Source: Arthrobacter jiangjiafuii (GTDB taxonomy: Bacteria; Actinomycetota; Actinomycetes; Actinomycetales; Micrococcaceae). Taken from it: DNA of 64,000 nucleotides. Below the pieces are notes generated by a model that was given only the letters and a program-made list of their open reading frames with translations, had not been told where the DNA came from and ran no database searches. Positions 1 to 64,000 of the stretch are shown here, one piece after another; within the stretch, counting starts at the first letter, position 1, and every line of letters starts with the position of its first letter. The stretch spans positions 2,976,001-3,040,000 of the forward strand of contig NZ_CP076022.1 of the NCBI RefSeq assembly GCF_018622995.1, in the 5' to 3' direction. The position numbers and the translations under genes are program-made.

Positions 1-497
1 TAGCGCATCCGTTCGAATCCCTTCAGCCCGATCACCCTGGCGGTGTTTTGCTGCACCTCGTCGATGGAAGTGACTCCAGCGACCGTGTTGAGCAGGATCG
101 GCCAGACACAGCTGAAGACGATCAGGGTGATCTTCATGGCGTCGTTGATACCGATGAGCAGCAGCAGCACCGGGATCAGGATGGTGGACGGGACCGCCCG
201 GATGAATTCGAACAACGGCTCGAAGAGCCAGCGGATCCACCGAACGTACCCGATCACCACACCGACGCTCACGCCGATCACGATGGAGAGCACCAGCCCG
301 GCCAGCAGCCGGACCACACTGGGCACGACGTCTGAAAGGAAACGTTCCGCGAACCAGATACTGAAGAACCGCTCAACGAGGGTTGCCGGTTCCGGAATGA
401 AGAAGTTCGTGGTTACGGAGGTGTAGATGACCCAGAAAGCAATGAGGATCAGTGGCAGCCCGAGTAAATAGCCGGTCTTTTTCAGGACGTTGATCAT
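1..497 (-). CDS. ABC transporter permease (SsuC/TauC type), 3' end cut by the window edge
   Basis: Inner-membrane permease of a nitrate/sulfonate/taurine-type importer. The minus strand reads from an ATG at 497 without a stop to base 1, giving about 165 residues beginning MINVLKKTGYLLGLPLILIA. Several hydrophobic segments are visible, and an FIRAVPSTILIPV stretch matches the conserved cytoplasmic loop region of this family. The C-terminus, including most of the ATPase-coupling EAA loop, lies outside the window. The start overlaps the stop of the upstream permease by ATGA, so it is the second permease of the same operon. The matching ATPase is not in the window and presumably lies further left. 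Substrate is unknown; context suggests an aromatic acid. Confidence 0.85.
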   Translation of the reverse strand, partial: MINVLKKTGYLLGLPLILIAFWVIYTSVTTNFFIPEPATLVERFFSIWFAERFLSDVVPSVVRLLAGLVLSIVIGVSVGVVIGYVRWIRWLFEPLFEFIRAVPSTILIPVLLLLIGINDAMKITLIVFSCVWPILLNTVAGVTSIDEVQQNTARVIGLKGFERMR

Positions 498-1315
498 GCC
501 GTTTTTCCTCCGCGTACCGATTCGTGCCAGAACAGGGTCTTTCGCTCCACGAACCGCATCAGGGTATTGATGATGATTCCCAGCAGGCCGCTGGTAATGA
601 TCAGCGAGAAGATTGCCGGCGCTGATCCGTTAATCTGTGCCAGAGCGACTTCTTGGCCCAGGCCGGGCGTTCCCACAATGAGTTCCACGCTGATGGCCAG
701 CACAAGGGCCACCGTGGCTGCCAGCCGCAGCCCGGTCATGAAGAACGGCAGCAGTGTCGGGAAGATGAGGTAGCGGACCCGTTCGGTAAATGTCAGGCCG
801 AGGGTATTAGCGGTATCCATGGCAACCTGGTCCAGGTCAGCTATGCCGTAAAAGACCTGAATCAGCACGATCCACAAGCAGGCGTAAATGATGATCATGA
901 GTTCCGAACCGAGCCTCGGCCCGAACAACAGCGCTGCAATCGGGATTAGCGCCACGGCGGGGATGGGGCGCAGGAACTCGATTGTCGAATGGGTGGCCTT
1001 CACCAGGAACCCGTTTGAACCAATTGCCACGCCCAGTACGAGTCCTGCTGCTGCAGAGATCAGCAGGCCCAGAAGCCAGGCGCGGAGGGTGTGACCGGTG
1101 GCAACCCAGAACTGGGAGTAGGCCAGGTTTGCAACGAACCGCTCCAGGACTTCCGTGGCAGGAGGCAGGTGTCGGGAATCCACCAGTCCGGACACGGCTG
1201 CCACCTGCCAGACGAGCAGGAACCCGAGGATGCCGCAGGTCCCTAGCAGCACCGGTCCAAAGCGGAGCCAGCGTGCGGACCTGCGCGCGGCAATTGATAT
1301 AGCTGGGTTGGTCAT
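494..1315 (-). CDS. ABC transporter permease (SsuC/TauC type)
   Basis: A 273-residue integral membrane protein, normal length for the BPD_transp_1 permeases of nitrate/sulfonate/taurine importers. It starts with a basic N-terminal tail and a first transmembrane helix at about residues 20-43. The FLRPIPAVALIPIAALLFGP region near residue 115 and the DTANTLGLTFTERVRYLIFPTLLPFF stretch (EAA-like coupling loop, around residue 170) are typical. It lies about 80 bases downstream of the substrate-binding protein gene and overlaps the next permease by four bases. Two permeases suggest a heterodimeric channel. It is probably co-transcribed with the mhp genes, which would make it their uptake system; that substrate assignment is inference. 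Confidence 0.88.
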   Translation of the reverse strand: MTNPAISIAARRSARWLRFGPVLLGTCGILGFLLVWQVAAVSGLVDSRHLPPATEVLERFVANLAYSQFWVATGHTLRAWLLGLLISAAAGLVLGVAIGSNGFLVKATHSTIEFLRPIPAVALIPIAALLFGPRLGSELMIIIYACLWIVLIQVFYGIADLDQVAMDTANTLGLTFTERVRYLIFPTLLPFFMTGLRLAATVALVLAISVELIVGTPGLGQEVALAQINGSAPAIFSLIITSGLLGIIINTLMRFVERKTLFWHESVRGGKTA

Positions 1316-1396
1316 GACAACCAGCCCCCTTTCGGATTTCAGGATTGGCCTGGCGGAGAAGGTCAGACCTTCTCCGCCAGAAGCAGGAGCTCGGCG

Positions 1397-2395
1397 CTAT
1401 TTGCTCCAAACCGTGGATTCAACATCGGGCAGGTTCTCCACGACGCCGTGCTTCTCCATGAGGATCGCGAACTGTTCGAGAGCATCCACATCCAGTTCTG
1501 CATCCCAGGCAATGAAGTCAGTCTTCTCCGCGGCCTCCGGGGAGGTGCCAAGGACTTCGGGGAGCAGGGCCCGGACCTCGTCCTGGTGCTCTTCGGCGTA
1601 GGTGAGGGTCTGTTCCAGCGCGGCCACGAAGCTGGCGATCAGCTCCGGATCATCGCGGGTGAGTGCTCCGCTGGACGCGATGACCAGCTCGGCCCCGCCG
1701 AGTTCGGCTTCCTGTATGAAGTCGCTGATAACGCTGCCGCCGTCAGCGACAATCTGCTGCAGGAATGGAGGACCGGCCATGCCGGCGTCGATCTGCCCGC
1801 TCTCAAGTTGGGCGCCTACCTCGTTGAAGCCCAGCTGCACGAAGGTCACCGCGCTGGAATCACCGCCGTCGAGCTCTACCGCTTCCTTGATGCCGATCTC
1901 GCCGATGCTGCCGAGCGCGTTGATGGAGACGGTTTTGCCTTCCAGGTCCCGGGCTGACTTGATGCCGGAGTCCGGGCCCACCATCACTGCTACAGAATCC
2001 TCAACCATCTCGGTGCGGTTGTGCGCGTAGCCGGAGACGATCTTCAGGTCCAGGCCCTGAGCCGTGGCAATGAGGGGAGTTGTCGGGCTGGCCAGCATAA
2101 AGTCGAGGCTGCCGGAGCTCAGCGAGGGCAGCTGGGCTGCGCTGCCCTGGCCCAGCAGAAGCTCCAGATTGATGCCTTCGGCTTCGAAGTACCCCTTGTT
2201 GATACCCAGCTGCATTGCTCCCACTGCTGAAGACGGGAACAGCCCGATGGTTACGTCGCGGAGTTCAGAATTGCCGGAAGACGCGGCGGCTGCGGTGTCG
2301 TCAGCACCTCCGGAGATGGATCCGGAAGCGCAGCCGGAGAGGGCCATTGTGAGAAGCGCGCCTGCTCCAAGCAACCGCATGGTTTTGGTTTTCAT
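1397..2395 (-). CDS. ABC transporter substrate-binding lipoprotein (SsuA/NMT1-like)
   Basis: A 332-residue secreted solute receptor. The N-terminus is a lipoprotein signal: basic MKTKTMRLL, a hydrophobic core, then a lipobox ending LSGC near residue 22. The mature part has the NMT1/OpuAC-like pattern (VTIGLFPSSAVGAMQLGINKG, then a GYFEAEGI segment), as in aliphatic sulfonate, taurine and aromatic-acid receptors. It follows the mhpA stop by 59 bases and precedes two permeases on the same strand. The position at the end of a meta-cleavage operon suggests it captures a phenylpropionate- or cinnamate-like acid, but nothing in the sequence fixes the ligand. Confidence 0.85.
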   Translation of the reverse strand: MKTKTMRLLGAGALLTMALSGCASGSISGGADDTAAAASSGNSELRDVTIGLFPSSAVGAMQLGINKGYFEAEGINLELLLGQGSAAQLPSLSSGSLDFMLASPTTPLIATAQGLDLKIVSGYAHNRTEMVEDSVAVMVGPDSGIKSARDLEGKTVSINALGSIGEIGIKEAVELDGGDSSAVTFVQLGFNEVGAQLESGQIDAGMAGPPFLQQIVADGGSVISDFIQEAELGGAELVIASSGALTRDDPELIASFVAALEQTLTYAEEHQDEVRALLPEVLGTSPEAAEKTDFIAWDAELDVDALEQFAILMEKHGVVENLPDVESTVWSK

Positions 2396-2454
2396 CGTGG
2401 TCCTTCTTCATTGAGGGATTGGTTTTCGTTCAGGGCACTAGGCCGCCGTATTGG

Positions 2455-4107
2455 CTAGCTGACCGCCACCGGCTGGCGGACAGTACGGAAATGCCCCTTG
2501 AGGAAGATGGCCTGCAGGGTGCGGTCCAGGTCTTGTGCCAGGCATTCGGCGGCGATTACGTGGTCGGGCCGGACCACGACGGCGGAGACCGGACGTGCAT
2601 GGAACCATGATTTGAGGACCCCGTTTGGGTCTCCCAGTACGTTCACCCCCGGAGAAGTGTTCGCAGCGGCCCAGTTCAGCTGGACAGAAGGCACGAGCTG
2701 GACGAGGGAAGCGTCCAGCTCCGCCAAATGTGCCTGGGTATCTTGGCTCAGGAACTGTGCCGGATCGTTGTTCCAGACGAACACCCTCCACCCGGCCTGG
2801 ACTGCGTCATCCAGCAGGATGCCGGTTCCGCTGGGACCGTCGACGCGCGGCTGCGGGAACAGGATTCCTGCTCCGGGAACCGCACCGTCCTCTACGGGCA
2901 CGGATTTCGACACCGCCCAAGGCGAGGTCAGGACCACGCCTCTGGTGTACTTCGGCATCGGCTTGAACCCTTGGCCCGAGATGTAGGCCTTGAGCTTGGG
3001 CAGCCTGTCGACTACGGCAGCAGCGGCGTCCCGGGCTGCTGAGGTGACCTTGCTCCGGTTCGTCACAACTTTCGACATGCCGACGGAGAGGTCAACCATG
3101 GCTTTGACGTGGTCCCTCCGCTCTTCTGCATACGTATCCAGCAGCTGTTCACCCGCATGGCCCCGGACCACGGAAGTCAGCTTCCACCCGAGGTTGAGTG
3201 CGTCGCGGATACAGGAGTTCCACCCTTGGCCGGCCACAACCGGCATTACGTGGGCGGCGTCTCCGGCCAGCAGCACCCGCCCGTCGCGGAAACGCTCAGC
3301 GACGCGTGCATGGTGCTCGTAGACCCGCCGGCGGATGATGTCCAGCTTGGACGGATCAGCAACGTGGTCCCGCAAAAGCATGTGCAGGAATTCATCGCTT
3401 TCAACCAGCGCGTCGTCTTCACCCTCCAGGAGCATGAACTCCCACCGCCGGATGCCGTGGGGCAGGCTCAGGGTCGCATAGCCGCGGTTGGGATCGCCGC
3501 CGAAGACGGCATGCGGGGTCCCCAGAGGATCATTGGCTACGTCGATTACCAGTCCGCGCTGCTGCCGGGTTTCACCGGCGAAGGGGATGCCAAGCTTCTG
3601 GCGGGTGAAGGAGCGTCCACCCTCGCAGCCGACGACGTACGCGGCGCGAATAGTGGATTCGCGTCCCTGTGACCGGACGGTGACCGTGACCCCGGTTTCG
3701 TCCTGAACGAGGTCCACCGCTTCGGTTCCGAACCGAACGTCTACGCTGTCAAAGCGCTGCGTCCCTTCGAGCAGCACCTTATCGACCAGAGGCTGCACAA
3801 ACCCGTTGCGCCGCGGCCAGCCGAACTCCCGGGTGGTGGGATTGATGCCGGCAATCACCTTGCCGGAACCGTTGACGATCCGGATCTGCTGGTCCGGAAC
3901 AGTGTGCTCAAGCACCTTGTCCACCAGCCCCAGGCCCTGCATAGCCCGCAGTGATTCGTCGTCGATGCCGACGGCGCGAGGGTAGTCGATCAGTTCGTCC
4001 CTGGCCTCGATGAGGAGGGTTGAAACGCCGTTTTGCCCCAGCAGGTTCGCGAGGGTGAGCCCGGTGGGCCCGGCGCCGATAATCAGGATGTCGGCCTGTT
4101 CCGTCAT
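2455..4107 (-). CDS. mhpA: FAD-dependent 3-(3-hydroxyphenyl)propionate hydroxylase-like monooxygenase
   Basis: A 550-residue class A flavoprotein hydroxylase, close to the 554 residues of E. coli MhpA. It would use NADH and O2 to ortho-hydroxylate a monohydroxylated aromatic acid to the catechol that MhpB cleaves. The ADP-binding GAGPTGLTLANLLGQNG is at residues 11-27. The FAD-binding GDAAHVMPVVAGQGWNSCI motif lies near residue 280, and the family-specific WNSCIRDALNLGWKL follows. The C-terminal third is a thioredoxin-like domain. The start overlaps the aldolase stop (ATGA). Orthologues act on 3-HPP, 3-hydroxycinnamate, or related resorcinolic substrates; the exact substrate here is not proven. 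Confidence 0.85.
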   Translation of the reverse strand: MTEQADILIIGAGPTGLTLANLLGQNGVSTLLIEARDELIDYPRAVGIDDESLRAMQGLGLVDKVLEHTVPDQQIRIVNGSGKVIAGINPTTREFGWPRRNGFVQPLVDKVLLEGTQRFDSVDVRFGTEAVDLVQDETGVTVTVRSQGRESTIRAAYVVGCEGGRSFTRQKLGIPFAGETRQQRGLVIDVANDPLGTPHAVFGGDPNRGYATLSLPHGIRRWEFMLLEGEDDALVESDEFLHMLLRDHVADPSKLDIIRRRVYEHHARVAERFRDGRVLLAGDAAHVMPVVAGQGWNSCIRDALNLGWKLTSVVRGHAGEQLLDTYAEERRDHVKAMVDLSVGMSKVVTNRSKVTSAARDAAAAVVDRLPKLKAYISGQGFKPMPKYTRGVVLTSPWAVSKSVPVEDGAVPGAGILFPQPRVDGPSGTGILLDDAVQAGWRVFVWNNDPAQFLSQDTQAHLAELDASLVQLVPSVQLNWAAANTSPGVNVLGDPNGVLKSWFHARPVSAVVVRPDHVIAAECLAQDLDRTLQAIFLKGHFRTVRQPVAVS

Positions 4108-4856
4108 GATTTCTCCTCCAAAGCGGCAGCCAGGGCCGCAACGGTTGCCCGGGCCTGCCTGCCCACAAACATCAGGTCGATTCCGATCCCCACAAAGTCG
4201 AGTTCGGCGCGGCGGATTTCCGCCGCTGCAAAAGCGGGGTCGCTGCAGTAGAGCCCAAACCGGACGCCGGCTTCCCGGGCTGCCGCAGCCACCCGGAGAA
4301 TTCCGTCGGCAACCGGCCCTTCGGCCCAGTCAGCCCGTCCGGTCAGCCCGTAGGAAACGGCGAGGTCGGCGGGGCCGACATAGACGGCATCCACCCCGTC
4401 AACAGCAAGGATTTGCGCGGCTGCTTCCACTCCTGCAGCCGTTTCAATCTGCACTATGGTTGCCACCATGGCGTTGCCGGCCACACAGTAGTCAGGACCG
4501 TCGTAGAGGGCGGGCCTGCTGGGGCCGAGGCTGCGCCGGCCCAGCGGTGGATACTTCGTTGCAGCCACGAGCTGCTCTGCCTGCTGGGCGGTTTCAATGG
4601 TTGGTGCAATGATTCCGCGGGCACCGCTGTCCAGGAGCCGTCCGATCGCTCCCGGCTCCAGTCCGGCGGCACGCGCGAAGGCATAGGAATTACCGCGGGG
4701 AATGGCACGAAGCATGGTGCAGGCCTGGTCCAGTCCGATCTCGCCGTGCTGCAGATCGATCATGACGCCGTCGTAGCCGGCGGCCAGTGCTGCTTCCACG
4801 ACGGAAAGCGCAGGCGTCGCCACGTGCATGATGGCCGGGACGCGGGTGGAACTCAT
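4104..4856 (-). CDS. HpcH/HpaI family class II aldolase (pyruvate-releasing)
   Basis: A 250-residue metal-dependent aldolase of the HpcH/HpaI family, which splits 4-hydroxy-2-oxoacids to pyruvate and an aldehyde. MIDLQHGEIGLDQA near residue 40 and VQIETAAGVEAAAQI plus VYVGPADLAVSYG further on carry the acidic metal ligands (Glu and Asp) of the family. I chose the ATG at 4856, which overlaps the previous stop as ATGA and begins directly with the first beta strand; a longer upstream reading frame has no family similarity. In this operon it occupies the place of MhpE, taking 4-hydroxy-2-oxovalerate from MhpD to pyruvate and acetaldehyde. That substitution is inference. Confidence 0.85.
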   Translation of the reverse strand: MSSTRVPAIMHVATPALSVVEAALAAGYDGVMIDLQHGEIGLDQACTMLRAIPRGNSYAFARAAGLEPGAIGRLLDSGARGIIAPTIETAQQAEQLVAATKYPPLGRRSLGPSRPALYDGPDYCVAGNAMVATIVQIETAAGVEAAAQILAVDGVDAVYVGPADLAVSYGLTGRADWAEGPVADGILRVAAAAREAGVRFGLYCSDPAFAAAEIRRAELDFVGIGIDLMFVGRQARATVAALAAALEEKS

Positions 4857-5305
4857 GAACGTTCTCCCGCAGCCAGGCGCTGTGCATGGGCGGCAGCGTT
4901 GGCGCCGCCAAAAATGGGTGCAATTTCGCGGCGGTGAATCAGCCAGCGGCCGTCTGCCTGAACGTACTGCTCCCGGAACTCGCCCACGCTGGCCGGATGC
5001 AGCGGGTCCGGCTGGCTGTCCCGGAAGGTCATGTAGTACGTGGTGCCGCACAGCACGCCGTCAACAAAGGCCAACCGGGTGCCGCCGGAGAAGTGGCGCA
5101 CCAGCCCGGCATCCACCGTGATGCGGCGCTCACCCCACGCCTTGATGGCGTCGCGGCCCTCCATAATTCCCAGCGGACCGCTGGAAACCGCGTCCTCGGC
5201 GTACAGGGTGTGCAGCTGGTCTGCCTGGCCGTGGTCAAGCAACCAGTGGTGCTCGGTTACAAGCTGTTCGATTTCCGCCCGGATTTCAGGGGTGACTCTA
5301 CGCAT
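4853..5305 (-). CDS. SnoaL/NTF2-like fold protein
   Basis: A 150-residue protein with the cone-shaped NTF2/SnoaL pattern. The N-terminal helix (IRAEIEQLVTEHHWLLDHG) leads into the YAEDAV turn and GPLGIMEGRDAIKAW. Beta strands follow, including a C-terminal GRWLIHRREI. The fold is shared by ring-hydroxylating dioxygenase beta subunits, dehydratases and isomerases, and no catalytic residue can be assigned from reading alone. It sits inside the meta-cleavage operon, overlapping hydratase mhpD upstream by eight bases and the aldolase by four, so a role in the same pathway is likely. Roles worth considering are keto-enol tautomerisation or an accessory dehydratase step. Confidence 0.75.
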   Translation of the reverse strand: MRRVTPEIRAEIEQLVTEHHWLLDHGQADQLHTLYAEDAVSSGPLGIMEGRDAIKAWGERRITVDAGLVRHFSGGTRLAFVDGVLCGTTYYMTFRDSQPDPLHPASVGEFREQYVQADGRWLIHRREIAPIFGGANAAAHAQRLAAGERS

Positions 5306-6125
5306 GTGCTGATTCCTTCGTGCTGAGGGTGGCGGAGACGGATCCGAAGCCGTGGGAGTATTCGGCCCTGTAGGCCACGTCGGTGTCCCAGTCCACGATC
5401 ATGCCGATGGATCCGGACAGCAGGATCTCGCCGGCCTGGAGGGGCTTGCCTACCCGCAGGGAGGTCTCGGCCAGCCACGCGATCGCGTTGATGGGTCCCT
5501 TCAGTACGTTCCGCCCCACGCCCCGGGTGACTTCCTCATCACCGCGGTACAGGACCATCTCCACCTCGTCCAGATCAACGTCGTCGTAGCCTTTCCGGAC
5601 GTTGCCTAGCACTACCCCTTCGCAGGCGGCGTTGTCTGCAACGGTGTCAAGGATGCTCATGCCGTAGTTGTGGTAGCGGCAGTCGACCAGTTCCATGGCC
5701 GGGGTGACGTAGTCGATGGCGGCCTTAACGGTGGCCAGATCGGAACTGAGCAGGTCCTCTTTCAGGACGAACGCGATTTCCGCTTCGATCTTGGGCTTGA
5801 TAAACACAGATCGTGGACGAATTACTCCGCTCTGGAAGACCATATCCTCCAGGATGATGCCGTAATCGGGCTGATCCACCCCTGCCTTTGCCTGAACCAT
5901 GGGGTTGGTCAGCCCTACCTTGCGGCCGACGCGGCGGACGTTGTCCTGTTGTACGCGGCGCTGGGTATTGAGTTCGGAAATTGCGTACGCGGCGTCGAGG
6001 TCGCCGTCTTCCAGGTGGTTCCGGATGAAGTCGATGGGGCGGAGCCCCCGGCGGGCCTTGTAGAGTCCATCTGCCAGCGCCTGGATAGTGCCGGGCTCAG
6101 CTGTGGTGTGGGACATTCTGGTCAC
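5298..6125 (-). CDS. mhpD: 2-oxopent-4-enoate hydratase (2-hydroxypentadienoate hydratase)
   Basis: A 275-residue member of the fumarylacetoacetase-related hydratase/decarboxylase family, close in length to E. coli MhpD (269). It would hydrate 2-hydroxypenta-2,4-dienoate, the product of MhpC, to 4-hydroxy-2-oxovalerate. Visible family features are KVGLTNPMVQAKAGVDQPDYG near residue 65 and the IEAEIAFVL metal-site strand near residue 108, followed by the PAMELVDCRY segment and the C-terminal GSIGMIVDWDTDVAYRAEYSHGFGSV stretch. The ATG at 6125 overlaps the mhpC stop. The start context has a GGGGTGA ribosome-binding-like sequence inside mhpC. Confidence 0.88.
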   Translation of the reverse strand: MTRMSHTTAEPGTIQALADGLYKARRGLRPIDFIRNHLEDGDLDAAYAISELNTQRRVQQDNVRRVGRKVGLTNPMVQAKAGVDQPDYGIILEDMVFQSGVIRPRSVFIKPKIEAEIAFVLKEDLLSSDLATVKAAIDYVTPAMELVDCRYHNYGMSILDTVADNAACEGVVLGNVRKGYDDVDLDEVEMVLYRGDEEVTRGVGRNVLKGPINAIAWLAETSLRVGKPLQAGEILLSGSIGMIVDWDTDVAYRAEYSHGFGSVSATLSTKESAHA

Positions 6126-6988
6126 CCCTTTCGGGCGAGGAAATCGAGGGCACGTTCATTGAAGGCCTGCGGGTCCTCCCACTGCGGCCAGTGCGCGGCA
6201 TTGCGGATGAGCAGCAGCTCGCCGTCGGGAATCGCTGCAGCAAACTGCTCGCCGGTCTCCACACCGCCGGACGGCTCGTGGTCCGTCCAAACCAGCAGCG
6301 TGGGTACGGTCAGAGCCGCGTAGTCCTGTACCGTGACGCGATTGCGGAACCGTATTTCCGGGTTCTGCAGGGCCAGGATGTGACCCATGGAGGTGGCGAA
6401 GCCTTCCCGGCTGTAGACCGCCCGGCGCATGTGCACCAACTCATCGGTGATGAGCTCGGGGTCGTGGATGACCACCTGCAATCTGGTTTTCACGTTTGCG
6501 AAGGTGGGATCTTCCACGGCATTCCGGCTGACCGAACGGGCTTTACCCATGGCGGATTGGGCAACGATCTGCCCTCCCGGTGCACTCAGGATCAGGGTTT
6601 TGACCCTCTCGCTGTGCTTCTGGGCAAACTTCAGCGCGATCCACCCACCCAGCGATTCCCCGCACAGGTGCACATCGTCCAGGCCGAGGGCGTCCAGCAG
6701 TCCCAACAGGTGCTGTTCGTAGTCCGGGATTTCCAGGTCAGCCTCAGCCAGCGTCGAAAACCCGTGTCCGGGATAGTCGTAGGCGAGAACGGTATAGTTC
6801 CGGGCCAGCGCGCGGATGTTCTGCGTGAACGCTTCCAGGTGCCCGCTTGTCCCAGCCATCAGAACGATGGTGTCCGTTCCCTCTCCGACGCGGAGCACGC
6901 GGGTGCGGCAGGACCCGACGTCGACGTAGCTCAGTTGATGCGGCAGGTCACCAATCTCCTGCCAGAGTGTCGGCAAATCCCGGCTCAT
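6122..6988 (-). CDS. mhpC: Meta-cleavage product alpha/beta hydrolase
   Basis: A 288-residue alpha/beta hydrolase that would cut the C-C bond of the ring-fission product (2-hydroxy-6-oxonona-2,4-diene-1,9-dioate type) made by MhpB. The nucleophile elbow GESLGG is near residue 115 and the catalytic histidine is in NAAHWPQWEDP near the C-terminus, where E. coli MhpC has the very similar CGHWAQWEH. The oxyanion region is MAGTSGHLEAF rather than the usual HGSGPG, a departure from MhpC of enterobacteria. The start overlaps the mhpB stop by four bases. Assignment rests on the motifs plus location between ring-cleavage dioxygenase and hydratase. Confidence 0.82.
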   Translation of the reverse strand: MSRDLPTLWQEIGDLPHQLSYVDVGSCRTRVLRVGEGTDTIVLMAGTSGHLEAFTQNIRALARNYTVLAYDYPGHGFSTLAEADLEIPDYEQHLLGLLDALGLDDVHLCGESLGGWIALKFAQKHSERVKTLILSAPGGQIVAQSAMGKARSVSRNAVEDPTFANVKTRLQVVIHDPELITDELVHMRRAVYSREGFATSMGHILALQNPEIRFRNRVTVQDYAALTVPTLLVWTDHEPSGGVETGEQFAAAIPDGELLLIRNAAHWPQWEDPQAFNERALDFLARKG

Positions 6989-7929
6989 GCAGCGCTGTCC
7001 GTCTTGGCTGCCACCACGCCGAAACCGGCGCCCCAGGTTTCGACCGGCCAGTAGCCGTCCACTGCAAAGCTGTAGCTACCCGCCGTTGCGAGGGCGCTGA
7101 AAGCCGCAATCCACGTCCGGACTTCGTGGGCGCCGCTGCCACCTTCAGAGTGGAACCATTCGTTGGTCCAGGAATCGACCACGCTAAGGTCCCCGCTGCG
7201 GAAAGCGTCAAGAACCTTGTTGTCCCATTCAGCGTTCAACGGCTGGGTGGTTGCCTTGCCCTCTGCGAACTTGCGGATGTTCGCGAGCATGGTCGATTCC
7301 CGGACTTCACGCTGAGCCGGCGTCATTTCGGAATGAATCAGCCTCTCCTGGACCTCTTCCGTGGCTCCGTCCCATACCGGGATGGGCGGATTGTGGGACA
7401 GCCCGCCTGAGGCAAAGATCAAAACCTTACGGTCGAGCTTCGCCGCAGCGCGACCCACCGCTTCTCCGAACAGCCGGACCCGGTTCATCGGTGTCAGGGG
7501 CAGGCCCACCGAGTTCACAAAAATGGGGACAAAGGGGTTCGTGAAGCCGTGACCGTAGACAAATTCCAGCGGCTGGAGCACGCCGTGATCAACCTGCAGG
7601 CGCTCAGAGCGGGCAATATCGATGCCGTCCTCGAGGATCAGCCTGTGCAGTTCCCTCGCCGCGTCTCCGTCGACCGGCAGCGGCCCTGCGGCAGTGCCCC
7701 AGTCGCCAACACCGGTGGCCTGGGCGCCGACGCAGAACGGAGGCATCATCTCGTACATCACGCCGTTGAAATGGTCCGGACCCAAGGCGATGGTGATATC
7801 GGGAGCGAAATCCTCCACGAAGCCCCGGACATCGTCAATGGCCGAGTTGATCTCGGCAAACACTGTTCCGCCGGGGTCCACGTTTCCGAAGGAGGGGGCG
7901 TGGGACATTGCGACCACTGCAAGAGTCAT
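6985..7929 (-). CDS. mhpB: Extradiol dioxygenase, 2,3-dihydroxyphenylpropionate 1,2-dioxygenase type
   Basis: First gene of the meta-cleavage operon. The protein is a type II (LigB) Fe(II) extradiol dioxygenase that opens the catechol ring. Starting at the ATG at 7929 it has 314 residues, exactly the length of E. coli MhpB. That ATG follows AAGGGAAA at good spacing; the frame is open further upstream but only through the leader. Matching motifs are SHAPSFGNVDP at residues 9-19 and GPDHFNGVMYEMMPPFC near 50. The acid/base histidines are in VDHG (about 115) and GGLSHNPP (about 179), and WDNK and HEVRTWIAAF lie near the C-terminus. A palindromic operator-like site lies 80-95 bases upstream of its start codon. 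Confidence 0.9.
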   Translation of the reverse strand: MTLAVVAMSHAPSFGNVDPGGTVFAEINSAIDDVRGFVEDFAPDITIALGPDHFNGVMYEMMPPFCVGAQATGVGDWGTAAGPLPVDGDAARELHRLILEDGIDIARSERLQVDHGVLQPLEFVYGHGFTNPFVPIFVNSVGLPLTPMNRVRLFGEAVGRAAAKLDRKVLIFASGGLSHNPPIPVWDGATEEVQERLIHSEMTPAQREVRESTMLANIRKFAEGKATTQPLNAEWDNKVLDAFRSGDLSVVDSWTNEWFHSEGGSGAHEVRTWIAAFSALATAGSYSFAVDGYWPVETWGAGFGVVAAKTDSAA

Positions 7930-7993
7930 TGTGTTGTTTCCCTTCGGGCCTGCCAGGGCCTCTAAATGTGTGGGGTATGCGAGCAGGGAGTTC

Positions 7994-8024
7994 TTGACTG
8001 CATCGTCTAGAATTAGGATTCTAG
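7994..8024. promoter_or_regulatory. Palindromic operator and promoter region between mhpB and the divergent esterase
   Basis: A perfect inverted repeat, CTAGAAT, 4-nt spacer TAGG, ATTCTAG, occupies 8007-8024 in the 217-base divergent intergenic region. A TTGACT hexamer (7994-7999) faces the esterase, and on the minus strand TTGAAC lies just upstream of the palindrome facing mhpB. The site is placed to control one or both transcripts. The palindrome resembles GntR/IclR/MarR-class operators in size, but no regulator gene of those classes is in the window beside it. Identity of the binding protein is unknown. Confidence 0.6.
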
Positions 8025-8146
8025 TGAGTTCAATCACATTTGGCTAGGGGTGTCTGGAAAGTCCTTCGCTTCGGAGCCGACCGGCAACAGGCCCAGGCCC
8101 GAGAACATGCGGCTGCGGTCATCCACGCCCACAGACAGAGGAAGCC

Positions 8147-9100
8147 ATGACAACGAACCTGTACCCGCCGCCCTACGACGCTGAGATTGCAGCACTGTTT
8201 AGGTCCAGGTATTCCGGCGGTTCCACCCCAACCCGCGACTCATTGGAGTCCCTGCGACTGGCTGCCTCCTCAGGAGACGCTGCCCGTGAGGAGCTGGCCC
8301 CGTACCGCACGCGTGAGGAGCTTGTTCCCGCTGGCGACGGAGCGCTGGTGCCGCTCACCGTCGTTCAAGGGAGTCCCAGCCCTGCGGGGCCGGTCATCTT
8401 CCACACGCACGGTGGCGGCATGGTTGCGGGTGACCGCTGGACGGGAATAACGCCGTTCCTCGACTGGGTTGATCGCTTTGACGCCGTGCTCGTCACGGTT
8501 GACTACCGTCTGGCACCTGAGTTTCCCGATCCCTTCCCCCGGGAAGACGCCTACGCTGCACTGACCTGGATTAGTGAAGATGAGGTAGGGGAAAGCAGGA
8601 GAATCTTCGTGGCCGGGCAGAGCGCCGGGGGCGGGATTACGGCCAGCTTGGCCTTGATGGCAAGGGATCGCGGTGGCCCGCTGATCCACGGACAACTGTT
8701 GCTCAGCCCCATGCTCGATCACCGGAACACATCGGTTTCGGCCAGGCAGTTCGATGGAACCGGCGGGTGGGACCGGGCAGCAAACGCTTTTGGCTGGGAA
8801 GCGTTGCTCGGTCATGGGCACGCAGTGCGCAGCGTTCCCGCACACGCATCACCGGCATGGGTGCAGGACCTGTCAAACCTTCCACCCACGTTCCTGGAAT
8901 GCGGTACAGCCGAGGTGTTCCGTGATGAGACGGTCTCCTATGCCGGCAGGCTGTGGGAATCCGGCAACGATGCCGAGCTGCACATGTGGGCCGGGGGGTT
9001 TCATCGATTTGACAGCCTCGCGCCGGACAGCGCCCTGGCTCTCTCGACCGTCGATGCCAGGACTTCTTGGCTTCGCCGCCAGCTGAGCAAGAACCTGTAG
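8147..9100 (+). CDS. Alpha/beta hydrolase, hormone-sensitive lipase (family IV) type esterase
   Basis: A 317-residue cytoplasmic esterase. The oxyanion-hole motif HTHGGGMVAG is near residue 86 and the nucleophile elbow GQSAGGG near residue 160, as in the HSL/fold-3 family. The acid is likely in the ECGTAEVFRDE segment and the catalytic His in GGFHRFD near residue 290. An AGAGGAAG sequence precedes the ATG. The gene is divergent from the mhp operon and may release the aromatic acid from an ester (for example a cinnamate or phenylpropionate ester) for that pathway; this role is inferred only from position. Confidence 0.85.
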   Translation: MTTNLYPPPYDAEIAALFRSRYSGGSTPTRDSLESLRLAASSGDAAREELAPYRTREELVPAGDGALVPLTVVQGSPSPAGPVIFHTHGGGMVAGDRWTGITPFLDWVDRFDAVLVTVDYRLAPEFPDPFPREDAYAALTWISEDEVGESRRIFVAGQSAGGGITASLALMARDRGGPLIHGQLLLSPMLDHRNTSVSARQFDGTGGWDRAANAFGWEALLGHGHAVRSVPAHASPAWVQDLSNLPPTFLECGTAEVFRDETVSYAGRLWESGNDAELHMWAGGFHRFDSLAPDSALALSTVDARTSWLRRQLSKNL

Positions 9101-9162
9101 GGGCTATGCCGAGTACGAGCCGCTTCTTTTAGTGCTGCGCCGGAGGGGACCGCGGGGCGGAG

Positions 9163-9945
9163 CTAGGACCCGTTGCGCCGCTGCAGCGCCGCCTCCAGCG
9201 CTGACACCACGGCGTACAGCAGGATCGAGGCGAGCGTCACGACGACGACGCCGGCCCACACCTGGTCGTAGCGGGCACGGGACACCGCCGAGACGATGCC
9301 GTAGCCGAGCCCCTGCCCCGTGGCCAGCCACTCGGCCAGCAGGGCACCGGTCAACGCCCCGGGAATGGAAACCCGCAGCGCGGTGAAGAACGCCGGCGCC
9401 GAGGACGGCATGGCGACCTTCCGGAACGCATCGAACCGGCTGCCGCCGTAGACCCGGACGACGTCGAGCATGGCCGGTGACGCCGACCGGAGCCCGAAGA
9501 TGATGGTGACCAGCGCCGGAAACAGCACCACGATCCCGCCCATGGCCGCGACCGCTGCCTCCTGCCGTCCGAAGACCAGGATGATCATTGGAGCCAGCGC
9601 CACCAGGGGAACGGACCGCAGGATCAGGGCCACCGGCATCAGCGCCTGTTCCACGCCGCGGAAAAGCGTGAAAACGCCCGCGGCGGCAACGGCGGCCGCC
9701 ATCCCGGCGGAGAAGCCCATCCCTGCGTCCAGCAGCGTCTGCCCAAGCTGGCCCAGCACCAGCGCCCGGTTGGCCGCCGCCTCTGGCTCCAGCACCAGAT
9801 AGGTCCAGACATCAAAGGGGCCCTTGCCGATGTAGGAGGAGACATCGAAGGCCCGCAGCAGCCCGATCCACAGCACCCCGACGACAGCAAATGACACCAC
9901 CAGGGACAACAGCTGCCTGCCGGTGGACAGGGCCACGGCGCGCAT
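9163..9945 (-). CDS. ABC transporter permease (NMT1/THI5-associated importer)
   Basis: A 260-residue inner-membrane permease. I start it at the ATG at 9945, which shares a base with the TGA of the upstream permease (TGATG); an upstream in-frame extension overlaps that gene and carries no membrane features. The conserved loop LILRSVPLVALAPMIILVFG and the EAA-like VVRVYGGSRFDAFRKVAMPSSAPAFF are visible. It is the last gene of a four-gene set of binding protein, ATPase and two permeases. It converges with the esterase gene across 62 bases in which I see no strong terminator. Confidence 0.85.
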   Translation of the reverse strand: MRAVALSTGRQLLSLVVSFAVVGVLWIGLLRAFDVSSYIGKGPFDVWTYLVLEPEAAANRALVLGQLGQTLLDAGMGFSAGMAAAVAAAGVFTLFRGVEQALMPVALILRSVPLVALAPMIILVFGRQEAAVAAMGGIVVLFPALVTIIFGLRSASPAMLDVVRVYGGSRFDAFRKVAMPSSAPAFFTALRVSIPGALTGALLAEWLATGQGLGYGIVSAVSRARYDQVWAGVVVVTLASILLYAVVSALEAALQRRNGS

Positions 9946-10772
9946 CAGAGCCCACCCGTCCGGGCAGCGGAGGAACCGGTTGCCCACGGAGCGGCAACCC
10001 GGGAGACCAGGCCCAGCACGGCATAGGCGGCGCCGGCCAGGGCGGTGCAGGCAAAGGCCGTCCCCCACACCCGGGCCACTTCGAGCGTTTGCTGGGCGTT
10101 GACCATCGCCGGTCCCAGGCCGCGGTCCACTCCCCCCACGTATTCACCGAGGATCGCTCCGAGCAGGGCGGCGGGGGCAGCGATTTTCAGGGCGGCGAGG
10201 ATGGCGGGCAGCGCGGCGATGATACGTACCTTCTGTAGCTGGTGGATCCGGCGCCCGCCGAAGACAGTAACGATGTCCAGGCTGGATGAGTCCGCGGCCT
10301 TCAGCCCGGCGAGGGCACTGACCATGGTCGTGAAGAACACCGACAGGGCGGCCAGCGCGACGGCGGTGCCGGACGGCTCCCCGGATCGCGGCGGTCCGAG
10401 GACGATAAAGATCACCGGCCCCACCGCCACGACGGGCAGGCAATAACTGACGACGGCGAGCTGGGTCGCCAGCCGTTCCAGCCGGGGAACCAGCAGCACG
10501 CCGAAAGCAAGGACCAGGGCCAGGGCGTTGCCCCAGAGATAGCCGGCGCCGGCCTCGGCCAGGGTCACCGAAGCGTTGCGCCAGTAGAAGCCCCACCCGT
10601 CGGCCTGCAGCTGTACCAGCACCTGCCAGGGCGTGGGAATGGCGCCGGGACCGCCGTCGGCCGGAGCCCCGATGCCGCGCAGGAAGGTCGCGGCACCCAG
10701 CCACCACAGGCCCAGCAGCGCCGCGGTGCCGATTATGCCTGCTGCCCAGGGCGGGAGCGGCGCCCGCCTCAT
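9945..10772 (-). CDS. ABC transporter permease (NMT1/THI5-associated importer)
   Basis: A 275-residue membrane protein, paired with the following permease to form the channel. The first transmembrane helix is at about residues 9-30. A periplasmic loop follows, then the conserved [17 protein letters not shown] segment near residue 130. The coupling-loop-like [27 protein letters not shown] lies near residue 180. It overlaps the ATPase stop by four bases (10769-10772). The two permeases differ clearly from each other and from the pair at the left edge, so this is an independent transporter rather than a duplication of that one. Confidence 0.85.
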
Positions 10773-11563
10773 CGGGCTTCCGCCGGCACGGAACCGCCGA
10801 AGAGCAGTTCCGAAGCGTGGTCGTGCAGGGCATGGAACTCGGGGCTGCGCATCATGTCCGGGGTACGCGGGCGCGGCAGGTCCACCGTGATGGTTTCGAT
10901 GATCCGGCCCGGCCGGGGGCTCATGACGGCCACCGTGTCGGACAGGAACACCGCTTCGGAGATCCCATGGGTCACCATCAGCGTGGTGGCCGGCTTTTCG
11001 GTCCAGATCCGCAGCAGTTCAAGGTTGAGCCGCTGGCGGGTCATGTCGTCGAGCGCCCCGAAAGGTTCGTCCAGCAGCAGCACAGAGGGCTTGACCACCA
11101 GCGCCCGCGCAATGGAGACCCGCTGCCGCATGCCTCCGGAGAGCTGCGCCGGCCGGGCCTTCTCAAACCCGTCCAGTCCCACCAGGGTTATGAGTTCGCG
11201 GATGAACGCATCATCGACGGGGAGCCCGGATACCTCCAGCGGGAGCCGGATGTTGGTGTACACACTCCGCCAGGGGAGCAACGCCGAGTCCTGGAAGGCG
11301 ATGCCCAGCTCGTGGCCGCGCCGCAGCTCCGCGGGGGATTTGCCGTCGACCAGGACCTCTCCGGTGCTGGGTTCCTCCAGCCCGGCGAGGATGCGCAGGA
11401 CGGTCGATTTGCCGCACCCTGACGGACCCAGCAGCGACAGGAACGATCCGCGGTCTGTCTCCAGATTCGTTTCCGCCAGCGCCGTGACCTTCTGCCGTCC
11501 CGAGGCAAAGGTCTTGCCCAGGTTCTGCAGGCTGATGCCCGTGCCGGTTCGTTGGGCCTGCAC
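10769..11563 (-). CDS. ABC transporter ATP-binding protein (SsuB/TauB/ThiZ type)
   Basis: A 264-residue cytoplasmic ATPase that powers the import complex with the two downstream permeases. Walker [10 protein letters not shown] is at about residues 45-53, the Q-loop in [12 protein letters not shown], signature LSGGMRQR at about 140, Walker [14 protein letters not shown] at about 160, and the switch histidine in [12 protein letters not shown]. These are all intact. The start codon at 11563 shares its base with the last base of the binding-protein stop, so translation is probably coupled. Confidence 0.92.
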
Positions 11564-12633
11564 TACTTCAGCTCCGGGTTTTCCTCGTAGACCTCGGTCA
11601 GCAGGCTCATGTCAAAGATGTCCTCGGCGGCCAGGTCGTAGCCGGCCAGCTTCAGGATCGACAGGTTCTCCTTGATCAGCGGGTCACTGATGCTCAGCAG
11701 TCCGTTGGCCTCGGTCTCCGCCGACACCACCAGCTTGGAGTTCTGTTCCTCGGCCTGCCGGATTTCCTTGGCCGGGTCCAGGTTCAGGTCCGCACCGTAG
11801 ACCTCGACGGCGAGCCGGGCTGACTCTTCCGCGTCACCGACGGCGTCCTTCCAGCCGCGCAGAGTGGCTTTCAGGAAGGCCTTGAGTTCCTCGCGGCGGG
11901 TTTCAATGTTCTCGTCGGAGGTCACGAAGCTCTCGGCAATGAAGGGCAGCCCGTTGTCGGCGAAGGACAGCGCGGCTGTTTGATGTCCCGCCAGTTCCAG
12001 TGTGAGGGCCTCGTTGGTGAGGTAGCCGAAGAAGCCGTCCACATCGCCGTTGACCAGCGGCTGCGGGTCGTATTGGACGGGCACCTTCTCCAGTGAGCCG
12101 GGATCGATGCCGTTGACCTGGAGCAGGGCGTCGAACAGGGTCTCGTTGACGCCGGCCTGCACACCGATCCGCTTGCCGGAAAGATCCTTCGGGGTGGTGA
12201 TCGGATTGCCGGCCAGGGAGATGATGACAAAGGGGTTCTTCTGGTAGGTCGTGCCGATGATCTTCAGCGGGCCGTCTTCCTCCGCGATCACCGGAGCCAC
12301 GCCCATCGGGCTGGACGTGCCCACCAGCGCGCCGCCGGAGAGAACCATGCTCTCCGTCGAGGTGCCGCCGGGTCCGCCGGCGATCAGGTTCACCTCGGAG
12401 AAACCCGCTTCGGTGTAGTAGCCGTTGGCATCGGCAAAGTACTCGCCGGCGAATTCCGCATTCTTGATCCAGGAGAGGTTGAGCTCCAGCGTTCCGTAGT
12501 CGGCGCCGGCGGCTTCTGCGGCCGGCTCGGTGGATCCGCCGCATGCCGTGGCCATCAGCACGGCGGACAGAGCCAGCGTCCCGATCAGGGTCCGTGCAGT
12601 GGTGGAGCGGTTTTTCAGGCGGAAGGGATTCAT
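11563..12633 (-). CDS. NMT1/THI5-like substrate-binding lipoprotein
   Basis: A 356-residue secreted receptor with a lipoprotein signal ending LMATACGGS (lipobox Cys near residue 31). The mature start [28 protein letters not shown] is characteristic of the THI5/NMT1 group that includes ThiY (pyrimidine precursors of thiamine), RibY-like and other receptors. It heads the four-gene importer. I looked for a TPP riboswitch in its leader (12634-12749) and found neither of the conserved TPP cores, so a thiamine-precursor role is only one possibility. The ligand remains open. Confidence 0.82.
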
Positions 12634-12749
12634 GGGTACCGGCGCTTCTCTTAGGTCCGACGTGTCAGACCGAGCCTAGGAATCCACTGTTTCCGCAGCA
12701 TCCCGCCCCTGTTACAGGACGGTGAACGCGCATTACATTCCGGAAAACG

Positions 12750-12788
12750 CCACGGCCGGCCGCAGCGTTGCGCTGCAGCCGGCCGTGG
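12750..12788 (-). terminator. Intrinsic terminator of the terC gene
   Basis: An 18-bp inverted repeat with one mismatch and a 3-nt loop: CCACGGCCGGC on the left arm, its complement ending at 12788. Read on the minus strand the hairpin is followed by GCGTTTTCC. It begins 31 bases after the terC stop. Confidence 0.85.
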
Positions 12789-12818
12789 TCACCGGGCGGA
12801 TCTCCGCCCCGGCACTTA

Positions 12819-14009
12819 CTAGGAGTTGATGTACTTCGCGTGCATTTCGTGGGCGTGGGCCACCTCGGCACGGATGGCCTCAATGTCCTTGACCTTGTCG
12901 CGGTACTTCTTGTCCATCGTGAAGATGACCTTCTCCTCCTCGCAGAGGGCGGTGTAGACGCGCTCGCGTTCCGCCGGGTCCGACGTGTAGGTCAGGTCCT
13001 GGTATGCAGCCGCGTGGCGGCGTGCGTTGTTCACCGCAGCCGTTGCCTTGCCGGCAGGGCTGACCAGGGAGGCGATGACGGTGATCACCAGGACGCCGAG
13101 GATGACACTCAGCGACAACCCGGTGCTGATCTCCACCACCGGAACGTGCTCGCCGCCGTTGATGAACGGGAGGGTGTTCTCGTGCAGCGCGTGCAGGACC
13201 AGCTTGACGCCGATGAAGGCCAGGATCGCGGCCAGGCCGTAGGAGAGGTAGATGAGGCGGTCCAGCAGTCCGTCGATGAGGAAGTAGAGCTGGCGCAGGC
13301 CCATCAGGGAGAACGCGGTAGCGGTGAAGACGATGAAGGTGCTCTGGGTCAGGCCGAAGATGGCCGGAATGGAGTCCAGGGCGAACAGGAGGTCTGTTCC
13401 GCCGATCGCCACCATGACCAGCAGCATCGGGGTGAGGACCTTCTTGCCGTTTTCCAGGGTGAAGAGCTTGTCGCCGTCGTAGTGGTCCGTGGTGGGCAGG
13501 ACCTTCTTGGCCAGGCGGATGATGAAGTTGTTGGCCTCATCGTCGTCGCCCTCGCCTTCGGGCTTGAGCAGGTTGCCGGCGGTGATGAGCAGGATCAGGC
13601 CGAAGATGTAGAAGACCCAGGAGAAGGAGTTGATCAGCGCGGCGCCCAGGAAGATGAACCCGGTGCGGGCAATCAGGGCGAAGACGATGCCGAACAGCAG
13701 CACCTTCTGCTGGTCTTCGCGGGGCACCCGGAAGCTGGCCATGATGATCAGGAAGACAAAGAGGTTGTCGACGGAGAGGGCTTTCTCCGTGATGTAGCCC
13801 GCGAAGTATTCCGCACCATCGGTGGGGCCGCTGAAGAGGAAGACAATAACGCCGAATATGACGGCCAGGCCAACGTAGATGGAGGACCAGACGGCCGCTT
13901 CCTTCAGGGTGGGGATGTGGGCCTTGCGGATGTGGAAGAAGTAATCAAAGGCCAGCAAGGCCAGAATGACGGCAATCGTCACTCCCCAGATCAAGGGGGA
14001 AACAGTCAT
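12819..14009 (-). CDS. TerC family integral membrane protein (putative manganese exporter)
   Basis: A 396-residue polytopic membrane protein of the TerC/Alx family. Family hallmarks are the first helix with LLAFDYFFH, the ITEKALSVDNLFVFLIIM segment near residue 75, and VMVAIGGTDLLFALDSIPAIFGLT near residue 200. The paired acidic residues in the last two are the proposed metal path. A hydrophilic loop (about 150-180) contains EGEGDDDEANN, and there is an extra charged C-terminal tail of about 60 residues. Members export Mn2+ or help metallate exoenzymes. The yybP-ykoY riboswitch in front of the gene strongly supports a manganese role. Confidence 0.88.
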   Translation of the reverse strand: MTVSPLIWGVTIAVILALLAFDYFFHIRKAHIPTLKEAAVWSSIYVGLAVIFGVIVFLFSGPTDGAEYFAGYITEKALSVDNLFVFLIIMASFRVPREDQQKVLLFGIVFALIARTGFIFLGAALINSFSWVFYIFGLILLITAGNLLKPEGEGDDDEANNFIIRLAKKVLPTTDHYDGDKLFTLENGKKVLTPMLLVMVAIGGTDLLFALDSIPAIFGLTQSTFIVFTATAFSLMGLRQLYFLIDGLLDRLIYLSYGLAAILAFIGVKLVLHALHENTLPFINGGEHVPVVEISTGLSLSVILGVLVITVIASLVSPAGKATAAVNNARRHAAAYQDLTYTSDPAERERVYTALCEEEKVIFTMDKKYRDKVKDIEAIRAEVAHAHEMHAKYINS

Positions 14010-14020
14010 GGCGGTCCGCT

Positions 14021-14152
14021 TTCGTAGGGTACGTCAAAGGAACATAAGTCTCTCCCGGCAAGCGAATCAAGCGGCTTGCCCTCTGAATCCGGCAGGGCGT
14101 CGGTGCCCGGCGTGTTGACGGAAATCAAAGTCTTGGGATACTCCCCTACGAA
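14021..14152 (-). promoter_or_regulatory. yybP-ykoY (Mn2+) riboswitch upstream of terC
   Basis: On the minus strand the leader begins TTCGTAGGGGAGTATCCC and ends GTACCCTACGAA. The outer strands TTCGTAGGG (14144-14152) and CCCTACGAA (14021-14029) form a perfect 9-bp P1 helix. Between them are the GTCAACACG element, GC-rich hairpins and a GGGAGAGACTTATG segment, in the order known for yybP-ykoY RNAs in front of actinobacterial terC genes. The 3' arm of P1 ends 11 bases before the terC ATG, close enough to mask the ribosome-binding region. Translational control therefore seems more likely than termination. No computed fold was run. Confidence 0.85.
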
Positions 14153-14158
14153 TACCCG

Positions 14159-14189
14159 AGTCTAACGGTAAGAACGGCTGTCCGGCCAA
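14159..14189 (-). promoter_or_regulatory. Likely promoter of the terC riboswitch transcript
   Basis: Minus-strand TAGACT (14159-14164) lies seven bases before the first base of the riboswitch P1 helix, and TTGGCC (14184-14189) is 19 bases further upstream. The -10 is good for a housekeeping actinobacterial promoter; the -35 is weak and its spacing long. Confidence 0.5.
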
Positions 14190-14193
14190 TCAC

Positions 14194-14832
14194 TTAAGAG
14201 GGCCGCTCCAGCAGCGGAAGATCGGCCGGCGTGTCCACGTCGAGGCCGTCGCCCGCATCGGAGCAGTCGACAACGTCCACGAGGTGGCCGTTCGCGGCGA
14301 GGAAGGACCGTGCGCCCTGGTCGCCGAGGGCAGTGGCGGCAGCCTGCCGGGCCAGTTCCAGGTCAAAGAGCATCGGATGGCCGCGGCGCAGCGGGCCGGG
14401 GCCTGCGTCCAGCACCGAGCCGGGGTTGCGGTAGCCGGCGGCAGTGACGCGGCCGGGCGTCCGGGCGTCGAGGAGGCGGGCGACGACGGCGGCGCTGATG
14501 CCGGGTTGGTCCCCCAGAGCGACCAGCAGGTAGCCGGCGTCGGGCGCCGCGACCGCTGCCGCATTTACTCCGGCCCGGAAGGAGGAAGCCATCCCTGACT
14601 CCCAGTCCGGGTTCACGACGACGACGGCGCCGCCCAGTGCGGCGCTGCGCCTGACCCGCTCCGCGTCGGCGCCGAGCACCACAGCGGCCGTCCGGCAGCC
14701 GCCGTCGTGCATTTGGGCCAGGATGTGTTCAATCAGGGGCCGCCCATGAAAGGGCAGAAGGGCCTTGGGCCCTCGGCCCAGGCGGGTGCCCGCCCCGGCA
14801 GCCAGCACGACGCCGGTCACCGGAGCGGGCAC
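14194..14832 (-). CDS. MobA/MocA-like nucleotidyltransferase
   Basis: A 212-residue cytoplasmic nucleotidyltransferase with the GT-A Rossmann pattern. The nucleotide loop LAAGAGTRLGRGPKALLPF is at residues 10-28, and VALGDQPGISAAVVARLL near residue 104 carries the metal-binding Asp. GHPMLFD follows near 150. These fit MocA/CTP:molybdopterin cytidylyltransferases and their relatives, which modify molybdenum cofactor. No molybdoenzyme is nearby, so the acceptor is uncertain. It starts with GTG at 14832, five bases after the DUF4193 stop, and the two genes probably form one transcript. Confidence 0.75.
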   Translation of the reverse strand: MPAPVTGVVLAAGAGTRLGRGPKALLPFHGRPLIEHILAQMHDGGCRTAAVVLGADAERVRRSAALGGAVVVVNPDWESGMASSFRAGVNAAAVAAPDAGYLLVALGDQPGISAAVVARLLDARTPGRVTAAGYRNPGSVLDAGPGPLRRGHPMLFDLELARQAAATALGDQGARSFLAANGHLVDVVDCSDAGDGLDVDTPADLPLLERPS

Positions 14833-14837
14833 GGGGG

Positions 14838-15143
14838 TCAGCCCTCGCAGTCCGAGCAGTACTTCAGGCCGTTCTTTTCCAGGGCCACCTGGGAGCGGTG
14901 GCGGACCAGGAAGCAGGATCCGCAGGTGAATTCGTCTTCTTGGGCCGGGATGACCCGGACGAGGAGTTCTTCGCCGGAGAGGTCTGCGCCGGGAAGCTCG
15001 AAGTTCTCGGCTGCGTCGGTTTCGTCCACATCCACAGCCGTGGCGGACGGGGTCACACTGCGCTGGGCCTGCAGTTCCTCAAGGGAAGCGGTGGATGCCC
15101 CATCGTCTTCGGTCTTGCGCGGTGCGTCGTAGTCTGTTGCCAT
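14838..15143 (-). CDS. DUF4193 zinc-ribbon-like protein
   Basis: A 101-residue acidic protein starting MATDYDAPRKTEDD, the signature N-terminus of the actinobacterial DUF4193 family. The C-terminus holds a CGSC...CSDC pair of CxxC motifs likely to bind zinc. I chose the ATG at 15143, preceded by TAAGGAAG, over a slightly longer frame because family members begin exactly there. Function is unknown; the family is widely conserved in Actinobacteria and is often near sigma-factor or dUTPase genes elsewhere. A minus-strand TACGAT hexamer about 50 bases upstream may be its -10. Confidence 0.85.
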   Translation of the reverse strand: MATDYDAPRKTEDDGASTASLEELQAQRSVTPSATAVDVDETDAAENFELPGADLSGEELLVRVIPAQEDEFTCGSCFLVRHRSQVALEKNGLKYCSDCEG

Positions 15144-15257
15144 CTTCCTTAGCTCACACTCCAATTTTCAGCTAGTTTCCGGGATCCGGCCTCGATCGTA
15201 ACGGATGGACGGCGGGCCGCCTGCTTCCTATGCCCAAATCGGTGACATATTCGCCGC

Positions 15258-15285
15258 GGGCCGAACATCCGCTGATGTCCGGCCC
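15258..15285 (-). terminator. Hairpin after the MMPL exporter gene
   Basis: GGGCCGAACAT and ATGTCCGGCCC form an 11-bp stem with one mismatch and a 6-nt loop, starting 26 bases after the MMPL stop. No T-run follows, so termination efficiency is doubtful. Confidence 0.45.
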
Positions 15286-15311
15286 GGGCCGAGCCCCGTG
15301 GCCTGGGGGCC

Positions 15312-17906
15312 TTAGCGCACCGCTTCCGCCAGTTCGCCGTCGGCCTGCGGCTGCTTCGGCGGCTCGGGAGCCTGCAGCTTGGCGCCTTCCACATCAACGT
15401 CCGGCAGGATGCGTTCCAGCCAGGCCGGGATCCACCAGGCGGACTTGCCCAGCAGGTGCATGGCCGCCGGAATGAAGGTCATCCGGATCACGAAGGCATC
15501 CAGCAGCACGCCGATTGCCAGGGCGAAGCCGATGGGCCGGACCATGGTCAGGTGCGAGAAGATGAACCCTGCGAACACCGAGACCATGATGATGGCTGCT
15601 GCGGTCACCACGCGGGAAGCATGGTCGAATCCGGTCCGCACCGCCGTCCGGGCATCCTCACCGTGCACGTACGCCTCGCGCATGCCGGAGACCAGGAACA
15701 TCTGGTAATCCATGGCCAGGCCAAACAGCACGCCGATCAGGATGATCGGCAGGAAGCTGAGCACGGCGGCCGGATTCTGGACGTCGAAGATGTTGCCCAG
15801 CCAGCCCCACTGGTAGACGGCCACCACGGCGCCGAAGCTCGCGGCCAGGGACAGCAGGAATCCGCCGGTCGCCAGCAGCGGCACGAGGATGGACCGGAAG
15901 ACCAGCAGCAGCAGGATCAGGGACAGCCCGACAACGATCAGCAGGTAGACGGGCATGGCCTCCATCAGCTTGTCGGAGACGTCAATGTTGATTCCGGTCT
16001 GGCCGGTAATGGCCACCTCGACGCCGGTGGACGCCTTGATCTCGTCGGCGTCGGCCCGGATGGTGTGGACCAGTTCCTCGGTGCTTTCAGCGGCAGGTCC
16101 TTCCTCGGGGATGACTTGGAAGACCACCAGGGTCCCGTCTTCACTGGTGGAAGCCGGTACCGCGGTGCGGACGTCCTCGATGGCGGTCAGGGAATCCACG
16201 ACGTCCAGCTGCAGGTCGGTGGATTCGGTTTCGGTCAGCCCCTCGGGCAGGTAGCCCACCACGATGACCGGCCCGTTGATGCCCTCGCCGAACTTTTCGC
16301 CCAGCGTGTCATAGGCCTGGAACGCGGTGGAGTCCACCGGTTCGGAACCGCCGTCGGGCAGCCCCACCCGCAGGTCCATGGCCGGAACGGCCATGGTGCC
16401 CAGAAGAAGGACGCTGAGTACCAGCATCACGACCGGGTGCCGGGTGACCAGGCGGCCCCAGCGCCGGGACTTCTCCTGGCCGGCTTTCGCTGCGGTTCCC
16501 GGTGCCGCGGCCGCCAGGGCGCGGGCATCGGCGTCGGCGGCCCGGGCCCAGGCGCGTTTGGAGAGAATCCGGTTGCCAATGAACCCCAGGAAGGCGGGGG
16601 TGAGGGTGAGGGCCACCAGGATGGCGACGGCCACGGTGCCGGCGGCTGCCAGGCCCATGACCGTCAGGAACGGCAGCCCGGGAACGGCCAGCGCGGCCAG
16701 GGCGATCACCACGGTCAGCCCGGCGAACAGCACGGCGTTGCCGCTGGTTCCGGTGGCGCGGCCGGCCGATTCCTCCAGGTCCATGCCCTGCAGCAGCTGC
16801 GTGCGGTGGCGGTTGATGATGAACAGTGAATAGTCGATGCCCACGGCCAGGCCGAGCATCAGCGCCAGCATGGGCGAGATCGAGGACATCTCCACGACCC
16901 CGGTCAGGGCCATGGTGATGCCGACGCCGGCACCCACGCCGACGATGGCCATCAGCAGCGGCAGTCCGGCGGCCACCAGGGTGCCGAGCATCAGCATCAG
17001 CACGACGGCGGCCATCGCCACGCCAATCACCTCGGAGGGACCAAAGAGCGAGGAGACATCTTCGACGATCTCCTTGCTGAAGCTGACGTTGACTCCGGCA
17101 TCGGCGGCTTCGTTGCCGACGTCCTGCACTTCCTGGCGCTGCTCCGGGGTCACCGCGTGCGAGGATTCGGAGAACTGCAGCCGGGTGAACGCGGCGCTGC
17201 CGTCTTCGGAGACAAAGCGCAGCCCCGAGGTGGCCTCGGCCAGGCGCTGTCCCTGCTCGAGCTGCTTCTCGCCGTCGGCCAGCTTGGCGACGCCGTCGTC
17301 GTAGGCCTGGCGCTGCTGGGCCAGCTGCTCTTCCGCGGCGTCGAGCTGGGCCAGCTGGGCCCGGATGGCGTTCGCGGACTCAGTCTGGCCCGTCGCTTCC
17401 AGCTGCTCGGCCTGGTATTCGGCCAGGGCCGACTGCTGCCGGCTGGCCTCAAGCTGGGCCGCTGCGCCGTCGAGCTGGGCCTTTGCGGCGTCCAGCTGCG
17501 CCCGGCTGGCCTCAATTTCAGCCTTGCCCTGCTCTGCCTGCCCGGCTGCGCCGTCGAGCTGCTGCTGGGATTGGAAGGGATCGGTGGCGGATTTCAGGAA
17601 GTCCAGGGCACCCAGATCCGCGACGGTCTGCGAAATGGCTTCACGCTCAGCTGCGGTGAACTCACCGCCGTCGGCACTTTCAAAAACGATGGTGCCGGAT
17701 CCACCGGAGGCATCGGGGTTCTTCTCCCGGAGGTCATCCAGCACCCGCTGGCTTTCCGAGCCGGGAATGGTGAAGTTGTTGGTGGTCGGCGCGCTGAATG
17801 CGGCGAAGGCACCGCCCACGGCGAGCAGGACCACCAGCCAGGAGCTGAGGAACCACCAGCGGTGGCGGAAGCTGAATTTGCCGAGCCGGTAAAGCAGGGA
17901 AGCCAT
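15312..17906 (-). CDS. MMPL family (RND superfamily) transporter
   Basis: An 864-residue membrane protein with the MMPL duplication: one helix, a large extracytoplasmic domain and a helix bundle, repeated. The GxxxDY-like signature appears as LGLAVGIDYSLFIINRHR near residue 350 and again as FGLAMDYQMFLVSGMREAY near residue 720, giving the proton-relay Asp-Tyr pairs. The first loop carries a long glutamine/alanine-rich coiled coil (about residues 110-225, many QLDAA/AQLEAS units). It is 35 bases downstream of a TetR gene on the same strand, the usual repressor-exporter arrangement. Likely cargo is a lipid or toxic compound; the cargo is not determinable. Confidence 0.9.
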   Translation of the reverse strand: MASLLYRLGKFSFRHRWWFLSSWLVVLLAVGGAFAAFSAPTTNNFTIPGSESQRVLDDLREKNPDASGGSGTIVFESADGGEFTAAEREAISQTVADLGALDFLKSATDPFQSQQQLDGAAGQAEQGKAEIEASRAQLDAAKAQLDGAAAQLEASRQQSALAEYQAEQLEATGQTESANAIRAQLAQLDAAEEQLAQQRQAYDDGVAKLADGEKQLEQGQRLAEATSGLRFVSEDGSAAFTRLQFSESSHAVTPEQRQEVQDVGNEAADAGVNVSFSKEIVEDVSSLFGPSEVIGVAMAAVVLMLMLGTLVAAGLPLLMAIVGVGAGVGITMALTGVVEMSSISPMLALMLGLAVGIDYSLFIINRHRTQLLQGMDLEESAGRATGTSGNAVLFAGLTVVIALAALAVPGLPFLTVMGLAAAGTVAVAILVALTLTPAFLGFIGNRILSKRAWARAADADARALAAAAPGTAAKAGQEKSRRWGRLVTRHPVVMLVLSVLLLGTMAVPAMDLRVGLPDGGSEPVDSTAFQAYDTLGEKFGEGINGPVIVVGYLPEGLTETESTDLQLDVVDSLTAIEDVRTAVPASTSEDGTLVVFQVIPEEGPAAESTEELVHTIRADADEIKASTGVEVAITGQTGINIDVSDKLMEAMPVYLLIVVGLSLILLLLVFRSILVPLLATGGFLLSLAASFGAVVAVYQWGWLGNIFDVQNPAAVLSFLPIILIGVLFGLAMDYQMFLVSGMREAYVHGEDARTAVRTGFDHASRVVTAAAIIMVSVFAGFIFSHLTMVRPIGFALAIGVLLDAFVIRMTFIPAAMHLLGKSAWWIPAWLERILPDVDVEGAKLQAPEPPKQPQADGELAEAVR

Positions 17907-17941
17907 GAGGATTTCTTTCTACGGGCAGAGGGGGAAGCAGG

Positions 17942-18559
17942 TCAGTTGTTGAAGCCGTTCCTGAGGTAGCCGATGACTTCGGCGAAAAGCTCCTCGAGCT
18001 GCTGGAGGGTTTCGGGGTTGATGGTGCCGCCGGTCCGGCGCAGCCATTCGGCCAGGGCGCTGCGGCCGCAGGAGAGCACCGACCCGACCAGGGAGGTGAC
18101 GTACAGGGAATCGGCGGGTTCTCCGGTGCGGGCCATGATGGACCCGACGATCTGCCGCTCCGCCCGGTCCCAGGCCTCCAGGTGGAAGCGCATCATTTCC
18201 GGCGTCGACTCTGCCAGTCCGTAGAGCTCGGCCATGACGGCCAGCCGGTCCGGGTCGGCGGGCTGGCTCAGGGCCTGCAGCATCGACTCCACAATCGGTT
18301 CGCCGGCCGGCCGGGATTCAAAGTGGCCCAGCACGCCGTCCAGGAACTCTTCCATGGCAACGGTCAGGGCCGCCTCGATGCTGGGAAAGTAGTTGAAGAA
18401 AGTCCGGCGCGAGACTTCGGCACGGGCGGCGACGTCGTCTGCGGTGAAGTTTCCCGGACCGTTGCTGCGCACGAGCTCAAGCGTGGCTCGGGCAATGCCC
18501 AGCCGGGTCGCTGATTTGTTGAGTTCCCGCCGCGAGGGCGGGGCCGGTTCTGGATTCAC
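17942..18559 (-). CDS. TetR family transcriptional regulator of the MMPL exporter
   Basis: With a GTG start at 18559 the protein has 205 residues, normal for TetR. The helix-turn-helix is at about residues 30-60 (FTADDVAARAEVSRRTFFNYFPS), followed by a TetR C-terminal ligand domain. I prefer this GTG because a promoter with -10 at 18567-18572 would start transcription at or next to it, making a leaderless mRNA. A longer frame runs upstream through the promoter. Two palindromes directly upstream are candidate operators. Expected to repress itself and the MMPL gene 35 bases downstream. Confidence 0.85.
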   Translation of the reverse strand: MNPEPAPPSRRELNKSATRLGIARATLELVRSNGPGNFTADDVAARAEVSRRTFFNYFPSIEAALTVAMEEFLDGVLGHFESRPAGEPIVESMLQALSQPADPDRLAVMAELYGLAESTPEMMRFHLEAWDRAERQIVGSIMARTGEPADSLYVTSLVGSVLSCGRSALAEWLRRTGGTINPETLQQLEELFAEVIGYLRNGFNN

Positions 18560-18566
18560 GCCCCCT

Positions 18567-18603
18567 ACACTAAGTGCAAACTTGCACGGAAGGCAATATT
18601 GCC
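18567..18603 (-). promoter_or_regulatory. tetR/MMPL promoter with two palindromic operators
   Basis: Minus-strand TTGCCT (18591-18596), 18-nt spacing, TAGTGT (18567-18572), then seven bases to the GTG start. Two perfect palindromes overlap this promoter: GTGCAA, AC, TTGCAC (18574-18587) within the spacer, and GGCAATATTGCC (18592-18603) over the -35. Their placement would block RNA polymerase and fits autorepression by the adjacent TetR protein. Confidence 0.7.
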
Positions 18604-18647
18604 CGGAATGCAGTGTTGAGCTTGTGCCGCGCGTGCCGGCTCGGTCC

Positions 18648-18793
18648 ACTGTCGAGATCACGCCCCTTGCACCGGCCCACTGTCGGGATCACGCCGCTTC
18701 CGGGCCGCGATATGGGCATCAGCCCGACACTGGGCGGCAGGTTTCGGCACGATCCCGACACTCGGCGGGGCTGACGGACACGATCCCGACATT
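18648..18793. repeat. Intergenic element with five spaced 17-nt motifs, two forward and three inverted
   Basis: Copies of A(G/C)TGTCGGGATNACGCC lie forward at 18648 and 18679 and inverted at 18715, 18746 and 18777. Start-to-start distances are 31, 36, 31 and 31 nt. The first four units span 115 nt, exactly like the elements at 41847 and 53652. The spacers between motifs are 14 nt except for the 19-nt centre. It sits in the 609-base gap between the tetR promoter and the YtxH-like gene; I see no coding potential here. Confidence 0.85.
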
Positions 18794-18835
18794 CACTAGG
18801 CGGAGAGGAGTTGGAAGGTACCGGTGGGGATCCCT

Positions 18836-18956
18836 AGTGCACATCGCGGGCCTTCGCGGATTCTTTAGTGCAGATCGCGGGCCCAAAAGGCCCCTTCACG
18901 AGCTTGAAAGCCCCTGATCTGCACGGTGGATTCCACAGGTGCCACTCATCTGCACT
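18836..18956. repeat. Intergenic element with four spaced AGTGCAGAT motifs
   Basis: Forward AGTGCACATCGCGGGCC (18836) and AGTGCAGATCGCGGGCC (18867), then inverted relatives at 18909 and 18940. Start-to-start distances are 31, 42 and 31 nt, total 121 nt. The architecture is the same as the neighbouring 115-nt element but the motif differs after the shared AGTG head. Confidence 0.8.
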
Positions 18957-18998
18957 AAGGATTGAGGCGGCAAGGGTTCCGGCTACCGCGGAGACCTC

Positions 18999-19022
18999 GG
19001 ACGGGGACGGAGACGGAGACGG
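18999..19022. repeat. Hexanucleotide simple repeat
   Basis: Four head-to-tail RGACGG hexamers (two GGACGG then two AGACGG) in the noncoding stretch 18957-19096. The rest of that stretch is GC-rich and shows no gene. Confidence 0.7.
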
Positions 19023-19096
19023 GAGGGCCCGGTCGAGGCGGCGTCGGAATCCGGCCGGAATCCAGACTGGCTCCGGACGGGAAAAGTCCAGGAACG

Positions 19097-19130
19097 CCGG
19101 AAGGGGCGTTCGACGGAACGCCCCTTCCGG
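19097..19130 (-). terminator. Strong hairpin downstream of the YtxH-like gene
   Basis: CCGGAAGGGGCGTTC and GAACGCCCCTTCCGG form a perfect 15-bp stem with a GACG loop, 38 bases after the stop at 19169. On the minus strand it is followed by CGTTCCTGGACTTTTCC, a weak U-tract. A likely terminator. Confidence 0.75.
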
Positions 19131-19168
19131 GAATACTGTGCTGTAGCCGGTGCGGCTACGTGTGGCTG

Positions 19169-19576
19169 TTACTTATTGGATTCGGGCTGGGCCTCGGCCG
19201 GGGACTGAATGTGCTGGCCGCCGGTAGTGAAGGAACCATTGCTCGTGGAGGTGGAAGCGCCGCTGCTGGAACCGCCGGTGGACGCCGCCGATGACCCGGG
19301 CATTCCCGTGGACCCGCCGGTGGTGGACCCGCCGGACCCCGAGGCGGGCTTGCCCGAATCGGAGGAGTGCGACACCTTGTCCTTGGCAGTGGAGGCAACC
19401 TCGGACACCTTCTCCTGCAGGCCCGGAGCCTTTTCCTTGGCCCACTCGGTGCCGTGGGAAACCGTCTCCTGGACCTTGGGGTCCTTCCACAGTTCCATCA
19501 GCTTTTCCCGGCCACCCTTGGATCCAACCAAGTAGCCAACGCCCATGCCGGCGAGAAATACGAACTTCTTAACCAT
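19169..19576 (-). CDS. Small YtxH-like membrane-anchored protein with Ser/Gly-rich tail
   Basis: 135 residues from the ATG at 19576 (GAGGAAAGCC upstream; the longer frame starts in a poor context). One N-terminal hydrophobic segment (VFLAGMGVGYLVGSKGG, residues 5-20) resembles YtxH proteins. A charged amphipathic helix follows (LWKDPKVQETVSHGTEWAKEKAPG, then SEVASTAKDKV). The last 60 residues are low-complexity Ser/Gly/Thr and probably disordered. Family function is unclear; stress-associated envelope proteins are the closest description. It is separated from its neighbours by over 150 bases on each side. Confidence 0.7.
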   Translation of the reverse strand: MVKKFVFLAGMGVGYLVGSKGGREKLMELWKDPKVQETVSHGTEWAKEKAPGLQEKVSEVASTAKDKVSHSSDSGKPASGSGGSTTGGSTGMPGSSAASTGGSSSGASTSTSNGSFTTGGQHIQSPAEAQPESNK

Positions 19577-19737
19577 GGCTTTCCTCATTCCTGCCCCCCG
19601 GTGAGGGGGCATAGCGAATACCGTTCGATACCGTTGAGATGCACACTACCGCCGGAAGCGGAAGAATAAACAGCAACCTTACTATGTCTGCGGGGGTGTT
19701 GTGATTCACTCCCGCTTTTTGGCCCTGGCGAGGTACG

Positions 19738-20157
19738 TCAGACCTCCAGCAGCCGCGAACGGATCAGGAAACGCTTGCCCTCAGGAGCTTCAACGGAGAA
19801 GCCGCTGCCCCTGCCGTCCACGACATCCACGGTGAGATGGGTGTGCTTCCAGTACTCGAATTGCTCGCGGGACATCCAGAAGTCCAGGGACTCCCCCGCT
19901 GTCAGTTCGAAGGTCCCCAGCAGTACGTCCGCTTCCGAGGTGATGAAATCCCCCGCCGGATAGCACATGGGCGAGGAGCCGTCGCAGCAGCCGCCGGACT
20001 GATGGAACATCAACGGGCCGTGGGTCTCACGCAGGCGCAGCAGCAGCTCCTGCGCCTGCGGCGTCAGCGCCACCCGGGAAAAGGCTTCCCCGGGCTGCGT
20101 GACGCCGGCATCCAGCAGGGACTCCCGGGCAGCACCCGGTTCCGATGGGGAATCCAT
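19738..20157 (-). CDS. DUF779 family protein
   Basis: A 139-residue protein of the DUF779 family. The core motif is FHQSGGCCDGSSPMCYPAGDF (residues about 50-70), where the Cys-Cys and third Cys could bind a metal or react with an aldehyde. The DVVDGRGSGFSVEAPEGKRFLIRSRL end is also typical. DUF779 genes regularly follow aldehyde and alcohol dehydrogenases, as here. The ATG at 20157 overlaps the adhP TGA by one base. A role as partner or quality factor in aldehyde oxidation is plausible but not established. Confidence 0.85.
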   Translation of the reverse strand: MDSPSEPGAARESLLDAGVTQPGEAFSRVALTPQAQELLLRLRETHGPLMFHQSGGCCDGSSPMCYPAGDFITSEADVLLGTFELTAGESLDFWMSREQFEYWKHTHLTVDVVDGRGSGFSVEAPEGKRFLIRSRLLEV

Positions 20158-21176
20158 CAGTACCCGATAACCACACGGCCGTCGATACGGCCCTGCTTGA
20201 GTTCGTCCAATACGTCGTTGATCTCTTCCAGGCTGCGGGTCGTGACGTTCGGATGGATCAAACCGCGGTCATAGAAGTCGATCGCTTCGGCCATATCCTG
20301 CCGGGTGCCGACGATCGACCCCCGGATGGTCAGCCCCTTGAGCACAATGTCGAAGATCGGCGCCGGGAAATTGCCCGGCGGCAGGCCGTTGAAGACGATG
20401 GTCCCGCCGCGTCGGACCATGCCGATGGCCTGCCCGAAAGCGTCGGGGTGCACTGCCGTGACGAGCACGGCGTGGGAGCCGCCGATCTTGGCCTGGATGG
20501 CCTCTACCGGATCCTCGTTGCGGGCGTTGACCAGAACCTCGGCGCCGTATTTCCTGGCCAGTTCCAGTTTTTCGTCCGCAATGTCCACTGCTGCGACCCG
20601 CAGGCCCATCGCCTTGGCGTACTGAACGGCAATGTGCCCCAGCCCGCCGATCCCGGAGATCACCACCCATTGGCCCGGCCGGGCCTCGCTCATCTTCAGG
20701 CCCTTGTAGACGGTGACGCCGGCGCAGAGGATCGGTGCAATGTCGGCCGGGTCGGCTCCCTCGGGGATGCGCGCGGCGAAGCGCGCATCCACCAGCATGT
20801 ACTGGCCGAAGGAGCCGTCCACGGAGTAACCGCCGTTCTGCTGCTGTTCGCACAGGGTTTCCCAGCCGGTGCGGCAGTACTCGCAGACCCCGCAGGCGGA
20901 GGCCAGCCAGGCATTGCCCACCATGTCCCCCACCTGCAGGTCGGTCACGCCGTCGCCCACTGCCACTATCTCGCCGACCCCCTCGTGCCCTGGGATGAAC
21001 GGCGGAGAGGGCTGCACCGGCCAGTCCCCCTCGGCCGCATGCAGGTCTGTGTGGCAGACCCCGGTGGCCACGAGCTTGACCAGCACCTCTCCCGGCCCGG
21101 GCTTCGGTATTTCCACCTCTTCCACACTGAGTTTTTCACCGAGCTTGTTGACTACTGCTGCCTGCATGCTTGTCAT
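20157..21176 (-). CDS. adhP: Zinc-dependent alcohol dehydrogenase, AdhP type
   Basis: A 339-residue medium-chain dehydrogenase that interconverts primary alcohols and aldehydes with NAD. Catalytic zinc ligands are in GVCHTDLHAAEGDW (Cys near 40) and GHEGVGEIV (His near 65) with a later Cys in ILCAGVTVYKGL. The structural zinc site is the four-cysteine CGVCEYCRTGWETLC near residue 95. The Rossmann motif is GIGGLGHIAVQYAKAMG near residue 175. It lies 96 bases after the aldehyde dehydrogenase stop, so the set can oxidise ethanol to acetate in two steps. Confidence 0.92.
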   Translation of the reverse strand: MTSMQAAVVNKLGEKLSVEEVEIPKPGPGEVLVKLVATGVCHTDLHAAEGDWPVQPSPPFIPGHEGVGEIVAVGDGVTDLQVGDMVGNAWLASACGVCEYCRTGWETLCEQQQNGGYSVDGSFGQYMLVDARFAARIPEGADPADIAPILCAGVTVYKGLKMSEARPGQWVVISGIGGLGHIAVQYAKAMGLRVAAVDIADEKLELARKYGAEVLVNARNEDPVEAIQAKIGGSHAVLVTAVHPDAFGQAIGMVRRGGTIVFNGLPPGNFPAPIFDIVLKGLTIRGSIVGTRQDMAEAIDFYDRGLIHPNVTTRSLEEINDVLDELKQGRIDGRVVIGY

Positions 21177-21272
21177 GGTGTTCTCGTTTCTGTGCGTGGG
21201 GGGTGGGGCGGGACTAGGCGGAACAGGTGCGTGGGCTCAGAAGTGGGATCACAAGCGGGCCCACCACGCGGT

Positions 21273-22796
21273 TTAGAAGAAGCCCTGCTTGTTCTCGGCG
21301 TAGCTGACCAGCAGGTTCTTGGTCTGCTGGTAGTGGTCCAGCATCATGGCGTGGTTTTCGCGTCCGATGCCGGAGGACTTGTAGCCGCCAAAGGCGGAGT
21401 GCGCCGGATAGGCGTGGTAGTTGTTCACCCAGACCCGGCCGGCCTGGATGTCCCGGCCGGCCCGGTAGGCGATGTTGCCGTTCCGGGACCAGACGCCGGC
21501 GCCGAGGCCGTAAAGGGTGTCGTTGGCCAGGGTCATGGCTTCGCCGTAGTCGGAGAACCGGGCCACGGAAACCACCGGACCGAAGATCTCCTCCTGGAAG
21601 ATGCGCATGTTGTTTGTGCCTTCAAAGACCGTGGGCTTCACGTAGAAGCCGCCGGCGAGATCGCCGTCGAGCATCAGCCGCTCGCCGCCGGTGAGGACCT
21701 TGGCGCCTTCCTGGTTCGCGATGTCCATGTAGGAGAGGATCTTCTCCAGCTGGTCGTTGGAGGCCTGCGCGCCCACCATGGTGTTGGTATCCAGGGGGTT
21801 GCCCTGGATGATCTGCGCGGTGCGGGCCAGCGCATCGGACATGAAGCTGTCGTAGAAGGAGTCCTGGACCAGCGCGCGCGAGGGGCAGGTGCAGACTTCG
21901 CCCTGGTTCAGCGCGAACATGTTGAAGCCTTCCAGCGCCTTGTCGTAGAACGCGTCGTTTTCCTGCGCGACGTCGGCGAAGAAGATGTTCGGGCTCTTTC
22001 CGCCCAGTTCCAGGCTGACCGGGATCAGGTTCTGCGAGGCGTACTGCATGATCAGGCGCCCGGTGGTGGTTTCCCCGGTGAAGGCGATCTTGCGGATGCG
22101 CGGCGAGGATGCCAGCGGCTTGCCGGCCTCCACACCGAAGCCGTTGACCACGTTCAGCACGCCCGCGGGCAGCAGGTCGCTGATCAGTTCCATCAGCACC
22201 ATGATCGAGGCCGGCGTCTGTTCGGCCGGCTTGAGGACGACGGCGTTGCCTGCGGCGAGCGCCGGCGCCAGCTTCCAGACGGCCATCAGGATGGGGAAGT
22301 TCCACGGAATGATCTGGCCCACGACGCCGAGCGGCTCATGGAAGTGATAGGCCGTGGTGTTGTCATCGAGCTGGGACAGTGTGCCTTCCTGCGCCCGGAT
22401 GGCCCCGGCGAAGTAGCGGAAGTGGTCAACGGCCAGCGGCAGGTCCGCGGCAAGGACCTCGCGGATGGGCTTGCCGTTGTCCCAGACCTCGGCCACCGCA
22501 AGCAGTTCGAGGTTCTCTTCGATCCGGTCGGCAATCCGATTCAGGATCAGCGCCCGCTCCGCGACGGAACTCTTGCCCCAGGAGGGCGCGGCCTTGTGGG
22601 CTGCATCCAGGGCCAGGTCGATGTCCTCGGAGGTGCCGCGGGCAACTTCGCAGAAAACCTGTCCGGTGACCGGGGAAACGTTCTCGAAGTAGCCGCCCTT
22701 GACCGGAGGCACCCACTCTCCGCCGATCCAGTTCTCGTACCGCGGCTTGAAGGAATATTTGGAACCCTCGGTGCCGGGCTGTGCGTAAACGGTCAT
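21273..22796 (-). CDS. NAD-dependent aldehyde dehydrogenase (acetaldehyde type)
   Basis: A 507-residue cytoplasmic aldehyde dehydrogenase. I start it at the ATG at 22796, which has AAGGAG six bases upstream and begins [20 protein letters not shown] as in ExaC/AldA-type enzymes; a 13-residue upstream extension has no comparable site. The glutamate is in [13 protein letters not shown] (about 265) and the nucleophile Cys in [14 protein letters not shown] (about 303). The C-terminal [16 protein letters not shown] is diagnostic of the acetaldehyde/chloroacetaldehyde group. It heads the operon with adhP and the DUF779 gene. Confidence 0.9.
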
Positions 22797-22851
22797 GTTG
22801 CGCTCCTTGAAGATGACGACGTCGGTGTCTGACACTCACAAGCTACGGAAG

Positions 22852-22876
22852 GCAACGTTGCACCAAGGTTGCATCC
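22852..22876 (-). promoter_or_regulatory. Possible activator site upstream of the aldehyde dehydrogenase operon
   Basis: The palindrome GCAACGTTGC (22852-22861) overlaps two direct GTTGCAYC copies at 22857 and 22868, spaced 11 nt, one helical turn. They lie 55-80 bases upstream of the aldehyde dehydrogenase ATG. The GAF-domain regulator encoded at 24630-25979 is a natural candidate to bind here; that is inference. Confidence 0.4.
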
Positions 22877-22977
22877 GGGAAACGGGCTGGTGAGGCCGCG
22901 CAGGGGCGCACGTGCCAAAGAGCCGGTGCCAGGATTATGGTTGCCTCAGAGAATCACTTTTGCTTGGAGGAACCCCC

Positions 22978-24633
22978 ATGGATCAGCCCCTGAACGCCGG
23001 TACGGCCGGCACCGGCCGCGCCAGCCGCTACGTGCGGTACCGGTGGTGGGGCCTGGTGGCCATCAGCCTCGGGGTTGCCATGATCATCATGGACGCCACG
23101 ATCGTGTCCGTCGCCATTCCCTCGATAGTGGATGACCTGGGCATTTCCAGCACCGAAATCCAGTGGGTGCAGGAGATCTATACCCTGCTCTTTGCCGCGC
23201 TGCTGCTTACCTGGGGCCGGATCGCGGACCGGGTGGGCCGGCGGCGGATCATGCTCACCGGCGTCGTGATCTTTGTGGTTGCCAGCGTCCTGTGCGCCTT
23301 TGCCGGCAGCGGAGGGCTGCTGATCGCCGGCCGCGCGCTGCAGGGCCTGGGTGGTTCGATGATCCTGCCCACCACGCTGGCGCTGCTGAACGCGAACTTC
23401 CAGGGCCGCGAGCGCGGCATCGCGTTTGCCATCTGGGGGTCCACGATTGGCGGCATGGCCGCCGTGGGGCCGCTGCTTGGCGGCTGGCTCACGGAAAATG
23501 CCAGCTGGCGGTGGGCCTTCGGCATCAACGTTCCCATCGGAGTGCTGATCGCGGCCGGGCTGCTGTTGTTCGTGGCGGAGTCGTCCGAGCCGCGGACCGG
23601 TCCCCGGCAGGGTGTGGACATCGCTGGGGCGCTGCTCTCGATCCTGGGCTTCGGCGCCCTGGTGTTTGGCCTGATCGAGGGCCGCAGCTACGGCTGGTGG
23701 AATGCCACCGACGACGCCCTCTTCAGCGTGGGCAGCCTCTCCCCCGTCCCGCTGGCCTTTGCGCTTGCCGTGCTGGCCCTGACCGGATTTGTGCTGCTGG
23801 AACGCAAACGGACCGATGCCGGCAAGGGCGTGATCCTGGACCTGTCCCTGTTCCGGATCCCGTCCTTCGCGAACGGAAACGTCACCGCCCTGATTGTCAG
23901 CTTCGGCGAGTTCGGGCTGATTCTCTCGCTGCCGCTGTGGTTCCAGAATGTGCTGGGGTACTCGGCGTTCCAGGCCGGCCTGGCCTTGGTGCCGCTGGCG
24001 GCCGGGTCCTTCCTGGCCAGCGGTGCCGTTGCGGGGCTCTCCCGCCGGTTCTCCCCCATCCTGGTGGTCCGTCTCGGGTTGTGCCTGGAGATCCTGGCCA
24101 TCGCCGCGCTGGCCCTGCTGATCCGCCCGGACAGCACGGCCTGGCTGACCTCCCCCATCCTGCTGGTCTACGGCATGGGTGTTGGACTGGCCACCGCCCA
24201 GCTGACCTCGGTGGTCCTGGCCGAGGTCCCGGTGGCGCGCAGCGGACAGGCCTCGGCCACGCAGAGCACTGCCCGCCAGACGGGTTCCGCCTTGGGCATC
24301 GCGGTCCTGGGCACCGCGTTCTTCACGACGCTGAAGGAAGGAACGGCCTCCCGGCTCTCCGACGATGTTGCCGCCAATCCGCTGCTGGGGCCGCTGGTGG
24401 ATTCGGTCAATGCCAGTTCCGGCGGGAGCATCGCCGCGCTCGGCGCCGACCCGCAGACCGCCTATATCGCCGACGCAGCCCGCGCCGCGATGACGGACGG
24501 TGCGTCCCTGGCCGCCTGGATTGCCGCCGGCGCCCTGTTGATCGGGCTGCTCACCAGCCTGCGGATCCGCCCTGTTTCCGGCGCCAAACCCGGCGGGGAC
24601 GCCGGCGCCGGTGAACGTCCGGAGAGCGCCTAG
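22978..24633 (+). CDS. MFS drug exporter, DHA2 (14-TM, EmrB/QacA) family
   Basis: A 551-residue membrane protein. I start at the ATG at 22978 behind TTGGAGGAA; the frame is open further upstream without a ribosome site. Motif A is LLTWGRIADRVGRRRIMLTG (about residues 75-94), and motif C-like GRALQGLGGSMILPTTLALLN follows near residue 117. Helix 1 carries MIIMDATIVSVAIPSI, the DHA2 D1 motif. It is a proton-driven exporter of drugs or metabolites. Its stop overlaps that of the convergent GAF regulator. Divergent from the aldehyde dehydrogenase operon by about 180 bases, so it may share control. Confidence 0.9.
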   Translation: MDQPLNAGTAGTGRASRYVRYRWWGLVAISLGVAMIIMDATIVSVAIPSIVDDLGISSTEIQWVQEIYTLLFAALLLTWGRIADRVGRRRIMLTGVVIFVVASVLCAFAGSGGLLIAGRALQGLGGSMILPTTLALLNANFQGRERGIAFAIWGSTIGGMAAVGPLLGGWLTENASWRWAFGINVPIGVLIAAGLLLFVAESSEPRTGPRQGVDIAGALLSILGFGALVFGLIEGRSYGWWNATDDALFSVGSLSPVPLAFALAVLALTGFVLLERKRTDAGKGVILDLSLFRIPSFANGNVTALIVSFGEFGLILSLPLWFQNVLGYSAFQAGLALVPLAAGSFLASGAVAGLSRRFSPILVVRLGLCLEILAIAALALLIRPDSTAWLTSPILLVYGMGVGLATAQLTSVVLAEVPVARSGQASATQSTARQTGSALGIAVLGTAFFTTLKEGTASRLSDDVAANPLLGPLVDSVNASSGGSIAALGADPQTAYIADAARAAMTDGASLAAWIAAGALLIGLLTSLRIRPVSGAKPGGDAGAGERPESA

Positions 24634-25979
24634 CCCAGATCGCGTTCCAGCTCCACCAGGTGTGCCACCACCGGTGCCCGGCGGGGTGAGCGCAGCGGCA
24701 GCAGCCGCAGGGCAAGGGACCAGGCATCGACGTCGTACCGCGCCTCCGGCAGCGTGAGGTAGGCCAGCAGGGTCTCCACCCCGGCATCGGAGAGCATGGC
24801 TTCGCGCAGCACCCGGCTCAGCTCGCCGCGCAGCGAAGCGATGGCGGGAGCATCCGAACGCGGCAGCACCGGGCCGGGGTACAGGCCCAGGGCCAGCCGG
24901 TAGGCGCCGCGCTCCAGGTAGCCCAGGACCTGCCGGGCGTCGATCACCAGCTCGTGCGGCAGCCGGTAGGGACGGGACTGCGGCACCAGGTGCGGGCCGG
25001 GCAGCCCCTCGCTGTGTTTGCCAAGCAGGTTGCGCAACCGCAGCATTTCCGCCCGGACGGTGCTCACCGGGGCGCTCTCCGGATACACCATGACCGAGAG
25101 CTGATCAGCGGTCAGGCCTTCGGGGTGAAGGGCCAGGAGGGTCAGGAGTTCGGAATGCCGGATGCTCAGGGAAATTGCCTGCCCACCCACGCTCAGCACG
25201 GCCTGGTCCCGGCCCAGGATCTGCAGGCTGTCCTGCCGCAGCGCGGCGCCGGACACCGGGCCGGGCATGGAGGAGGTGGCAGGCGGGCGGCGGCGCGCAT
25301 TGCCGGCCTCTTGAAGCCGCTGCACCCGCAGCTGCATCTCGGCGGCAGCGACGGCGGCCTCGACCAGGGCCAGGGTGTGTTCGGCCACCGCCTGGTCCCG
25401 GCCGGTGATGTCCACGACGCCCAGCACCGAACCCGTGTCCGGATCCCGGACCGGAACCGCAGTGCAGCTCCAGGAATGGACCTGCCGGCTGAAGTGCTCG
25501 GCCCCGGTTATCTGGACGCTGCGCCCAGAGGCCAGCGCCGTTCCGGGTGCGCTGGTACCGACCGATTGTTCTGACCAGTCGGTGCCCGGAATAAAGAGCA
25601 TCCCCTCCGCCCGGCGGCGCAGCTCGGCATCGCCATCCACCCACAGCAGCCGGCCCAGCTCATCCCCCACCGCCACGAGCAGGCCGCTGTCTGTTCCCGG
25701 CAGCACCAGCAGTTGCCGGATGACGGGCATGATGCCGGCCAGCGGGTGGGAGCGGCGGTAGTCGTCCAGTTCGGACCCGGTGAAGACCAGCTGCGGAACG
25801 GAGGTGTCGGGGTCGGCATGGTGGCGCAGGGACCGCTGCCAGGATTCCCGAACCGGTGCCCGCAGCGCCTCAAGTTCGGCGGGAAGATAGCTGCCCAGGC
25901 TCTCGTGTGCGCGGTGTGCGGCACGGTGAAGCGCATCCAGGGAATACGGTGCCTCAACACCGGTTTCTTGGTTTTGCAC
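24630..25979 (-). CDS. GAF-domain transcriptional regulator with C-terminal winged-helix-like region
   Basis: 449 residues. The N-terminal half (about 60-235) is AcoR-like: VRESWQRSLRHHADPD, then a GAF domain with GMLFIPGTDWSEQSVGTSAPGTAL and CTAVPVRDPDTGSVLGVVDITG. There is no sigma-54 AAA domain and no Fis helix. Instead residues about 270-350 (SISIRHSELLTLLALHPEGLTADQLSVMVYP, then VRAEMLRLRNLLG) resemble the winged helix of OmpR/SARP proteins, and a helical C-terminus follows. This actinobacterial architecture is commonly found near acetaldehyde/alcohol dehydrogenase genes, so it probably activates the operon at 19738-22796 in response to an aldehyde or alcohol. Confidence 0.75.
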   Translation of the reverse strand: MQNQETGVEAPYSLDALHRAAHRAHESLGSYLPAELEALRAPVRESWQRSLRHHADPDTSVPQLVFTGSELDDYRRSHPLAGIMPVIRQLLVLPGTDSGLLVAVGDELGRLLWVDGDAELRRRAEGMLFIPGTDWSEQSVGTSAPGTALASGRSVQITGAEHFSRQVHSWSCTAVPVRDPDTGSVLGVVDITGRDQAVAEHTLALVEAAVAAAEMQLRVQRLQEAGNARRRPPATSSMPGPVSGAALRQDSLQILGRDQAVLSVGGQAISLSIRHSELLTLLALHPEGLTADQLSVMVYPESAPVSTVRAEMLRLRNLLGKHSEGLPGPHLVPQSRPYRLPHELVIDARQVLGYLERGAYRLALGLYPGPVLPRSDAPAIASLRGELSRVLREAMLSDAGVETLLAYLTLPEARYDVDAWSLALRLLPLRSPRRAPVVAHLVELERDLG

Positions 25980-26079
25980 TCGTCCGACCTATCCGCACTG
26001 ATAAGGAGTCGTTGTCCCGCGCGAAGCGCGTTGCACGACACCCTACATGCCGGAACCGTTCCCCTCCAGCGTTGCGCCG

Positions 26080-27045
26080 CTAGCGCTGAACCGGATCGGC
26101 GTGCTCCAACGGGCCCAGGTCACTGCGCGTGGGCAGGCCTTCCCAGTCACCGTCCGAAAGGCAGGAAAAGGCACCCGCCCGTACCGCCGTTTCCAGCCGG
26201 ACCCGTGGCCCCTCCCCCTGCAGCAGTTCCGCCAGGTAACCGGCGACGAAGGCGTCCCCGGCACCAACGGTGTCCACCACCCGCACCGGGATAGCGGCCT
26301 GCACGGATTCCACCCCGTCGATGAGCGCCAGGCATCCTGCCGCACCCAGCTTGATGACGACCTGGGACGGCCCCAGCCCTGCCCGCCCCGCCGCCAGGAT
26401 GGACGGTGCTCCCGTGGCACCGAGCGCAATCCCGGCTTCGTCGTCGCCGGCAAAAACGATGTCCGCGCCGGCTATCAATTTGCGCAGCACCGGCCCCGCT
26501 GCGTCCCTGTCCCACAAGGCCGAGCGGTAGTTCAGGTCCAGCGACACCAGGGTACCGCCGTCGCGCGCACAGTCCACCGCGTACGCCACCGCAGCGGCAG
26601 CGGACTCGGACAGGGCCGGCGTAATGCCGGTGATGTGCAGCAGCTTCGCGGCTGCAACGGCATCCCCCGGCACATCGGCGGGAGCCAGCCGGGAGCCGGC
26701 ACTTCCGGACCGGTAGTACCAGACCTTCGCCGTGTCGGGAGTGCGCCGCTCCTTGATCATGAGTCCCGTGGGAGCGGCGGCATCCCGGATGCCGTGCACC
26801 CGGATGCCCTCCGCACGCAACTCGCGCAGCACCTTCTCGCCCATGCTGTCCGCGCCCACCCGGCCGATCCAGGCCACGTCAATTCCGAGCCGGCTCAGGC
26901 CGATGGCCACGTTGCTTTCGGCACCGCCGATGCCCAGGTCCAGGGTCGCGGAGGTGGCCAGCGGGCCGGGCCGCGAGGAGCGCATCAGCACCATGGTTTC
27001 GCCCAGGGTCACGACGTCGGCGGCCCCCACCTCTTCCCGGCTCAC
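26080..27045 (-). CDS. kdgK: 2-keto-3-deoxygluconate kinase (PfkB family)
   Basis: A 321-residue ribokinase-family sugar kinase that phosphorylates KDG to KDPG. I start at the GTG at 27045, overlapping the aldolase stop as GTGA; the same frame continues far upstream inside the aldolase gene but that part is a shadow. The N-terminal LGETMVLMRSS and GGAESNVAIGLSRLG sugar-binding segment (residues about 14-45) and the second PfkB signature with catalytic Asp, DTVGAGDAFVAGYLAELLQG (near 265), are clear. Last gene of the minus-strand hexuronate operon. Confidence 0.88.
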   Translation of the reverse strand: MSREEVGAADVVTLGETMVLMRSSRPGPLATSATLDLGIGGAESNVAIGLSRLGIDVAWIGRVGADSMGEKVLRELRAEGIRVHGIRDAAAPTGLMIKERRTPDTAKVWYYRSGSAGSRLAPADVPGDAVAAAKLLHITGITPALSESAAAAVAYAVDCARDGGTLVSLDLNYRSALWDRDAAGPVLRKLIAGADIVFAGDDEAGIALGATGAPSILAAGRAGLGPSQVVIKLGAAGCLALIDGVESVQAAIPVRVVDTVGAGDAFVAGYLAELLQGEGPRVRLETAVRAGAFSCLSDGDWEGLPTRSDLGPLEHADPVQR

Positions 27046-27788
27046 GCGAGGCCCCTGGTCTCGAGAGCTGCTGCGGCTTCCGAACTCAGCCTGCGTGCCC
27101 GTTTGGACAGCGCGGTCAGGCTGCCGCCGGAGAACGCGTCCTGCAGCAGCGGCCCGCCCACGCTCACGGCGAGCGCCCCGGCCCGCAGCCAGGCACCGGC
27201 GTCGTCCACTCCGATTCCGCCGGAGGGAATCACCTGGATATCCGGAAACGGACCCCGCAGCTGCGAAAGGTAGCCCGGGCCCACCACGGAGGCGGGAAAG
27301 ACCTTGACGGCGGGTGCTCCGGCTTTGACGCCGGCGAAGAGTTCCGACGGCGTCAGTCCGCCGGGAACGATCGGGATTCCGGCGTCGACGGCTGCGCGCA
27401 CGATCGCGGTATCGGTCACCGGCGTCACCAGGAAGGCCGCTCCGGCAGCGGCCAGGGGTGCGACCTCCGCGGTGTCGGTGACGGTTCCGACGCCGATCCG
27501 CGCCCGCGTCCCGTAGCGGCTGACCAGCTCCGGCAGGGCATCCAGTACTCCTGCGGTGCTCAGCGTGAGCTCGATGTTGAGCACGCCGCCCTCGATGAGT
27601 GCCTCGAGGACCGGACCGTATTCGGAGGCGTGCCGGGCACGCAGCACGGCGATGACGGGGCTGGCGGCCAGCGCCGACAACCAGGCCTGCACCGGATCCT
27701 CTGGTGCCGGGGCCTGACGTACCCGGGCGGCTGCTGACCCGAGGGCTTCCGGCCCGGTGGCCGCTGTTTGCAGCGGATTGACGCTCAT
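27042..27788 (-). CDS. kdgA: 2-dehydro-3-deoxy-6-phosphogluconate (KDPG) aldolase
   Basis: A 248-residue class I aldolase splitting KDPG to pyruvate and glyceraldehyde 3-phosphate. Family features are SPVIAVLRARHA (the Arg of the phosphate/pyruvate site), GVLNIELTLSTAG with the catalytic Glu, GVGTVTDTAEV, PGGLTPSELFA and the Schiff-base lysine in PAVKVFPASVVGP near residue 160. It has a 35-residue N-terminal extension compared with E. coli Eda. The ATG at 27788 overlaps the altronate dehydratase stop (ATGA); an in-frame ATG seven codons upstream is the alternative. Confidence 0.88.
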   Translation of the reverse strand: MSVNPLQTAATGPEALGSAAARVRQAPAPEDPVQAWLSALAASPVIAVLRARHASEYGPVLEALIEGGVLNIELTLSTAGVLDALPELVSRYGTRARIGVGTVTDTAEVAPLAAAGAAFLVTPVTDTAIVRAAVDAGIPIVPGGLTPSELFAGVKAGAPAVKVFPASVVGPGYLSQLRGPFPDIQVIPSGGIGVDDAGAWLRAGALAVSVGGPLLQDAFSGGSLTALSKRARRLSSEAAAALETRGLA

Positions 27789-29308
27789 GTGACTGTCCCC
27801 AATTGCCATGGCACAAACTCGTCCTGTCCCAGTTCCAGTTCTTCGCTGACGGTCTGCCGGCCGGAGGCAGTCTCCAGGATGCGGGCAAAGATCGCCCCGC
27901 CCAGTTCCTCGAGCCCCATGCCGCCGTCGATCACCACGCCGCAGTTGATGTCGATGTCCTCCGGCATCCGCCGGTACAGCTCGGTGTTGGTGCCGAGCTT
28001 GATGCTCGGCGCCGGGCGGCAGCCCAGGACGGAGCCGCGTCCTGTGGTGAAACAGACCACGTTGGCCCCGCCGGCAACAATCCCGGTCACGGACACCGGG
28101 TCATAGCCGGGGGTGTCCATGAACACCAGGCCGGGACCGGTGACGGGGGCGGCGTACTCCACCACCCGGGACAGCTCCGCCTTCCCGGCCTTGGCCACTG
28201 CGCCCAGGGACTTCTCCAGGATGGTGGTCAACCCGCCGGCCTTGTTCCCCGGAGAGGGATTGTTGTCTAGGGTGCCGCCGCCCTGCCGGGCATAGTCCTG
28301 CCACCACGCCAGCCGCCGCAGCAGGTGCTCCCCCACCGCGGGCGAGACGGCCCGGCGGGTAAGCAAATGCTCGGCGCCGAAAACCTCCGGCGTTTCCGCC
28401 AGCACCGAGGTGCCGCCGTAGGCGACCAGCAGGTCGGAGGCGACGCCCAGCGCGGGGTTCGCCGTAATGCCGGAGAAACCGTCGGACCCGCCGCAGTTCA
28501 TGCCGAGCACCAGTTCGGAGACATCGATCGGCTCACGCTGCAGGCCGTCCACCAGCGGCAGCATCTTGCCGATCAGCTCCACCCCCGCCCGCACCGAAGC
28601 CCGGATCCCGCCGGATTCCTGGATGGTGAGCCGTTCCACCGCCACCGCGGACACCGCATCGTCCAGGAACCGTTCGGTCTGCAGCATTTCGCAGCCCAGG
28701 CCCACCACCAGGAGCGCGGCAAAGTTGGGATGGTGCGCGTAGCCGTGCAGCGTGCGGACCAGCACTTCGGCGCCTTCGCTGCCCAGCACCATGCCGCAGC
28801 CGCTGCCGTGGGTCAGCGCCATCACGCCGTCCACATTGGGGAAGGCATCGAGCACCGGCCCGCGGAACTGGTCGGCGATCATCCGGGCAGTGCTTGCCGA
28901 GCAGTTCACCGAGGTCACGATGCCGATGTAATTCCGGGTCCCGGCGCGCCCGTTGGCCCGCCGGTAGCCCTGGAACACCGGCCTCGGTCCGGCCGGTGCA
29001 GCCGGAGAAATCCGTGCGGTGCCGAACTCGTAGTTCCGGCTCAGGGCGCCCATGCCCAGGTTGTGGGTGTGGACGTGGTCTCCCGGGGCGATCCTCGCCG
29101 TGGCCTCCCCGATCGCCTGGCCGTACTTGTGCACCGGGGCGCCGACACCGCAGTCCGCCAGCGCTACCTTGTGTCCCTGCGGAATGTGCGAGCCGATGGT
29201 GATCTCCCCGTGGGCTCCGGCCAGGACGGTGCCGGCCGGCAGGTCGCGCAGCGCAACACCGACCTCGTCACCGGGGGCGAGGCGCAGCACCGCTTCGGCC
29301 AGGGCCAT
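27785..29308 (-). CDS. uxaA: Altronate dehydratase (UxaA family)
   Basis: A 507-residue dehydratase that converts D-altronate to 2-keto-3-deoxygluconate, close in length to E. coli UxaA (495). The N-terminal SAF domain spans about residues 1-90 (LAPGDEVGVALRDLPAGTVL, IPQGHKVALADCGVG). The catalytic UxaA part begins at GYRRANGRAGTRNYIGIVTSVNCSA. ELVLGMNCGGSDGFSGITANPALG near 240-265 and the C-terminal INCGVVIDGG are family-typical. The chosen ATG shares a base with the manD TGA; a GTG one codon upstream is possible. A galactarate-type substrate is a lesser alternative. Confidence 0.88.
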   Translation of the reverse strand: MALAEAVLRLAPGDEVGVALRDLPAGTVLAGAHGEITIGSHIPQGHKVALADCGVGAPVHKYGQAIGEATARIAPGDHVHTHNLGMGALSRNYEFGTARISPAAPAGPRPVFQGYRRANGRAGTRNYIGIVTSVNCSASTARMIADQFRGPVLDAFPNVDGVMALTHGSGCGMVLGSEGAEVLVRTLHGYAHHPNFAALLVVGLGCEMLQTERFLDDAVSAVAVERLTIQESGGIRASVRAGVELIGKMLPLVDGLQREPIDVSELVLGMNCGGSDGFSGITANPALGVASDLLVAYGGTSVLAETPEVFGAEHLLTRRAVSPAVGEHLLRRLAWWQDYARQGGGTLDNNPSPGNKAGGLTTILEKSLGAVAKAGKAELSRVVEYAAPVTGPGLVFMDTPGYDPVSVTGIVAGGANVVCFTTGRGSVLGCRPAPSIKLGTNTELYRRMPEDIDINCGVVIDGGMGLEELGGAIFARILETASGRQTVSEELELGQDEFVPWQLGTVT

Positions 29309-30534
29309 CACCAGTCATGCACCGTCCCGTCCAGCAACCGGTTCACCGGCAGGTACGCCGGTGAGTATTCGAAGGCCTTGGCCCTCTCGTCGTCGTACTC
29401 CACTCCCAGGCCCGGCAGCTCGCCGGGATGCAGCAGGCCCTCGGAGAAGGTGTAGCTGGTCTGGAACACCTTCAGGGTGTCCTCGGAGTGCTTCATGTAC
29501 TCCTGGATCCCGAAATTGTGGATGGCCAGGCCCAGGTGCAGCTGCGCGGCCTGCCCGACCGGGGAAATGTCGGTGGGGCCGTGGAATCCGGACTTGATCG
29601 AGTAGATGGCGGCGAAGTCCATGAGTTTCCGCAGCGCCGTGATGCCGCCCGTGTGGGTCACTGCGCTGCGGACATAGTCGATCAGCTGCTCGGTGATCAG
29701 GGTCTGGTAGTCGTAGACACTGTTGAAGACCTCGCCGATGGCCAGCGGCACAGTGGTCTGGGACCGCACCCGCCGCAGCCCCTCCTGGTTTTCGCCCGGG
29801 GTGCAGTCCTCCAGCCAGAACAGGTCATAGGGTTCCAGCGCCTTGCCCAGGGAAGCGGCCTGGTTCGGTGTCATCCGGTGGTGCCCGTCGTGCAGGAGGA
29901 CCAGTTCCGGGCCGAATTCGCGGCGCACCGCGGCGAAGACCTCCGGTACATGCCGCAGGTAGGCGCGGGTGTCCCAGGCTTCCTCGGCCGGCAGCGGCGC
30001 CCGGATGGCCGGTTCGTAGTCATAGCGCTGGCCTGGACGCTGGTCGGTGGCCACCCCGTAGACCTGGCCCAGGCCCGGAACGCCGGTCTGGACGCGGATC
30101 GCCTTGAAGCCCTGGTCCAGGTGGTTCCGGATGGAGGTGAACAGGGAGTCGAAGTCGCTGCCGGAAGCATGTCCGTAGGCCAGGCAGCCAACCCGCGACG
30201 CCCCGCCGAGCAGCCGGTACAAGGGCAGTCCGGCGTTCTTGGCCAGGATGTCCCACAGCGCCATGTCGACGGCGGCGATGGCCGCCATGGTGATCGGCCC
30301 CCGGCGCCAGTAGGCACCGCGGTAAAGGTACTGCCAGGTGTCTTCGATCCGTCCCTCGTCCCGGCCGATCAGCAGCGGAACCACGTGTTCGCGCAGATAG
30401 GCGGCCACGGCGAGCTCACGGCCGTTGACCGTGGCGTCCCCGAGCCCGACGACGCCGGTGTCGGTGGTCAGCCTCAGCGTGACAAAGTTGCGGCCGGGAC
30501 TGGTGACCAGTACCTCCGCCGATCGGATGGCCAT
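29308..30534 (-). CDS. manD: D-mannonate dehydratase, enolase superfamily (ManD/RspA type)
   Basis: A 408-residue Mg2+ enzyme dehydrating D-mannonate to KDG, replacing the unrelated UxuA. The three metal ligands of the family are visible in [10 protein letters not shown] (Asp near 210), [11 protein letters not shown] (Glu near 236) and [10 protein letters not shown] (Glu near 262). The His of HDGHHR and the [10 protein letters not shown] and [11 protein letters not shown] segments are also ManD signatures. Some close relatives are low-efficiency or gluconate dehydratases, but full pathway context favours mannonate. It lies 74 bases after uxaC and overlaps uxaA. Confidence 0.88.
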
Positions 30535-30608
30535 GGTTTCTCCTTGGGTGCGGTGCGGTCTTGGATGCAGTGGGGGCTTGGGTTCAGCGGGCTTTCGGTT
30601 CAGTGGGG

Positions 30609-32039
30609 TCAGGCGCGCTGTGCGTAGGCGAGCAGCGGAAGGTTGTAGGCGAGGTCGACGGCGGTTTCCACGGCTTCGGCCAGATCCAGCCTGCCTTCGG
30701 TAACCAGCCGTGCCAGGAAGCCGGCGTCGACCCGGCGGGAGAGGTCGTGGCGGGCCGGGATGGAGGCCAGGGCGCGGGTGTCATCGACGAAGCCGCTGGT
30801 GTTGTAGAAGCCGGCGGTCTCCACCGCCGATTCCCGGAACCGGCGCATCTGTTCCGGGCTGTCCAGGAACCACCAGGGCGCACCAAGGCGCAGCGCCGGG
30901 TAGGCGCCGGCCAGCGGAGCAAGTTCGCGGGAGTACACCGTTTCGTCGGTGGTGAAGGCAATCATGCGGAAGTCCGGATTCATGCCGAAACTGTTCAGCA
31001 GCGGCTGCAGCGCACGGGTGAACTCGATCTGGACGGGGATGTCGAAGCCTGCGTCGGCGCCGTACCGCTGCCGGACGGCGGAGTTGTGGTTGCGCAGCAC
31101 CCCCGGATGCAGCTGCATCACCAGGCCGTCCTCGGCAGACATCCGCGCCATCTCGAAGAGCATTCCGCCGGCAAAGGCCGCTGCGTCGGCGTCGTCGGCT
31201 TCGCCGCGAAGCGCGGCCGCGTAGATCCGCCGGGCCTGTGACGGTTCCAGCTCCGTGGTGTCGGCGCTCAGGTGGCCGTGGTCGGTTGCGCGTGCCCCGG
31301 CGGCGATAAACACGTCGCGGCGCTGCCGCAGTGCCTGCAGGAAGGAATCGAAGTCCCCGGCGTCGATGCCAGAGACCTCCGAGAGCCTGGCGACGTCGTC
31401 CGCCCAGGACCGGTGGTTGATCTGCAGCAGGCTGTCAGGCCGGAAGGTGGGGACAATCCGCTGCCCGCCATCGAGCTCTGCCAGTTTGCGGTGGGCGGCC
31501 AGGTCCGACAGGGCGGAGTCAGTGGTGGCCAGCACTTCAACGTTGAAGCGGTCCAGGAGCGCCCTGGGCCGGAACTCGTCCCGGGCCAGGGTTTCGAGGA
31601 AGAAGTCGTAGAGTTCATCGGCGTTCTGCGCCGACGGCGGAGCCGGGGCGCCGAACACGACGGCGAATTCATGTTCCAGCCAGTAGCGGGTGGGGGTACC
31701 CCGAAACAGCTTCCAGTTCTGGCAGAAGCGGCGCCAGATCTCCCGCGGATCGGTCTCGAACGGCGTGCCGTCGCGGGTCTGGACGCCCAGATCCGCCGGC
31801 GTCATGCCCTGGGATACCAGCATCCGGACCAAGTAGTGATCGGGGATCACCAGCAGCTCGCTGGCGTTGGCAAAGGGCTGGTTGTCCAGGAACAGATCCA
31901 CGTCCACGTGGCCGTGCATGGACACGATCGGCAGCGCCCCGCTGGCGGCGTAGATTTCCCGCGCCACGGCGCGGGCCGTGGGTTCGGCTGGCAGCGCCCG
32001 GTCGGGGTCCAGTGTCCAGCTGTTTGCGTCTTCGGTCAC
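30609..32039 (-). CDS. uxaC: Glucuronate/galacturonate isomerase
   Basis: A 476-residue amidohydrolase-fold isomerase, as long as E. coli UxaC (470), converting D-glucuronate to D-fructuronate and D-galacturonate to D-tagaturonate. Conserved blocks are the N-terminal [63 protein letters not shown] and [20 protein letters not shown]. It starts with GTG at 32039 behind AGAGGCAAGCT. First gene of the minus-strand operon uxaC-manD-uxaA-kdgA-kdgK. A minus-strand TTGTTT, 17 nt, CATATT promoter-like pair lies in the leader. Confidence 0.92.
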
Positions 32040-32175
32040 AGCTTGCCTCTTTCGTTGAAACAGAAATGCCTAGTCCTGCAAAAGGGTCTGCCGTCCAATA
32101 TGTGCCCCAGATCTGAATAAAACAAGGGGCTTTAACTGGTTTTCTGGCGAAGTAAAAATGAAGTACGAAACGCTC

Positions 32176-32204
32176 TTGACACGTCCTGCAAACGATTGCA
32201 CTCT
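32176..32204 (+). promoter_or_regulatory. LacI-type operator and promoter between uxaC and the LacI gene
   Basis: TTGACA (32176-32181) is followed at 17 nt by CACTCT. Inside the spacer region lies TGCAAACGATTGCA (32187-32200), a perfect match to the TGCAANCGNTTGCA operator pattern of LacI-family proteins. It is placed to block transcription of the plus-strand operon, and by looping or roadblock may affect the divergent uxaC promoter. Confidence 0.75.
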
Positions 32205-32259
32205 GTGATGGACGCCACACCCCAGGTGTCACTGACAATGAAGTTAGGCGGGTTACCCG

Positions 32260-33315
32260 ATGGCTGGTGCGGTTACTGTGCGGGACGTGGCAAGGCTCGC
32301 GAGCGTCTCGGCGTCCACCGTGTCCCGGGCCCTTTCGGCCTCCGACCTGGTGGCTCCCGTGACCCGCCAGAGGATCCTCGACGCCGCACAGCAGCTGGGT
32401 TACACCCCCAACAATTCGGCCCGCGGCCTCATTACCGGACGAACCAACAATTTCGGTCTGGTGGTGCCGGACCTGGAGAACCCGTACTTCGCCTCGGTGA
32501 CCAAGGGAGTGCAGGGCCGGGCACTGCGCGAGGGATATGCAGTGTTCGTCGCGGACTCCGACGAAGACGTCCGCTCGGAAATCGAACTGGTCCGGAAGCT
32601 CGCCAGCCAGGTGGACGGGTTGATTCTCTGTTCCCCCCGCATGTCCGACGAGGAACTGGCAGACATCACCGAAGGCACCACCACCGTGCTGATCAACCGC
32701 CGGCTGCCGGAGGTTGAGAGCATCACGGTGGATGACGCCGAAATTGTCCGCCAGGCACTGGGCCATCTGTACGCGCTGGGCCACCGCTGCGTCGCGTACG
32801 CAGGCGGCCCGGCCACTTCCTGGTCCGACGGGCAGCGCCGGCACGGCATCCATACGGCCCTGACCGACCTGCCCGGACTGGAAGTCATCGAAATCGGTTC
32901 CTTCACCCCGGTCTTCGGAGGCGGACAGTCAGCGGCGGACCTCGCCGTCGCCACCGGTGCCAGCGCCGTGCTGGCCTACAACGACCTCATGGCCCTGGGC
33001 ATCCTCTCCCGGCTCCAGGCCAGGGGAATCCAGGTTCCCCGGGATATGAGCGTGGTCGGGATCGACGACGTCAATGCCGCCACCCTCGTTTCACCCGCGC
33101 TCACCACCGTCCGTGCCCCGCTGCGAAAAGTGGGGACGGCCGCCGTCAATGCACTGATCGACGGCATCCGCCCGGAGAACCCCCGGCTTGAACCCGAAGC
33201 CCTTCCGGTGCAGCTGATTGTCCGCTCCTCCACTTCCGTTCCGCGTTCAGCAGTGCCCCTCACGTCCCGCGAAGAAGCCGGACCCAATGAAAGGTCAAGC
33301 AATGCGCATCACTAA
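32260..33315 (+). CDS. LacI family transcriptional regulator of hexuronate genes
   Basis: 351 residues. The helix-turn-helix and hinge occupy residues 6-55 (VTVRDVARLASVSASTVSRALS, then ILDAAQQLGYTPNNSARGL), followed by a periplasmic-binding-protein-like effector domain (FGLVVPDLENPYFASV to SVVGIDDVNAATLVSPALTTV). It is the first gene of the plus-strand operon and its end overlaps the next gene by 14 bases. Expected to bind the TGCAAACGATTGCA site 60 bases upstream and release it when a uronate or pathway intermediate binds. The C-terminal 20 residues extend past the family core. Confidence 0.88.
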   Translation: MAGAVTVRDVARLASVSASTVSRALSASDLVAPVTRQRILDAAQQLGYTPNNSARGLITGRTNNFGLVVPDLENPYFASVTKGVQGRALREGYAVFVADSDEDVRSEIELVRKLASQVDGLILCSPRMSDEELADITEGTTTVLINRRLPEVESITVDDAEIVRQALGHLYALGHRCVAYAGGPATSWSDGQRRHGIHTALTDLPGLEVIEIGSFTPVFGGGQSAADLAVATGASAVLAYNDLMALGILSRLQARGIQVPRDMSVVGIDDVNAATLVSPALTTVRAPLRKVGTAAVNALIDGIRPENPRLEPEALPVQLIVRSSTSVPRSAVPLTSREEAGPNERSSNAHH

Positions 33316-34525
33316 GAAAATGCAGATGGTTTCAGTCTTCGCGGCGGCCGCGGTGCTCGCCGCCGGTTGCGGGGCTCCGGGAAGCGATGCTGCCAGCACG
33401 CCGCTGGCCACCGGCGACGTGCCGGACAAGCCCTCGGAAGCCGTCACCCTCAACATTCTCGACGTGGCCGGCAACAAACAGCTGACCGGTGACATTTTCG
33501 ACTCCTTCGCCAAGGAAAACCCGGACATCATTTCCGAGGTCACCTGGGAGACGGCGGGGGCACCGGACATGGCCGGCAAGCTCAAGGCCCAGCAGCAGGC
33601 AGGAAACCTCCAGATCGACCTGGTGCTCACCGGCACCGATGGACTGTCCGCCGGGATCAGCGAGGACCTCTTCGTTCCCATTGCCGCTGACTTCTCAGAC
33701 CGGCTCTCCAATATGGAGAACTATCAGGAGCCGGCAGCGGAAATGCAGAAGCTCGCCCAGGACAAGGGCGTCGCCCTGACCTACTACCCCTCGGGTCCGC
33801 TGCTGGAATACAACCCAGACAAGGTGCCCAACCCGCCCACCACGGCCGAGGAACTGCTGGCCTGGACGCAGGAGAACCCCGGCAAGTTCGGCTACGCCCG
33901 ACCGGCCAACTCCGGGCCGGGCCGCACCTTCCTGATGGGCCTGCCGTACATTCTCGGCGACTCCGACCCGAAGGATCCCGAGGCCGGCTGGGCCAAGACC
34001 TGGGACTACCTCAAGCAGCTGAACCAGAACATCTCCTCGTATCCCACGGGAACCGGCGTCACCATGAACAACCTCAAGAACGGCACCTGGGACATGGCCA
34101 TGACCACCACCGGCTGGGACATCAACCCCCGCGCCCTGGAACAGGTTCCCGCCAATTTCAAGGTCCAGGCCCTGGAGGGGTTCACCTGGGTCACCGATGC
34201 CCAGTACGCCGTCGTACCCAAGGGCGTCTCCGAGGACACCATGTCGGCGATCCTGGCGGTTCTGCAGTACGCGCTGAGCCCGGAGCAGCAGGCCAAGACC
34301 TACGACTCCGGCTACTTCTACCCCGGCCCCGCAGTTGAGGACGTCACGCTGGACATGGCCCCGCAGTCCAGCCAGGACATCATCACCAAGTTCGGCCGGC
34401 CCGAATACGACGCCTTGATCGAGGACAATCCCAAGGCAACCCCCATCAGTGCAGAGGACCTCGTCACCGCGTTCAACACCTGGGACACCGAAGTGGCGAG
34501 CGGAAAGATTGAAGAAAAGAAATGA
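33302..34525 (+). CDS. Extracellular solute-binding lipoprotein (putative uronate receptor)
   Basis: 407 residues from the ATG at 33302 (AAAGG upstream), beginning MRITKKMQMVSVFAAAAVLAAGC; the Cys at about residue 23 is a lipobox. The mature protein has the family 1 extracellular-binding pattern (LNILDVAGNKQLTGDIFDSFAKENPDI). A YYPSGPLLEYNPDKVPNPPTT segment resembles polyamine/iron-type receptors of the PotD/AfuA group. It belongs to an operon with an ATPase and two permeases inside the hexuronate island, so glucuronate, galacturonate or an oligouronide is the expected ligand. That ligand is inference. Confidence 0.82.
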   Translation: MRITKKMQMVSVFAAAAVLAAGCGAPGSDAASTPLATGDVPDKPSEAVTLNILDVAGNKQLTGDIFDSFAKENPDIISEVTWETAGAPDMAGKLKAQQQAGNLQIDLVLTGTDGLSAGISEDLFVPIAADFSDRLSNMENYQEPAAEMQKLAQDKGVALTYYPSGPLLEYNPDKVPNPPTTAEELLAWTQENPGKFGYARPANSGPGRTFLMGLPYILGDSDPKDPEAGWAKTWDYLKQLNQNISSYPTGTGVTMNNLKNGTWDMAMTTTGWDINPRALEQVPANFKVQALEGFTWVTDAQYAVVPKGVSEDTMSAILAVLQYALSPEQQAKTYDSGYFYPGPAVEDVTLDMAPQSSQDIITKFGRPEYDALIEDNPKATPISAEDLVTAFNTWDTEVASGKIEEKK

Positions 34526-35652
34526 GCATTCAGGCAACCCGCTTCGATGAACTGGCGCTGGACCATGTGGCCCGCAATTTCGGCGGCCAGGCAGCCCTGA
34601 CCGACCTGAACCTGACCATCCGCAGCGGGGAGTTCATTGCCCTGCTGGGGCCGTCGGGCTGCGGCAAGTCCACGGCACTGAACTGCCTGGCCGGGCTCCT
34701 CCCCCTCACCGGAGGGCGGATCCTGATGGACGGCCGGCAGATTGACGGCCTGCCGCCGGAAAAGCGCGGCTTCGGCATGGTCTTCCAGAACTACGCGCTC
34801 TTTCCGCATCTGTCGGTGGAGAAGAACATTGCCTTCGGCCTGGAAATGCGCAATGTTCCCCGGACCGAGCTGAAGGCGCGCGTGGCCGAAGCCATTGAAC
34901 TGGTCCAGCTGGGACCGCATGCCAAGAAGCTGCCCGGCCAGATGTCCGGCGGCCAGCAGCAGCGCGTCGCCATTGCGCGCGCCGTGGTCCTGCGCCCGCC
35001 GCTGGTGCTGATGGACGAGCCGCTGTCCAACCTGGACGCCAAGCTGCGGCTGGAAATGCGGACCGAGATCCGGCGGCTGCACCAGTCCCTGGGGCTGACC
35101 ACCATCTACGTCACGCACGACCAGGAGGAAGCCCTGTCCCTGGCGGACCGGCTCGTGGTCCTGCGGCAGGGCGAGGTGCAGCAGGTGGGGACCCCGCAGG
35201 ACCTGCACGAGCAGCCGGTGAACTGGCATGTGGCGGACTTCATGGGCTACCGGAACCTGCTCGACGGCGTCGTCGAACGCGTCAGCGGGACCTCGGTGAC
35301 GGTCTCGGTGGCGGGAACCACCATGACCGGATCCGCGAAGCAGCCAATGGCCGCCGGCGACAAGGTCAAGGTGGGACTGCGGCCGGAGGACTTCAGCATT
35401 GCCGAACCCGGCACACCCGCCGCGGGCAGCACCGCGCTGGAGGCAACAGTGGAGGTGGTGGAATACCAGGGCCGCGAGTTCGCGGTGGAAGTGCGCACCG
35501 ACGGCGGGCAGGCGCTGCATATCCGCTCGCCGCTGGCACCGGCGCCCGGAGAGCGGATCACCGTGTCCGCCCCGCACCAGCGGGTCCTGGTGTTCCCCGA
35601 GTCGTTGGAGAGCCCCGCCCCGGACCGCCAGCTGCAGGGCGTGGCGCCGTGA
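34522..35652 (+). CDS. ABC transporter ATP-binding protein (PotA/UgpC type with TOBE domain)
   Basis: A 376-residue ATPase. Walker [10 protein letters not shown] is near residue 43, the Q-loop in GMVFQNYALFPHLSV, signature [14 protein letters not shown] near 139, Walker B VLMDEPLSNLD near 160 and the switch histidine in YVTHDQEEALSLADR. Residues about 290-360 form a TOBE regulatory domain (VKVGLRPEDFSI). It overlaps the binding-protein stop by ATGA. It energises the two following permeases; MsmX/UgpC-like ATPases can serve several transporters. Confidence 0.92.
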   Translation: MSIQATRFDELALDHVARNFGGQAALTDLNLTIRSGEFIALLGPSGCGKSTALNCLAGLLPLTGGRILMDGRQIDGLPPEKRGFGMVFQNYALFPHLSVEKNIAFGLEMRNVPRTELKARVAEAIELVQLGPHAKKLPGQMSGGQQQRVAIARAVVLRPPLVLMDEPLSNLDAKLRLEMRTEIRRLHQSLGLTTIYVTHDQEEALSLADRLVVLRQGEVQQVGTPQDLHEQPVNWHVADFMGYRNLLDGVVERVSGTSVTVSVAGTTMTGSAKQPMAAGDKVKVGLRPEDFSIAEPGTPAAGSTALEATVEVVEYQGREFAVEVRTDGGQALHIRSPLAPAPGERITVSAPHQRVLVFPESLESPAPDRQLQGVAP

Positions 35653-36575
35653 CCGTGGGCACGGGGAAGGCGGCAAAACCCAGGCGGCGGGAACCGACGT
35701 CACGGCCTGCCCTGTCCCACCGGCTCGCCGAGCGCGGCATCGACCGCCTGCTCCTGCTGCTGGTACCGGCGCTGCTGTTCGCGCTGGTGCTGTTCGTGTA
35801 TCCGTTCATGTACGGGCTTGGCCTGTCCTTCCAGCCGAAGGAAGGCGGACTGTTCGGTGCGTACATCAAGTTCTTCACCGATCCGTCGATGCGCGGACTG
35901 GAATCCATCTGGATCACGCTCAAGCTTGCCGTTCCGGCCGCGGTGTTCAATGTGGCCGCGTCCATCCCCATCGCCTACAAGATGCGGGGCAAGTTCCGCG
36001 GGAAACGGGCACTGACCACGGTGCTCGTGGTGCCGATCACCCTGGGCACCGTGCTGACCGCCGAAGGCCTGCTCAACTTCTTCGGACAGCGGGGCTGGCT
36101 CAACCGGTTCCTGGAGGTACTCGGCGTCGGTCCGCTGGATCTGGTCCAGAACTACTGGGGCGTGCTCTGGTCGCTGATCATTTCGGGGTTCCCCTTCGCG
36201 TTCCTGCTCATCCTCTCCTATCTCTCCGGGATCGATCCGTCGCTGGAGGCAGCGGCGCAGACCCTGGGCGCCGACTGGAAGCAGCGGTTCCGGAAGATCA
36301 CCCTGCCGCTGCTGGCCCCGGGGCTGGCGATCACGTTCTGCCTGACCTTCGTGCTCGCGTTCAGCGTCTTTCCATCGGCCATCCTGGTCGGTGATCCCTC
36401 GGGTTCCACCCGGGTTATCGCCTACGTCGCGTACAACGCCTGGGGACAGCAGTTCGACTATCCCCTGGCCTCTGCCGCAGCCATTGTCATGGGTGCCGTG
36501 GAGCTGCTAGTCATCATCCTGGTGCTGCTGTGGCGGTCCCGGATGTACAAGGGAACTACCGGAGGTAAGGGCTGA
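35649..36575 (+). CDS. ABC transporter permease (PotB-like)
   Basis: A 308-residue permease starting with GTG at 35649 (GTGA overlap with the ATPase). A 40-residue basic N-terminus precedes the first helix (LLLLLVPALLFALVLFVYPFMYGLGLSF). The coupling loop is the EAA-type SLEAAAQTLGADWKQRFRKITLPLLAPG near residue 200. It pairs with the next gene, whose start shares one base with this stop. Confidence 0.87.
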   Translation: MTVGTGKAAKPRRREPTSRPALSHRLAERGIDRLLLLLVPALLFALVLFVYPFMYGLGLSFQPKEGGLFGAYIKFFTDPSMRGLESIWITLKLAVPAAVFNVAASIPIAYKMRGKFRGKRALTTVLVVPITLGTVLTAEGLLNFFGQRGWLNRFLEVLGVGPLDLVQNYWGVLWSLIISGFPFAFLLILSYLSGIDPSLEAAAQTLGADWKQRFRKITLPLLAPGLAITFCLTFVLAFSVFPSAILVGDPSGSTRVIAYVAYNAWGQQFDYPLASAAAIVMGAVELLVIILVLLWRSRMYKGTTGGKG

Positions 36576-37462
36576 TGAGCACTGCAACTCTCAAGACCAG
36601 GGATGCGACGACGGCGCCCGGCCGTCCTCCGCGCCGGGCACTGAAAGCCACTCCGGGAACGTTCCTGGTCTGGGGCGGCATGGCGCTGTTCCTGATCCTG
36701 CTGCTGGGCGTGGTCTCCTCGGTGCTGGTCAATTCCTTTGCCGGGCAGTGGTTCGATACCTGGCTGCCGTCCAGTTACACCACCTCCTGGTACGGCGAAG
36801 CCTGGCGCGAGTACGACCTCAGCCAGGTGGTCAGCACCACGCTGATCGTGGCGGTCGCCGTCGTCGGCATCTCCGTCCTCATCGGTGCGCCGGCCTCCTA
36901 CGTCCTGGCCCGGCGCAACTTCCCCGGCAAACCGCTGGTGATGCTCGTGTTCCTGCTGCCGATCATGATGCCGCCCATCACCTACGGCATCCCGCTGGCC
37001 ACCCTGCTGACCTATTACCACCTGGCACCGGGCCTGACCGGCGTCATCCTGGCCAACCTGGTGCCGTCGGTGCCCTTTGTCATCCTGACCATGACCCCCT
37101 TCATCGAGCAGATCAACCCGTCCATCGAGTCGGCTGCCCGGATGTGCGGGGCGAACATGACGCGGCTGTTCACCAGGATCCTGGCTCCCCTGCTGGTTCC
37201 CGGGATCCTCGCCGCAGCCGTGCTGGTGCTGGTCCGGACCGTGGGCATGTTTGAGCTCACCTTCCTGACCTCCGATTCGCGGTCCGACACCCTCGTGGTG
37301 GCACTGTTCACCGCGATGACCGGGGCCGGGATCCGCGCCCAGCAGTCGGTGGATGCCATGGCTGTGATCTACATGCTGATGATGATGGTGATGCTGGTCA
37401 TTGCGCTGCGGTTCGTCAATCCCACCCAGCTGGTGTCGCAGGTCCGTGAAGATGTCGACTGA
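36575..37462 (+). CDS. ABC transporter permease (PotC-like)
   Basis: A 295-residue permease, second half of the channel. The EAA-type loop is SIESAARMCGANMTRLFTRILAPLLVPGI near residue 190, and the MPPITYGIPLATLL stretch near 130 is typical of spermidine/putrescine- and iron-type permeases. It shares a base with the previous stop (TGATG), and its last 11 bases overlap the reductase gene, so the transporter and the reductase are translationally linked. Confidence 0.87.
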   Translation: MSTATLKTRDATTAPGRPPRRALKATPGTFLVWGGMALFLILLLGVVSSVLVNSFAGQWFDTWLPSSYTTSWYGEAWREYDLSQVVSTTLIVAVAVVGISVLIGAPASYVLARRNFPGKPLVMLVFLLPIMMPPITYGIPLATLLTYYHLAPGLTGVILANLVPSVPFVILTMTPFIEQINPSIESAARMCGANMTRLFTRILAPLLVPGILAAAVLVLVRTVGMFELTFLTSDSRSDTLVVALFTAMTGAGIRAQQSVDAMAVIYMLMMMVMLVIALRFVNPTQLVSQVREDVD

Positions 37463-38987
37463 TCCGTCGCTGCCGGGCGGGGAGACGGAGGCGGCTGCGG
37501 GGCTCCGGACCCTGGAGCGGCTCAGCCTGGCAGCGCTGGAGAAGCTGGGGCCGGGGGCCGCCTCGGCTCCGGGCGTGGATCCACGCGGACTGGAGATCGG
37601 CGTCGTGCACTTCGGACTGGGGGCGTTCCACCGTGCGCACCAGGCGGTGTTCACCGAGGACGCGTCCTCGCTCACCGGCGATACAGGGTGGGGCATCCTG
37701 GGGGTGACCGGGCGGTCGGCCCGGGTCGCCGATGCGCTGGCTCCGCAGGACGGGCTGTATTCCGTTCTCACCAAGGGCCGGGCATCGTCGCTGCGGGTTA
37801 TCGGATCGATCCGGTCGGCGGTGTCACCGGGGCGGGATACCCCGCTGGTGATCCGCACGCTGGCCGCCGCCGGAACGTCGGTGGCGTCGCTGACCATCAC
37901 GGAAAAGGGATACCGGCGCGACGCCGCCGGACACCTGCACCGAAGCGATCCGGATGTCGCGGCTGACCTGGCAGCCCTGAAAACGGAGGCACGTTCCGGG
38001 GCAGGGGCCCCTGCTGAACCGGCCCGGACACCGCTGGGCCTGCTGACGCGCGGATTGTTTGCCCGTTACCGGGCCCACGGGGCGCCACTGTCCGTAATGT
38101 CGTGTGACAACCTGAGCAAGAACGGGGCCCTGACCCGCACGCTGGTCACGGAGTTCGCCGCCGCTGCCGGCGGGGGCTTCGCTGACTGGGTGGGTGACGC
38201 CGTCGGCTTCCCCTCCACCATGGTGGACCGCATTGTTCCGGCAACTACCGATGCGGACCGGCGCCGGGCCGCGGAGCTGCTGGGCCTGTGGGACGAAGGG
38301 CTGGTGGTCGCTGAGCCCTTCGGGCAATGGGTCCTGGAGGATGCGTTCACCGCTGCCCGCCCCGCCTGGGAGCAGGCCGGGGCCACCATCACGGCCGATG
38401 TTGCGCCCTTTGAAACCGCCAAACTGCGGCTGCTCAACGGTACGCATTCCCTGCTGGCGTACCTGGGTGCGCTGAAGGGCCACCGGACCATCGCGGAGGC
38501 CGCCGCGGATCCGGAGCTGGCCGATGCCGCCGCGGCGCTGCAGGGCGAAGCGATGCGGACCCTGGTTCCACCCGCCGGACTGGATCTGGCCGAGTATGCC
38601 GAGTCCATCCTGGCCCGCTTCAGGAACCCGGCGCTGGGACACACCACCGTGCAGGTCGCCATGGACGGTTCCGAAAAACTACCCATCCGGGCGCTGGGAA
38701 CTGCTGCGGATCTGCTGGAACAAGGGGTGGTTCCCGACGCCGTCGCCCGGCTTGTTGCCGGCTGGATGGCCTACGTGTTCCTGGGCCGGGACAGCTACGG
38801 ACACGAGCTGCCGCTGGATGATCCGATCGCCGGGGTGCTCACCGACACCGCACGCGGACCGGCGGGCGGGCTCGCCGACCGGATGTTCGGGCTGGACACG
38901 GTGTTCCCGCCCGCCGTGGCCGGTCATCCGGGGTTCCGGAGCGCTGTGGCCAGCCACCTTGCGGAGCTGTTGAGGGAGAGCGCTTAG
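37452..38987 (+). CDS. uxuB: Mannitol dehydrogenase family hexuronate reductase (D-fructuronate reductase)
   Basis: A 511-residue NAD-dependent long-chain polyol dehydrogenase family member. It would reduce D-fructuronate to D-mannonate for ManD. The N-terminal dinucleotide fold shows IGVVHFGLGAFHRAHQAVF (about residues 40-58). The catalytic KxxxxNxxH pattern is KLRLLNGTHSLLAYLG near residue 325. The GDAVGFPSTMVDRIVP block is also family-typical. I start at the ATG at 37452 rather than an upstream in-frame start inside the permease gene. No separate tagaturonate reductase is present, so it may also supply altronate for UxaA; that is inference. Confidence 0.85.
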   Translation: MSTDPSLPGGETEAAAGLRTLERLSLAALEKLGPGAASAPGVDPRGLEIGVVHFGLGAFHRAHQAVFTEDASSLTGDTGWGILGVTGRSARVADALAPQDGLYSVLTKGRASSLRVIGSIRSAVSPGRDTPLVIRTLAAAGTSVASLTITEKGYRRDAAGHLHRSDPDVAADLAALKTEARSGAGAPAEPARTPLGLLTRGLFARYRAHGAPLSVMSCDNLSKNGALTRTLVTEFAAAAGGGFADWVGDAVGFPSTMVDRIVPATTDADRRRAAELLGLWDEGLVVAEPFGQWVLEDAFTAARPAWEQAGATITADVAPFETAKLRLLNGTHSLLAYLGALKGHRTIAEAAADPELADAAAALQGEAMRTLVPPAGLDLAEYAESILARFRNPALGHTTVQVAMDGSEKLPIRALGTAADLLEQGVVPDAVARLVAGWMAYVFLGRDSYGHELPLDDPIAGVLTDTARGPAGGLADRMFGLDTVFPPAVAGHPGFRSAVASHLAELLRESA

Positions 38988-39010
38988 CGCCGGGCCCTAA
39001 CGGCCCGGCG
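38988..39010. terminator. Bidirectional hairpin between uxuB and the ferredoxin reductase gene
   Basis: CGCCGGGCC, loop CTAAC, GGCCCGGCG: a perfect 9-bp stem directly after the uxuB stop and 32 bases from the convergent gene stop. No long T-run on either side. Confidence 0.65.
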
Positions 39011-39041
39011 TCGGGCGTCGGCTGAGACGGGTCGCCAGGCT

Positions 39042-40463
39042 TTACTGGCCGCGGGCGACCCGGATCATTTCCTCGCGGTCGACAACCTTCACGCGCTCGC
39101 GCACGAGTTCACCGGTCGCCGGATCCGGGTGCACGTAGGAGGCGCCCAGGCTCTTTTCGTAGGCGTCCAGCTTCAGCCAGCCCTCCCACGTGGTGTATTC
39201 GACGCCGCGGTCCTCGAGCAGCTTGATGATGGCATCCTCATCCGGCTCCTCGGCGGCCGGCAGGCCCAGCCGGTCCTCGAGCAGGAAGCCGATGGTCTCC
39301 AGCGCGTCGCCCTTGGTGTGGCCGATCAGGCCCACGGGTCCGCGCTTGATCCAGCCGGTGGTGTAGATGCCCGGAACCGGGGTCCCGGACTCGTCGATGA
39401 CGCGGCCGCCGTCGTTCGGGATCACGCCGCGGCGGGAGTCGAAGCCCACTTCCGGAAGCTCGGAGCCGAAGTAGCCGATGGCGCGGTACACGGCCTGGAC
39501 CGGGTAGTCGACGATTTCGCCGGTGCCGCGGGCGTTGCCGGTGCCGTCAAGCTCGTTGCGCTCAAACTTCATGCCGCCGACCTTGCCGGGATTGGCCGGG
39601 TCCTCGTAGATCTCCACCGGGCTGTGCAGGAAGTGCAGGTGCAGGCGGCGGGAGGCGCCGGTGTCCTGCTCCTCGACCAGCCAGTTGGTCAGGGTGTTGA
39701 CCATGGTCTTGGTCTGGTTGTTGGAGCGGATCTGCTCGTCGGAGCCCTCGTCGAATTCAAAGTCCTCGGGGTAGAGCACAATGTCCACGTCGCGCGAGTG
39801 CGAGAGCTCGCGCAGTTCCAGCGGAGTGAACTTCACCTGCGCCGGGCCGCGGCGGCCGAAGATATGCACGTCGGTGACGGGCGACTTCTTCAGTCCCTCG
39901 TAAACGTTGTCCGGAATCTCGGTGGTCAGCAGGTCGTCGGCGTGCTTGGAGAGGATGCGGGCCACGTCCAGGGCCACGTTGCCGTTGCCGATCACGGCAA
40001 CTTCCTTGGCATCCAGCGGCCACTCGCGCGGCACATCGGGGTGTCCGTCGTACCAGGAGACAAAGTCAGCGCCGCCGAAGGAGCCTTCAAGCTCCACACC
40101 GGGAATGCTCATGTCCGCATCCTTGATGGCCCCGGTGGCGAAGATGATGGCATCGTAGAAATGCCGGAAATCGGTGAGGGTCAGGTCCTTGCCGTAGTGG
40201 ACGTTCCCCAGGAAACGGATGTCGCCGCGGTCCATGACCTTGTGCAGGGCGTTGACGATGCCCTTGATCCGCGGGTGGTCAGGAGCCACGCCGTAGCGGA
40301 TCAGGCCGTACGGCGCCGGGTACTTGTCGAAGAGGTCGATGCTGACCTCGAAATCCCGTTCAGCTTTGGTAAGGATATCTGCGGCATAAACACCGGCAGG
40401 GCCAGCGCCGATAATGGCGACTCGCATGGGGCGCTGCGACCGGTCCGCGGCTGAATTAGACAC
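39042..40463 (-). CDS. fprA: Ferredoxin/adrenodoxin-type NADP+ reductase (FprA family)
   Basis: A 473-residue FAD protein that passes electrons between NADPH and ferredoxins serving cytochromes P450 or other enzymes. FAD motif VAIIGAGPAGVYAADIL starts near residue 15, and the second Rossmann motif VAVIGNGNVALDVARIL is near 150. The ATG-TGW motif-like GIYTTGWIKRGPVGLIGHTKGDA near residue 375 is diagnostic of adrenodoxin reductase relatives. I chose the GTG at 40463 because AAGGACTATCA precedes it; the frame continues 15 codons upstream. No partner ferredoxin is in the window. Confidence 0.9.
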   Translation of the reverse strand: MSNSAADRSQRPMRVAIIGAGPAGVYAADILTKAERDFEVSIDLFDKYPAPYGLIRYGVAPDHPRIKGIVNALHKVMDRGDIRFLGNVHYGKDLTLTDFRHFYDAIIFATGAIKDADMSIPGVELEGSFGGADFVSWYDGHPDVPREWPLDAKEVAVIGNGNVALDVARILSKHADDLLTTEIPDNVYEGLKKSPVTDVHIFGRRGPAQVKFTPLELRELSHSRDVDIVLYPEDFEFDEGSDEQIRSNNQTKTMVNTLTNWLVEEQDTGASRRLHLHFLHSPVEIYEDPANPGKVGGMKFERNELDGTGNARGTGEIVDYPVQAVYRAIGYFGSELPEVGFDSRRGVIPNDGGRVIDESGTPVPGIYTTGWIKRGPVGLIGHTKGDALETIGFLLEDRLGLPAAEEPDEDAIIKLLEDRGVEYTTWEGWLKLDAYEKSLGASYVHPDPATGELVRERVKVVDREEMIRVARGQ

Positions 40464-40516
40464 TGATAGTCCTTCGTCTCGGGGAAAACCTCGTGCGGAA
40501 TAACGCACAGTTTCCT

Positions 40517-40545
40517 ATTCTAAATGCCGGGCACGACGGCGTCTA
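40517..40545 (-). promoter_or_regulatory. Promoter of the ferredoxin reductase gene
   Basis: Minus-strand TAGACG (40540-40545), 17-nt spacing, TAGAAT (40517-40522), about 55 bases before the GTG start. Good match to housekeeping sigma consensus. Confidence 0.6.
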
Positions 40546-40655
40546 AACGGTTCCGCAGTCATGTTCCCCGACGGGGCCGTGCTGCCGGCTGCCGCCCCGT
40601 CCCCTCGGGCCCGGCGGCGGTCTCCGCTGTTAGCGGACGGTGCCCGCAGCCCTCT

Positions 40656-40684
40656 TTGGGAATACCCGGCGCGGCCCGTATGTT
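40656..40684 (+). promoter_or_regulatory. Promoter of rarD, probably leaderless
   Basis: TTGGGA (40656-40661), 17-nt spacing, TATGTT (40679-40684). The predicted start point falls within a few bases of the GTG at 40694, and there is no ribosome-binding sequence before that codon. Confidence 0.5.
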
Positions 40685-40693
40685 GTCGCTCAC

Positions 40694-41725
40694 GTGTCTG
40701 CATCCGACGGAATAGGCGCTCAGCGCTCCGCACCCCCACTCCCGCCCGCGTCCTCGGCGACGTCGTCACCGGGACGGCCCACGCCGTCGTCGTCCCCGGC
40801 TGCACCCGGCCCGGCCTCGAATACGCCCGGCATCTTGTTCGGCATCGGCGCCTACGCCATCTGGGGACTGCTGCCCCTGTACTTCCTGGTCCTGGTGCCC
40901 GCCGGACCGGTGGAGATTGTCGCCGCGCGGATCGTCTTCTCGCTTGTCTTTTGCGGTGTGCTGCTGACGGTGATGAAGTCCTGGGAGGCCACGGCCACTG
41001 CCGCGCGTGACCGCAGGCTGGTCGGCACCCTGGCCCTTGCCGCGGTCCTGATCGCGGCCAACTGGCTGACCTTTTCCTGGGCCGTGCTGAACGGGCATGC
41101 CGTGGAGGCGGCGCTGGGTTACTTCATCAATCCGCTGGTGTCCGTGCTGCTTGGCGTGATCGTGCTGAAGGAGAAGCTGCGGCCGCTGCAGTGGGTGGCC
41201 ATGGGCGTGGGATTTGTTGCCGTCCTGGTCCTGGGTCTGGCGTACGGAACCGTGCCATGGGTGGCGCTGATCCTGGCGTTTTCCTTCGGTCTCTACGGGC
41301 TCGTCAAGAAGGGGGTGGGCGGCAGGGTCGATGCCATTTCCAGCCTCACCATCGAGACGGCGGTCCTGACCCCGGTTGCCGTGGGCGTGCTGGTGTGGCT
41401 CGTCCTGACGGGGTCGGCGACGATCCTCTCCAACGGACCCGCGCATTTCTGGCTGCTGGCCTTCTCCGGCATCGCCACCGCCATTCCGCTGATCTTCTTC
41501 GGTGCCGCTGCCCGGCGGTTGCCGCTTTCCACGGTGGGCATGCTGCAGTATCTGGCTCCCACGCTGCAGTTTGTCGTGGCCTTGACCATCTTCAACGAGA
41601 CCATGCCGCCGGAGCGCTGGGCCGGCTTCGGGCTGGTGTGGCTCGCGCTGGTCATCCTGACGATCGACATGATGGGCGGTCCGCGCCGGAACCGGATCCT
41701 CCGCGCGGCGGCCGCTGCGGGCTAA
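40694..41725 (+). CDS. rarD: RarD family EamA-type transporter
   Basis: A 343-residue DMT-superfamily membrane protein with ten predicted helices. Helix 1 is ILFGIGAYAIWGLLPLYFLVL; the EIVAARIVFSLVFCGVLL, NWLTFSWAVLNGHAVEAALGYFINPLVSVLLG and LQYLAPTLQFVVALTIFNE blocks are the RarD (chloramphenicol-sensitive protein) signature. The first 45 residues are a Ser/Pro/Ala-rich tail before the membrane domain. The GTG at 40694 is favoured by the promoter position; a longer frame from 40640 contains the promoter itself. Substrate unknown. Confidence 0.82.
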   Translation: MSASDGIGAQRSAPPLPPASSATSSPGRPTPSSSPAAPGPASNTPGILFGIGAYAIWGLLPLYFLVLVPAGPVEIVAARIVFSLVFCGVLLTVMKSWEATATAARDRRLVGTLALAAVLIAANWLTFSWAVLNGHAVEAALGYFINPLVSVLLGVIVLKEKLRPLQWVAMGVGFVAVLVLGLAYGTVPWVALILAFSFGLYGLVKKGVGGRVDAISSLTIETAVLTPVAVGVLVWLVLTGSATILSNGPAHFWLLAFSGIATAIPLIFFGAAARRLPLSTVGMLQYLAPTLQFVVALTIFNETMPPERWAGFGLVWLALVILTIDMMGGPRRNRILRAAAAAG

Positions 41726-41846
41726 GGCGGGGCGTCGGGCCCGGAGCCTGGCGCTGCTGGTCGGGCCTTGTTGCTGGTCGGGCATTTAGGGCCGGTGGTC
41801 GGGCCGATGATTGCGGTGATCATGCTCAAAGACCTCAAAGACACCG

Positions 41847-41961
41847 AGTGTGGGGAAGACGCCGCTTTCCTTCGCCCAGTGTCGGGATGACGCCGTTATC
41901 AGCGCCGGGAACTGGCAATATCTCGACAATGGATGCGGGCAACGGGCGTGATCCCAACACT
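41847..41961. repeat. Intergenic 115-nt element with four spaced 17-nt motifs
   Basis: Forward AGTGTGGGGAAGACGCC (41847) and AGTGTCGGGATGACGCC (41878), inverted relatives at 41914 and 41945. Start-to-start spacing 31, 36, 31 nt, identical to the elements at 18648 and 53652. Lies between convergent rarD and the CAP-domain gene. The stretch before it (41726-41846) contains three TGGTCGGGC words and no recognisable gene. Confidence 0.85.
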
Positions 41962-41988
41962 CGGCGCTGGCATGAACAGACCACAACA

Positions 41989-42023
41989 AAGCCCCGCTCT
42001 CCCGGATTGGGAGGGCGGGGCTT
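41989..42023. terminator. Intrinsic terminator, mainly of the CAP-domain gene
   Basis: AAGCCCCGCTCTCCC and GGGAGGGCGGGGCTT form a 15-bp stem with one wobble pair and a 5-nt loop. On the minus strand it is followed by TGTTGTGG, on the plus strand by CGTTGG. It lies 43 bases after the stop at 42066 and could serve both directions. Confidence 0.85.
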
Positions 42024-42065
42024 CGTTGGTACAGGTCCTCCGGTACAGGAGGGCTTACCGGCTCT

Positions 42066-43634
42066 CTAGCGGGCCGAGATGGTGCGCTGGCGCTGGACGG
42101 CGATCAACGCCACAGCGCCGATCAGGGCCATGAGCGCACCGATGCCGCCGATGGCGATCTGAGCCGGGTTGAGACCGGTAACTGCCAGTTCGGCACCGGA
42201 TCCTGCCTGCACCGACTGCGCCGCCAGGACGGTAACCGCCGGCTCCACAGTGAAGGACGCCCAGCCGGTCAGCCCGCCGTCGGTAAACAGCGCGACTTTG
42301 TGCTCACCGGCAGCAAGCACCGGCGGAACCGAAAGCTTGAGTTCGCCCTTGGCATCCGCGCTCACCGTTCCGAGGTTTACCCCCGCGGACGGAATGACGG
42401 CGTCGACGGCGGAACCCGGCTTGGCCCCGGAGATGCGCAACTGGCTGCCGGCAGCTGTGGCCATGACGGTTCCTCGTGCCGCACTGGTGAGCAGCGACTC
42501 GTCCCCGAGCACCACCTGATCCAGCGATGAGAGGACGGATACCGGGTTTTGCAGCCCCCGGCTGATCCCTCGTGAAGCAGCAGGCTTGCTGGCTGCAGCC
42601 TGGGCAGCGGCTTCGGCTTCCACGGCTTCGGCTTCCGCGGCCTGCGCTGCTGCGGCTTCAACTGCGGCGGTCTCGGCTGCCGCAGCTTCAGCTGCTGCCT
42701 GCTCCGCGGCAAGCTGCTCGGCGACAGCAGCATCCGCAGCCACCTTCAATTCGGCCTGCCGTGCTGCTTCGTCTTCGGTTGCCTTGACGGCGGCAGCTTC
42801 GTTGGCAGCTTTCAGTGCCGCCTCCTGGGCTGCCTGATCCTTTGCTGCCTTGTCCTGCTCCGTTTCGTTCTGGACCGGCTCGGGGGCGGCAGGTTCCTCG
42901 GCTGCGGGGGCGGCAACGTTTGCGGCGTCGGCAGCAGCCTTATCCACAGCGGCCTTCTCGGCCGCAGCCTTGTCCGCAGCGGCCTTCTCGGCCGCAGCCT
43001 TGTCCGCAGCAGCCTTCTCGGCCGCAGCCTTGTCAGCGGCAGCCTTGTCAGCGATGGCCTTGTCAGCAGCAGCCTTATCGGCAGCAGCCTTCTGCTCGGC
43101 AGCAGCCTTCTCAGCAGCAACACGCTGTGCTTCAAGGGTGGCGGCCTGTGCCGCTGCGTCAGCCGGAGCCTTCGACCAGCCGAACTGCGCCGTGGCGAGG
43201 AAGGTGCCGCGGTTCGGTCCCGCGGTCAGCTCGACGGCGCCGATACCGACATCGGTGGCTCCTGTAATGAGCATATTGGCCCGGTGAGGAGCCGAATTAA
43301 CCCAGGACTGGAACGCCGAGTCGGCACTCATGTTCCAGACGATGTTCTCGTGGAACGCGTAGGAGCCCGGGCTGTGCTGGAACTCGCCGGCGCCGGCGGT
43401 GTTGGCGATGTCCGCCGACTGCTGGGTCCAGCTTTGCGAGTCGGCGCTCATCTGGGGATCCAGCCGCAGCGGCGCCAGGCCATGCTGCTGCCGGTAGTCA
43501 TTGATCAGCACGTACAGCCGGTTGGCGAACTGTTCGTCGGCGGCGCTTGCTGCAGCGGAGGGAACCGCTATCACCGCCGTCATAAGCGTGATGGCCAGGG
43601 CAACGAAGACCCCCACCAGTTTTTTTACCCGCAT
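42066..43634 (-). CDS. Secreted CAP-domain (SCP/PR1, YkwD-like) protein with alanine-rich repeat stalk and LAxTG sorting signal
   Basis: 522 residues from the ATG at 43634 (AAAGGAT upstream). A signal peptide ([25 protein letters not shown]) ends near residue 31. The CAP domain (about 35-165) has [37 protein letters not shown] and [24 protein letters not shown]. Residues about 175-365 are an Ala/Lys/Glu-rich stalk built from [10 protein letters not shown]-type repeats. A beta-rich region of about 110 residues follows. The end is LAVTG, a hydrophobic helix and QRQRTISAR, a sortase signal of the LAxTG class used by class E sortases. The protein should be wall-anchored; CAP function is unknown. 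Confidence 0.85.
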
Positions 43635-43951
43635 GTTTAATCCTTTTGCCTCGAGACCCAGTGCGCAGACACACCGAAGCCAGACCATGCGCAGCTCCCC
43701 CACAGAACCGCGGTGCCCAACGAGAAAGTCACGGGGCAACGAGGAGAACTTACCTCAGGACACGTAAATGAACAACAGCCCCTCTAATAACATCAGTAAC
43801 ATAAATCACAAACGAGACACGCGGGCGCGGCCGCATTTTCCACAACCGCACCCGCCCCCGGACGTCCTCGCGCCCCCTGGGCAGGAACTTCGGGACCCCC
43901 GGGAGCCCGCCCTTCGCCTGATCGACAACTACTCAACCAATTTCTCGACGG
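43635..43951. other. 317-base gap upstream of the CAP-domain gene
   Basis: Holds the CAP gene leader and promoter region and the terminator-like hairpin at 43821-43855. On the minus strand TTGTGA about 17 nt before ATTAGA (near 43785) is a weak promoter candidate. I looked for a c-di-AMP (ydaO) riboswitch, which often precedes wall-protein genes in actinobacteria, and could not match its conserved cores. Confidence 0.5.
43821..43855 (-). terminator. Possible terminator of the APC permease operon
   Basis: On the minus strand GCGGGTGCGG and CCGCGCCCGC pair over 10 bp (one wobble) around a 15-nt loop, followed by GTGTCTCGTTTGTGATTT. It begins 97 bases after the permease stop. Confidence 0.45.
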
Positions 43952-45493
43952 TTACTCCCCGCCGCCCCCTGCCGCCACCCCGCGGCGCAGGGTTTCACCC
44001 CGGAAATAGCCCGGGTTCCTGCGGTACATCAGCAGCATCAAGACGGCCCCGAGCAGGATCACGCCGGTGCCGAGAATGAAGACCAGCCCCACTCCGCCAA
44101 TCGATGATCCCGAGCCGTAGTCGGGGTCCATCGAGTCCACGGCGGTCTTGAGGAACATGACCAGCAGGATCACGGCCCCCAGCAGCGGTGCCAGGAACTT
44201 GAGCGCGAAGTTGCGGGCGGAGCTGAAAGCCTCGGCCCGGAAGAACCAGACGCAGGCCAGGGCGGTGATGCCGTAGTAGAAGCAGATCATCAGGCCCAAG
44301 GCGGTGATGGTGTCCCAGAGGGCGTTCTCGGACAGCAGCCGCGTGACGGTATAGAAGCCTGCCGCGGCAATGGCCGAGGCCACGGTGGCGTAGCCCGGCG
44401 ACTTGTGCACCGGGCTGATGCTGCCAAAGCGCCGGGGCAGCGCCCGGTAGTGGCCCATGGCCAGCAGGGTGCGCGCGGGCGAGACGAAGGTGGACTGCAG
44501 CGAGGCGGCCGAGCTGCTGAGGATGGACAGTGACATCAGGATTGCGAACGGCCCCATGACCGGCCCGGCCAGGACGGCGAAGATGCTCTCCTGGTTGTCA
44601 GGGTTTCCGGCCCCGAGTTCGCCCTCCCCCACACCGGCATAGGAGAGCACCGCGAGCGCCACCACCATGTAGACGGCAACGATCACGAACACCGTGAGCG
44701 TGGCGGCCCGGCCCGGGGTCTTGTCCGGGTTCCTGGTTTCCTCGTTCATGGTCAGGGTGACGTCCCAGCCCCAGTACACAAAGATCGAGAGCGAGACGCC
44801 GGCGGCGAAGCTGGAGAAGGACTCCACGGCGAAGGGGTTGAACCATTCCGCGGTGATCGGGGTGGCATCAAAGGCGGTTCCGGCTCCGACATGGATGAAG
44901 GCGGCCACGGAGAACCAGCCCAGCACCAGCAGCTGGAAACCGACCAGGACGTACTGGAAGACCTTGGTGGTTTCCAGGCCGCGGTAGGAAATCCAGCAGG
45001 CACCGGCGATGAACACGCACGTGGTGAGGATGTTCAGCGGCAGGTTGGTGGTCAGCTCGGCCAGGGCGTCATTGCCGGTGACCTGGGCCAGCATCAGGTA
45101 GAAGAAATCCACCGCCACCGCCGCCAGGTTCGAGAGCACAATGATGGTGGCCGCGATCAACCCCCAGCCTCCCATCCAGCCCACCCACGGCCCGAAGGCC
45201 CGGGTGGCCCAGGTGAAGGAGGTCCCGGAGTCCGGCATGGCGTTGTTCAGTTCCCGGTAGCCCAGCGCCACCAGGATCATCGGAATGAACCCGACCAGGA
45301 AGATCGCTGGCAGCTGTACGCCCACCTCCGAGACGGTGGGGCCCAGCCCGGCGGTGAGCGTATAGGCCGGCGCGATGCAGGAAACACCGATGACGACGGC
45401 GCCCAGCAGGCCGACACTGCCGGATTTCAGTCCCTTGCGGGTGATTCCGCCGGACTCCCCTTCCCGGGAGGCCGTCACTTCGTTGGAACTCAT
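43952..45493 (-). CDS. APC family amino acid/polyamine permease
   Basis: A 513-residue transporter with about 12 helices. The family signature GAVVIGVSCIAPAYTLTAGLG lies in helix 1 (about residues 30-50). The second block is PDSGTSFTWATRAFGPWVGWMGGWGL near residue 88. FVYWGWDVTLTMNEETRNPDKTPGRAATL near residue 240 is typical of polyamine/GABA-type members. The start overlaps the universal stress protein stop by ATGA. Third gene after putrescine oxidase, so putrescine or GABA uptake is the likely job. Confidence 0.87.
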   Translation of the reverse strand: MSSNEVTASREGESGGITRKGLKSGSVGLLGAVVIGVSCIAPAYTLTAGLGPTVSEVGVQLPAIFLVGFIPMILVALGYRELNNAMPDSGTSFTWATRAFGPWVGWMGGWGLIAATIIVLSNLAAVAVDFFYLMLAQVTGNDALAELTTNLPLNILTTCVFIAGACWISYRGLETTKVFQYVLVGFQLLVLGWFSVAAFIHVGAGTAFDATPITAEWFNPFAVESFSSFAAGVSLSIFVYWGWDVTLTMNEETRNPDKTPGRAATLTVFVIVAVYMVVALAVLSYAGVGEGELGAGNPDNQESIFAVLAGPVMGPFAILMSLSILSSSAASLQSTFVSPARTLLAMGHYRALPRRFGSISPVHKSPGYATVASAIAAAGFYTVTRLLSENALWDTITALGLMICFYYGITALACVWFFRAEAFSSARNFALKFLAPLLGAVILLVMFLKTAVDSMDPDYGSGSSIGGVGLVFILGTGVILLGAVLMLLMYRRNPGYFRGETLRRGVAAGGGGE

Positions 45494-46386
45494 TCGGTTA
45501 CCTCGCTCTGGCTGGGTGCGGTGCCGGTAGTACTGCCGCGGAAGTTCCGGGGCACCACCACCATGGGGACGGGCAGGCTGCGCAGGATCTTGCTGGCGGT
45601 GGCGCCCAGGAAGAGCCGGTTGTTCCCGGCGAGCCGGCTGGAGCCGATGAGCATGACTTCGCCGTCGTCGAACTCCAGCTCATCGATGGCGTTTTCGATC
45701 GTCCGGCCCTGTACGACGACGGCGGTGACCGGACAGCGTCCGGCCGCCAGCTGCTGGGCGCGGGCCAGGCGGTCGTCCGCGTGCATGCGGGCCTCCGTGA
45801 CCGCATTCTCATCCCGTGAGGGTGCGTCCAGCGCGACCAGCGACACCAGCCGCAGCGGCAGTCCGCTGCGCGCGGCGGTATCCACGGCCGCTTCCAGCAC
45901 GTCGTTGGCGCCGCGCCGGTTGCCCACCGCGCAGGTGATCCGCGTCAGCGGGGCGGTGCGGCTGTAGCCGTGCGGAGCCAGGGCCACGGGCACCGGCGCG
46001 GCGTGCAGCAGCGCGTTGGCAACGCTGCCGATGGTGAAGCGCTTGAAAATCCCGTTGCTGGCCGCCCCGACCACAATCAGGCCGGCACCCAGCTCTTCGG
46101 CTGCATCGATCAGCCCATGCGCATCGGAGTCGGCGTTCCGGATGTGCCCGGCCGCAGGCACGCTGCCGGGCACCAGATCCAGGCCCTCCCGGAGCCAGGT
46201 TTCCAGCTGTTCTTCGAGCAGGTCGCGGTAACCGCTTTCGGGCGGATACACAACGGTGTAGGGCGAATGCTCCGGGTCAACCATGACCAGGTCCAGCTCG
46301 GCGCCCTGGGTGCGGGCAATGACCGCAGCCAGGTTCACCGCATCCCGGCCCCGTTCAGTGGCGGTGTACCCGACGACGTAGCGCAT
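45490..46386 (-). CDS. Tandem universal stress protein (two UspA domains)
   Basis: 298 residues made of two UspA-like halves, about 1-140 and 145-285. Each has the nucleotide-loop pattern near its end: GAASNGIFKRFTIGSVANALL and GSSRLAGNNRLFLGATASKILR, followed by PVPVALAP and PVPMVVVP. Such tandem proteins usually bind ATP. It sits between putrescine oxidase (12 bases upstream) and the APC permease (overlapping), an arrangement suggesting it regulates or senses transport. Usp domains fused to or beside APC transporters are known; the direct role here is inference. Confidence 0.85.
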   Translation of the reverse strand: MRYVVGYTATERGRDAVNLAAVIARTQGAELDLVMVDPEHSPYTVVYPPESGYRDLLEEQLETWLREGLDLVPGSVPAAGHIRNADSDAHGLIDAAEELGAGLIVVGAASNGIFKRFTIGSVANALLHAAPVPVALAPHGYSRTAPLTRITCAVGNRRGANDVLEAAVDTAARSGLPLRLVSLVALDAPSRDENAVTEARMHADDRLARAQQLAAGRCPVTAVVVQGRTIENAIDELEFDDGEVMLIGSSRLAGNNRLFLGATASKILRSLPVPMVVVPRNFRGSTTGTAPSQSEVTE

Positions 46387-46398
46387 GGGGATCTCCCT

Positions 46399-47826
46399 TC
46401 AGCCCTGGCCGGGCACGGTGGAAAGGCCTGCGGCGGAAACGCCTGCGGGGCCTGCGGTGGCAACCTCGAGGATGCGGTCCGCGGTGAGCAGTCCGATCCG
46501 GACTGCTCCGTCCACATGCTGGTACCCCTCGGCGGCCAGGTCTGAGCAGGACCAGTAGATGGGTCCCACGGGAGCCAGCTGGTCCGGCCCGTAGCGGTGC
46601 AGGCCACCGAGGTCGTAGCTGGCGGCATAGGCACCGCGGGTCCATTCCTCGGAGCCCCAGTCGGATTCGTAGTAGACCTCCGGCGTGAGCGCCTCCTCGC
46701 CCAGGAAAGCAGCGACCGAGCCGAGAATGGCCTGCTTGCGGTCTTCGGCGGAGAGTTTGAACATGGCGTCCGCCTTTTCATCGGAGACGAAACCGACGAG
46801 GGTGCCGCGGGGGTCCTCGTGGTTGGTGTTGTCGTAGACCTCCTGCACCAGTTCCCCGGCGCCGAAGCAGGTGCCGGACAGGCCCTTGTCCCGCCAGAAC
46901 GGGGTGGCGTAGACGGCATGGACCTTGATCACGAGCCCGAGCGACTGGTGCTGGTGCATCTGGTGCTGGCGGCGCGGCAGCGGCGGGTCGAAGGACACCC
47001 GCGAGTACAGGTTCGGCGGCACGGCCATGACAGCAAAGCGGGCACGGACGGTGACGGAGTCCGAAACGGCGGTGACGCCGTCGTGCGCCGTGCCGTCCTC
47101 GCCCGGCCAGCGCAGGAAGCGCACCGGGCTGGAGAGCACGACGTCGTCGCCCAGGTCGGCGGCCATCCGCTCGGAGACCTGCTGCATACCGCCCGCCACG
47201 CGCCGGTCCAGGATGAAGTCCTCATCCACCAGATGCGAGAAGGAGCCGGCCGACGCCGCCATCAGCACTGCCTGCAGGGTGGAGAATGCATGCGCCGGCT
47301 TGGTAAGCATGCCGCCGGCGACAAACAGGCCGATGTTGTTGCAGGCCTCTTCATCGCTGGACTGTTCGTGGAGCCAGTGGGCGAAGGAGATGGTGTCCAG
47401 CTCGCGGGCCTGCGGGTGTTTCCAGGGCGCGGCCGGGTCCGTTTCAGCGGCCAGGGTGTCCAGGATGCCGATCAGCCGGAGCATTTCCTTTTCGGTCTGC
47501 CCGCCGACCGGGAACATGTCGCCGGTGTAGGTGCGGCGGGTGCCGTCGGCGCCAATGTATACGGACTCTCCGGTGCGGTAGCGCTCGAAGGTCTCCAGGC
47601 CGAGCTCCTCGACGAGGGACTCCAGCACGGTCTGGTCCGGGGAAATCCACTGGCCGCCGATTTCCAGCATGGCGCCGTCAATGGTGTCGGTCCAGGTCCG
47701 TCCACCCACGCGGTCGCGGGCCTCCAGGACTGCAACACTCAGCCCTGCCGCCTTCAGCCTCCGGGCCGCGCTCAGCCCCGAAGGTCCGGCTCCGATGATC
47801 ACAACGTCACGTTCCAGCGTCTTCAC
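46399..47826 (-). CDS. puo: Flavin monoamine oxidase family protein, probable putrescine oxidase
   Basis: A 475-residue FAD oxidase converting putrescine to 4-aminobutanal with H2O2 and ammonia. The dinucleotide motif is VIIGAGPSGLSAARRLKAAG at residues 10-29, followed by EARDRVGGRTWTDTIDG. The C-terminal FAD-contact segment is YWSCSDLAAEGYQHVDGAVRIG near residue 430. Length and motifs match putrescine oxidases of Micrococcus and Rhodococcus. The GTG at 47826 follows AAAGGA. Heads the puo-usp-permease operon, divergent from a TetR gene. Neighbouring GABA genes supply the next steps. Confidence 0.85.
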   Translation of the reverse strand: MKTLERDVVIIGAGPSGLSAARRLKAAGLSVAVLEARDRVGGRTWTDTIDGAMLEIGGQWISPDQTVLESLVEELGLETFERYRTGESVYIGADGTRRTYTGDMFPVGGQTEKEMLRLIGILDTLAAETDPAAPWKHPQARELDTISFAHWLHEQSSDEEACNNIGLFVAGGMLTKPAHAFSTLQAVLMAASAGSFSHLVDEDFILDRRVAGGMQQVSERMAADLGDDVVLSSPVRFLRWPGEDGTAHDGVTAVSDSVTVRARFAVMAVPPNLYSRVSFDPPLPRRQHQMHQHQSLGLVIKVHAVYATPFWRDKGLSGTCFGAGELVQEVYDNTNHEDPRGTLVGFVSDEKADAMFKLSAEDRKQAILGSVAAFLGEEALTPEVYYESDWGSEEWTRGAYAASYDLGGLHRYGPDQLAPVGPIYWSCSDLAAEGYQHVDGAVRIGLLTADRILEVATAGPAGVSAAGLSTVPGQG

Positions 47827-47867
47827 AGTGTCCTTTCCTTGCGGCCGGGAAGGCCGCCACCAGTCAT

Positions 47868-47888
47868 TAAATGAATGGTGTTCATTTA
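47868..47888. promoter_or_regulatory. TetR-type operator between puo and its regulator
   Basis: A perfect inverted repeat, TAAATGAA, 5-nt spacer TGGTG, TTCATTTA, in an AT-rich patch of an otherwise GC-rich 167-base divergent region. On the minus strand a TTTAAT -10-like hexamer lies within it. The adjacent TetR protein is the expected ligand. Confidence 0.7.
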
Positions 47889-47993
47889 TTAGAAGGAACT
47901 GTAGCGTGGGTCACTCCCGCGTGGAAGCGGTCGGCGGAAAATGACGGCGGTGTGACACCATGAAGGCCGGTACCGCGGAAGGAAACTCGGCAG

Positions 47994-48674
47994 ATGAGCA
48001 GCGACGAACCGCGCCGCAGGGGCGCCGGACGGCCGGTGAAGCGTGTGCTGTCGCAGGCACGCATTGTGGCCGCGGCCCTGGAAGTCATCCAGGCCGGCGG
48101 CTACGGCGCGCTGACCATGTCTGCCCTGGCCCGCCGGCTGGAGGTGGCGCCGTCGGCGCTCTACAACCATGTGGAGTCCAAACAGGAGGTGCTGCGCTGG
48201 CTGCAGGACTTCGTGATGTCCTCCGTGGACACCTCGTGTTTCGCTGACCTGCCGTGGGACCAGGCGTTGCGGGCGTGGGCGCGCTCCTACCGCGACGTAT
48301 TTGCCCGGCACACACCGCTGATTCCCGTGATTGCCGTACTGCAGGTGAGCGGGGCGCCGCGCACCCTGGCCATGTATGAAGCGGTCACGCAGGGCCTGCA
48401 GCGGGCGGGCTGGCCGACGCCGCAGATTGTGCCCGCCATCGTGGCGCTGGAGTCCTTCATTTACGGCTCGGCGTACGACGCCGTGGCCCCGCAGGACATT
48501 TTCGACACCGGTGCCCTGGCCGCCGACAGCCCGCGCTTCACGGCGGCCGTGGAACTGCAGACCGGGCGTGCGGACGGCCGGGCCGCCGACGCCGCCTTCG
48601 AGGCCGGGCTGTCGGCACTGGTCACCGGTTTGGCCGGCGGGGCCGGACTCCCGTTGGAATCCGGCCCCGCCTGA
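47994..48674 (+). CDS. TetR family regulator of the putrescine oxidase operon
   Basis: 226 residues, ATG at 47994 with GGAAGGAAA upstream. The helix-turn-helix is LTMSALARRLEVAPSALYNHVESKQEVLRWLQDF (about residues 38-72), preceded by a basic arm GRPVKRVLSQARI. The C-terminal ligand domain (YGSAYDAVAPQDIFD, then FEAGLSALVTGLAGGAG) is of the TetR_C type seen in amine-responsive regulators. Divergent from puo with the palindrome between them, so repression of puo-usp-permease until putrescine or an aldehyde appears is likely. Convergent with gabT. Confidence 0.85.
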   Translation: MSSDEPRRRGAGRPVKRVLSQARIVAAALEVIQAGGYGALTMSALARRLEVAPSALYNHVESKQEVLRWLQDFVMSSVDTSCFADLPWDQALRAWARSYRDVFARHTPLIPVIAVLQVSGAPRTLAMYEAVTQGLQRAGWPTPQIVPAIVALESFIYGSAYDAVAPQDIFDTGALAADSPRFTAAVELQTGRADGRAADAAFEAGLSALVTGLAGGAGLPLESGPA

Positions 48675-48726
48675 GCCCGCTAACGGGTCTCGCTCAAAAG
48701 CCCCGTCAGGGTCGCCCGAAGCTCCG

Positions 48727-50082
48727 TCAGAGCTGCGCGCGGACGGCCGCTTCCAGCACGTCCAGGGCGTCGGAGAGCAGTTCGTCGCTGATGACCAGCG
48801 GCGGCAGCAGCCGCACCACGTTGCCGTAGGTGCCGCAGGTCAGGATGATGACTCCCTCGGCCAGGCAGGCCGCGGCGACGGCCTTGGTGATGTCGGCATC
48901 CGGGGTTTTGGTTCCGGGCTTGACGAATTCCAGCGCCAGCATGGCGCCGCGGCCGCGGACCTCGCCGATCACGCCGGTGTCCTCGGCCAGGCGCTGCAGG
49001 CGCGGAACGGTGGTTTCCTCGATCCGGCGGGCACGGCCGGACAGGTCCTGGGTTTCCATGGTGGAAATCGCGGCCAGCGCTGCGGCACAGGCCACCGGGT
49101 TGCCGCCGTAGGTCCCGCCCAGGCCGCCCGGGTGAACGGCGTCGAGCAGTTCGGCGCGGCCGGTGACGGCGGAGAGCGGCAGGCCGCCGGCAATGCCCTT
49201 GGCCATGGTCAGGATGTCCGGAACCACGCCCTCGTGCTGCACGGCGAACCATTCGCCGGTGCGGCAGAAACCGGACTGGACCTCGTCGGCGATGAAGACA
49301 ATGCCCTTGGCCTTGGCCCACTCGGCCAGCCGCGGCAGGAAGCCCTCGGCCGGGACAATGAAGCCGCCCTCGCCCTGGATCGGTTCGATCAGGATGGCGG
49401 CAGTCTGGTCGGCGCCGATCTGCTTTTCGATGGCCAGGATGACGCGCTCGGCCGCTTCGGTGCCGGTGATCTCCGGGTTTTCCTCACGGTAGGGGTAGCT
49501 CATCGGCATCCGGTAGATCTCGGAGGCAAACGGGCCGAAGCCGGTCTTGTACGGCATCGCCTTGGCGGTCAGGCCCATGGTGAGGTTGGTGCGGCCGTGG
49601 TAGGCGTGGTCAAAGGCGACGACGGCGTCGCGGCCGGTGGCGGAGCGGGCAATCTTGATCGCGTTTTCCACGGCCTCGGCGCCGGAGTTGAAGAGCACGG
49701 TGCGCTTTTCGTGGTCGCCGGGGGTGACCTCGTGGAGCTTTTCGGCCAGCGCAATGTAGCCCTCATACGGGGTGACCATGAAGCAGGTGTGGGTGAAGTG
49801 CTCCACCTGGTTCTTGACCGCCTCGACGACGGCGGGGTCCGAGGCGCCCACTGACGTCACGGCAATGCCGGCGCCCAGGTCGATGAAGGAGTTGCCGTCG
49901 ACGTCGAGCACAATGCCGCCGTCGGCGTCTGAGACGTAGACCGGAACCGAGGAGGCCACGCCCTTGGCCACCACGGCCGCCCGGCGGGTGTTCAGCGCAA
50001 CGGACTTCGGGCCCGGAAATACGCCGTTGATGTTGCGCTTTTGTTCCAGCCGGTAGGACGGCGAAACGGTCTGGGTGCTCAT
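48727..50082 (-). CDS. gabT: 4-aminobutyrate aminotransferase
   Basis: A 451-residue class III PLP aminotransferase transferring the amino group of GABA to 2-oxoglutarate, giving succinate semialdehyde and glutamate. FNSGAEAVENAIKIARSATG and FDHAYHGRTNLTMGLT are the cofactor-phosphate and ring-stacking blocks. ILIEPIQGEGG and FIADEVQSGFCRTG carry the Glu and the PLP-pyridine Asp. The Schiff-base lysine is in LTMAKGIAGGLPL near residue 295. It lies 103 bases after the aldehyde dehydrogenase gene on the same strand. No succinate-semialdehyde dehydrogenase (gabD) is in the window. Confidence 0.92.
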   Translation of the reverse strand: MSTQTVSPSYRLEQKRNINGVFPGPKSVALNTRRAAVVAKGVASSVPVYVSDADGGIVLDVDGNSFIDLGAGIAVTSVGASDPAVVEAVKNQVEHFTHTCFMVTPYEGYIALAEKLHEVTPGDHEKRTVLFNSGAEAVENAIKIARSATGRDAVVAFDHAYHGRTNLTMGLTAKAMPYKTGFGPFASEIYRMPMSYPYREENPEITGTEAAERVILAIEKQIGADQTAAILIEPIQGEGGFIVPAEGFLPRLAEWAKAKGIVFIADEVQSGFCRTGEWFAVQHEGVVPDILTMAKGIAGGLPLSAVTGRAELLDAVHPGGLGGTYGGNPVACAAALAAISTMETQDLSGRARRIEETTVPRLQRLAEDTGVIGEVRGRGAMLALEFVKPGTKTPDADITKAVAAACLAEGVIILTCGTYGNVVRLLPPLVISDELLSDALDVLEAAVRAQL

Positions 50083-50185
50083 AGGGGTGTGCCTTTCGAA
50101 CGGTGCTGCGTGTGCTGCGGTGGGGTGTTGGGGCGTGCCGGTGCCGGCGCGGGTGCCGGCGCTGTGCTGGCTGGTGAGTGGTTGC

Positions 50186-51616
50186 TCAGGCGTCCAGGGC
50201 CGTCATGACGTGCTTGATCCGCGTGTAGTCCTCCACGCCGTACATGGAGAGGTCCTTGCCGTAGCCGGAGCTCTTGAAGCCGCCGTGGGGCATCTCGGCC
50301 GTGAGCATGATGTGCGTGTTGATCCAGACGGCGCCGAAGTCCAGGTCCCGGGCCAGGCGCATGGCGCGGCCGTGGTTGGAGGTCCAGACGCTGGACGCCA
50401 GGGCGTATTCGACGTCGTTGGCCATTTCCACGGCTTCTGCCTCGGTGGTGAAGGTCTGGACCGTGATGACCGGGCCGAAGGTTTCCTTCTGCACCACGTC
50501 GTCGTCCTGGCGGGCTCCGGTGATCACAGTGGGCTCGAAGAAGAAGCCCTTGGCGCCGGCCCGCTTGCCGCCGGTTGCAATGGTGCAGTGCTCGGGCAGC
50601 GAGTCGATCACGGAGTTGACCGCGTTGAAGTGGTTGATGTTGTTCAGCGGACCGAAGTAGTTGGCTTCGTCGTCCTCGTGGCCGGTTTCCAGTGTCTTGG
50701 TGTGGGCCACCAGGGCTGCGACGAAGTCATCCTGCGCGGATTCTTCGACCAGCACGCGGGTGATGGCCGTGCAGTCCTGGCCGGCGTTGAAGAAGGAGAA
50801 CTCGGCCACGGCTTCGGCGGTTTTCTGCAGATCAGCATCGGCGAAGACCACGGCGGGCGCCTTGCCGCCGAGCTCCAGGTGCGCGCGCTTCAGCGTCTTG
50901 GCGGCACCGGAGGCCACGGCGATGCCGGCGCGGACGGAGCCGGTGATCGAGACCAGGCCCGGGGTGGGGTGCTCCACCATCGTGGCGCCGGTTTCGCCGG
51001 TGCCCAGGACGATGTTCAGGACGCCGGCCGGGAAGATTTCCCCGGCGAGCCGGGCCAGGACCAGGGTGGATTCGGGCGTGGTGTCGGAGGGCTTGAGCAC
51101 CACGGTATTGCCGGCGGCCAGCGCGGGGCCGATCTTCCAGATGGCCATCAGCAGCGGGTAGTTCCAGGGGGCAACCTGCGCGACGACGCCGATCGGCTCG
51201 CGGCGGATGAAGGAGGTGTGTCCCTCCATGTATTCCCCGGCGGACTTGCCTTCCAGCAGTCGGGCGGCACCGGCGAAGAAGCGGAGCTGGTCGGCACCGA
51301 CGGCCACTTCTTCCGCTGCGATGACGGAGCGGACCTGCCCGGTGTTGCGGTGCTGGGCTTCGACCAGTTCGTCGGAGTTGGCTTCCAGGGCATCTGCGAG
51401 CTTGAGCAGCATCAGCTGCCGCTCGGACGGCGTGCTCCGCTTCCAGGTCTTGAAGGCGGCCGCTGCTGCGTCCATGGCGGCGTCGACGTCGGCCTGCACC
51501 GACACCGGCGAGGTGGCCACCACCTCGCCGTTGACCGGGTTGATGATTTCCAGCTGGTCGGTTCCCCGTGCCGGGACAAACTCTCCGTTGATAAAGTTCT
51601 GCAGCGTCTGGGCCAT
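50186..51616 (-). CDS. patD: 4-aminobutyraldehyde dehydrogenase
   Basis: A 476-residue NAD-dependent aldehyde dehydrogenase. I start at the ATG at 51616 (MAQTLQNFINGEFVPARG), the usual family N-terminus; the frame continues upstream without support. The general base is in HLELGGKAPAVVFADADL and the nucleophile in FNAGQDCTAITRVLVEES near residue 280. The PWNYPLLMAIWKIGPALAAGN and MPHGGFKSSGYGKDLSMYGVEDYT segments match gamma-aminobutyraldehyde/betaine-aldehyde enzymes. It would turn the puo product into GABA for GabT. Divergent from the PucR regulator. Confidence 0.88.
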   Translation of the reverse strand: MAQTLQNFINGEFVPARGTDQLEIINPVNGEVVATSPVSVQADVDAAMDAAAAAFKTWKRSTPSERQLMLLKLADALEANSDELVEAQHRNTGQVRSVIAAEEVAVGADQLRFFAGAARLLEGKSAGEYMEGHTSFIRREPIGVVAQVAPWNYPLLMAIWKIGPALAAGNTVVLKPSDTTPESTLVLARLAGEIFPAGVLNIVLGTGETGATMVEHPTPGLVSITGSVRAGIAVASGAAKTLKRAHLELGGKAPAVVFADADLQKTAEAVAEFSFFNAGQDCTAITRVLVEESAQDDFVAALVAHTKTLETGHEDDEANYFGPLNNINHFNAVNSVIDSLPEHCTIATGGKRAGAKGFFFEPTVITGARQDDDVVQKETFGPVITVQTFTTEAEAVEMANDVEYALASSVWTSNHGRAMRLARDLDFGAVWINTHIMLTAEMPHGGFKSSGYGKDLSMYGVEDYTRIKHVMTALDA

Positions 51617-51760
51617 GGCTCGCACTGTCCTTTCAGGAGGAGGATGCCCGGACGCGTGCCCGGGGCTGTACTCCAAACTAAGGGCTGAAGCGCACGTCAC
51701 ATAGGGGCGACCGGACAAGACTTAATGTGTCCAACTGTGCAGCCGACCAAAACACGGCCC

Positions 51761-51766
51761 TATAGT
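51761..51766 (+). promoter_or_regulatory. -10 element of the pucR-type gene, leaderless start
   Basis: TATAGT ends six bases before the ATG at 51773, so transcription should begin at the start codon itself. No ribosome-binding sequence precedes the ATG. No clear -35 is seen. Confidence 0.6.
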
Positions 51767-51772
51767 TGCCCC

Positions 51773-53197
51773 ATGCCGATTTACCTTTCCGACCTGCTGG
51801 ACGCTCCGGCACTGGATCTTCGTCCCTGCGGGACGGCGCCGGTCACCCGGACTCCCCTGCAGTGGGTCGCCGTCACCGAGCTCGAGGATCCGTTTCCGTT
51901 CCTCGGCGGCGGCGAGGTGGTGCTGACCACCGGGCTGCGGCAGCGCACCGGCGCCGCCCAGCGCGCCTTCGTGGACAGCGCGCACCGGGCCGGGGCACTC
52001 GCCGTCGGCTTCGGTACCGGGCTGAGCCACGCGAAGGTGCCTGCAGCGCTGATCGAGGCGGCCAATGCGCACCACCTTCCGGTGTTCGAGGTCCCCTACG
52101 ACACCCCGTTCGTGGCGCTGGGCAAGATGGTGGCGGACGCGCTCTCCGCGGACCACGTCACCCAGCTGCGTGAGCTGCTCGCCGCGCACCAGTCCCTGGC
52201 CGGGGCACTGCTGGGCGGCAAGGGGCTCTCCGGACTGCTGCAGGAACTGGCCTCGCTGCTGGGCAACCATGTGGCGCTGTACCAGTACGGCTCGCGGGTA
52301 CTCGCGACCGGGTCCGGGCCCCAGGGCGCCCGGCAGCACCGCGTTCCCATTGCCACCGGCCTCCGCGACCGCTGCACCCTGGCCGTCACCGAGCCCTTCC
52401 AGCGCCCGGATATTGTGGCGTACGCGCAGAGCCTGGTGAGCGTTGAACTGAGCAACCAGGCCCGGCGCCGGGCCCGGGACCGCGCGGTGACCGGGCAGCT
52501 GCTGACCGATGTGGTGGCGGGACGGCTGGCCGGCAGCGACGCGTCGCTGCGGCTGCAGGCGGCCGGGATTTCCGCGGCCCGCCGGCAGCTGACCTTCCTG
52601 GTCGAGGTGGCCTCCGGGCAGGTGCGCTCGCTGCCCACTCTGCCGCTGCCGCCAGCGTTCGACGGCGCCGTCACCGCCGTTGTCGACGGCCGGCTGGCGG
52701 TGGTGGTGGCCGACGGCGACGGCGCCGCGCTGGCTCCGGTCCTCAGCACCTACCTCTACGGCACCGGGCTGACCGCGAAGGTCGGCTACGGCGGGTCCTA
52801 TGCCGAACCCGCCGGTCTGCGCTGGAGCTACTTCGAGGCCAAGGAATCCCTGCAGCGCGGGCAGGCCGTCAACGAGCCCGACCGGCTGAGCCTGACCTCG
52901 CTGCTGATGTCCGGCACGGATGTTCCGCTGGCCGATCTGGCCGCCGAGGCACTGGATCCCCTGACCGGATTCGATGAGCTGCACGACGCAAACCTGATGG
53001 AGACCCTGGAGCAGTATCTGGGGCTGAACGGGTCGGTGGCCGCCGTGGCCGACGCCCTGGGGCTGCACCGGAACACCGTCCGCTACCGGCTGGGCCAGAT
53101 CACCGAGCTCACCGGCTACGATCCGGCCGTCACCGCGGACCGGGTGCACCTGTTCCTGGCGCTGCATGTGCGCCGGCTGGGTGTCGGCCGGGCCTGA
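51773..53197 (+). CDS. PucR family transcriptional regulator
   Basis: 474 residues from the ATG at 51773, the natural PucR N-terminus (IYLSDLLDAPALDLRPCG); an in-frame start 48 bases upstream precedes the promoter and is rejected. The N-terminal PucR domain covers about 5-125 (FLGGGEVVLTTGLRQR, VGFGTGLSHAKVPAALIEAAN). A central CdaR/GGDEF-like region follows. The C-terminal helix-turn-helix is TLEQYLGLNGSVAAVADALGLHRNTVRYRLGQI near residue 425. Divergent from the patD-gabT genes by 156 bases, it is the probable GABA/aminobutyraldehyde-responsive regulator of them. Confidence 0.87.
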   Translation: MPIYLSDLLDAPALDLRPCGTAPVTRTPLQWVAVTELEDPFPFLGGGEVVLTTGLRQRTGAAQRAFVDSAHRAGALAVGFGTGLSHAKVPAALIEAANAHHLPVFEVPYDTPFVALGKMVADALSADHVTQLRELLAAHQSLAGALLGGKGLSGLLQELASLLGNHVALYQYGSRVLATGSGPQGARQHRVPIATGLRDRCTLAVTEPFQRPDIVAYAQSLVSVELSNQARRRARDRAVTGQLLTDVVAGRLAGSDASLRLQAAGISAARRQLTFLVEVASGQVRSLPTLPLPPAFDGAVTAVVDGRLAVVVADGDGAALAPVLSTYLYGTGLTAKVGYGGSYAEPAGLRWSYFEAKESLQRGQAVNEPDRLSLTSLLMSGTDVPLADLAAEALDPLTGFDELHDANLMETLEQYLGLNGSVAAVADALGLHRNTVRYRLGQITELTGYDPAVTADRVHLFLALHVRRLGVGRA

Positions 53198-53284
53198 GGC
53201 CTGTCTCGCGTTGGTGCAGGGCTTGGCTGGCGTGCCTGCAATCCTGGCAACCTGGCCCGCCACGTTCTGGCGGCTTGCCCCGAG

Positions 53285-53621
53285 AGTGCAGCTCTGGCGG
53301 TTCCCTCCGCGCGAGGGAGCGCGAGAGTGCAGCTCTGGCGGTTCCCTCCGCGCGAGGGAGCGCGAGAGTGCAGCTCTGGCGGTTCCCTCCGCGCGAGGGA
53401 GCGCGAGAGTGCAGCTCTGGCGGTTTCCCCCGGGCGAGGTAGCACGAGAGTGCAGCTCTGGTGGTTTCCCCCGGGCGAGGTAGCACGAGAGTGCACCTCT
53501 GGTGGTTTCCCCCGGGCGAGGTAGCCCGAGAGTGCAGCTCTGGCGGCTTTCGTCGCCATTTGGCCGCCAGACCTGCACTCTCGGCGAGCGAGTCCCGGTC
53601 GAATGCCGCCATAAGTGCGCT
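53285..53621. repeat. Tandem 41-nt repeat array with two terminal inverted motif copies
   Basis: AGTGCAGCTCTGGCGG recurs forward at 53285, 53326, 53367, 53408, 53449, 53490 and 53531, each exactly 41 nt apart (two copies differ at one or two bases). Inverted copies follow at 53564 (one mismatch) and 53606 (degenerate). The 25-nt filler has two versions: the first three units carry a CCCTC/GAGGG hairpin, the next three a CCCCCGGGCGAGG variant. No long open frame in it is plausible as protein. It fills most of the 665-base gap after the PucR gene. Confidence 0.9.
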
Positions 53622-53651
53622 CTCGGGGTCTCCTTGCGCTGGTCGGCGCCG

Positions 53652-53766
53652 AGTGTCGGGATAACGCCCCTTGCTCCCGCCGAGTGTCGGGATAACGCCG
53701 GAATTCGGCGCTGGAAACGGCATAGGCCCGACACTGGATGGATCCAAAGGGCACGACGTCAACACT
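53652..53766. repeat. Intergenic 115-nt element with four spaced 17-nt motifs
   Basis: AGTGTCGGGATAACGCC is identical at 53652 and 53683, with inverted relatives at 53719 and 53750. Start-to-start spacing 31, 36, 31 nt. It follows the 41-nt array after 30 bases. The remaining 96 bases to the next gene hold its promoter. Confidence 0.88.
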
Positions 53767-53826
53767 CGCCGACCGCCCCGTGCCAGCACCGGCACCGGCA
53801 CACCCACAGCCGCCGGAAACCCGTCG

Positions 53827-53856
53827 TTGCTCCCTACCGCCCGGTAACCATAATGT
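53827..53856 (+). promoter_or_regulatory. Promoter of the glycolipid-binding protein gene
   Basis: TTGCTC (53827-53832), 18-nt spacing, TAATGT (53851-53856), then six bases to the ATG at 53863: a leaderless or near-leaderless transcript. Confidence 0.5.
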
Positions 53857-53862
53857 GTAGGG

Positions 53863-54495
53863 ATGGACATCAGCGTGCAGCCCGCCCAAACCCTCCGCTG
53901 GCAGGGTGTGGACGATCCGGCGCGCCACGACACCGCAGTGGTGTCTTTCCGGCCCCGTGAGCTGGCCGCATCGGGCACTTCGGTCACCGGGGACTACACC
54001 GCCACCTGGTCGCTGTCCACGTCAACCGGCTGGGTGACCCGCCGGTTCAGCATCCGGGTTGAAGCGCCCGCCTGGTCCCGCTCCCTGGTGCTCAGCCGCT
54101 CCTGTGAGGGCCAGTGGACCGCCGAAACGCAGACCACCGGCGACCCCGGGCTGCCCGACCCAGGCATCACCGACCACCGGGCGCTGGAAAACGCACAGGA
54201 CGTTGACCTGGGGCTGTGCCCGCTGACCAACACCATGCCGATCATGCGCCTGGACCTGCTCAACAATGCCGCCCCGGACGATGACACCGCCCTCACCATG
54301 GCCTGGGTCGAGATGCCCAGCCTGCGGGTGTTGCCCAGCACCCAGGTCTACTCCCAGGTTTCCGCGTACGACGACGACCGCGGCAGTGCCGTCGTGCTCT
54401 TCAGTTCCGCGAGCCACGGGTTCACCACCGAGCTGGCCGTGGATGCCCACGGCGCCGTGATCGACTATCCCGGGCTGGCCGTCCGCGTGCGCTGA
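53863..54495 (+). CDS. Putative glycolipid-binding family protein
   Basis: A 210-residue protein resembling the bacterial putative glycolipid-binding family. Cues are the N-terminal LRWQGVDDPARHDTAVVSFR, YTATWSLSTSTGWVTRRFSIRV in the middle, and CPLTNTMPIMRLDLL near residue 120, the most conserved family block. The protein is mostly beta, has no signal peptide or membrane segment and so is probably cytoplasmic. No enzymatic role is known. It stands between a repeat array and the SUKH-like gene, and no operon partner is obvious. Confidence 0.75.
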   Translation: MDISVQPAQTLRWQGVDDPARHDTAVVSFRPRELAASGTSVTGDYTATWSLSTSTGWVTRRFSIRVEAPAWSRSLVLSRSCEGQWTAETQTTGDPGLPDPGITDHRALENAQDVDLGLCPLTNTMPIMRLDLLNNAAPDDDTALTMAWVEMPSLRVLPSTQVYSQVSAYDDDRGSAVVLFSSASHGFTTELAVDAHGAVIDYPGLAVRVR

Positions 54496-54553
54496 ACGCC
54501 CTCCCCACCGGGCTACGATTGAAGTACACCACCCGCAATTTTGGAGACCCCCA

Positions 54554-54979
54554 TTGAGTCAAATGTTCCTGGACAAATTCAAAGCCCTGGTCCCCAAGTA
54601 CCTTGAGGATGACTGGCGCGAAGAGGAAGACGGCATCCCGGCCGACATCCTGAACCAGATGCTGGACGCCCACGATTTCAGCATTCCCCTGGTGCTGCGG
54701 GAGTTCTACCTGGCGCTGGGCAACTGCGAAGACCTCATGGAGGCCTTCCACTTCTTCTGGGATCCGGACGAGCTGGAGATCGAAGACGGCTACCTGCTCT
54801 TCCTCGAAGACGAGGACGAGAAGTTTGCCTGGGGCTTCCGCGTGGACCAGCTGGAGGTCCCGGACCCCATCGTCTGGCGGCGGAACAATTCCCGCGGCGA
54901 CTGGCAGAGCGAAGAGGGCACCTTCAGCGAGTACGTTTTCGACATGTTCGAGTGGGTCTTCGAGGAAGATCCGAACTAA
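54554..54979 (+). CDS. Small acidic protein, SMI1/KNR4 (SUKH)-like
   Basis: A 141-residue very acidic protein. I prefer the TTG at 54554, eight bases after GGAG, over the ATG three codons later whose spacing is too long. The sequence has an N-terminal amphipathic helix (FLDKFKALVPKYLEDDW) and IPADILNQMLDAHDFSIPLVLREFYLALGN, which resembles the IPxxLrxfY core of SUKH proteins. FHFFWDPDELEIEDGYLLFLEDEDEKFAWGFRV and a second W-rich block follow. SUKH proteins include toxin immunity proteins, but no toxin gene is adjacent. Assignment is tentative. Confidence 0.6.
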   Translation: MSQMFLDKFKALVPKYLEDDWREEEDGIPADILNQMLDAHDFSIPLVLREFYLALGNCEDLMEAFHFFWDPDELEIEDGYLLFLEDEDEKFAWGFRVDQLEVPDPIVWRRNNSRGDWQSEEGTFSEYVFDMFEWVFEEDPN

Positions 54980-54998
54980 GCAGCGGAAGGAATCCTGG

Positions 54999-55586
54999 AT
55001 GCAGCAGCCCGGCACGGTCGGTGGCGCCCTCAACGGCGAAGCACCAAGCAGTGACGCCCTGAACGGCGAAGCAGCGAACGGTGAACCCCTGAGCGAGGCC
55101 CCCTGGCGCAGCCACGCACCGGAAAACTACCAGTGCCCGTTCTGCGACATGGCCTCCGGGGAGTTCACAGCCCCTGGCAACCTCTGCGAGCCCGGTGACC
55201 TGGTCTATGCCGATGACCTGGTGCTGGCCTTCATCGCCTCGCACGGCTTCGACCCGGAGCCCGGTCATGTCCTGGTGACTCCGCGCGAGCACTTTGAGCT
55301 GCTGTATGAGCTGCCCGACGACGTCGCCGCCCGGCTCATGATCGTTACCCGAGATATTGCGGTGGCCATCAAGAGGGCCTGGCGGCCCGACGGCGTCACC
55401 ACCCGGCAGCACAACGAGCCGGCCGGCAGCCAGCATGTGTGGCACTACCACCAGCATGTGCTGCCGCGGTGGACCGATGACGGGCTCTACTTCACGCCCA
55501 AGCGCCCCATCGTGGACCCCGCCATCCGCGCCCGGAAGGCCGCGGAACTACGCGCTGTCCTGACGGTCTCGCCGTCCCGGCCCTAG
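54999..55586 (+). CDS. HIT domain protein with N-terminal zinc-type CxxC
   Basis: A 195-residue nucleotide hydrolase/transferase of the HIT superfamily. ATG at 54999 with GGAAGGAA upstream; longer in-frame starts overlap the previous gene. A 40-residue Ala/Gly/Glu-rich tail with ALNGEA repeats precedes CPFCDMASGEF (CxxC near residue 46). The core has DDLVLAFIASHGFDPEPGHVLVTPREHFELL, and the HIT histidine triad is HVWHYHQHVLPRW near residue 150. The substrate is probably a dinucleotide or nucleoside phosphoramidate. Its last 26 bases are repeated just after the stop. Confidence 0.85.
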   Translation: MQQPGTVGGALNGEAPSSDALNGEAANGEPLSEAPWRSHAPENYQCPFCDMASGEFTAPGNLCEPGDLVYADDLVLAFIASHGFDPEPGHVLVTPREHFELLYELPDDVAARLMIVTRDIAVAIKRAWRPDGVTTRQHNEPAGSQHVWHYHQHVLPRWTDDGLYFTPKRPIVDPAIRARKAAELRAVLTVSPSRP

Positions 55587-55616
55587 CCAGGTCCTGACGG
55601 TCTCGCCGTCCCGGCC
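55557..55616. repeat. 26-nt direct duplication across the HIT gene stop
   Basis: The 26 bases at 55557-55582, beginning GTCCTGACGG and ending CCCGGCC, are repeated exactly at 55591-55616 (period 34). The first copy encodes the protein C-terminus, the second is noncoding, so this is a small local duplication of the gene tail. Confidence 0.85.
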
Positions 55617-55649
55617 AGGTCCCGGGCTACCGGAACCAGATATCCGGCC

Positions 55650-56711
55650 CTAGACGTCCCGCTCCACCACGGCCCGGGCAAAGCCGGCCAGCGCCTGCTT
55701 CACCACGGAATCCGGAAGCGGCTCCAGAGCGGCCACGGCGTCGTCGGACCACTGCCGTGCCACGGCCCAGGCCTGCGCCGTGGCCGGGTTTTCCCGCAGC
55801 GCCTCGACGGCGGCGGCCAGCGCGGCATCCGAGCTCAGGTCTCCGTCCACCAGCTCCAGCACGGCGGCGGCTTCGGCGTCGCCCGCGGCGGCGTTGTCGC
55901 GCAGCAGCAGCACCGGCAGGGTGGGGATGCCTTCGCGCAGGTCGGTGCCCGGGGTCTTGCCGGACTTGGCCTTGCGGCCGGTGACGTCAATGACGTCGTC
56001 GGCCAGCTGGAAGGCGGTGCCCACCTTCTCGCCGTATTCGACCATGATGTCCACGGCCTCGCGGTCCGCCCCGGCAAACAGCGCACCCAGCTGCCCGGAG
56101 GCCGCGATCAGCGACGCGGTCTTGCCGGAGATGACGGCGAGGTAGTGCTCCAGCGGCCCCTGGCCGTCGTGCGGGCCCACGGTTTCATGCAGCTGGCCCA
56201 GGCAGAGCCGCTCGAAGGTGCGCGCCTGGATGCCCAGCGCTTCGCCGCCCAGTTCGGAAACCAGCGACGAGGCGCGGGCGAAAATCAGGTCGCCGGTAAG
56301 CACTGCCACCGAGTTGCCCCACACCTCATGCGCCGTGGGGGCACCGCGGCGCAGCGGCGCGGAGTCCATAACGTCGTCATGGTAGAGCGTGGCCAGGTGG
56401 GTCAGTTCGACGACGACCGCGGCCTGGATTACCTTGGCGTTGTCCGGATCCGGGCCCAGGTGCGAGGCGAGCAAGGCCAGCAGCGGCCGGATGCGCTTGC
56501 CGCCGGCCTGCGCGAGATGGCGCGAGGTGGCGTTAGCGAACGGGTCGGAGTTGGCGATGGCTTCCAGCAGCTGGGTTTCCACCTTTTCCAGGGACGCAGC
56601 GATCGACGGACCCAGCTGCGGGTCTTCGGCGATCAGTGCGAATCCGGCCGGCAGTGCGCGCACGGCGTCGTCAACGGCAGTGTCCGGGCTGGTGTTCGAG
56701 GATTCAGTCAC
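55650..56711 (-). CDS. Polyprenyl diphosphate synthase (menaquinone side chain)
   Basis: A 353-residue trans-isoprenyl diphosphate synthase. The first aspartate-rich motif is LATLYHDDVMDSAPLRRG near residue 115, the second LADDVIDVTG near 237, and GGKRIRPLLALLAS near 70 is the conserved substrate-phosphate block. It would extend farnesyl or geranylgeranyl diphosphate to the C40-C50 chain of menaquinone (GrcC/HepT type). It starts with GTG at 56711 overlapping the menJ stop (GTGA). Third gene of a menG-menJ-prenyl synthase operon. Confidence 0.88.
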   Translation of the reverse strand: MTESSNTSPDTAVDDAVRALPAGFALIAEDPQLGPSIAASLEKVETQLLEAIANSDPFANATSRHLAQAGGKRIRPLLALLASHLGPDPDNAKVIQAAVVVELTHLATLYHDDVMDSAPLRRGAPTAHEVWGNSVAVLTGDLIFARASSLVSELGGEALGIQARTFERLCLGQLHETVGPHDGQGPLEHYLAVISGKTASLIAASGQLGALFAGADREAVDIMVEYGEKVGTAFQLADDVIDVTGRKAKSGKTPGTDLREGIPTLPVLLLRDNAAAGDAEAAAVLELVDGDLSSDAALAAAVEALRENPATAQAWAVARQWSDDAVAALEPLPDSVVKQALAGFARAVVERDV

Positions 56712-58054
56712 GGTTTTAGACTAACTTTTCGTCGGAGCGGAGTGGACTGCGGGCCGGGGCCTGCATCTTGGTTCGAGGCGGCCGGGACCAGGGCTTCCAG
56801 CACGGAAATAACTCTATCCTCCAAACCCTTGGTGCTGCGGTCCGTGAGGTTGGCCAGCATCCGCACCACAAAGCGCATCAGCACGGGAACCGGCATTCCG
56901 GTGCGCAGCGCCAGCTTCATGATGGCGGGTTTGCCGATCATTGAGGCAAAAATGCGGCCCAGGGTGAAGTGGCTGCCCCATTCTGCGCGGATGTGGTCCG
57001 CGTAGCCGGACAGTCTGTGGTCGTAGGCGGCGGAGGATGAGAAAAGTCCCGGGGTGCGGGCCTCGCTCTCGGCGGCCACGATGAAGTCTGCCGCGAACCG
57101 GGCGGATTCCATCGCGTAGGAGATGCCCTCGCCGTTGAACGGGGACACCATGCCGCCGGCGTCGCCGAGCAGCAGCAGCCCCGGTGAGTAGTGCGGGGTG
57201 CGGTTGAAGCCCATGGGCAGCGCCGCCCCGCGGATCTCCCCCACCTGGTTCTCCGGAGTGAATCCCCACTCGGCGGGCATTCCTTCGGTCCAGTCGCGCA
57301 GCACCTTGCGGTAGTCCAGCTTGCCGAATTCCTTCGAGGAGTTCAGGATGCCCAGGCCCACGTTGGAGGTGCCGTCCCCCACGCCGAAGACCCAGCCGTA
57401 GCCGGGCAGCGGATTGCCGGCGGCGTCGGGAAGTTCCAGCCAGCCTTCCATCCAGTCGTCGTTGGTGCGCGGGCTCTGGAAGTAGGTGCGCACGGCCACG
57501 CCCAGCGGCCGGTCGTCGCGTTTTTCCAGGCCCAGGCTCAGCGCGGTGCGGCTGGAGTTGCCGTCGGCGGCCAGGACGACGTCGGCGAAGAACTCGCGGG
57601 TTTCCCCGGTCCGCCGGCCGTCGTCGTCGAGCACGTTGGCCACCACCCCGGTGACCCGGCCGGCGTCGTCGCGCAGCGCAGCGGTGACCGAGTGGCGCTC
57701 CAGGATGCGGGCGCCCGCGGCCTGCGCATGGCGGGCCAAGGCTTCGTCAAAGCCCAGCCGGGTGCGGATCAGCCCGTAGGCGGGGAAATCCGAGAGCACC
57801 GGCCAGGGCAGTTCGACCGTGCGGCCGGCGGCGATCAGGCGCAGCCCCTTGTTCCGGCGCCAGCCCTCGGCCTCGTCATGGGGCAGGCCCAAAAGCTGGA
57901 TCTCGCGCACGGCCCGGGGCGTCAGCCCGTCGCCACAGACCTTTTCCCGCGGGAAGGAGGTCTTTTCCAGGACGGTGACGTCCACGCCCGCCCGGGCAAG
58001 GTAGTAGGCCGCGGTGGAACCGGCGGGGCCGGCTCCGACAATGAGGACGCCCAC
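56708..58054 (-). CDS. menJ: Geranylgeranyl reductase family FAD protein (MenJ-like menaquinone reductase)
   Basis: A 448-residue flavoprotein that probably saturates one isoprene unit of menaquinone, as MenJ does in mycobacteria. The N-terminal motif is LIVGAGPAGSTAAYYLARAG, followed by EKTSFPREKVCGDGLTPRAVREIQLLG, the PxxYxWxFP-like GYGWVFGVGDGTSNVGLGIL and LLLGDAGGMVSPFNGEGISYAMESARFAADF. All are family hallmarks. It begins with GTG at 58054 directly after the menG TAA, with no intervening base. A role on other isoprenoids is possible. Confidence 0.85.
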   Translation of the reverse strand: MGVLIVGAGPAGSTAAYYLARAGVDVTVLEKTSFPREKVCGDGLTPRAVREIQLLGLPHDEAEGWRRNKGLRLIAAGRTVELPWPVLSDFPAYGLIRTRLGFDEALARHAQAAGARILERHSVTAALRDDAGRVTGVVANVLDDDGRRTGETREFFADVVLAADGNSSRTALSLGLEKRDDRPLGVAVRTYFQSPRTNDDWMEGWLELPDAAGNPLPGYGWVFGVGDGTSNVGLGILNSSKEFGKLDYRKVLRDWTEGMPAEWGFTPENQVGEIRGAALPMGFNRTPHYSPGLLLLGDAGGMVSPFNGEGISYAMESARFAADFIVAAESEARTPGLFSSSAAYDHRLSGYADHIRAEWGSHFTLGRIFASMIGKPAIMKLALRTGMPVPVLMRFVVRMLANLTDRSTKGLEDRVISVLEALVPAASNQDAGPGPQSTPLRRKVSLKP

Positions 58055-58762
58055 TTAGATGGCTGTCCTCCCCGGCTTCACAGCGCGGTGGACAGCCACG
58101 ATGCCGCCGGTGAGGTTGCGGTAGGCCACGTTGTCCCAGCCCGTTTCCGTGATCCAGGCAGCCAGTTCGTCCTGGTTCGGCCAGGCACGGATGGACTCGG
58201 CCAGGTAGACGTAGGCGTCCGGGTTGGACGCGACCTTGCGGGCGATGGGCGGAAGGGCGCGCATCAGGTATTCGGTGTACATGGTCCGCCACACCGGCAC
58301 GGTGGGCGAGGAGAACTCGGCGATGACCAGGCGGCCGCCGGGCTTGGTGACGCGCAGCATCTCGGAGAGCGCCTTTTTGGGCTCGTTCACGTTGCGCAGG
58401 CCAAAGGAGATGGTGGAGGCGTCGAAGGAGTTGTCCTCGAACGGCAGGTTGGTGGCGTCGCCGGCGACAAAGTCGATGTCCGGGCGGCGGCGCTTGCCCA
58501 CCTTGAGCATGCCGAGGGAGAAGTCGCAGGCCACCACGTTGATGCCGGCGTCGGCGTAGGGCTCGCTGGAGGTGCCGGTTCCGGCGGCGAGATCCAGGAC
58601 CCGCTGGCCGGGGACGGCGCCGACGGCGTCCACCACGATGCGGCGCCAACGGCGTGTCTGCCCCAGGGACAGCACGTCGTTTACGACGTCGTAATTCGGT
58701 GCCACGTCATCAAACATGGCGGCGACTTCATCCGGGCGTTTATCCAACGATGCGCGATTCAC
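58055..58762 (-). CDS. menG: Demethylmenaquinone methyltransferase
   Basis: A 235-residue SAM methyltransferase (UbiE/MenG) doing the last step of menaquinone synthesis. The N-terminal [29 protein letters not shown] is the UbiE signature. [19 protein letters not shown] binds SAM near residue 57, and [40 protein letters not shown] is the second signature. It begins with GTG at 58762. First gene of its operon, divergent from menF by 163 bases. Confidence 0.93.
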
Positions 58763-58925
58763 TCGATCATTGTCTCAAAGAATGTGCACGGGACCGAACG
58801 CAGCGCGGCAGTGTCGTGCGCCCCATTCGGCAGGCACGGGAACGACGACGGCGGCGGGCTGGCGGGGCGGCGCCGGGGACGGTAACACACGGCACATCCT
58901 TAGCGGGGAGTAGGCTGGAGACACT

Positions 58926-60245
58926 ATGACCACCCTGCGTTCCCTGACCGTGCCCATTGGTGAGCTCTCTGCCACAATCGGGCTGCTGGAGTATCTGGTC
59001 CTCAATGACCAGCTGGCCTGGATCCGCAGCGGTGAAGGACTGGTGGGGTTCGGCGAAACCGCCCGCTTCACCGCCAGCGGCCCCGAGCGCTTTGCCGACG
59101 CCCAGCAGTGGTGGCTGAAACTGTCCGGCGACGCCGAGGTACAGAATCCGTTGACGGTTCCCGGCAGCGGGCTGGCCGCCTTCGGCTCGTTCGGGTTCTC
59201 CAAGCGCTCCCCCTTTGAATCCCGGCTCATCGTTCCGGAGATCATTGTCGGGTCCCGTGACGGGATTGCCTGGATCACGCAGACCACGGCAGACCCCGAC
59301 GCCGAGCTGTCCCTGGCTTCCGCCCAGACGGCCCTGGCCCATTACCTGGACGTGATTCCGGTCGCCCGGGAAGCGGATCCGGCCGACCGCATCCTTCCGG
59401 GCATCCTCAGCGAGGCCGAGTGGAAGAACGCCGTTGCCCGCTCCGTGGCGCACATCAAGGCCGGAGAGCTGAGCAAAATCGTCCTGGCCCGCGACATCGT
59501 GGCCTCGCTCGGATCGCCGGTCTCCGCCGCGCAGGTGCTGCGCGAACTGGCGCTGCGCTACCGCAGCTGCTGGACCTACTCCGTGGACGGACTGGTCGGC
59601 TCCACACCGGAAATGCTGATCAAGGTGGAAAACGGCGTCGCCCGTGCCCGCGTCCTGGCCGGCACCCTGGACCGCGCCACCGCACCGGCCGATGATCCGG
59701 ACTACCCCCAGCGCGTGCTCGCCGGCTCCGACAAGCAGCGGCATGAGCACCAGATCGCCATCGATTCCCTGACCCGCCACCTGGAACCCTTCACCTCCTC
59801 GATGACCTCGCACAGCGAACCCTTTGTCCTGGAGCTGCCCAACGTCTGGCATCTGGCCTCCGATGTTTCCGCCGAGCTGGCGCCGGGTCACGACGGCGGG
59901 ATTCCCACCTCGCTGGCGCTGGTGGAGGCACTGCATCCCACCGCGGCAGTGTGCGGTTTCCCCACGAGCGTTGCCGGGGAACTGATCAGTGAACTTGAGC
60001 ACATGGACCGCGGACCGTACGCGGGTCCGGTGGGCTGGATGGACGCCGCCGGAAACGGGGAATGGGGCATCGCACTGCGCGGGGCCGTCATTGAAGATCC
60101 GCACACCGTGCGCCTGTTTGCAGGCTGCGGCATCGTCGCCGGCTCCAATCCCGCCTCCGAGCTGGCCGAAAGCTGGAGCAAGCTCCGGCCGATGCTGGAG
60201 GCACTGGACCTGGACCGCGCCGTCGGCGCCGTGCAGGGCTCCTAA
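58926..60245 (+). CDS. menF: Isochorismate synthase
   Basis: A 439-residue chorismate-utilising enzyme converting chorismate to isochorismate at the head of menaquinone synthesis. The catalytic C-terminal domain shows HIKAGELSKIVLARDI, SVDGLVGSTPEMLIKVENGVARARVLAGT, DKQRHEHQIAIDSLTRHL, LHPTAAVCGFP and DRGPYAGPVGWMDAAGNGEWGIALRGA. The N-terminal 150 residues are shorter and less conserved. ATG at 58926 has GGAG five bases upstream and a TAGGCT -10 candidate just before, giving a very short leader. Confidence 0.9.
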   Translation: MTTLRSLTVPIGELSATIGLLEYLVLNDQLAWIRSGEGLVGFGETARFTASGPERFADAQQWWLKLSGDAEVQNPLTVPGSGLAAFGSFGFSKRSPFESRLIVPEIIVGSRDGIAWITQTTADPDAELSLASAQTALAHYLDVIPVAREADPADRILPGILSEAEWKNAVARSVAHIKAGELSKIVLARDIVASLGSPVSAAQVLRELALRYRSCWTYSVDGLVGSTPEMLIKVENGVARARVLAGTLDRATAPADDPDYPQRVLAGSDKQRHEHQIAIDSLTRHLEPFTSSMTSHSEPFVLELPNVWHLASDVSAELAPGHDGGIPTSLALVEALHPTAAVCGFPTSVAGELISELEHMDRGPYAGPVGWMDAAGNGEWGIALRGAVIEDPHTVRLFAGCGIVAGSNPASELAESWSKLRPMLEALDLDRAVGAVQGS

Positions 60246-60318
60246 ACTCTTAAACTGGAACCTGCGGCAGCACCCGCCGTCTGCCGCCGCCCGTGTCAGC
60301 GCGCCCTCCAAAAGTGCG

Positions 60319-60348
60319 TATAATTGAGTGAGCCTGCATAATTATGCA
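60319..60348 (+). promoter_or_regulatory. Promoter and palindromic operator before the first amino-acid binding protein
   Basis: A perfect TATAAT (60319-60324) places the start point near 60331. Immediately downstream is the 14-bp palindrome TGCATAATTATGCA (60335-60348). Its AT-rich centre and TGCAT/ATGCA arms resemble arginine-repressor boxes of actinobacteria, which would fit a basic amino-acid transporter; the link to ArgR is inference. Confidence 0.6.
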
Positions 60349-60414
60349 TGCTTGACGCGTTCCGGCCCCCTGGAACCCATCCCCTCATTTTCCCGATCCG
60401 AGGTAGACATTCCC

Positions 60415-61203
60415 ATGCTGCACAAAGCACGTACCGCCCTGGCGGCTATCCTGGCGCTCGGCGCCCTGACCACAACCGCATGCAGCGGTGGCGGTACAGC
60501 GCAGACGGCATCAGGGATTCCCCTGGTAAACGAAGGTTCCCTCACGGTCTGCTCCAACGTTCCGTTTGAGCCCTTTGAATACGTGGGCGACGACGGCGAA
60601 TACACCGGCTTTGACATGGACCTCTCCCGGGAGATTGCCGCCGGGATGGGCCTGGAGCTGGAAGTGCAGAACGCCAGCTTCGACGGCCTGCAGAGCGGCA
60701 CCGTCCTCGCCGCCAACCAGTGCGACATGATCGCCGCAGCTGTCACCATCACTCCGGAGCGCGAGAAGAACATGGCGTTCTCCGATCCGTACTATGACTC
60801 GCTGCAGTCGCTGCTGGTTCCGGCCGATTCCGCGGCCAAATCCCTGGAGGACATGGCCGGCAAGAAGATCGGCATCCAGCAGGGCACCACGGGTGAAACG
60901 TATGCCCGCGACAATGCGCCCGCCGACGCCGAGGTCATCGCCTACCAGACCGACGCAGAACTCTTCCAGGCACTGCAGGCAGGCAACATCGACGCCGTCC
61001 TGCAGGACCTGCCGGTCAACCTGGCACACACCGATGGCGACGCCTTCACCATTGCGGCCAAGTACGCCACAGGCGAGTCCTATGGACTGGCCATGCGGAA
61101 GGCCGGCAGCGAGGACCTGGTCAAGGAGGTTAACAGCCAGCTGTCGACCATGCGGGAAAATGGAAAGTACACCGAGATTTACGACAAGTACTTCGCCGAA
61201 TAA
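60415..61203 (+). CDS. Polar amino-acid ABC transporter binding lipoprotein, copy 1
   Basis: 262 residues from the ATG at 60415 (GAGGTAGAC upstream); the frame is open earlier through the operator. The signal MLHKARTALAAILALGALTTTAC ends in a lipobox at about residue 23. The mature part is SBP_bac_3 type: GSLTVCSNVPFEPFEYVGDDGEYTGFDMDLSREIAAGMGLELE, then AVTITPEREKNMAFSDPYYDS and IGIQQGTTGETYA. The family binds polar amino acids (Arg, His, Gln, cystine). It is clearly paralogous to the next gene. Upstream palindrome hints at arginine control. Confidence 0.87.
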   Translation: MLHKARTALAAILALGALTTTACSGGGTAQTASGIPLVNEGSLTVCSNVPFEPFEYVGDDGEYTGFDMDLSREIAAGMGLELEVQNASFDGLQSGTVLAANQCDMIAAAVTITPEREKNMAFSDPYYDSLQSLLVPADSAAKSLEDMAGKKIGIQQGTTGETYARDNAPADAEVIAYQTDAELFQALQAGNIDAVLQDLPVNLAHTDGDAFTIAAKYATGESYGLAMRKAGSEDLVKEVNSQLSTMRENGKYTEIYDKYFAE

Positions 61204-61270
61204 GGTCCTGCCGCCGGGCACGGAGCCGTATCTGCGCGATTCCCGATACCTCTACGAAATATGAGGTGCG

Positions 61271-61283
61271 TAGAATCTAGATT
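61271..61283 (+). promoter_or_regulatory. Candidate -10 and palindrome before the second binding protein
   Basis: TAGAAT (61271-61276) overlaps AATCTAGATT (61274-61283), a perfect 10-bp palindrome, about 65 bases before the second binding-protein ATG. This suggests the second copy has its own promoter. No convincing -35. Confidence 0.35.
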
Positions 61284-61346
61284 GCTCTCCATTGTTTACC
61301 AAGGGGCAATCGCCACTGGCTCCGTCCACGAAAAGGTTGTAGATCC

Positions 61347-62126
61347 ATGCTGAACAAAGCACGCAAGACCGCCCTGGCCGCCATGGCCCTGAGCGCCCTG
61401 GCCCTGACGGCCTGCGGCGGCGGTGACACCGAGGCATCCGATTCCGGGCTTGGCCTGGTCTCGGAAGGCAGCCTGACGGTCTGCTCCGACATTCCGTACC
61501 CGCCCTTTGAATTCGAGGAAAACGGGGAATACACCGGTTTCGATATCGATCTGATCCGCGAGATTGCCACCGGCATGGGCCTGGAACTGGATGTGCAGAA
61601 GCAGGGCTTCGAAGCCATCCAGGGCGGTACTGCGGTAAGCGCCGGAATGTGCGACCTGAATGCCAGCGCCATCACCATCACGCCGGAACGCCAGGCAAAC
61701 CTGGAATTCAGCGATCCGTACTATGAATCGCTGCAGACCCTTCTGGTACCCGCCGGATCGGACATCAAGTCAATTGCCGACCTGGCCGGCAAGAGCGTTG
61801 GCGTGCAGCAGTCCACCACGGGTGCCGCCTATGCGCAGGAAAACGTCAAGGATGCCGAGATCATCGAATTCCCCAGTGACGGCGAACTGTTCCAGGCCAT
61901 CCAGGCCGGCAACATCGACGCCATCCTGCAGGACATCGCCGTCAACACCGATCACACGAAGGAGGGCGACTTCGAGATTGTCGAGGAGTACGAGACCGGC
62001 GAGTCCTACGGTTTCGCGGCAAAGAAGGGCAACACCGCCCTGATCGAAGACATCAACGCCCAGCTGACCGAGCTGCGGGACAACGGCAAGTACCAGGAAA
62101 TCTACGACGCGTACTTCGCCGAATAA
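61347..62126 (+). CDS. Polar amino-acid ABC transporter binding lipoprotein, copy 2
   Basis: 259 residues, paralogue of the preceding gene with the same block order: lipobox near residue 22 (LALTAC), GSLTVCSDIPYPPFEFEENGEYTGFDIDLIREIATGMGLELDV, ITITPERQANLEFSDPYYESLQ, VGVQQSTTGAAYA, and the same DKYFAE/DAYFAE end. The pair probably arose by tandem duplication and serves one permease-ATPase pair, widening substrate range. The leader separating the two copies is 143 bases. Confidence 0.88.
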   Translation: MLNKARKTALAAMALSALALTACGGGDTEASDSGLGLVSEGSLTVCSDIPYPPFEFEENGEYTGFDIDLIREIATGMGLELDVQKQGFEAIQGGTAVSAGMCDLNASAITITPERQANLEFSDPYYESLQTLLVPAGSDIKSIADLAGKSVGVQQSTTGAAYAQENVKDAEIIEFPSDGELFQAIQAGNIDAILQDIAVNTDHTKEGDFEIVEEYETGESYGFAAKKGNTALIEDINAQLTELRDNGKYQEIYDAYFAE

Positions 62127-62212
62127 GCACTGACCAGCACTGAACGTTCCGCCGTCCCGGGTTGTGATCCAATCCGGGACGGCGCCACACATCTTCCGCG
62201 GAAGGCTCCATT

Positions 62213-62998
62213 TTGAAACCGTCCACCCGCAGACGCCTCTTCCGAGGCGTCCTGTATGCCATCTTTATCCTGGTCGTCGTGGCCGTAGTCCTGCTCGCGG
62301 ACTGGAAAGCCATCGGGGTGAACTTCTTTGACCCTGAGGTTGCCCGGGAGGCCTTCCCCACCATCATCACGGTGGCCGCGAAGAACACCGTTATCTACAC
62401 CGCCATCGCCTTTGCCGGCGGCCTGCTCCTGGGCCTGATCCTGGCACTGATGAAGCTCTCCCCCGTGGCGCCCTATCGCTGGGCCGCCACCGCCTACATC
62501 GAAATCTTCCGCGGCCTGCCGGCCCTTCTGGTGATCTTCGCCTTTGCCTTCGCCGTACCGATCGCATTCCAGTGGCGCCCACCGGGCGGCAACGCCGGTG
62601 CCGGCCTGATGGCCCTGATCGTGGTGTCCGCCGCGTACATCGCCGAGACCATCCGTGCCGGAATCCAGGCTGTTCCTTCCGGGCAGACCGAAGCCGCCCG
62701 TTCCCTGGGCATGGGTCCGGCCTGGACCATGATCTCCGTGACCCTGCCGCAGGCTTTCCGCATCATTACCCCGCCGCTGACCAATGAGCTGGTGATCCTG
62801 ATCAAGGACACCTCGCTGCTGTTCATTGCCGGCATGGCGCTGGCGGACCGCGAGCTCACCACGTTTGCCCGCGACGCCGTCTCGCAGAACGCCAACGCCA
62901 CTCCGCTGGTGCTGGCAGCCCTGATGTACCTGATCATCACGCTGCCGCTGACGCAGCTGGTGGCCAGGCTTGAACGCCACAACCAGAGAGGCCGGTGA
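62213..62998 (+). CDS. Polar amino-acid ABC transporter permease (HisM/GlnP type)
   Basis: A 261-residue permease. I accept the TTG start at 62213 because GGAAGG lies seven bases upstream. The N-terminal helix is [19 protein letters not shown]. The family block is [24 protein letters not shown] near residue 95, and the EAA loop is [32 protein letters not shown] near 160. One permease gene only, so the channel is probably a homodimer. Overlaps the ATPase start by GTGA. Confidence 0.9.
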
Positions 62999-63777
62999 CT
63001 GCCATGAGCACTGCAGCATTCAGCTCCCCCGCCGCCGCCAACACCGCGGTCCCCGCCATTGAAGTGCGGAACCTGCACAAGAGCTTCGGCTCCAACGAGG
63101 TCCTCAAGGGCATCGACTTCCATGTGGCCCAGGGCGAAGTGGTCTGCGTGATCGGCCCGTCCGGGTCCGGCAAGTCCACTCTGCTGCGCTGCGTCAACCG
63201 CCTGGAGGAGCCCACCAGCGGCACCATCATGGTGGAGGGCGTGGACATCACCGATCCCGAGACGGACCTGGACAAGGTCCGCACCCGGATCGGCATTGTG
63301 TTCCAGCAGTTCAACCTCTTCCCGCACCTGAACGTGCTGAAGAACCTGACCCTGGCCCAGCGCCGGGCCAAGAAGCGCGGCAAGGCCGAGGCCGAGCTGA
63401 TCGCCCGCAAGAACCTGGACAAGGTGGGCCTGGGCGACCGCGGCGCAGCCTTCCCCGCCCAGCTCTCCGGCGGGCAGCAGCAGCGTGTGGCCATTGCCCG
63501 GGCGCTGTCCATGGATCCGGACATGATGCTCTTCGACGAGCCCACGTCCGCCCTGGACCCGGAACTGGTGGGCGACGTGCTCGCCGTCATGCGCAAGCTG
63601 GCCGAAGAGGGCATGACCATGATGGTGGTGACCCACGAGATCGGCTTCGCCCGCGAGGTCGGCGACCGCGTGGTCTTCATGGACGGCGGCGTCGTCGTCG
63701 AGCAGGGCCGCCCCACGGACGTGCTGGACAACCCGCAGCACCCGCGCACCCGCGAGTTCCTCTCCAAGGTCCTCTAG
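62995..63777 (+). CDS. Polar amino-acid ABC transporter ATP-binding protein (GlnQ/HisP type)
   Basis: A 260-residue ATPase. Walker A is GPSGSGKST near residue 55, the Q-loop in [19 protein letters not shown], signature [14 protein letters not shown] near 158, Walker [16 protein letters not shown] near 180, and the switch histidine in [12 protein letters not shown]. The GTG at 62995 overlaps the permease stop; an ATG at 63004 is equally possible and would remove three residues. Last gene of the importer, followed by a terminator. Confidence 0.92.
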
Positions 63778-63796
63778 CCGCTGCAGCTTGCACGGC

Positions 63797-63833
63797 AACA
63801 GCCCTTCCGCACATTGCGTGCGGGAGGGCTGTT
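63797..63833. terminator. Terminator between the amino-acid importer and menD
   Basis: AACAGCCCTTCCGCAC and GTGCGGGAGGGCTGTT form a 16-bp stem with one wobble and a 5-nt loop, followed by CCCGTTTCC. It lies 20 bases after the ATPase stop and 26 bases from the convergent gene stop, so it may act both ways. Confidence 0.85.
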
Positions 63834-63858
63834 CCCGTTTCCGGGCCGTTATGCCGGG

Positions 63859-64000
63859 CTACCTGGCGCGGGGTGCCAGCACCGCCTGGACCGCGCCCTT
63901 GACCTTCGCATGCAGCCCGCGCAGCGAGGCCCGCTGCACCGGAACCTCCAGGATGGACCGGCCGGAAATAGGGGCGTCCAGGGCGGCGTCGAGCTCCTCA
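63859..64000 (-). CDS. menD: C-terminal end of 2-succinyl-5-enolpyruvyl-6-hydroxy-3-cyclohexene-1-carboxylate synthase (partial)
   Basis: The minus strand reads in one open frame from the window edge to a TAG at 63861-63859, about 46 residues containing LDAPISGRSILEVPVQRASLRGLHAKV near the end. This resembles the C-terminus of MenD, the ThDP enzyme that follows MenF in menaquinone synthesis. The nearby menF, menG and menJ genes support it. The catalytic parts are outside the window, so the call rests on a short tail plus context. Confidence 0.6.
   Translation of the reverse strand, partial: EELDAALDAPISGRSILEVPVQRASLRGLHAKVKGAVQAVLAPRAR

Follow-up and report, generated by a model that had tools for sequence, protein, structure and literature searches.

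The elements described here, which are dispersed between genes in Arthrobacter jiangjiafuii, are probably non-autonomous arrays whose units are the predicted recognition sites of a cognate AbiEi-DUF559 DNA-binding nuclease whose gene lies at another place in the genome, a reading to which we assign a probability of about 0.6. Behind it stand the anatomy of the arrays, their helical phasing, their lineage-specific dispersal, the empty sites in relatives, the adjacency of genes and arrays above control frequency and the agreement of motif type with protein type. The earlier note, which proposed diverged copies of one ancestral element carrying protein sites rather than forming an RNA hairpin, is supported; beyond its view lay a larger family, sister families of common geometry and matching arrays beside AbiEi/DUF559 nuclease genes.

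Organization of the repeat families

Three family A elements are present in the window (the whole stretch of 64,000 nucleotides analyzed). W1 occupies 18648..18793, with forward units at 18648-18664 and 18679-18695 and inverted units at 18715-18731, 18746-18762 and 18777-18793; W2 occupies 41847..41961 (forward 41847-41863 and 41878-41894, inverted 41914-41930 and 41945-41961) and W3 53652..53766 (forward 53652-53668 and 53683-53699, inverted 53719-53735 and 53750-53766). The three layouts with 31/36/31 spacing were thus found where the earlier note had placed them, at 18648, 41847 and 53652. The common span of 115 nt that it reported holds for W2 and W3, whereas W1 has a fifth unit, inverted, and is therefore 146 nt long; element length is thus not restricted to 115 nt. 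Allowing up to three mismatches, the 17-nt motif has 21 matches in the window vs 9.7 expected, a number reached by none of 100 shuffles. A motif-free comparison of the window with itself gave six places at a lag of 31, all within W1-W3 or a sister element, and none at most lags from 18 to 69.

Two sister families, B and C, adjoin A elements in the window and have their geometry in common. A family C element next to W1 (18836..18956) comprises forward units at 18836-18852 and 18867-18883 and inverted units at 18909-18925 and 18940-18956, 31 nt apart in both arms. W3 abuts a family B array (53282..53624), in which seven forward units recur every 41 nt from 53282 to 53546 and are followed by inverted units at 53564-53582 and 53606-53624.

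Family A has at least 23 elements in 464 kb of the A. jiangjiafuii genome, corresponding to the window and 20 further stretches, 16 of them chosen for motif matches and four not. These elements are extragenic, dispersed, present in both orientations and, as a family, associated with a presumed cognate gene; each arm holds 1-4 units with an AGTG-like head. Within the 464 kb, all 23 forward-to-inverted neighbours lying within 17-60 nt are exactly 36 nt apart, and same-strand neighbours are spaced by 31 nt in 52 pairs, 30 nt in two, 32 nt in three and 41 nt in two, with single pairs at 33, 36, 37 and 48 nt. This hinge length, the unit positions and arm-specific variants recur across the 23 elements, as expected of diverged copies of one ancestral element. 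The genome scan that had been named as a check of the spacing gave 27 pairs of the two-unit 31-nt pattern and none of its reversed control. The genes flanking dispersed A elements look by eye like housekeeping genes and were rejected as partners.

The distances between centres of neighbouring units, all families and any orientation included, cluster at about 31, 41-42 and 52 bp, i.e. 3, 4 and 5 turns of B-DNA, which extends the earlier remark that 31 nt is close to three turns. The 138 collapsed spacings of all orientations fall on one lattice with a period of ~10.3-10.4 bp and one fitted offset (R=0.84), and a single element can mix arm spacings, with 31 on one side and 41 on the other. This phasing at whole turns supports the interpretation that the units are protein sites lined up along one face of the DNA, as does the absence, described below, of overall covariation between the arms in families A and C.

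Distribution among genomes and genomic context

The dispersal of the families differs by lineage. Among the 29 genomes of the genus, A pairs number 42 in A. jiangjiafuii, 20 in genome G297 and none in the 27 others; B units number 67, 59 and 25 in three genomes and at most 5 elsewhere. In a set of 295 genomes, C pairs reach 48 in G146 and 4-8 in five others and are absent from 289. A. jiangjiafuii, G213 and G249 each have six C-pattern pairs, some of which are perhaps B-like, and no gene classed as C type was found in these three genomes. Empty sites are present in relatives, with flanks too diverged for insertion ends to be placed; W2, for example, is absent from the same place in the four relatives read. 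One locus shows a 15-nt direct repeat, which surrounds other inserts too. No exact A- or C-type pair was found in viral contigs and one A and one C locus compared by blastn with phages and plasmids gave no match, leading us to reject a phage or plasmid origin of these two families. In G297, a gene named by eye as IS30-like lies inside one array, and its end has a short word common to C units; we judged this resemblance to be probably coincidental.

Among 37 merged loci, 17 lie between convergent genes and 3 between divergent genes, vs 40 convergent, 136 tandem and 67 divergent in background gaps of at least 60 nt, and arrays of several species occupy the same intergenic regions. Both traits would suit chromosome-architecture or insulator sites of a general host protein placed between convergent genes, with the nuclease genes as mere neighbours, and helical phasing is compatible with any DNA-binding protein. 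This explanation is nevertheless unlikely, as each lineage has amplified a motif of its own, a poor fit to a conserved host protein. It also has to face the association with nuclease genes presented in the following section, namely repeats more frequent than beside control genes, gene-specific motifs in other genera and, in two species, A units on both sides of the A gene.

AbiEi-DUF559 nucleases as candidate partners

The likely partners of the arrays are AbiEi-like proteins with a DUF559/Vsr-like nuclease domain, encoded outside the window. A. jiangjiafuii has two such genes, one of A type and one of B type. The A-type gene (G000:C1:2939217-2940146) has A arrays on both sides: a five-unit array upstream ends 113 nt before the start and a diverged element with exact 31/36 spacing begins 28 nt past the stop. 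Its counterpart in G297 is accompanied by units spaced 30/36/31 upstream and 31/36 downstream. The B-type gene (1084063-1084995) leads directly into a B array of 17 units; its neighbours gave matches to biotin carboxylase and Maf. Among eight clade genomes, A-type genes were found in three, two of which have A pairs, and the five remaining genomes have none. G298 has an A-type gene but, under the strict pattern, lacks A pairs, and near the gene it shows only diverged A-like units.

The adjacency was evaluated on 34 DUF559 loci read among 50 places listed, from which three were dropped as different proteins and 13, 7 and 11 were kept in three genus subgroups assigned by eye. Repeats follow 10/13, 5/7 and 2/11 of these genes, respectively, as compared with 29/758 control genes (heuristic open frames from 29 stretches); in the third subgroup, the classical AbiEi-DUF559 genes of group III, the link is not significant (p=0.07), and among the 13 group I genes that of G295 has no array. 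In other genera, repeats follow 11 of 20 genes hand-picked among the matches listed, with motifs specific to the gene, and some homologues there have no repeat. Adjoining arrays are mostly downstream of the genes and not in promoters (downstream flanks being those read in other genera). Within the genus, group I genes lie mostly at the maf locus, where repeats might just tend to settle. Mapped onto the protein tree, the motif types require the minimum possible number of changes, the labels being set by eye and one protein left unlabelled.

PADLOC AbiEi models matched 5/5 proteins (best E from 7e-7 to 3.5e-11), Pfam AbiEi_4 was below cut-off in two of eight proteins and absent in six, and PF04480 (DUF559) matched at or near its cut-off. 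Residues D240, E251, H256, H257 and D266 of the nuclease part are invariant in 16 proteins and are putatively catalytic. An AlphaFold model of a single A. gandavensis protein sequence had a pLDDT of 30. Within the bacterial family, the gene family was retrieved in 110 of 139 sampled genomes and in 28 of 32 genera, with up to 11 matches per genome.

In the proposed explanation, the nuclease, made of an AbiEi-like N-terminal part and a DUF559/MTES_1575 Vsr-like nuclease domain, would recognize each unit as one asymmetric site of ~17-23 bp. With sites 3, 4 or 5 turns apart, protein copies would line one DNA face, and the half-arrays would face each other. Arrays would be seeded in trans between genes, mostly at convergent gene ends, and would grow by whole-unit duplication. 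We infer that the protein binds the units, that its nuclease domain may cut or nick the DNA and that copying could proceed through the resulting break. In favour of this explanation, AbiEi proteins are described as binding inverted repeats in pairs, with a 10-bp difference in repeat gap between two of them (PMC7319586). Points against it are the C-pattern pairs of genomes in which no C-type gene was found, the case of G298, the group I gene, group III genes and homologues without repeats, the possible preference of repeats for the maf locus and the excess pairing in B spacers described below.

The same proteins could alternatively be defence or toxin-antitoxin-like effectors restrained by the arrays, which would then be operator or decoy sites and not mobile DNA. 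The AbiEi similarity and the adjacency of arrays and genes are favourable to this alternative, and PMC7319586 describes AbiEi autoregulation through paired inverted repeats. The likeness with the operators of AbiE type IV toxin-antitoxin systems (AbiEi, Rv2827c) comprises a sequence-related DNA-binding protein and 23-bp sites arranged as inverted pairs with gaps differing by 10 bp. The known AbiE sites, however, are in the promoter of their own gene, whereas the present arrays are mostly downstream of the gene and exist in dozens of dispersed copies, and a nuclease domain forms part of the protein; we consider the operator or decoy role quite improbable.

Pairing of the arms and RNA structure

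A role in RNA, in which forward and inverted units would pair in the transcript as terminators or stabilisers of mRNA 3' ends, is less probable still. Many elements fold into long, in-register imperfect hairpins and are often located downstream of genes. The pairing of arms from the same element was compared, using shuffles, with that of arms from different elements. It revealed no overall covariation in A (n=26; 1906/2000 shuffles pair at least as well), in agreement with the earlier note, nor in C (n=29; 2649/3000). Excess pairing had been seen in an initial pool of C elements (n=42; 0/2000 shuffles for the unit, 3/2000 for the spacer), which combined two classes of hinge and also contained B-like units. 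Once the set was restricted to a hinge of 42 (n=29, a few of the matches being doubtful), the overall excess was gone; a few single columns still paired above shuffles, and at position 12 the arms avoid pairing (0.17 vs 0.41). In the 14-nt spacers of B (n=15), arms of one element show some excess of pairing over arms of different elements, a level reached by 13/2000 shuffles. Elements with arms of unequal spacing exist, and spacing changes in steps of 10-11 nt. Despite good folds, the RNA hairpin was rejected, as neither A nor C shows covariation of the arms overall. Phasing, unequal arms and this result together favour protein sites on one DNA face, as the earlier note had argued.

W2 has a stop codon on one side and, on the other, a conserved inverted repeat (41987..42029) that resembles, by eye, a rho-independent terminator. 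This repeat is separate from the element and conserved in relatives devoid of it; a terminator function of the element itself was rejected on this ground. At the 1970 kb locus, arrays are located between two terminator-like hairpins, again identified by eye. The window has no Rfam match at the gathering score, and a catalogued RNA, the outcome that the earlier note had set against its own reading, was accordingly rejected.

Comparison with known repeat systems

In PMC2817692, REPs are described as extragenic, dispersed, of alternating orientation, regularly spaced, with a non-complementary middle and beside their cognate gene, traits that the present elements exhibit. Both systems consist of lineage-specific repeats in mosaics of both orientations at fixed spacing, with copies beside the gene of a cognate DNA-cutting enzyme (the cutting being inferred here) and one motif per enzyme. 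That the present elements are themselves REP/BIME repeats mobilised by a RAYT, a Y1 tyrosine transposase, is very improbable and was rejected, since Y1_Tnp (PF01797) is found in 0/29 genomes of the genus by a search positive in 5/14 control genomes, and since the folding of single window units (3 A, 1 B, 1 C) does not surpass that of shuffles in any of the five cases (z -0.28 to 1.03). REP units are individual palindromes with a GTAG/GTGG head, whereas the present units, with their AGTG-like head, form no palindrome fold or hairpin, have spacings quantised in helical turns and, in families A and C, show no overall covariation between arms; their enzyme would be an AbiEi-like protein with a DUF559/Vsr-like nuclease instead of a Y1 HUH transposase. 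The proposed system would thus follow the logic of REP/RAYT with unrelated parts.

MITEs are likewise short, non-autonomous, dispersed inverted-repeat elements; here, in contrast, no transposase with matching ends and no clear target duplication were seen, and the elements contain internal multi-unit phased arrays. Iteron arrays and Tn7-type transposon ends also contain multiple copies of a protein-binding site in phase with one another; the present elements exist in dozens of dispersed copies and are not known to lie at an origin or a transposon end.

Conclusions

In the papers that could be searched, PMC12306157, PMC3733652 and PMC3710099 among them, no description of the A, B or C repeats was found, consistent with the earlier statement that no element of this design is described. 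The partnership of the repeat family with an enzyme, suggested by the matching arrays beside the nuclease genes, may be previously undescribed. More tentatively, with odds slightly below even, they may form a new selfish repeat system, in which an AbiEi-DUF559 gene with its own helix-phased arrays seeds non-autonomous arrays throughout the chromosome, with one site sequence per paralogue. Given the breadth of the gene family, "REP systems" that use no RAYT may be widespread among actinobacteria. If the proposed explanation is true, the DUF559/MTES_1575 and AbiEi-like nuclease family, of unknown function, would gain cognate DNA sites. Because the presumed site is next door to many of the genes, many protein-site pairs would be readable from genomes and directly testable, and the whole-turn spacing predicts a cooperative protein assembly that could be footprinted. 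It would also mean that REP-like partnerships between repeats and enzymes arose with an unrelated enzyme as well.

Anatomy and phasing of the arrays

The source genome consists of one contig of 3,593,579 bp, of which the window spans bases 2976001-3040000, and each of the three family A elements claimed by the earlier note was re-found at its position (W1, 18648; W2, 41847; W3, 53652). The 115-nt layout held at all three loci with the units described, but W1 carries a fifth unit (18777-18793). Families A, B and C are sister sets of dispersed arrays of units of about 17-23 bp: a family C element with 31-nt spacing (18836-18956) adjoins W1, and a family B array of nine units with 41-42-nt spacing (53282-53624) adjoins W3. 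Family A comprises 23 elements in 464 kb of this genome, made up of the window and 20 stretches, 16 of these 20 picked for motif matches. There, the spacing of same-strand A neighbours is 31 nt for 52 pairs, 30 for 2, 32 for 3 and 41 for 2, four further distances being represented by one pair each. The hinge, from forward to inverted unit, measures 36 nt in 23/23 such neighbours at most 60 and at least 17 nt apart, and stays constant though the 19-nt loop sequence differs between elements. The arms, runs of 1 to 4 units of the same orientation, frequently differ in central bases, as at unit position 10, where one arm has C or T and its counterpart A.

Distances between neighbouring units, measured from a single reference base of the unit and with near-duplicates collapsed, fall into discrete classes (n=138, the counts being non-independent through shared ancestry). 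Same-orientation distances are 30-32 (19), 40-43 (40) and 51-53 nt (7), with 7 others from 19 to 58; class means are about 30.9, 41.4 and 51.9, a step of about 10.5. Forward-to-inverted distances are 32 (31) and 42 (10), with 3 others, and inverted-to-forward distances 39-40 (10) and 49-51 (7), with 7 others. The three orientation kinds share one lattice with a period of 10.3-10.4 bp and a phase near zero (R=0.84, n=138; one fitted offset of 0.6 nt or, equally, -4.6), the period being only loosely set by same-strand data alone (R 0.787 at 10.45, 0.778 at 11). Spacings of 31 and 41 nt occur mixed inside single arrays, and in-between lengths are nearly missing. Such phasing fits the prediction for protein copies lined up along a single side of B-DNA, and supports the earlier proposal of a row of protein sites on one DNA face.

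The arrays are not read as RNA hairpins, even though whole elements fold well: five of five single units fold no better than shuffles, and pairing between the arms is no higher within than between elements, both in A (26 elements; unit 0.774 vs 0.792, equalled or exceeded in 1906 of 2000 shuffles) and in C with a hinge of 42 (29 elements; 0.767 vs 0.779, 2649/3000 shuffles). The earlier statement that the arms do not co-vary to hold pairs was thus borne out overall in both families. At position 12 of C, arm pairing is avoided (0.17 vs 0.41). Two results run counter to the non-hairpin reading: single columns of C exceed shuffles (positions -4, -3, 13 and 14; z 2.4 to 5.8), and the 14-nt spacer of B pairs more inside elements (15 elements; 13/2000 shuffles equally high), the B unit having no such excess in these elements (405/2000).

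A nuclease family beside the arrays

The candidate partner is a protein of about 310 residues, whose N-terminal half is AbiEi-like (PADLOC AbiEi models match 5/5 proteins; Pfam AbiEi_4 is below cut-off in 2/8 and has no match in 6) and whose C-terminus is DUF559/MTES_1575. NCBIfam matched 0/6 proteins. Residues invariant in 16 proteins include D240, E251, H256, H257, D266, R269 and D270, and the top solved-structure profile match is 3hrl, an 'endonuclease-like protein' (E=0.0038). Excerpts of PMC3710099 report MTES_1575 as a Vsr-type nuclease fold.

We estimate at about 0.75 the probability that nuclease and arrays are cognate. In a dense B region the end of a DUF559 gene meets the start of a 17-unit B array. 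DUF559 matches occur in 28/29 genus genomes, and in group I of these genes (groups assigned by eye) 12/13 are followed, about 0-140 nt after the stop codon, by units of this kind or by inverted repeats of a similar word, an adjacency also seen beyond the array-rich clade (both by eye). A motif-free test, which looked in the 250 nt downstream for a direct repeat (17/18 or better, lag 24-60) or an inverted repeat (16/18 or better), was positive for 10/13 genes of group I, 5/7 of group II, 2/11 of group III and 11/20 other-genus homologues, against 29/758 controls, which are heuristic open frames (Fisher p 8e-12, 3e-6, 0.07 and 2e-10, respectively); several of the 20 homologues below threshold still show inverted repeats by eye, and a few none. 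With the lag limited to 29-32, 40-42 or 51-53, direct repeats follow 9/13, 4/7, 0/11, 4/20 and 4/758, in the same order. At another locus (L281, L254, L277, L278), group II genes have downstream repeats that measure about 30 nt and differ in sequence.

Through a profile search of 8 clade genomes, a second gene emerged in the window's genome (2939217-2940146), whose product shares 44% identity with the B-type protein. A five-unit A array (2938959-2939103) lies upstream of the A-type gene of this genome, and 28 nt past its stop codon begins a diverged A element with two forward units 31 apart (4-5 mismatches) and an inverted one 36 on (2 mismatches). The genomes with an A-type gene are the window's own, G297 and G298, of which the first two alone have A pairs; the G297 gene is preceded by units at 30/36/31 and followed by units at 31/36, and that of G298 has only diverged A-like units nearby. 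The C-terminal end of the G297 gene (G297:C1:879571-880440) diverges in frame from the window-genome gene. A third-type paralogue, also present in G080, is flanked on either side by inverted repeats with a distinct sequence in the two genomes read (L321 G249, L322 G146). In a protein tree with 18 members, 17 of them given one of four motif labels by eye, these labels require 3 changes. This is the smallest number possible, and 0/200 label shuffles reach it; the C clade is weakly supported, and the C label pools several variants. No A-, B- or third-type gene lies within the window. The gene family occurs in 110/139 sampled genomes of the bacterial family and 28/32 genera, with up to 11 matches per genome.

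Genomic position and empty sites

Across 33 stretches of the window's genome, under heuristic gene calls, 37 merged loci had flanks that could be called: 17 lie between convergent genes, 14 between tandem ones, 3 between divergent ones and 3 within a heuristic open frame. Background gaps no shorter than 60 nt number 40 convergent, 136 tandem and 67 divergent. The frame at 2939 kb is opposite in strand to the A-type gene and overlaps its start.

Elements at 84 kb and 2923 kb are missing at the corresponding place in G213, W2 in G213, G146, G297 and G080, and one C element of G249 in G293. Other loci hold arrays in several species, the subfamily differing between them: W3 has B and A in the window's genome, B and C-like in G213, C in G146 and A in G297, and the 1970 kb locus A in the window's genome and G297 and C in G249, G213, G080 and G146. 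A conserved terminator-like hairpin lies outside the W2 element.

A direct repeat of about 15 nt, including the stop codon at a conserved gene's 3' end (L135, L223, L225, L227), flanks species-specific inserts, namely C elements or, in the window's genome and G213, other open frames; G293 has a single copy. This locus resembles a hot spot for integration or duplication. At the locus of G297:C1 equivalent to 2923 kb (L120, reverse strand), an IS30-like transposase gene, recognised by eye, lies inside an A-type array; insertion sequences are found inside REPs in other systems. Elsewhere in the window, 15-nt repeats at 42600-43140, within the reverse-strand open frame 42066-43739, probably code for an alanine-rich repeat stretch, and two adjacent gene stretches at 60593-62127, with about 72% nucleotide identity, are apparently a tandem duplicate.

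Proposed mechanism and known systems

The most likely scheme is that the AbiEi-like part binds each unit, a step supported by association and precedent. Protein copies would then assemble along one helix face, the nuclease domain might break or nick DNA at arrays, and repair or recombination could carry array copies to new sites and duplicate units. Mobilisation of the arrays is rated a little short of an even chance. As precedent, excerpts of PMC7319586 describe Streptococcus AbiEi bound to two 23-bp inverted repeats with a 3-bp gap and Rv2827c to paired sites with a 13-bp gap; these inverted-pair sites, whose gaps differ by one helical turn, resemble the array design. The protein, although AbiEi-related, is not in the AbiE operon layout as far as neighbourhoods were read.

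In REP/BIME-RAYT systems, as excerpted from PMC2817692, a gene is flanked by repeats which are also dispersed, a working logic like that of arrays beside the gene and elsewhere. However, the defining Y1 transposase is found in 0/29 genomes here, and the array units are not palindromes as the defining REP unit is. Nothing in the literature searched connects DUF559/AbiEi proteins with repeats, in agreement with the earlier view of the element design as undescribed. The pairing of nuclease and arrays is so far statistical.

Distribution across genomes

The A pair pattern gives 42 pairs in the window's genome and 20 in G297, against none in 27 further genus genomes. An earlier, narrower pattern gave, in 295 genomes of the bacterial family, 27 pairs in the window's genome and 3 matches in G078, a tandem array of different appearance, and no others; G078 belongs to another genus, and its 31-nt tandem array (TCGAGCC...GTCGAGATCAGGCC) lies at a contig end (L076, G078:C9). 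B units number 67 in the window's genome, 59 in G213, 25 in G249 and at most 5 elsewhere, any B unit being present in 12/29 genomes, and C pairs occur in 6/295 genomes of the bacterial family, every one within the genus (48 in G146). Reversed-pattern controls for the A, B and C genome searches gave 0. Among 84,980 species, in a search that may omit the window's own genome, the exact C pair was retrieved only from Arthrobacter gandavensis and Arthrobacter sp. APC 3897. Viral contigs contained no exact pair of A or C, and one A and one C locus had no match in phages and plasmids. The repeats thus mark one part of the genus of A. gandavensis, in which several species each amplified their own subfamily.
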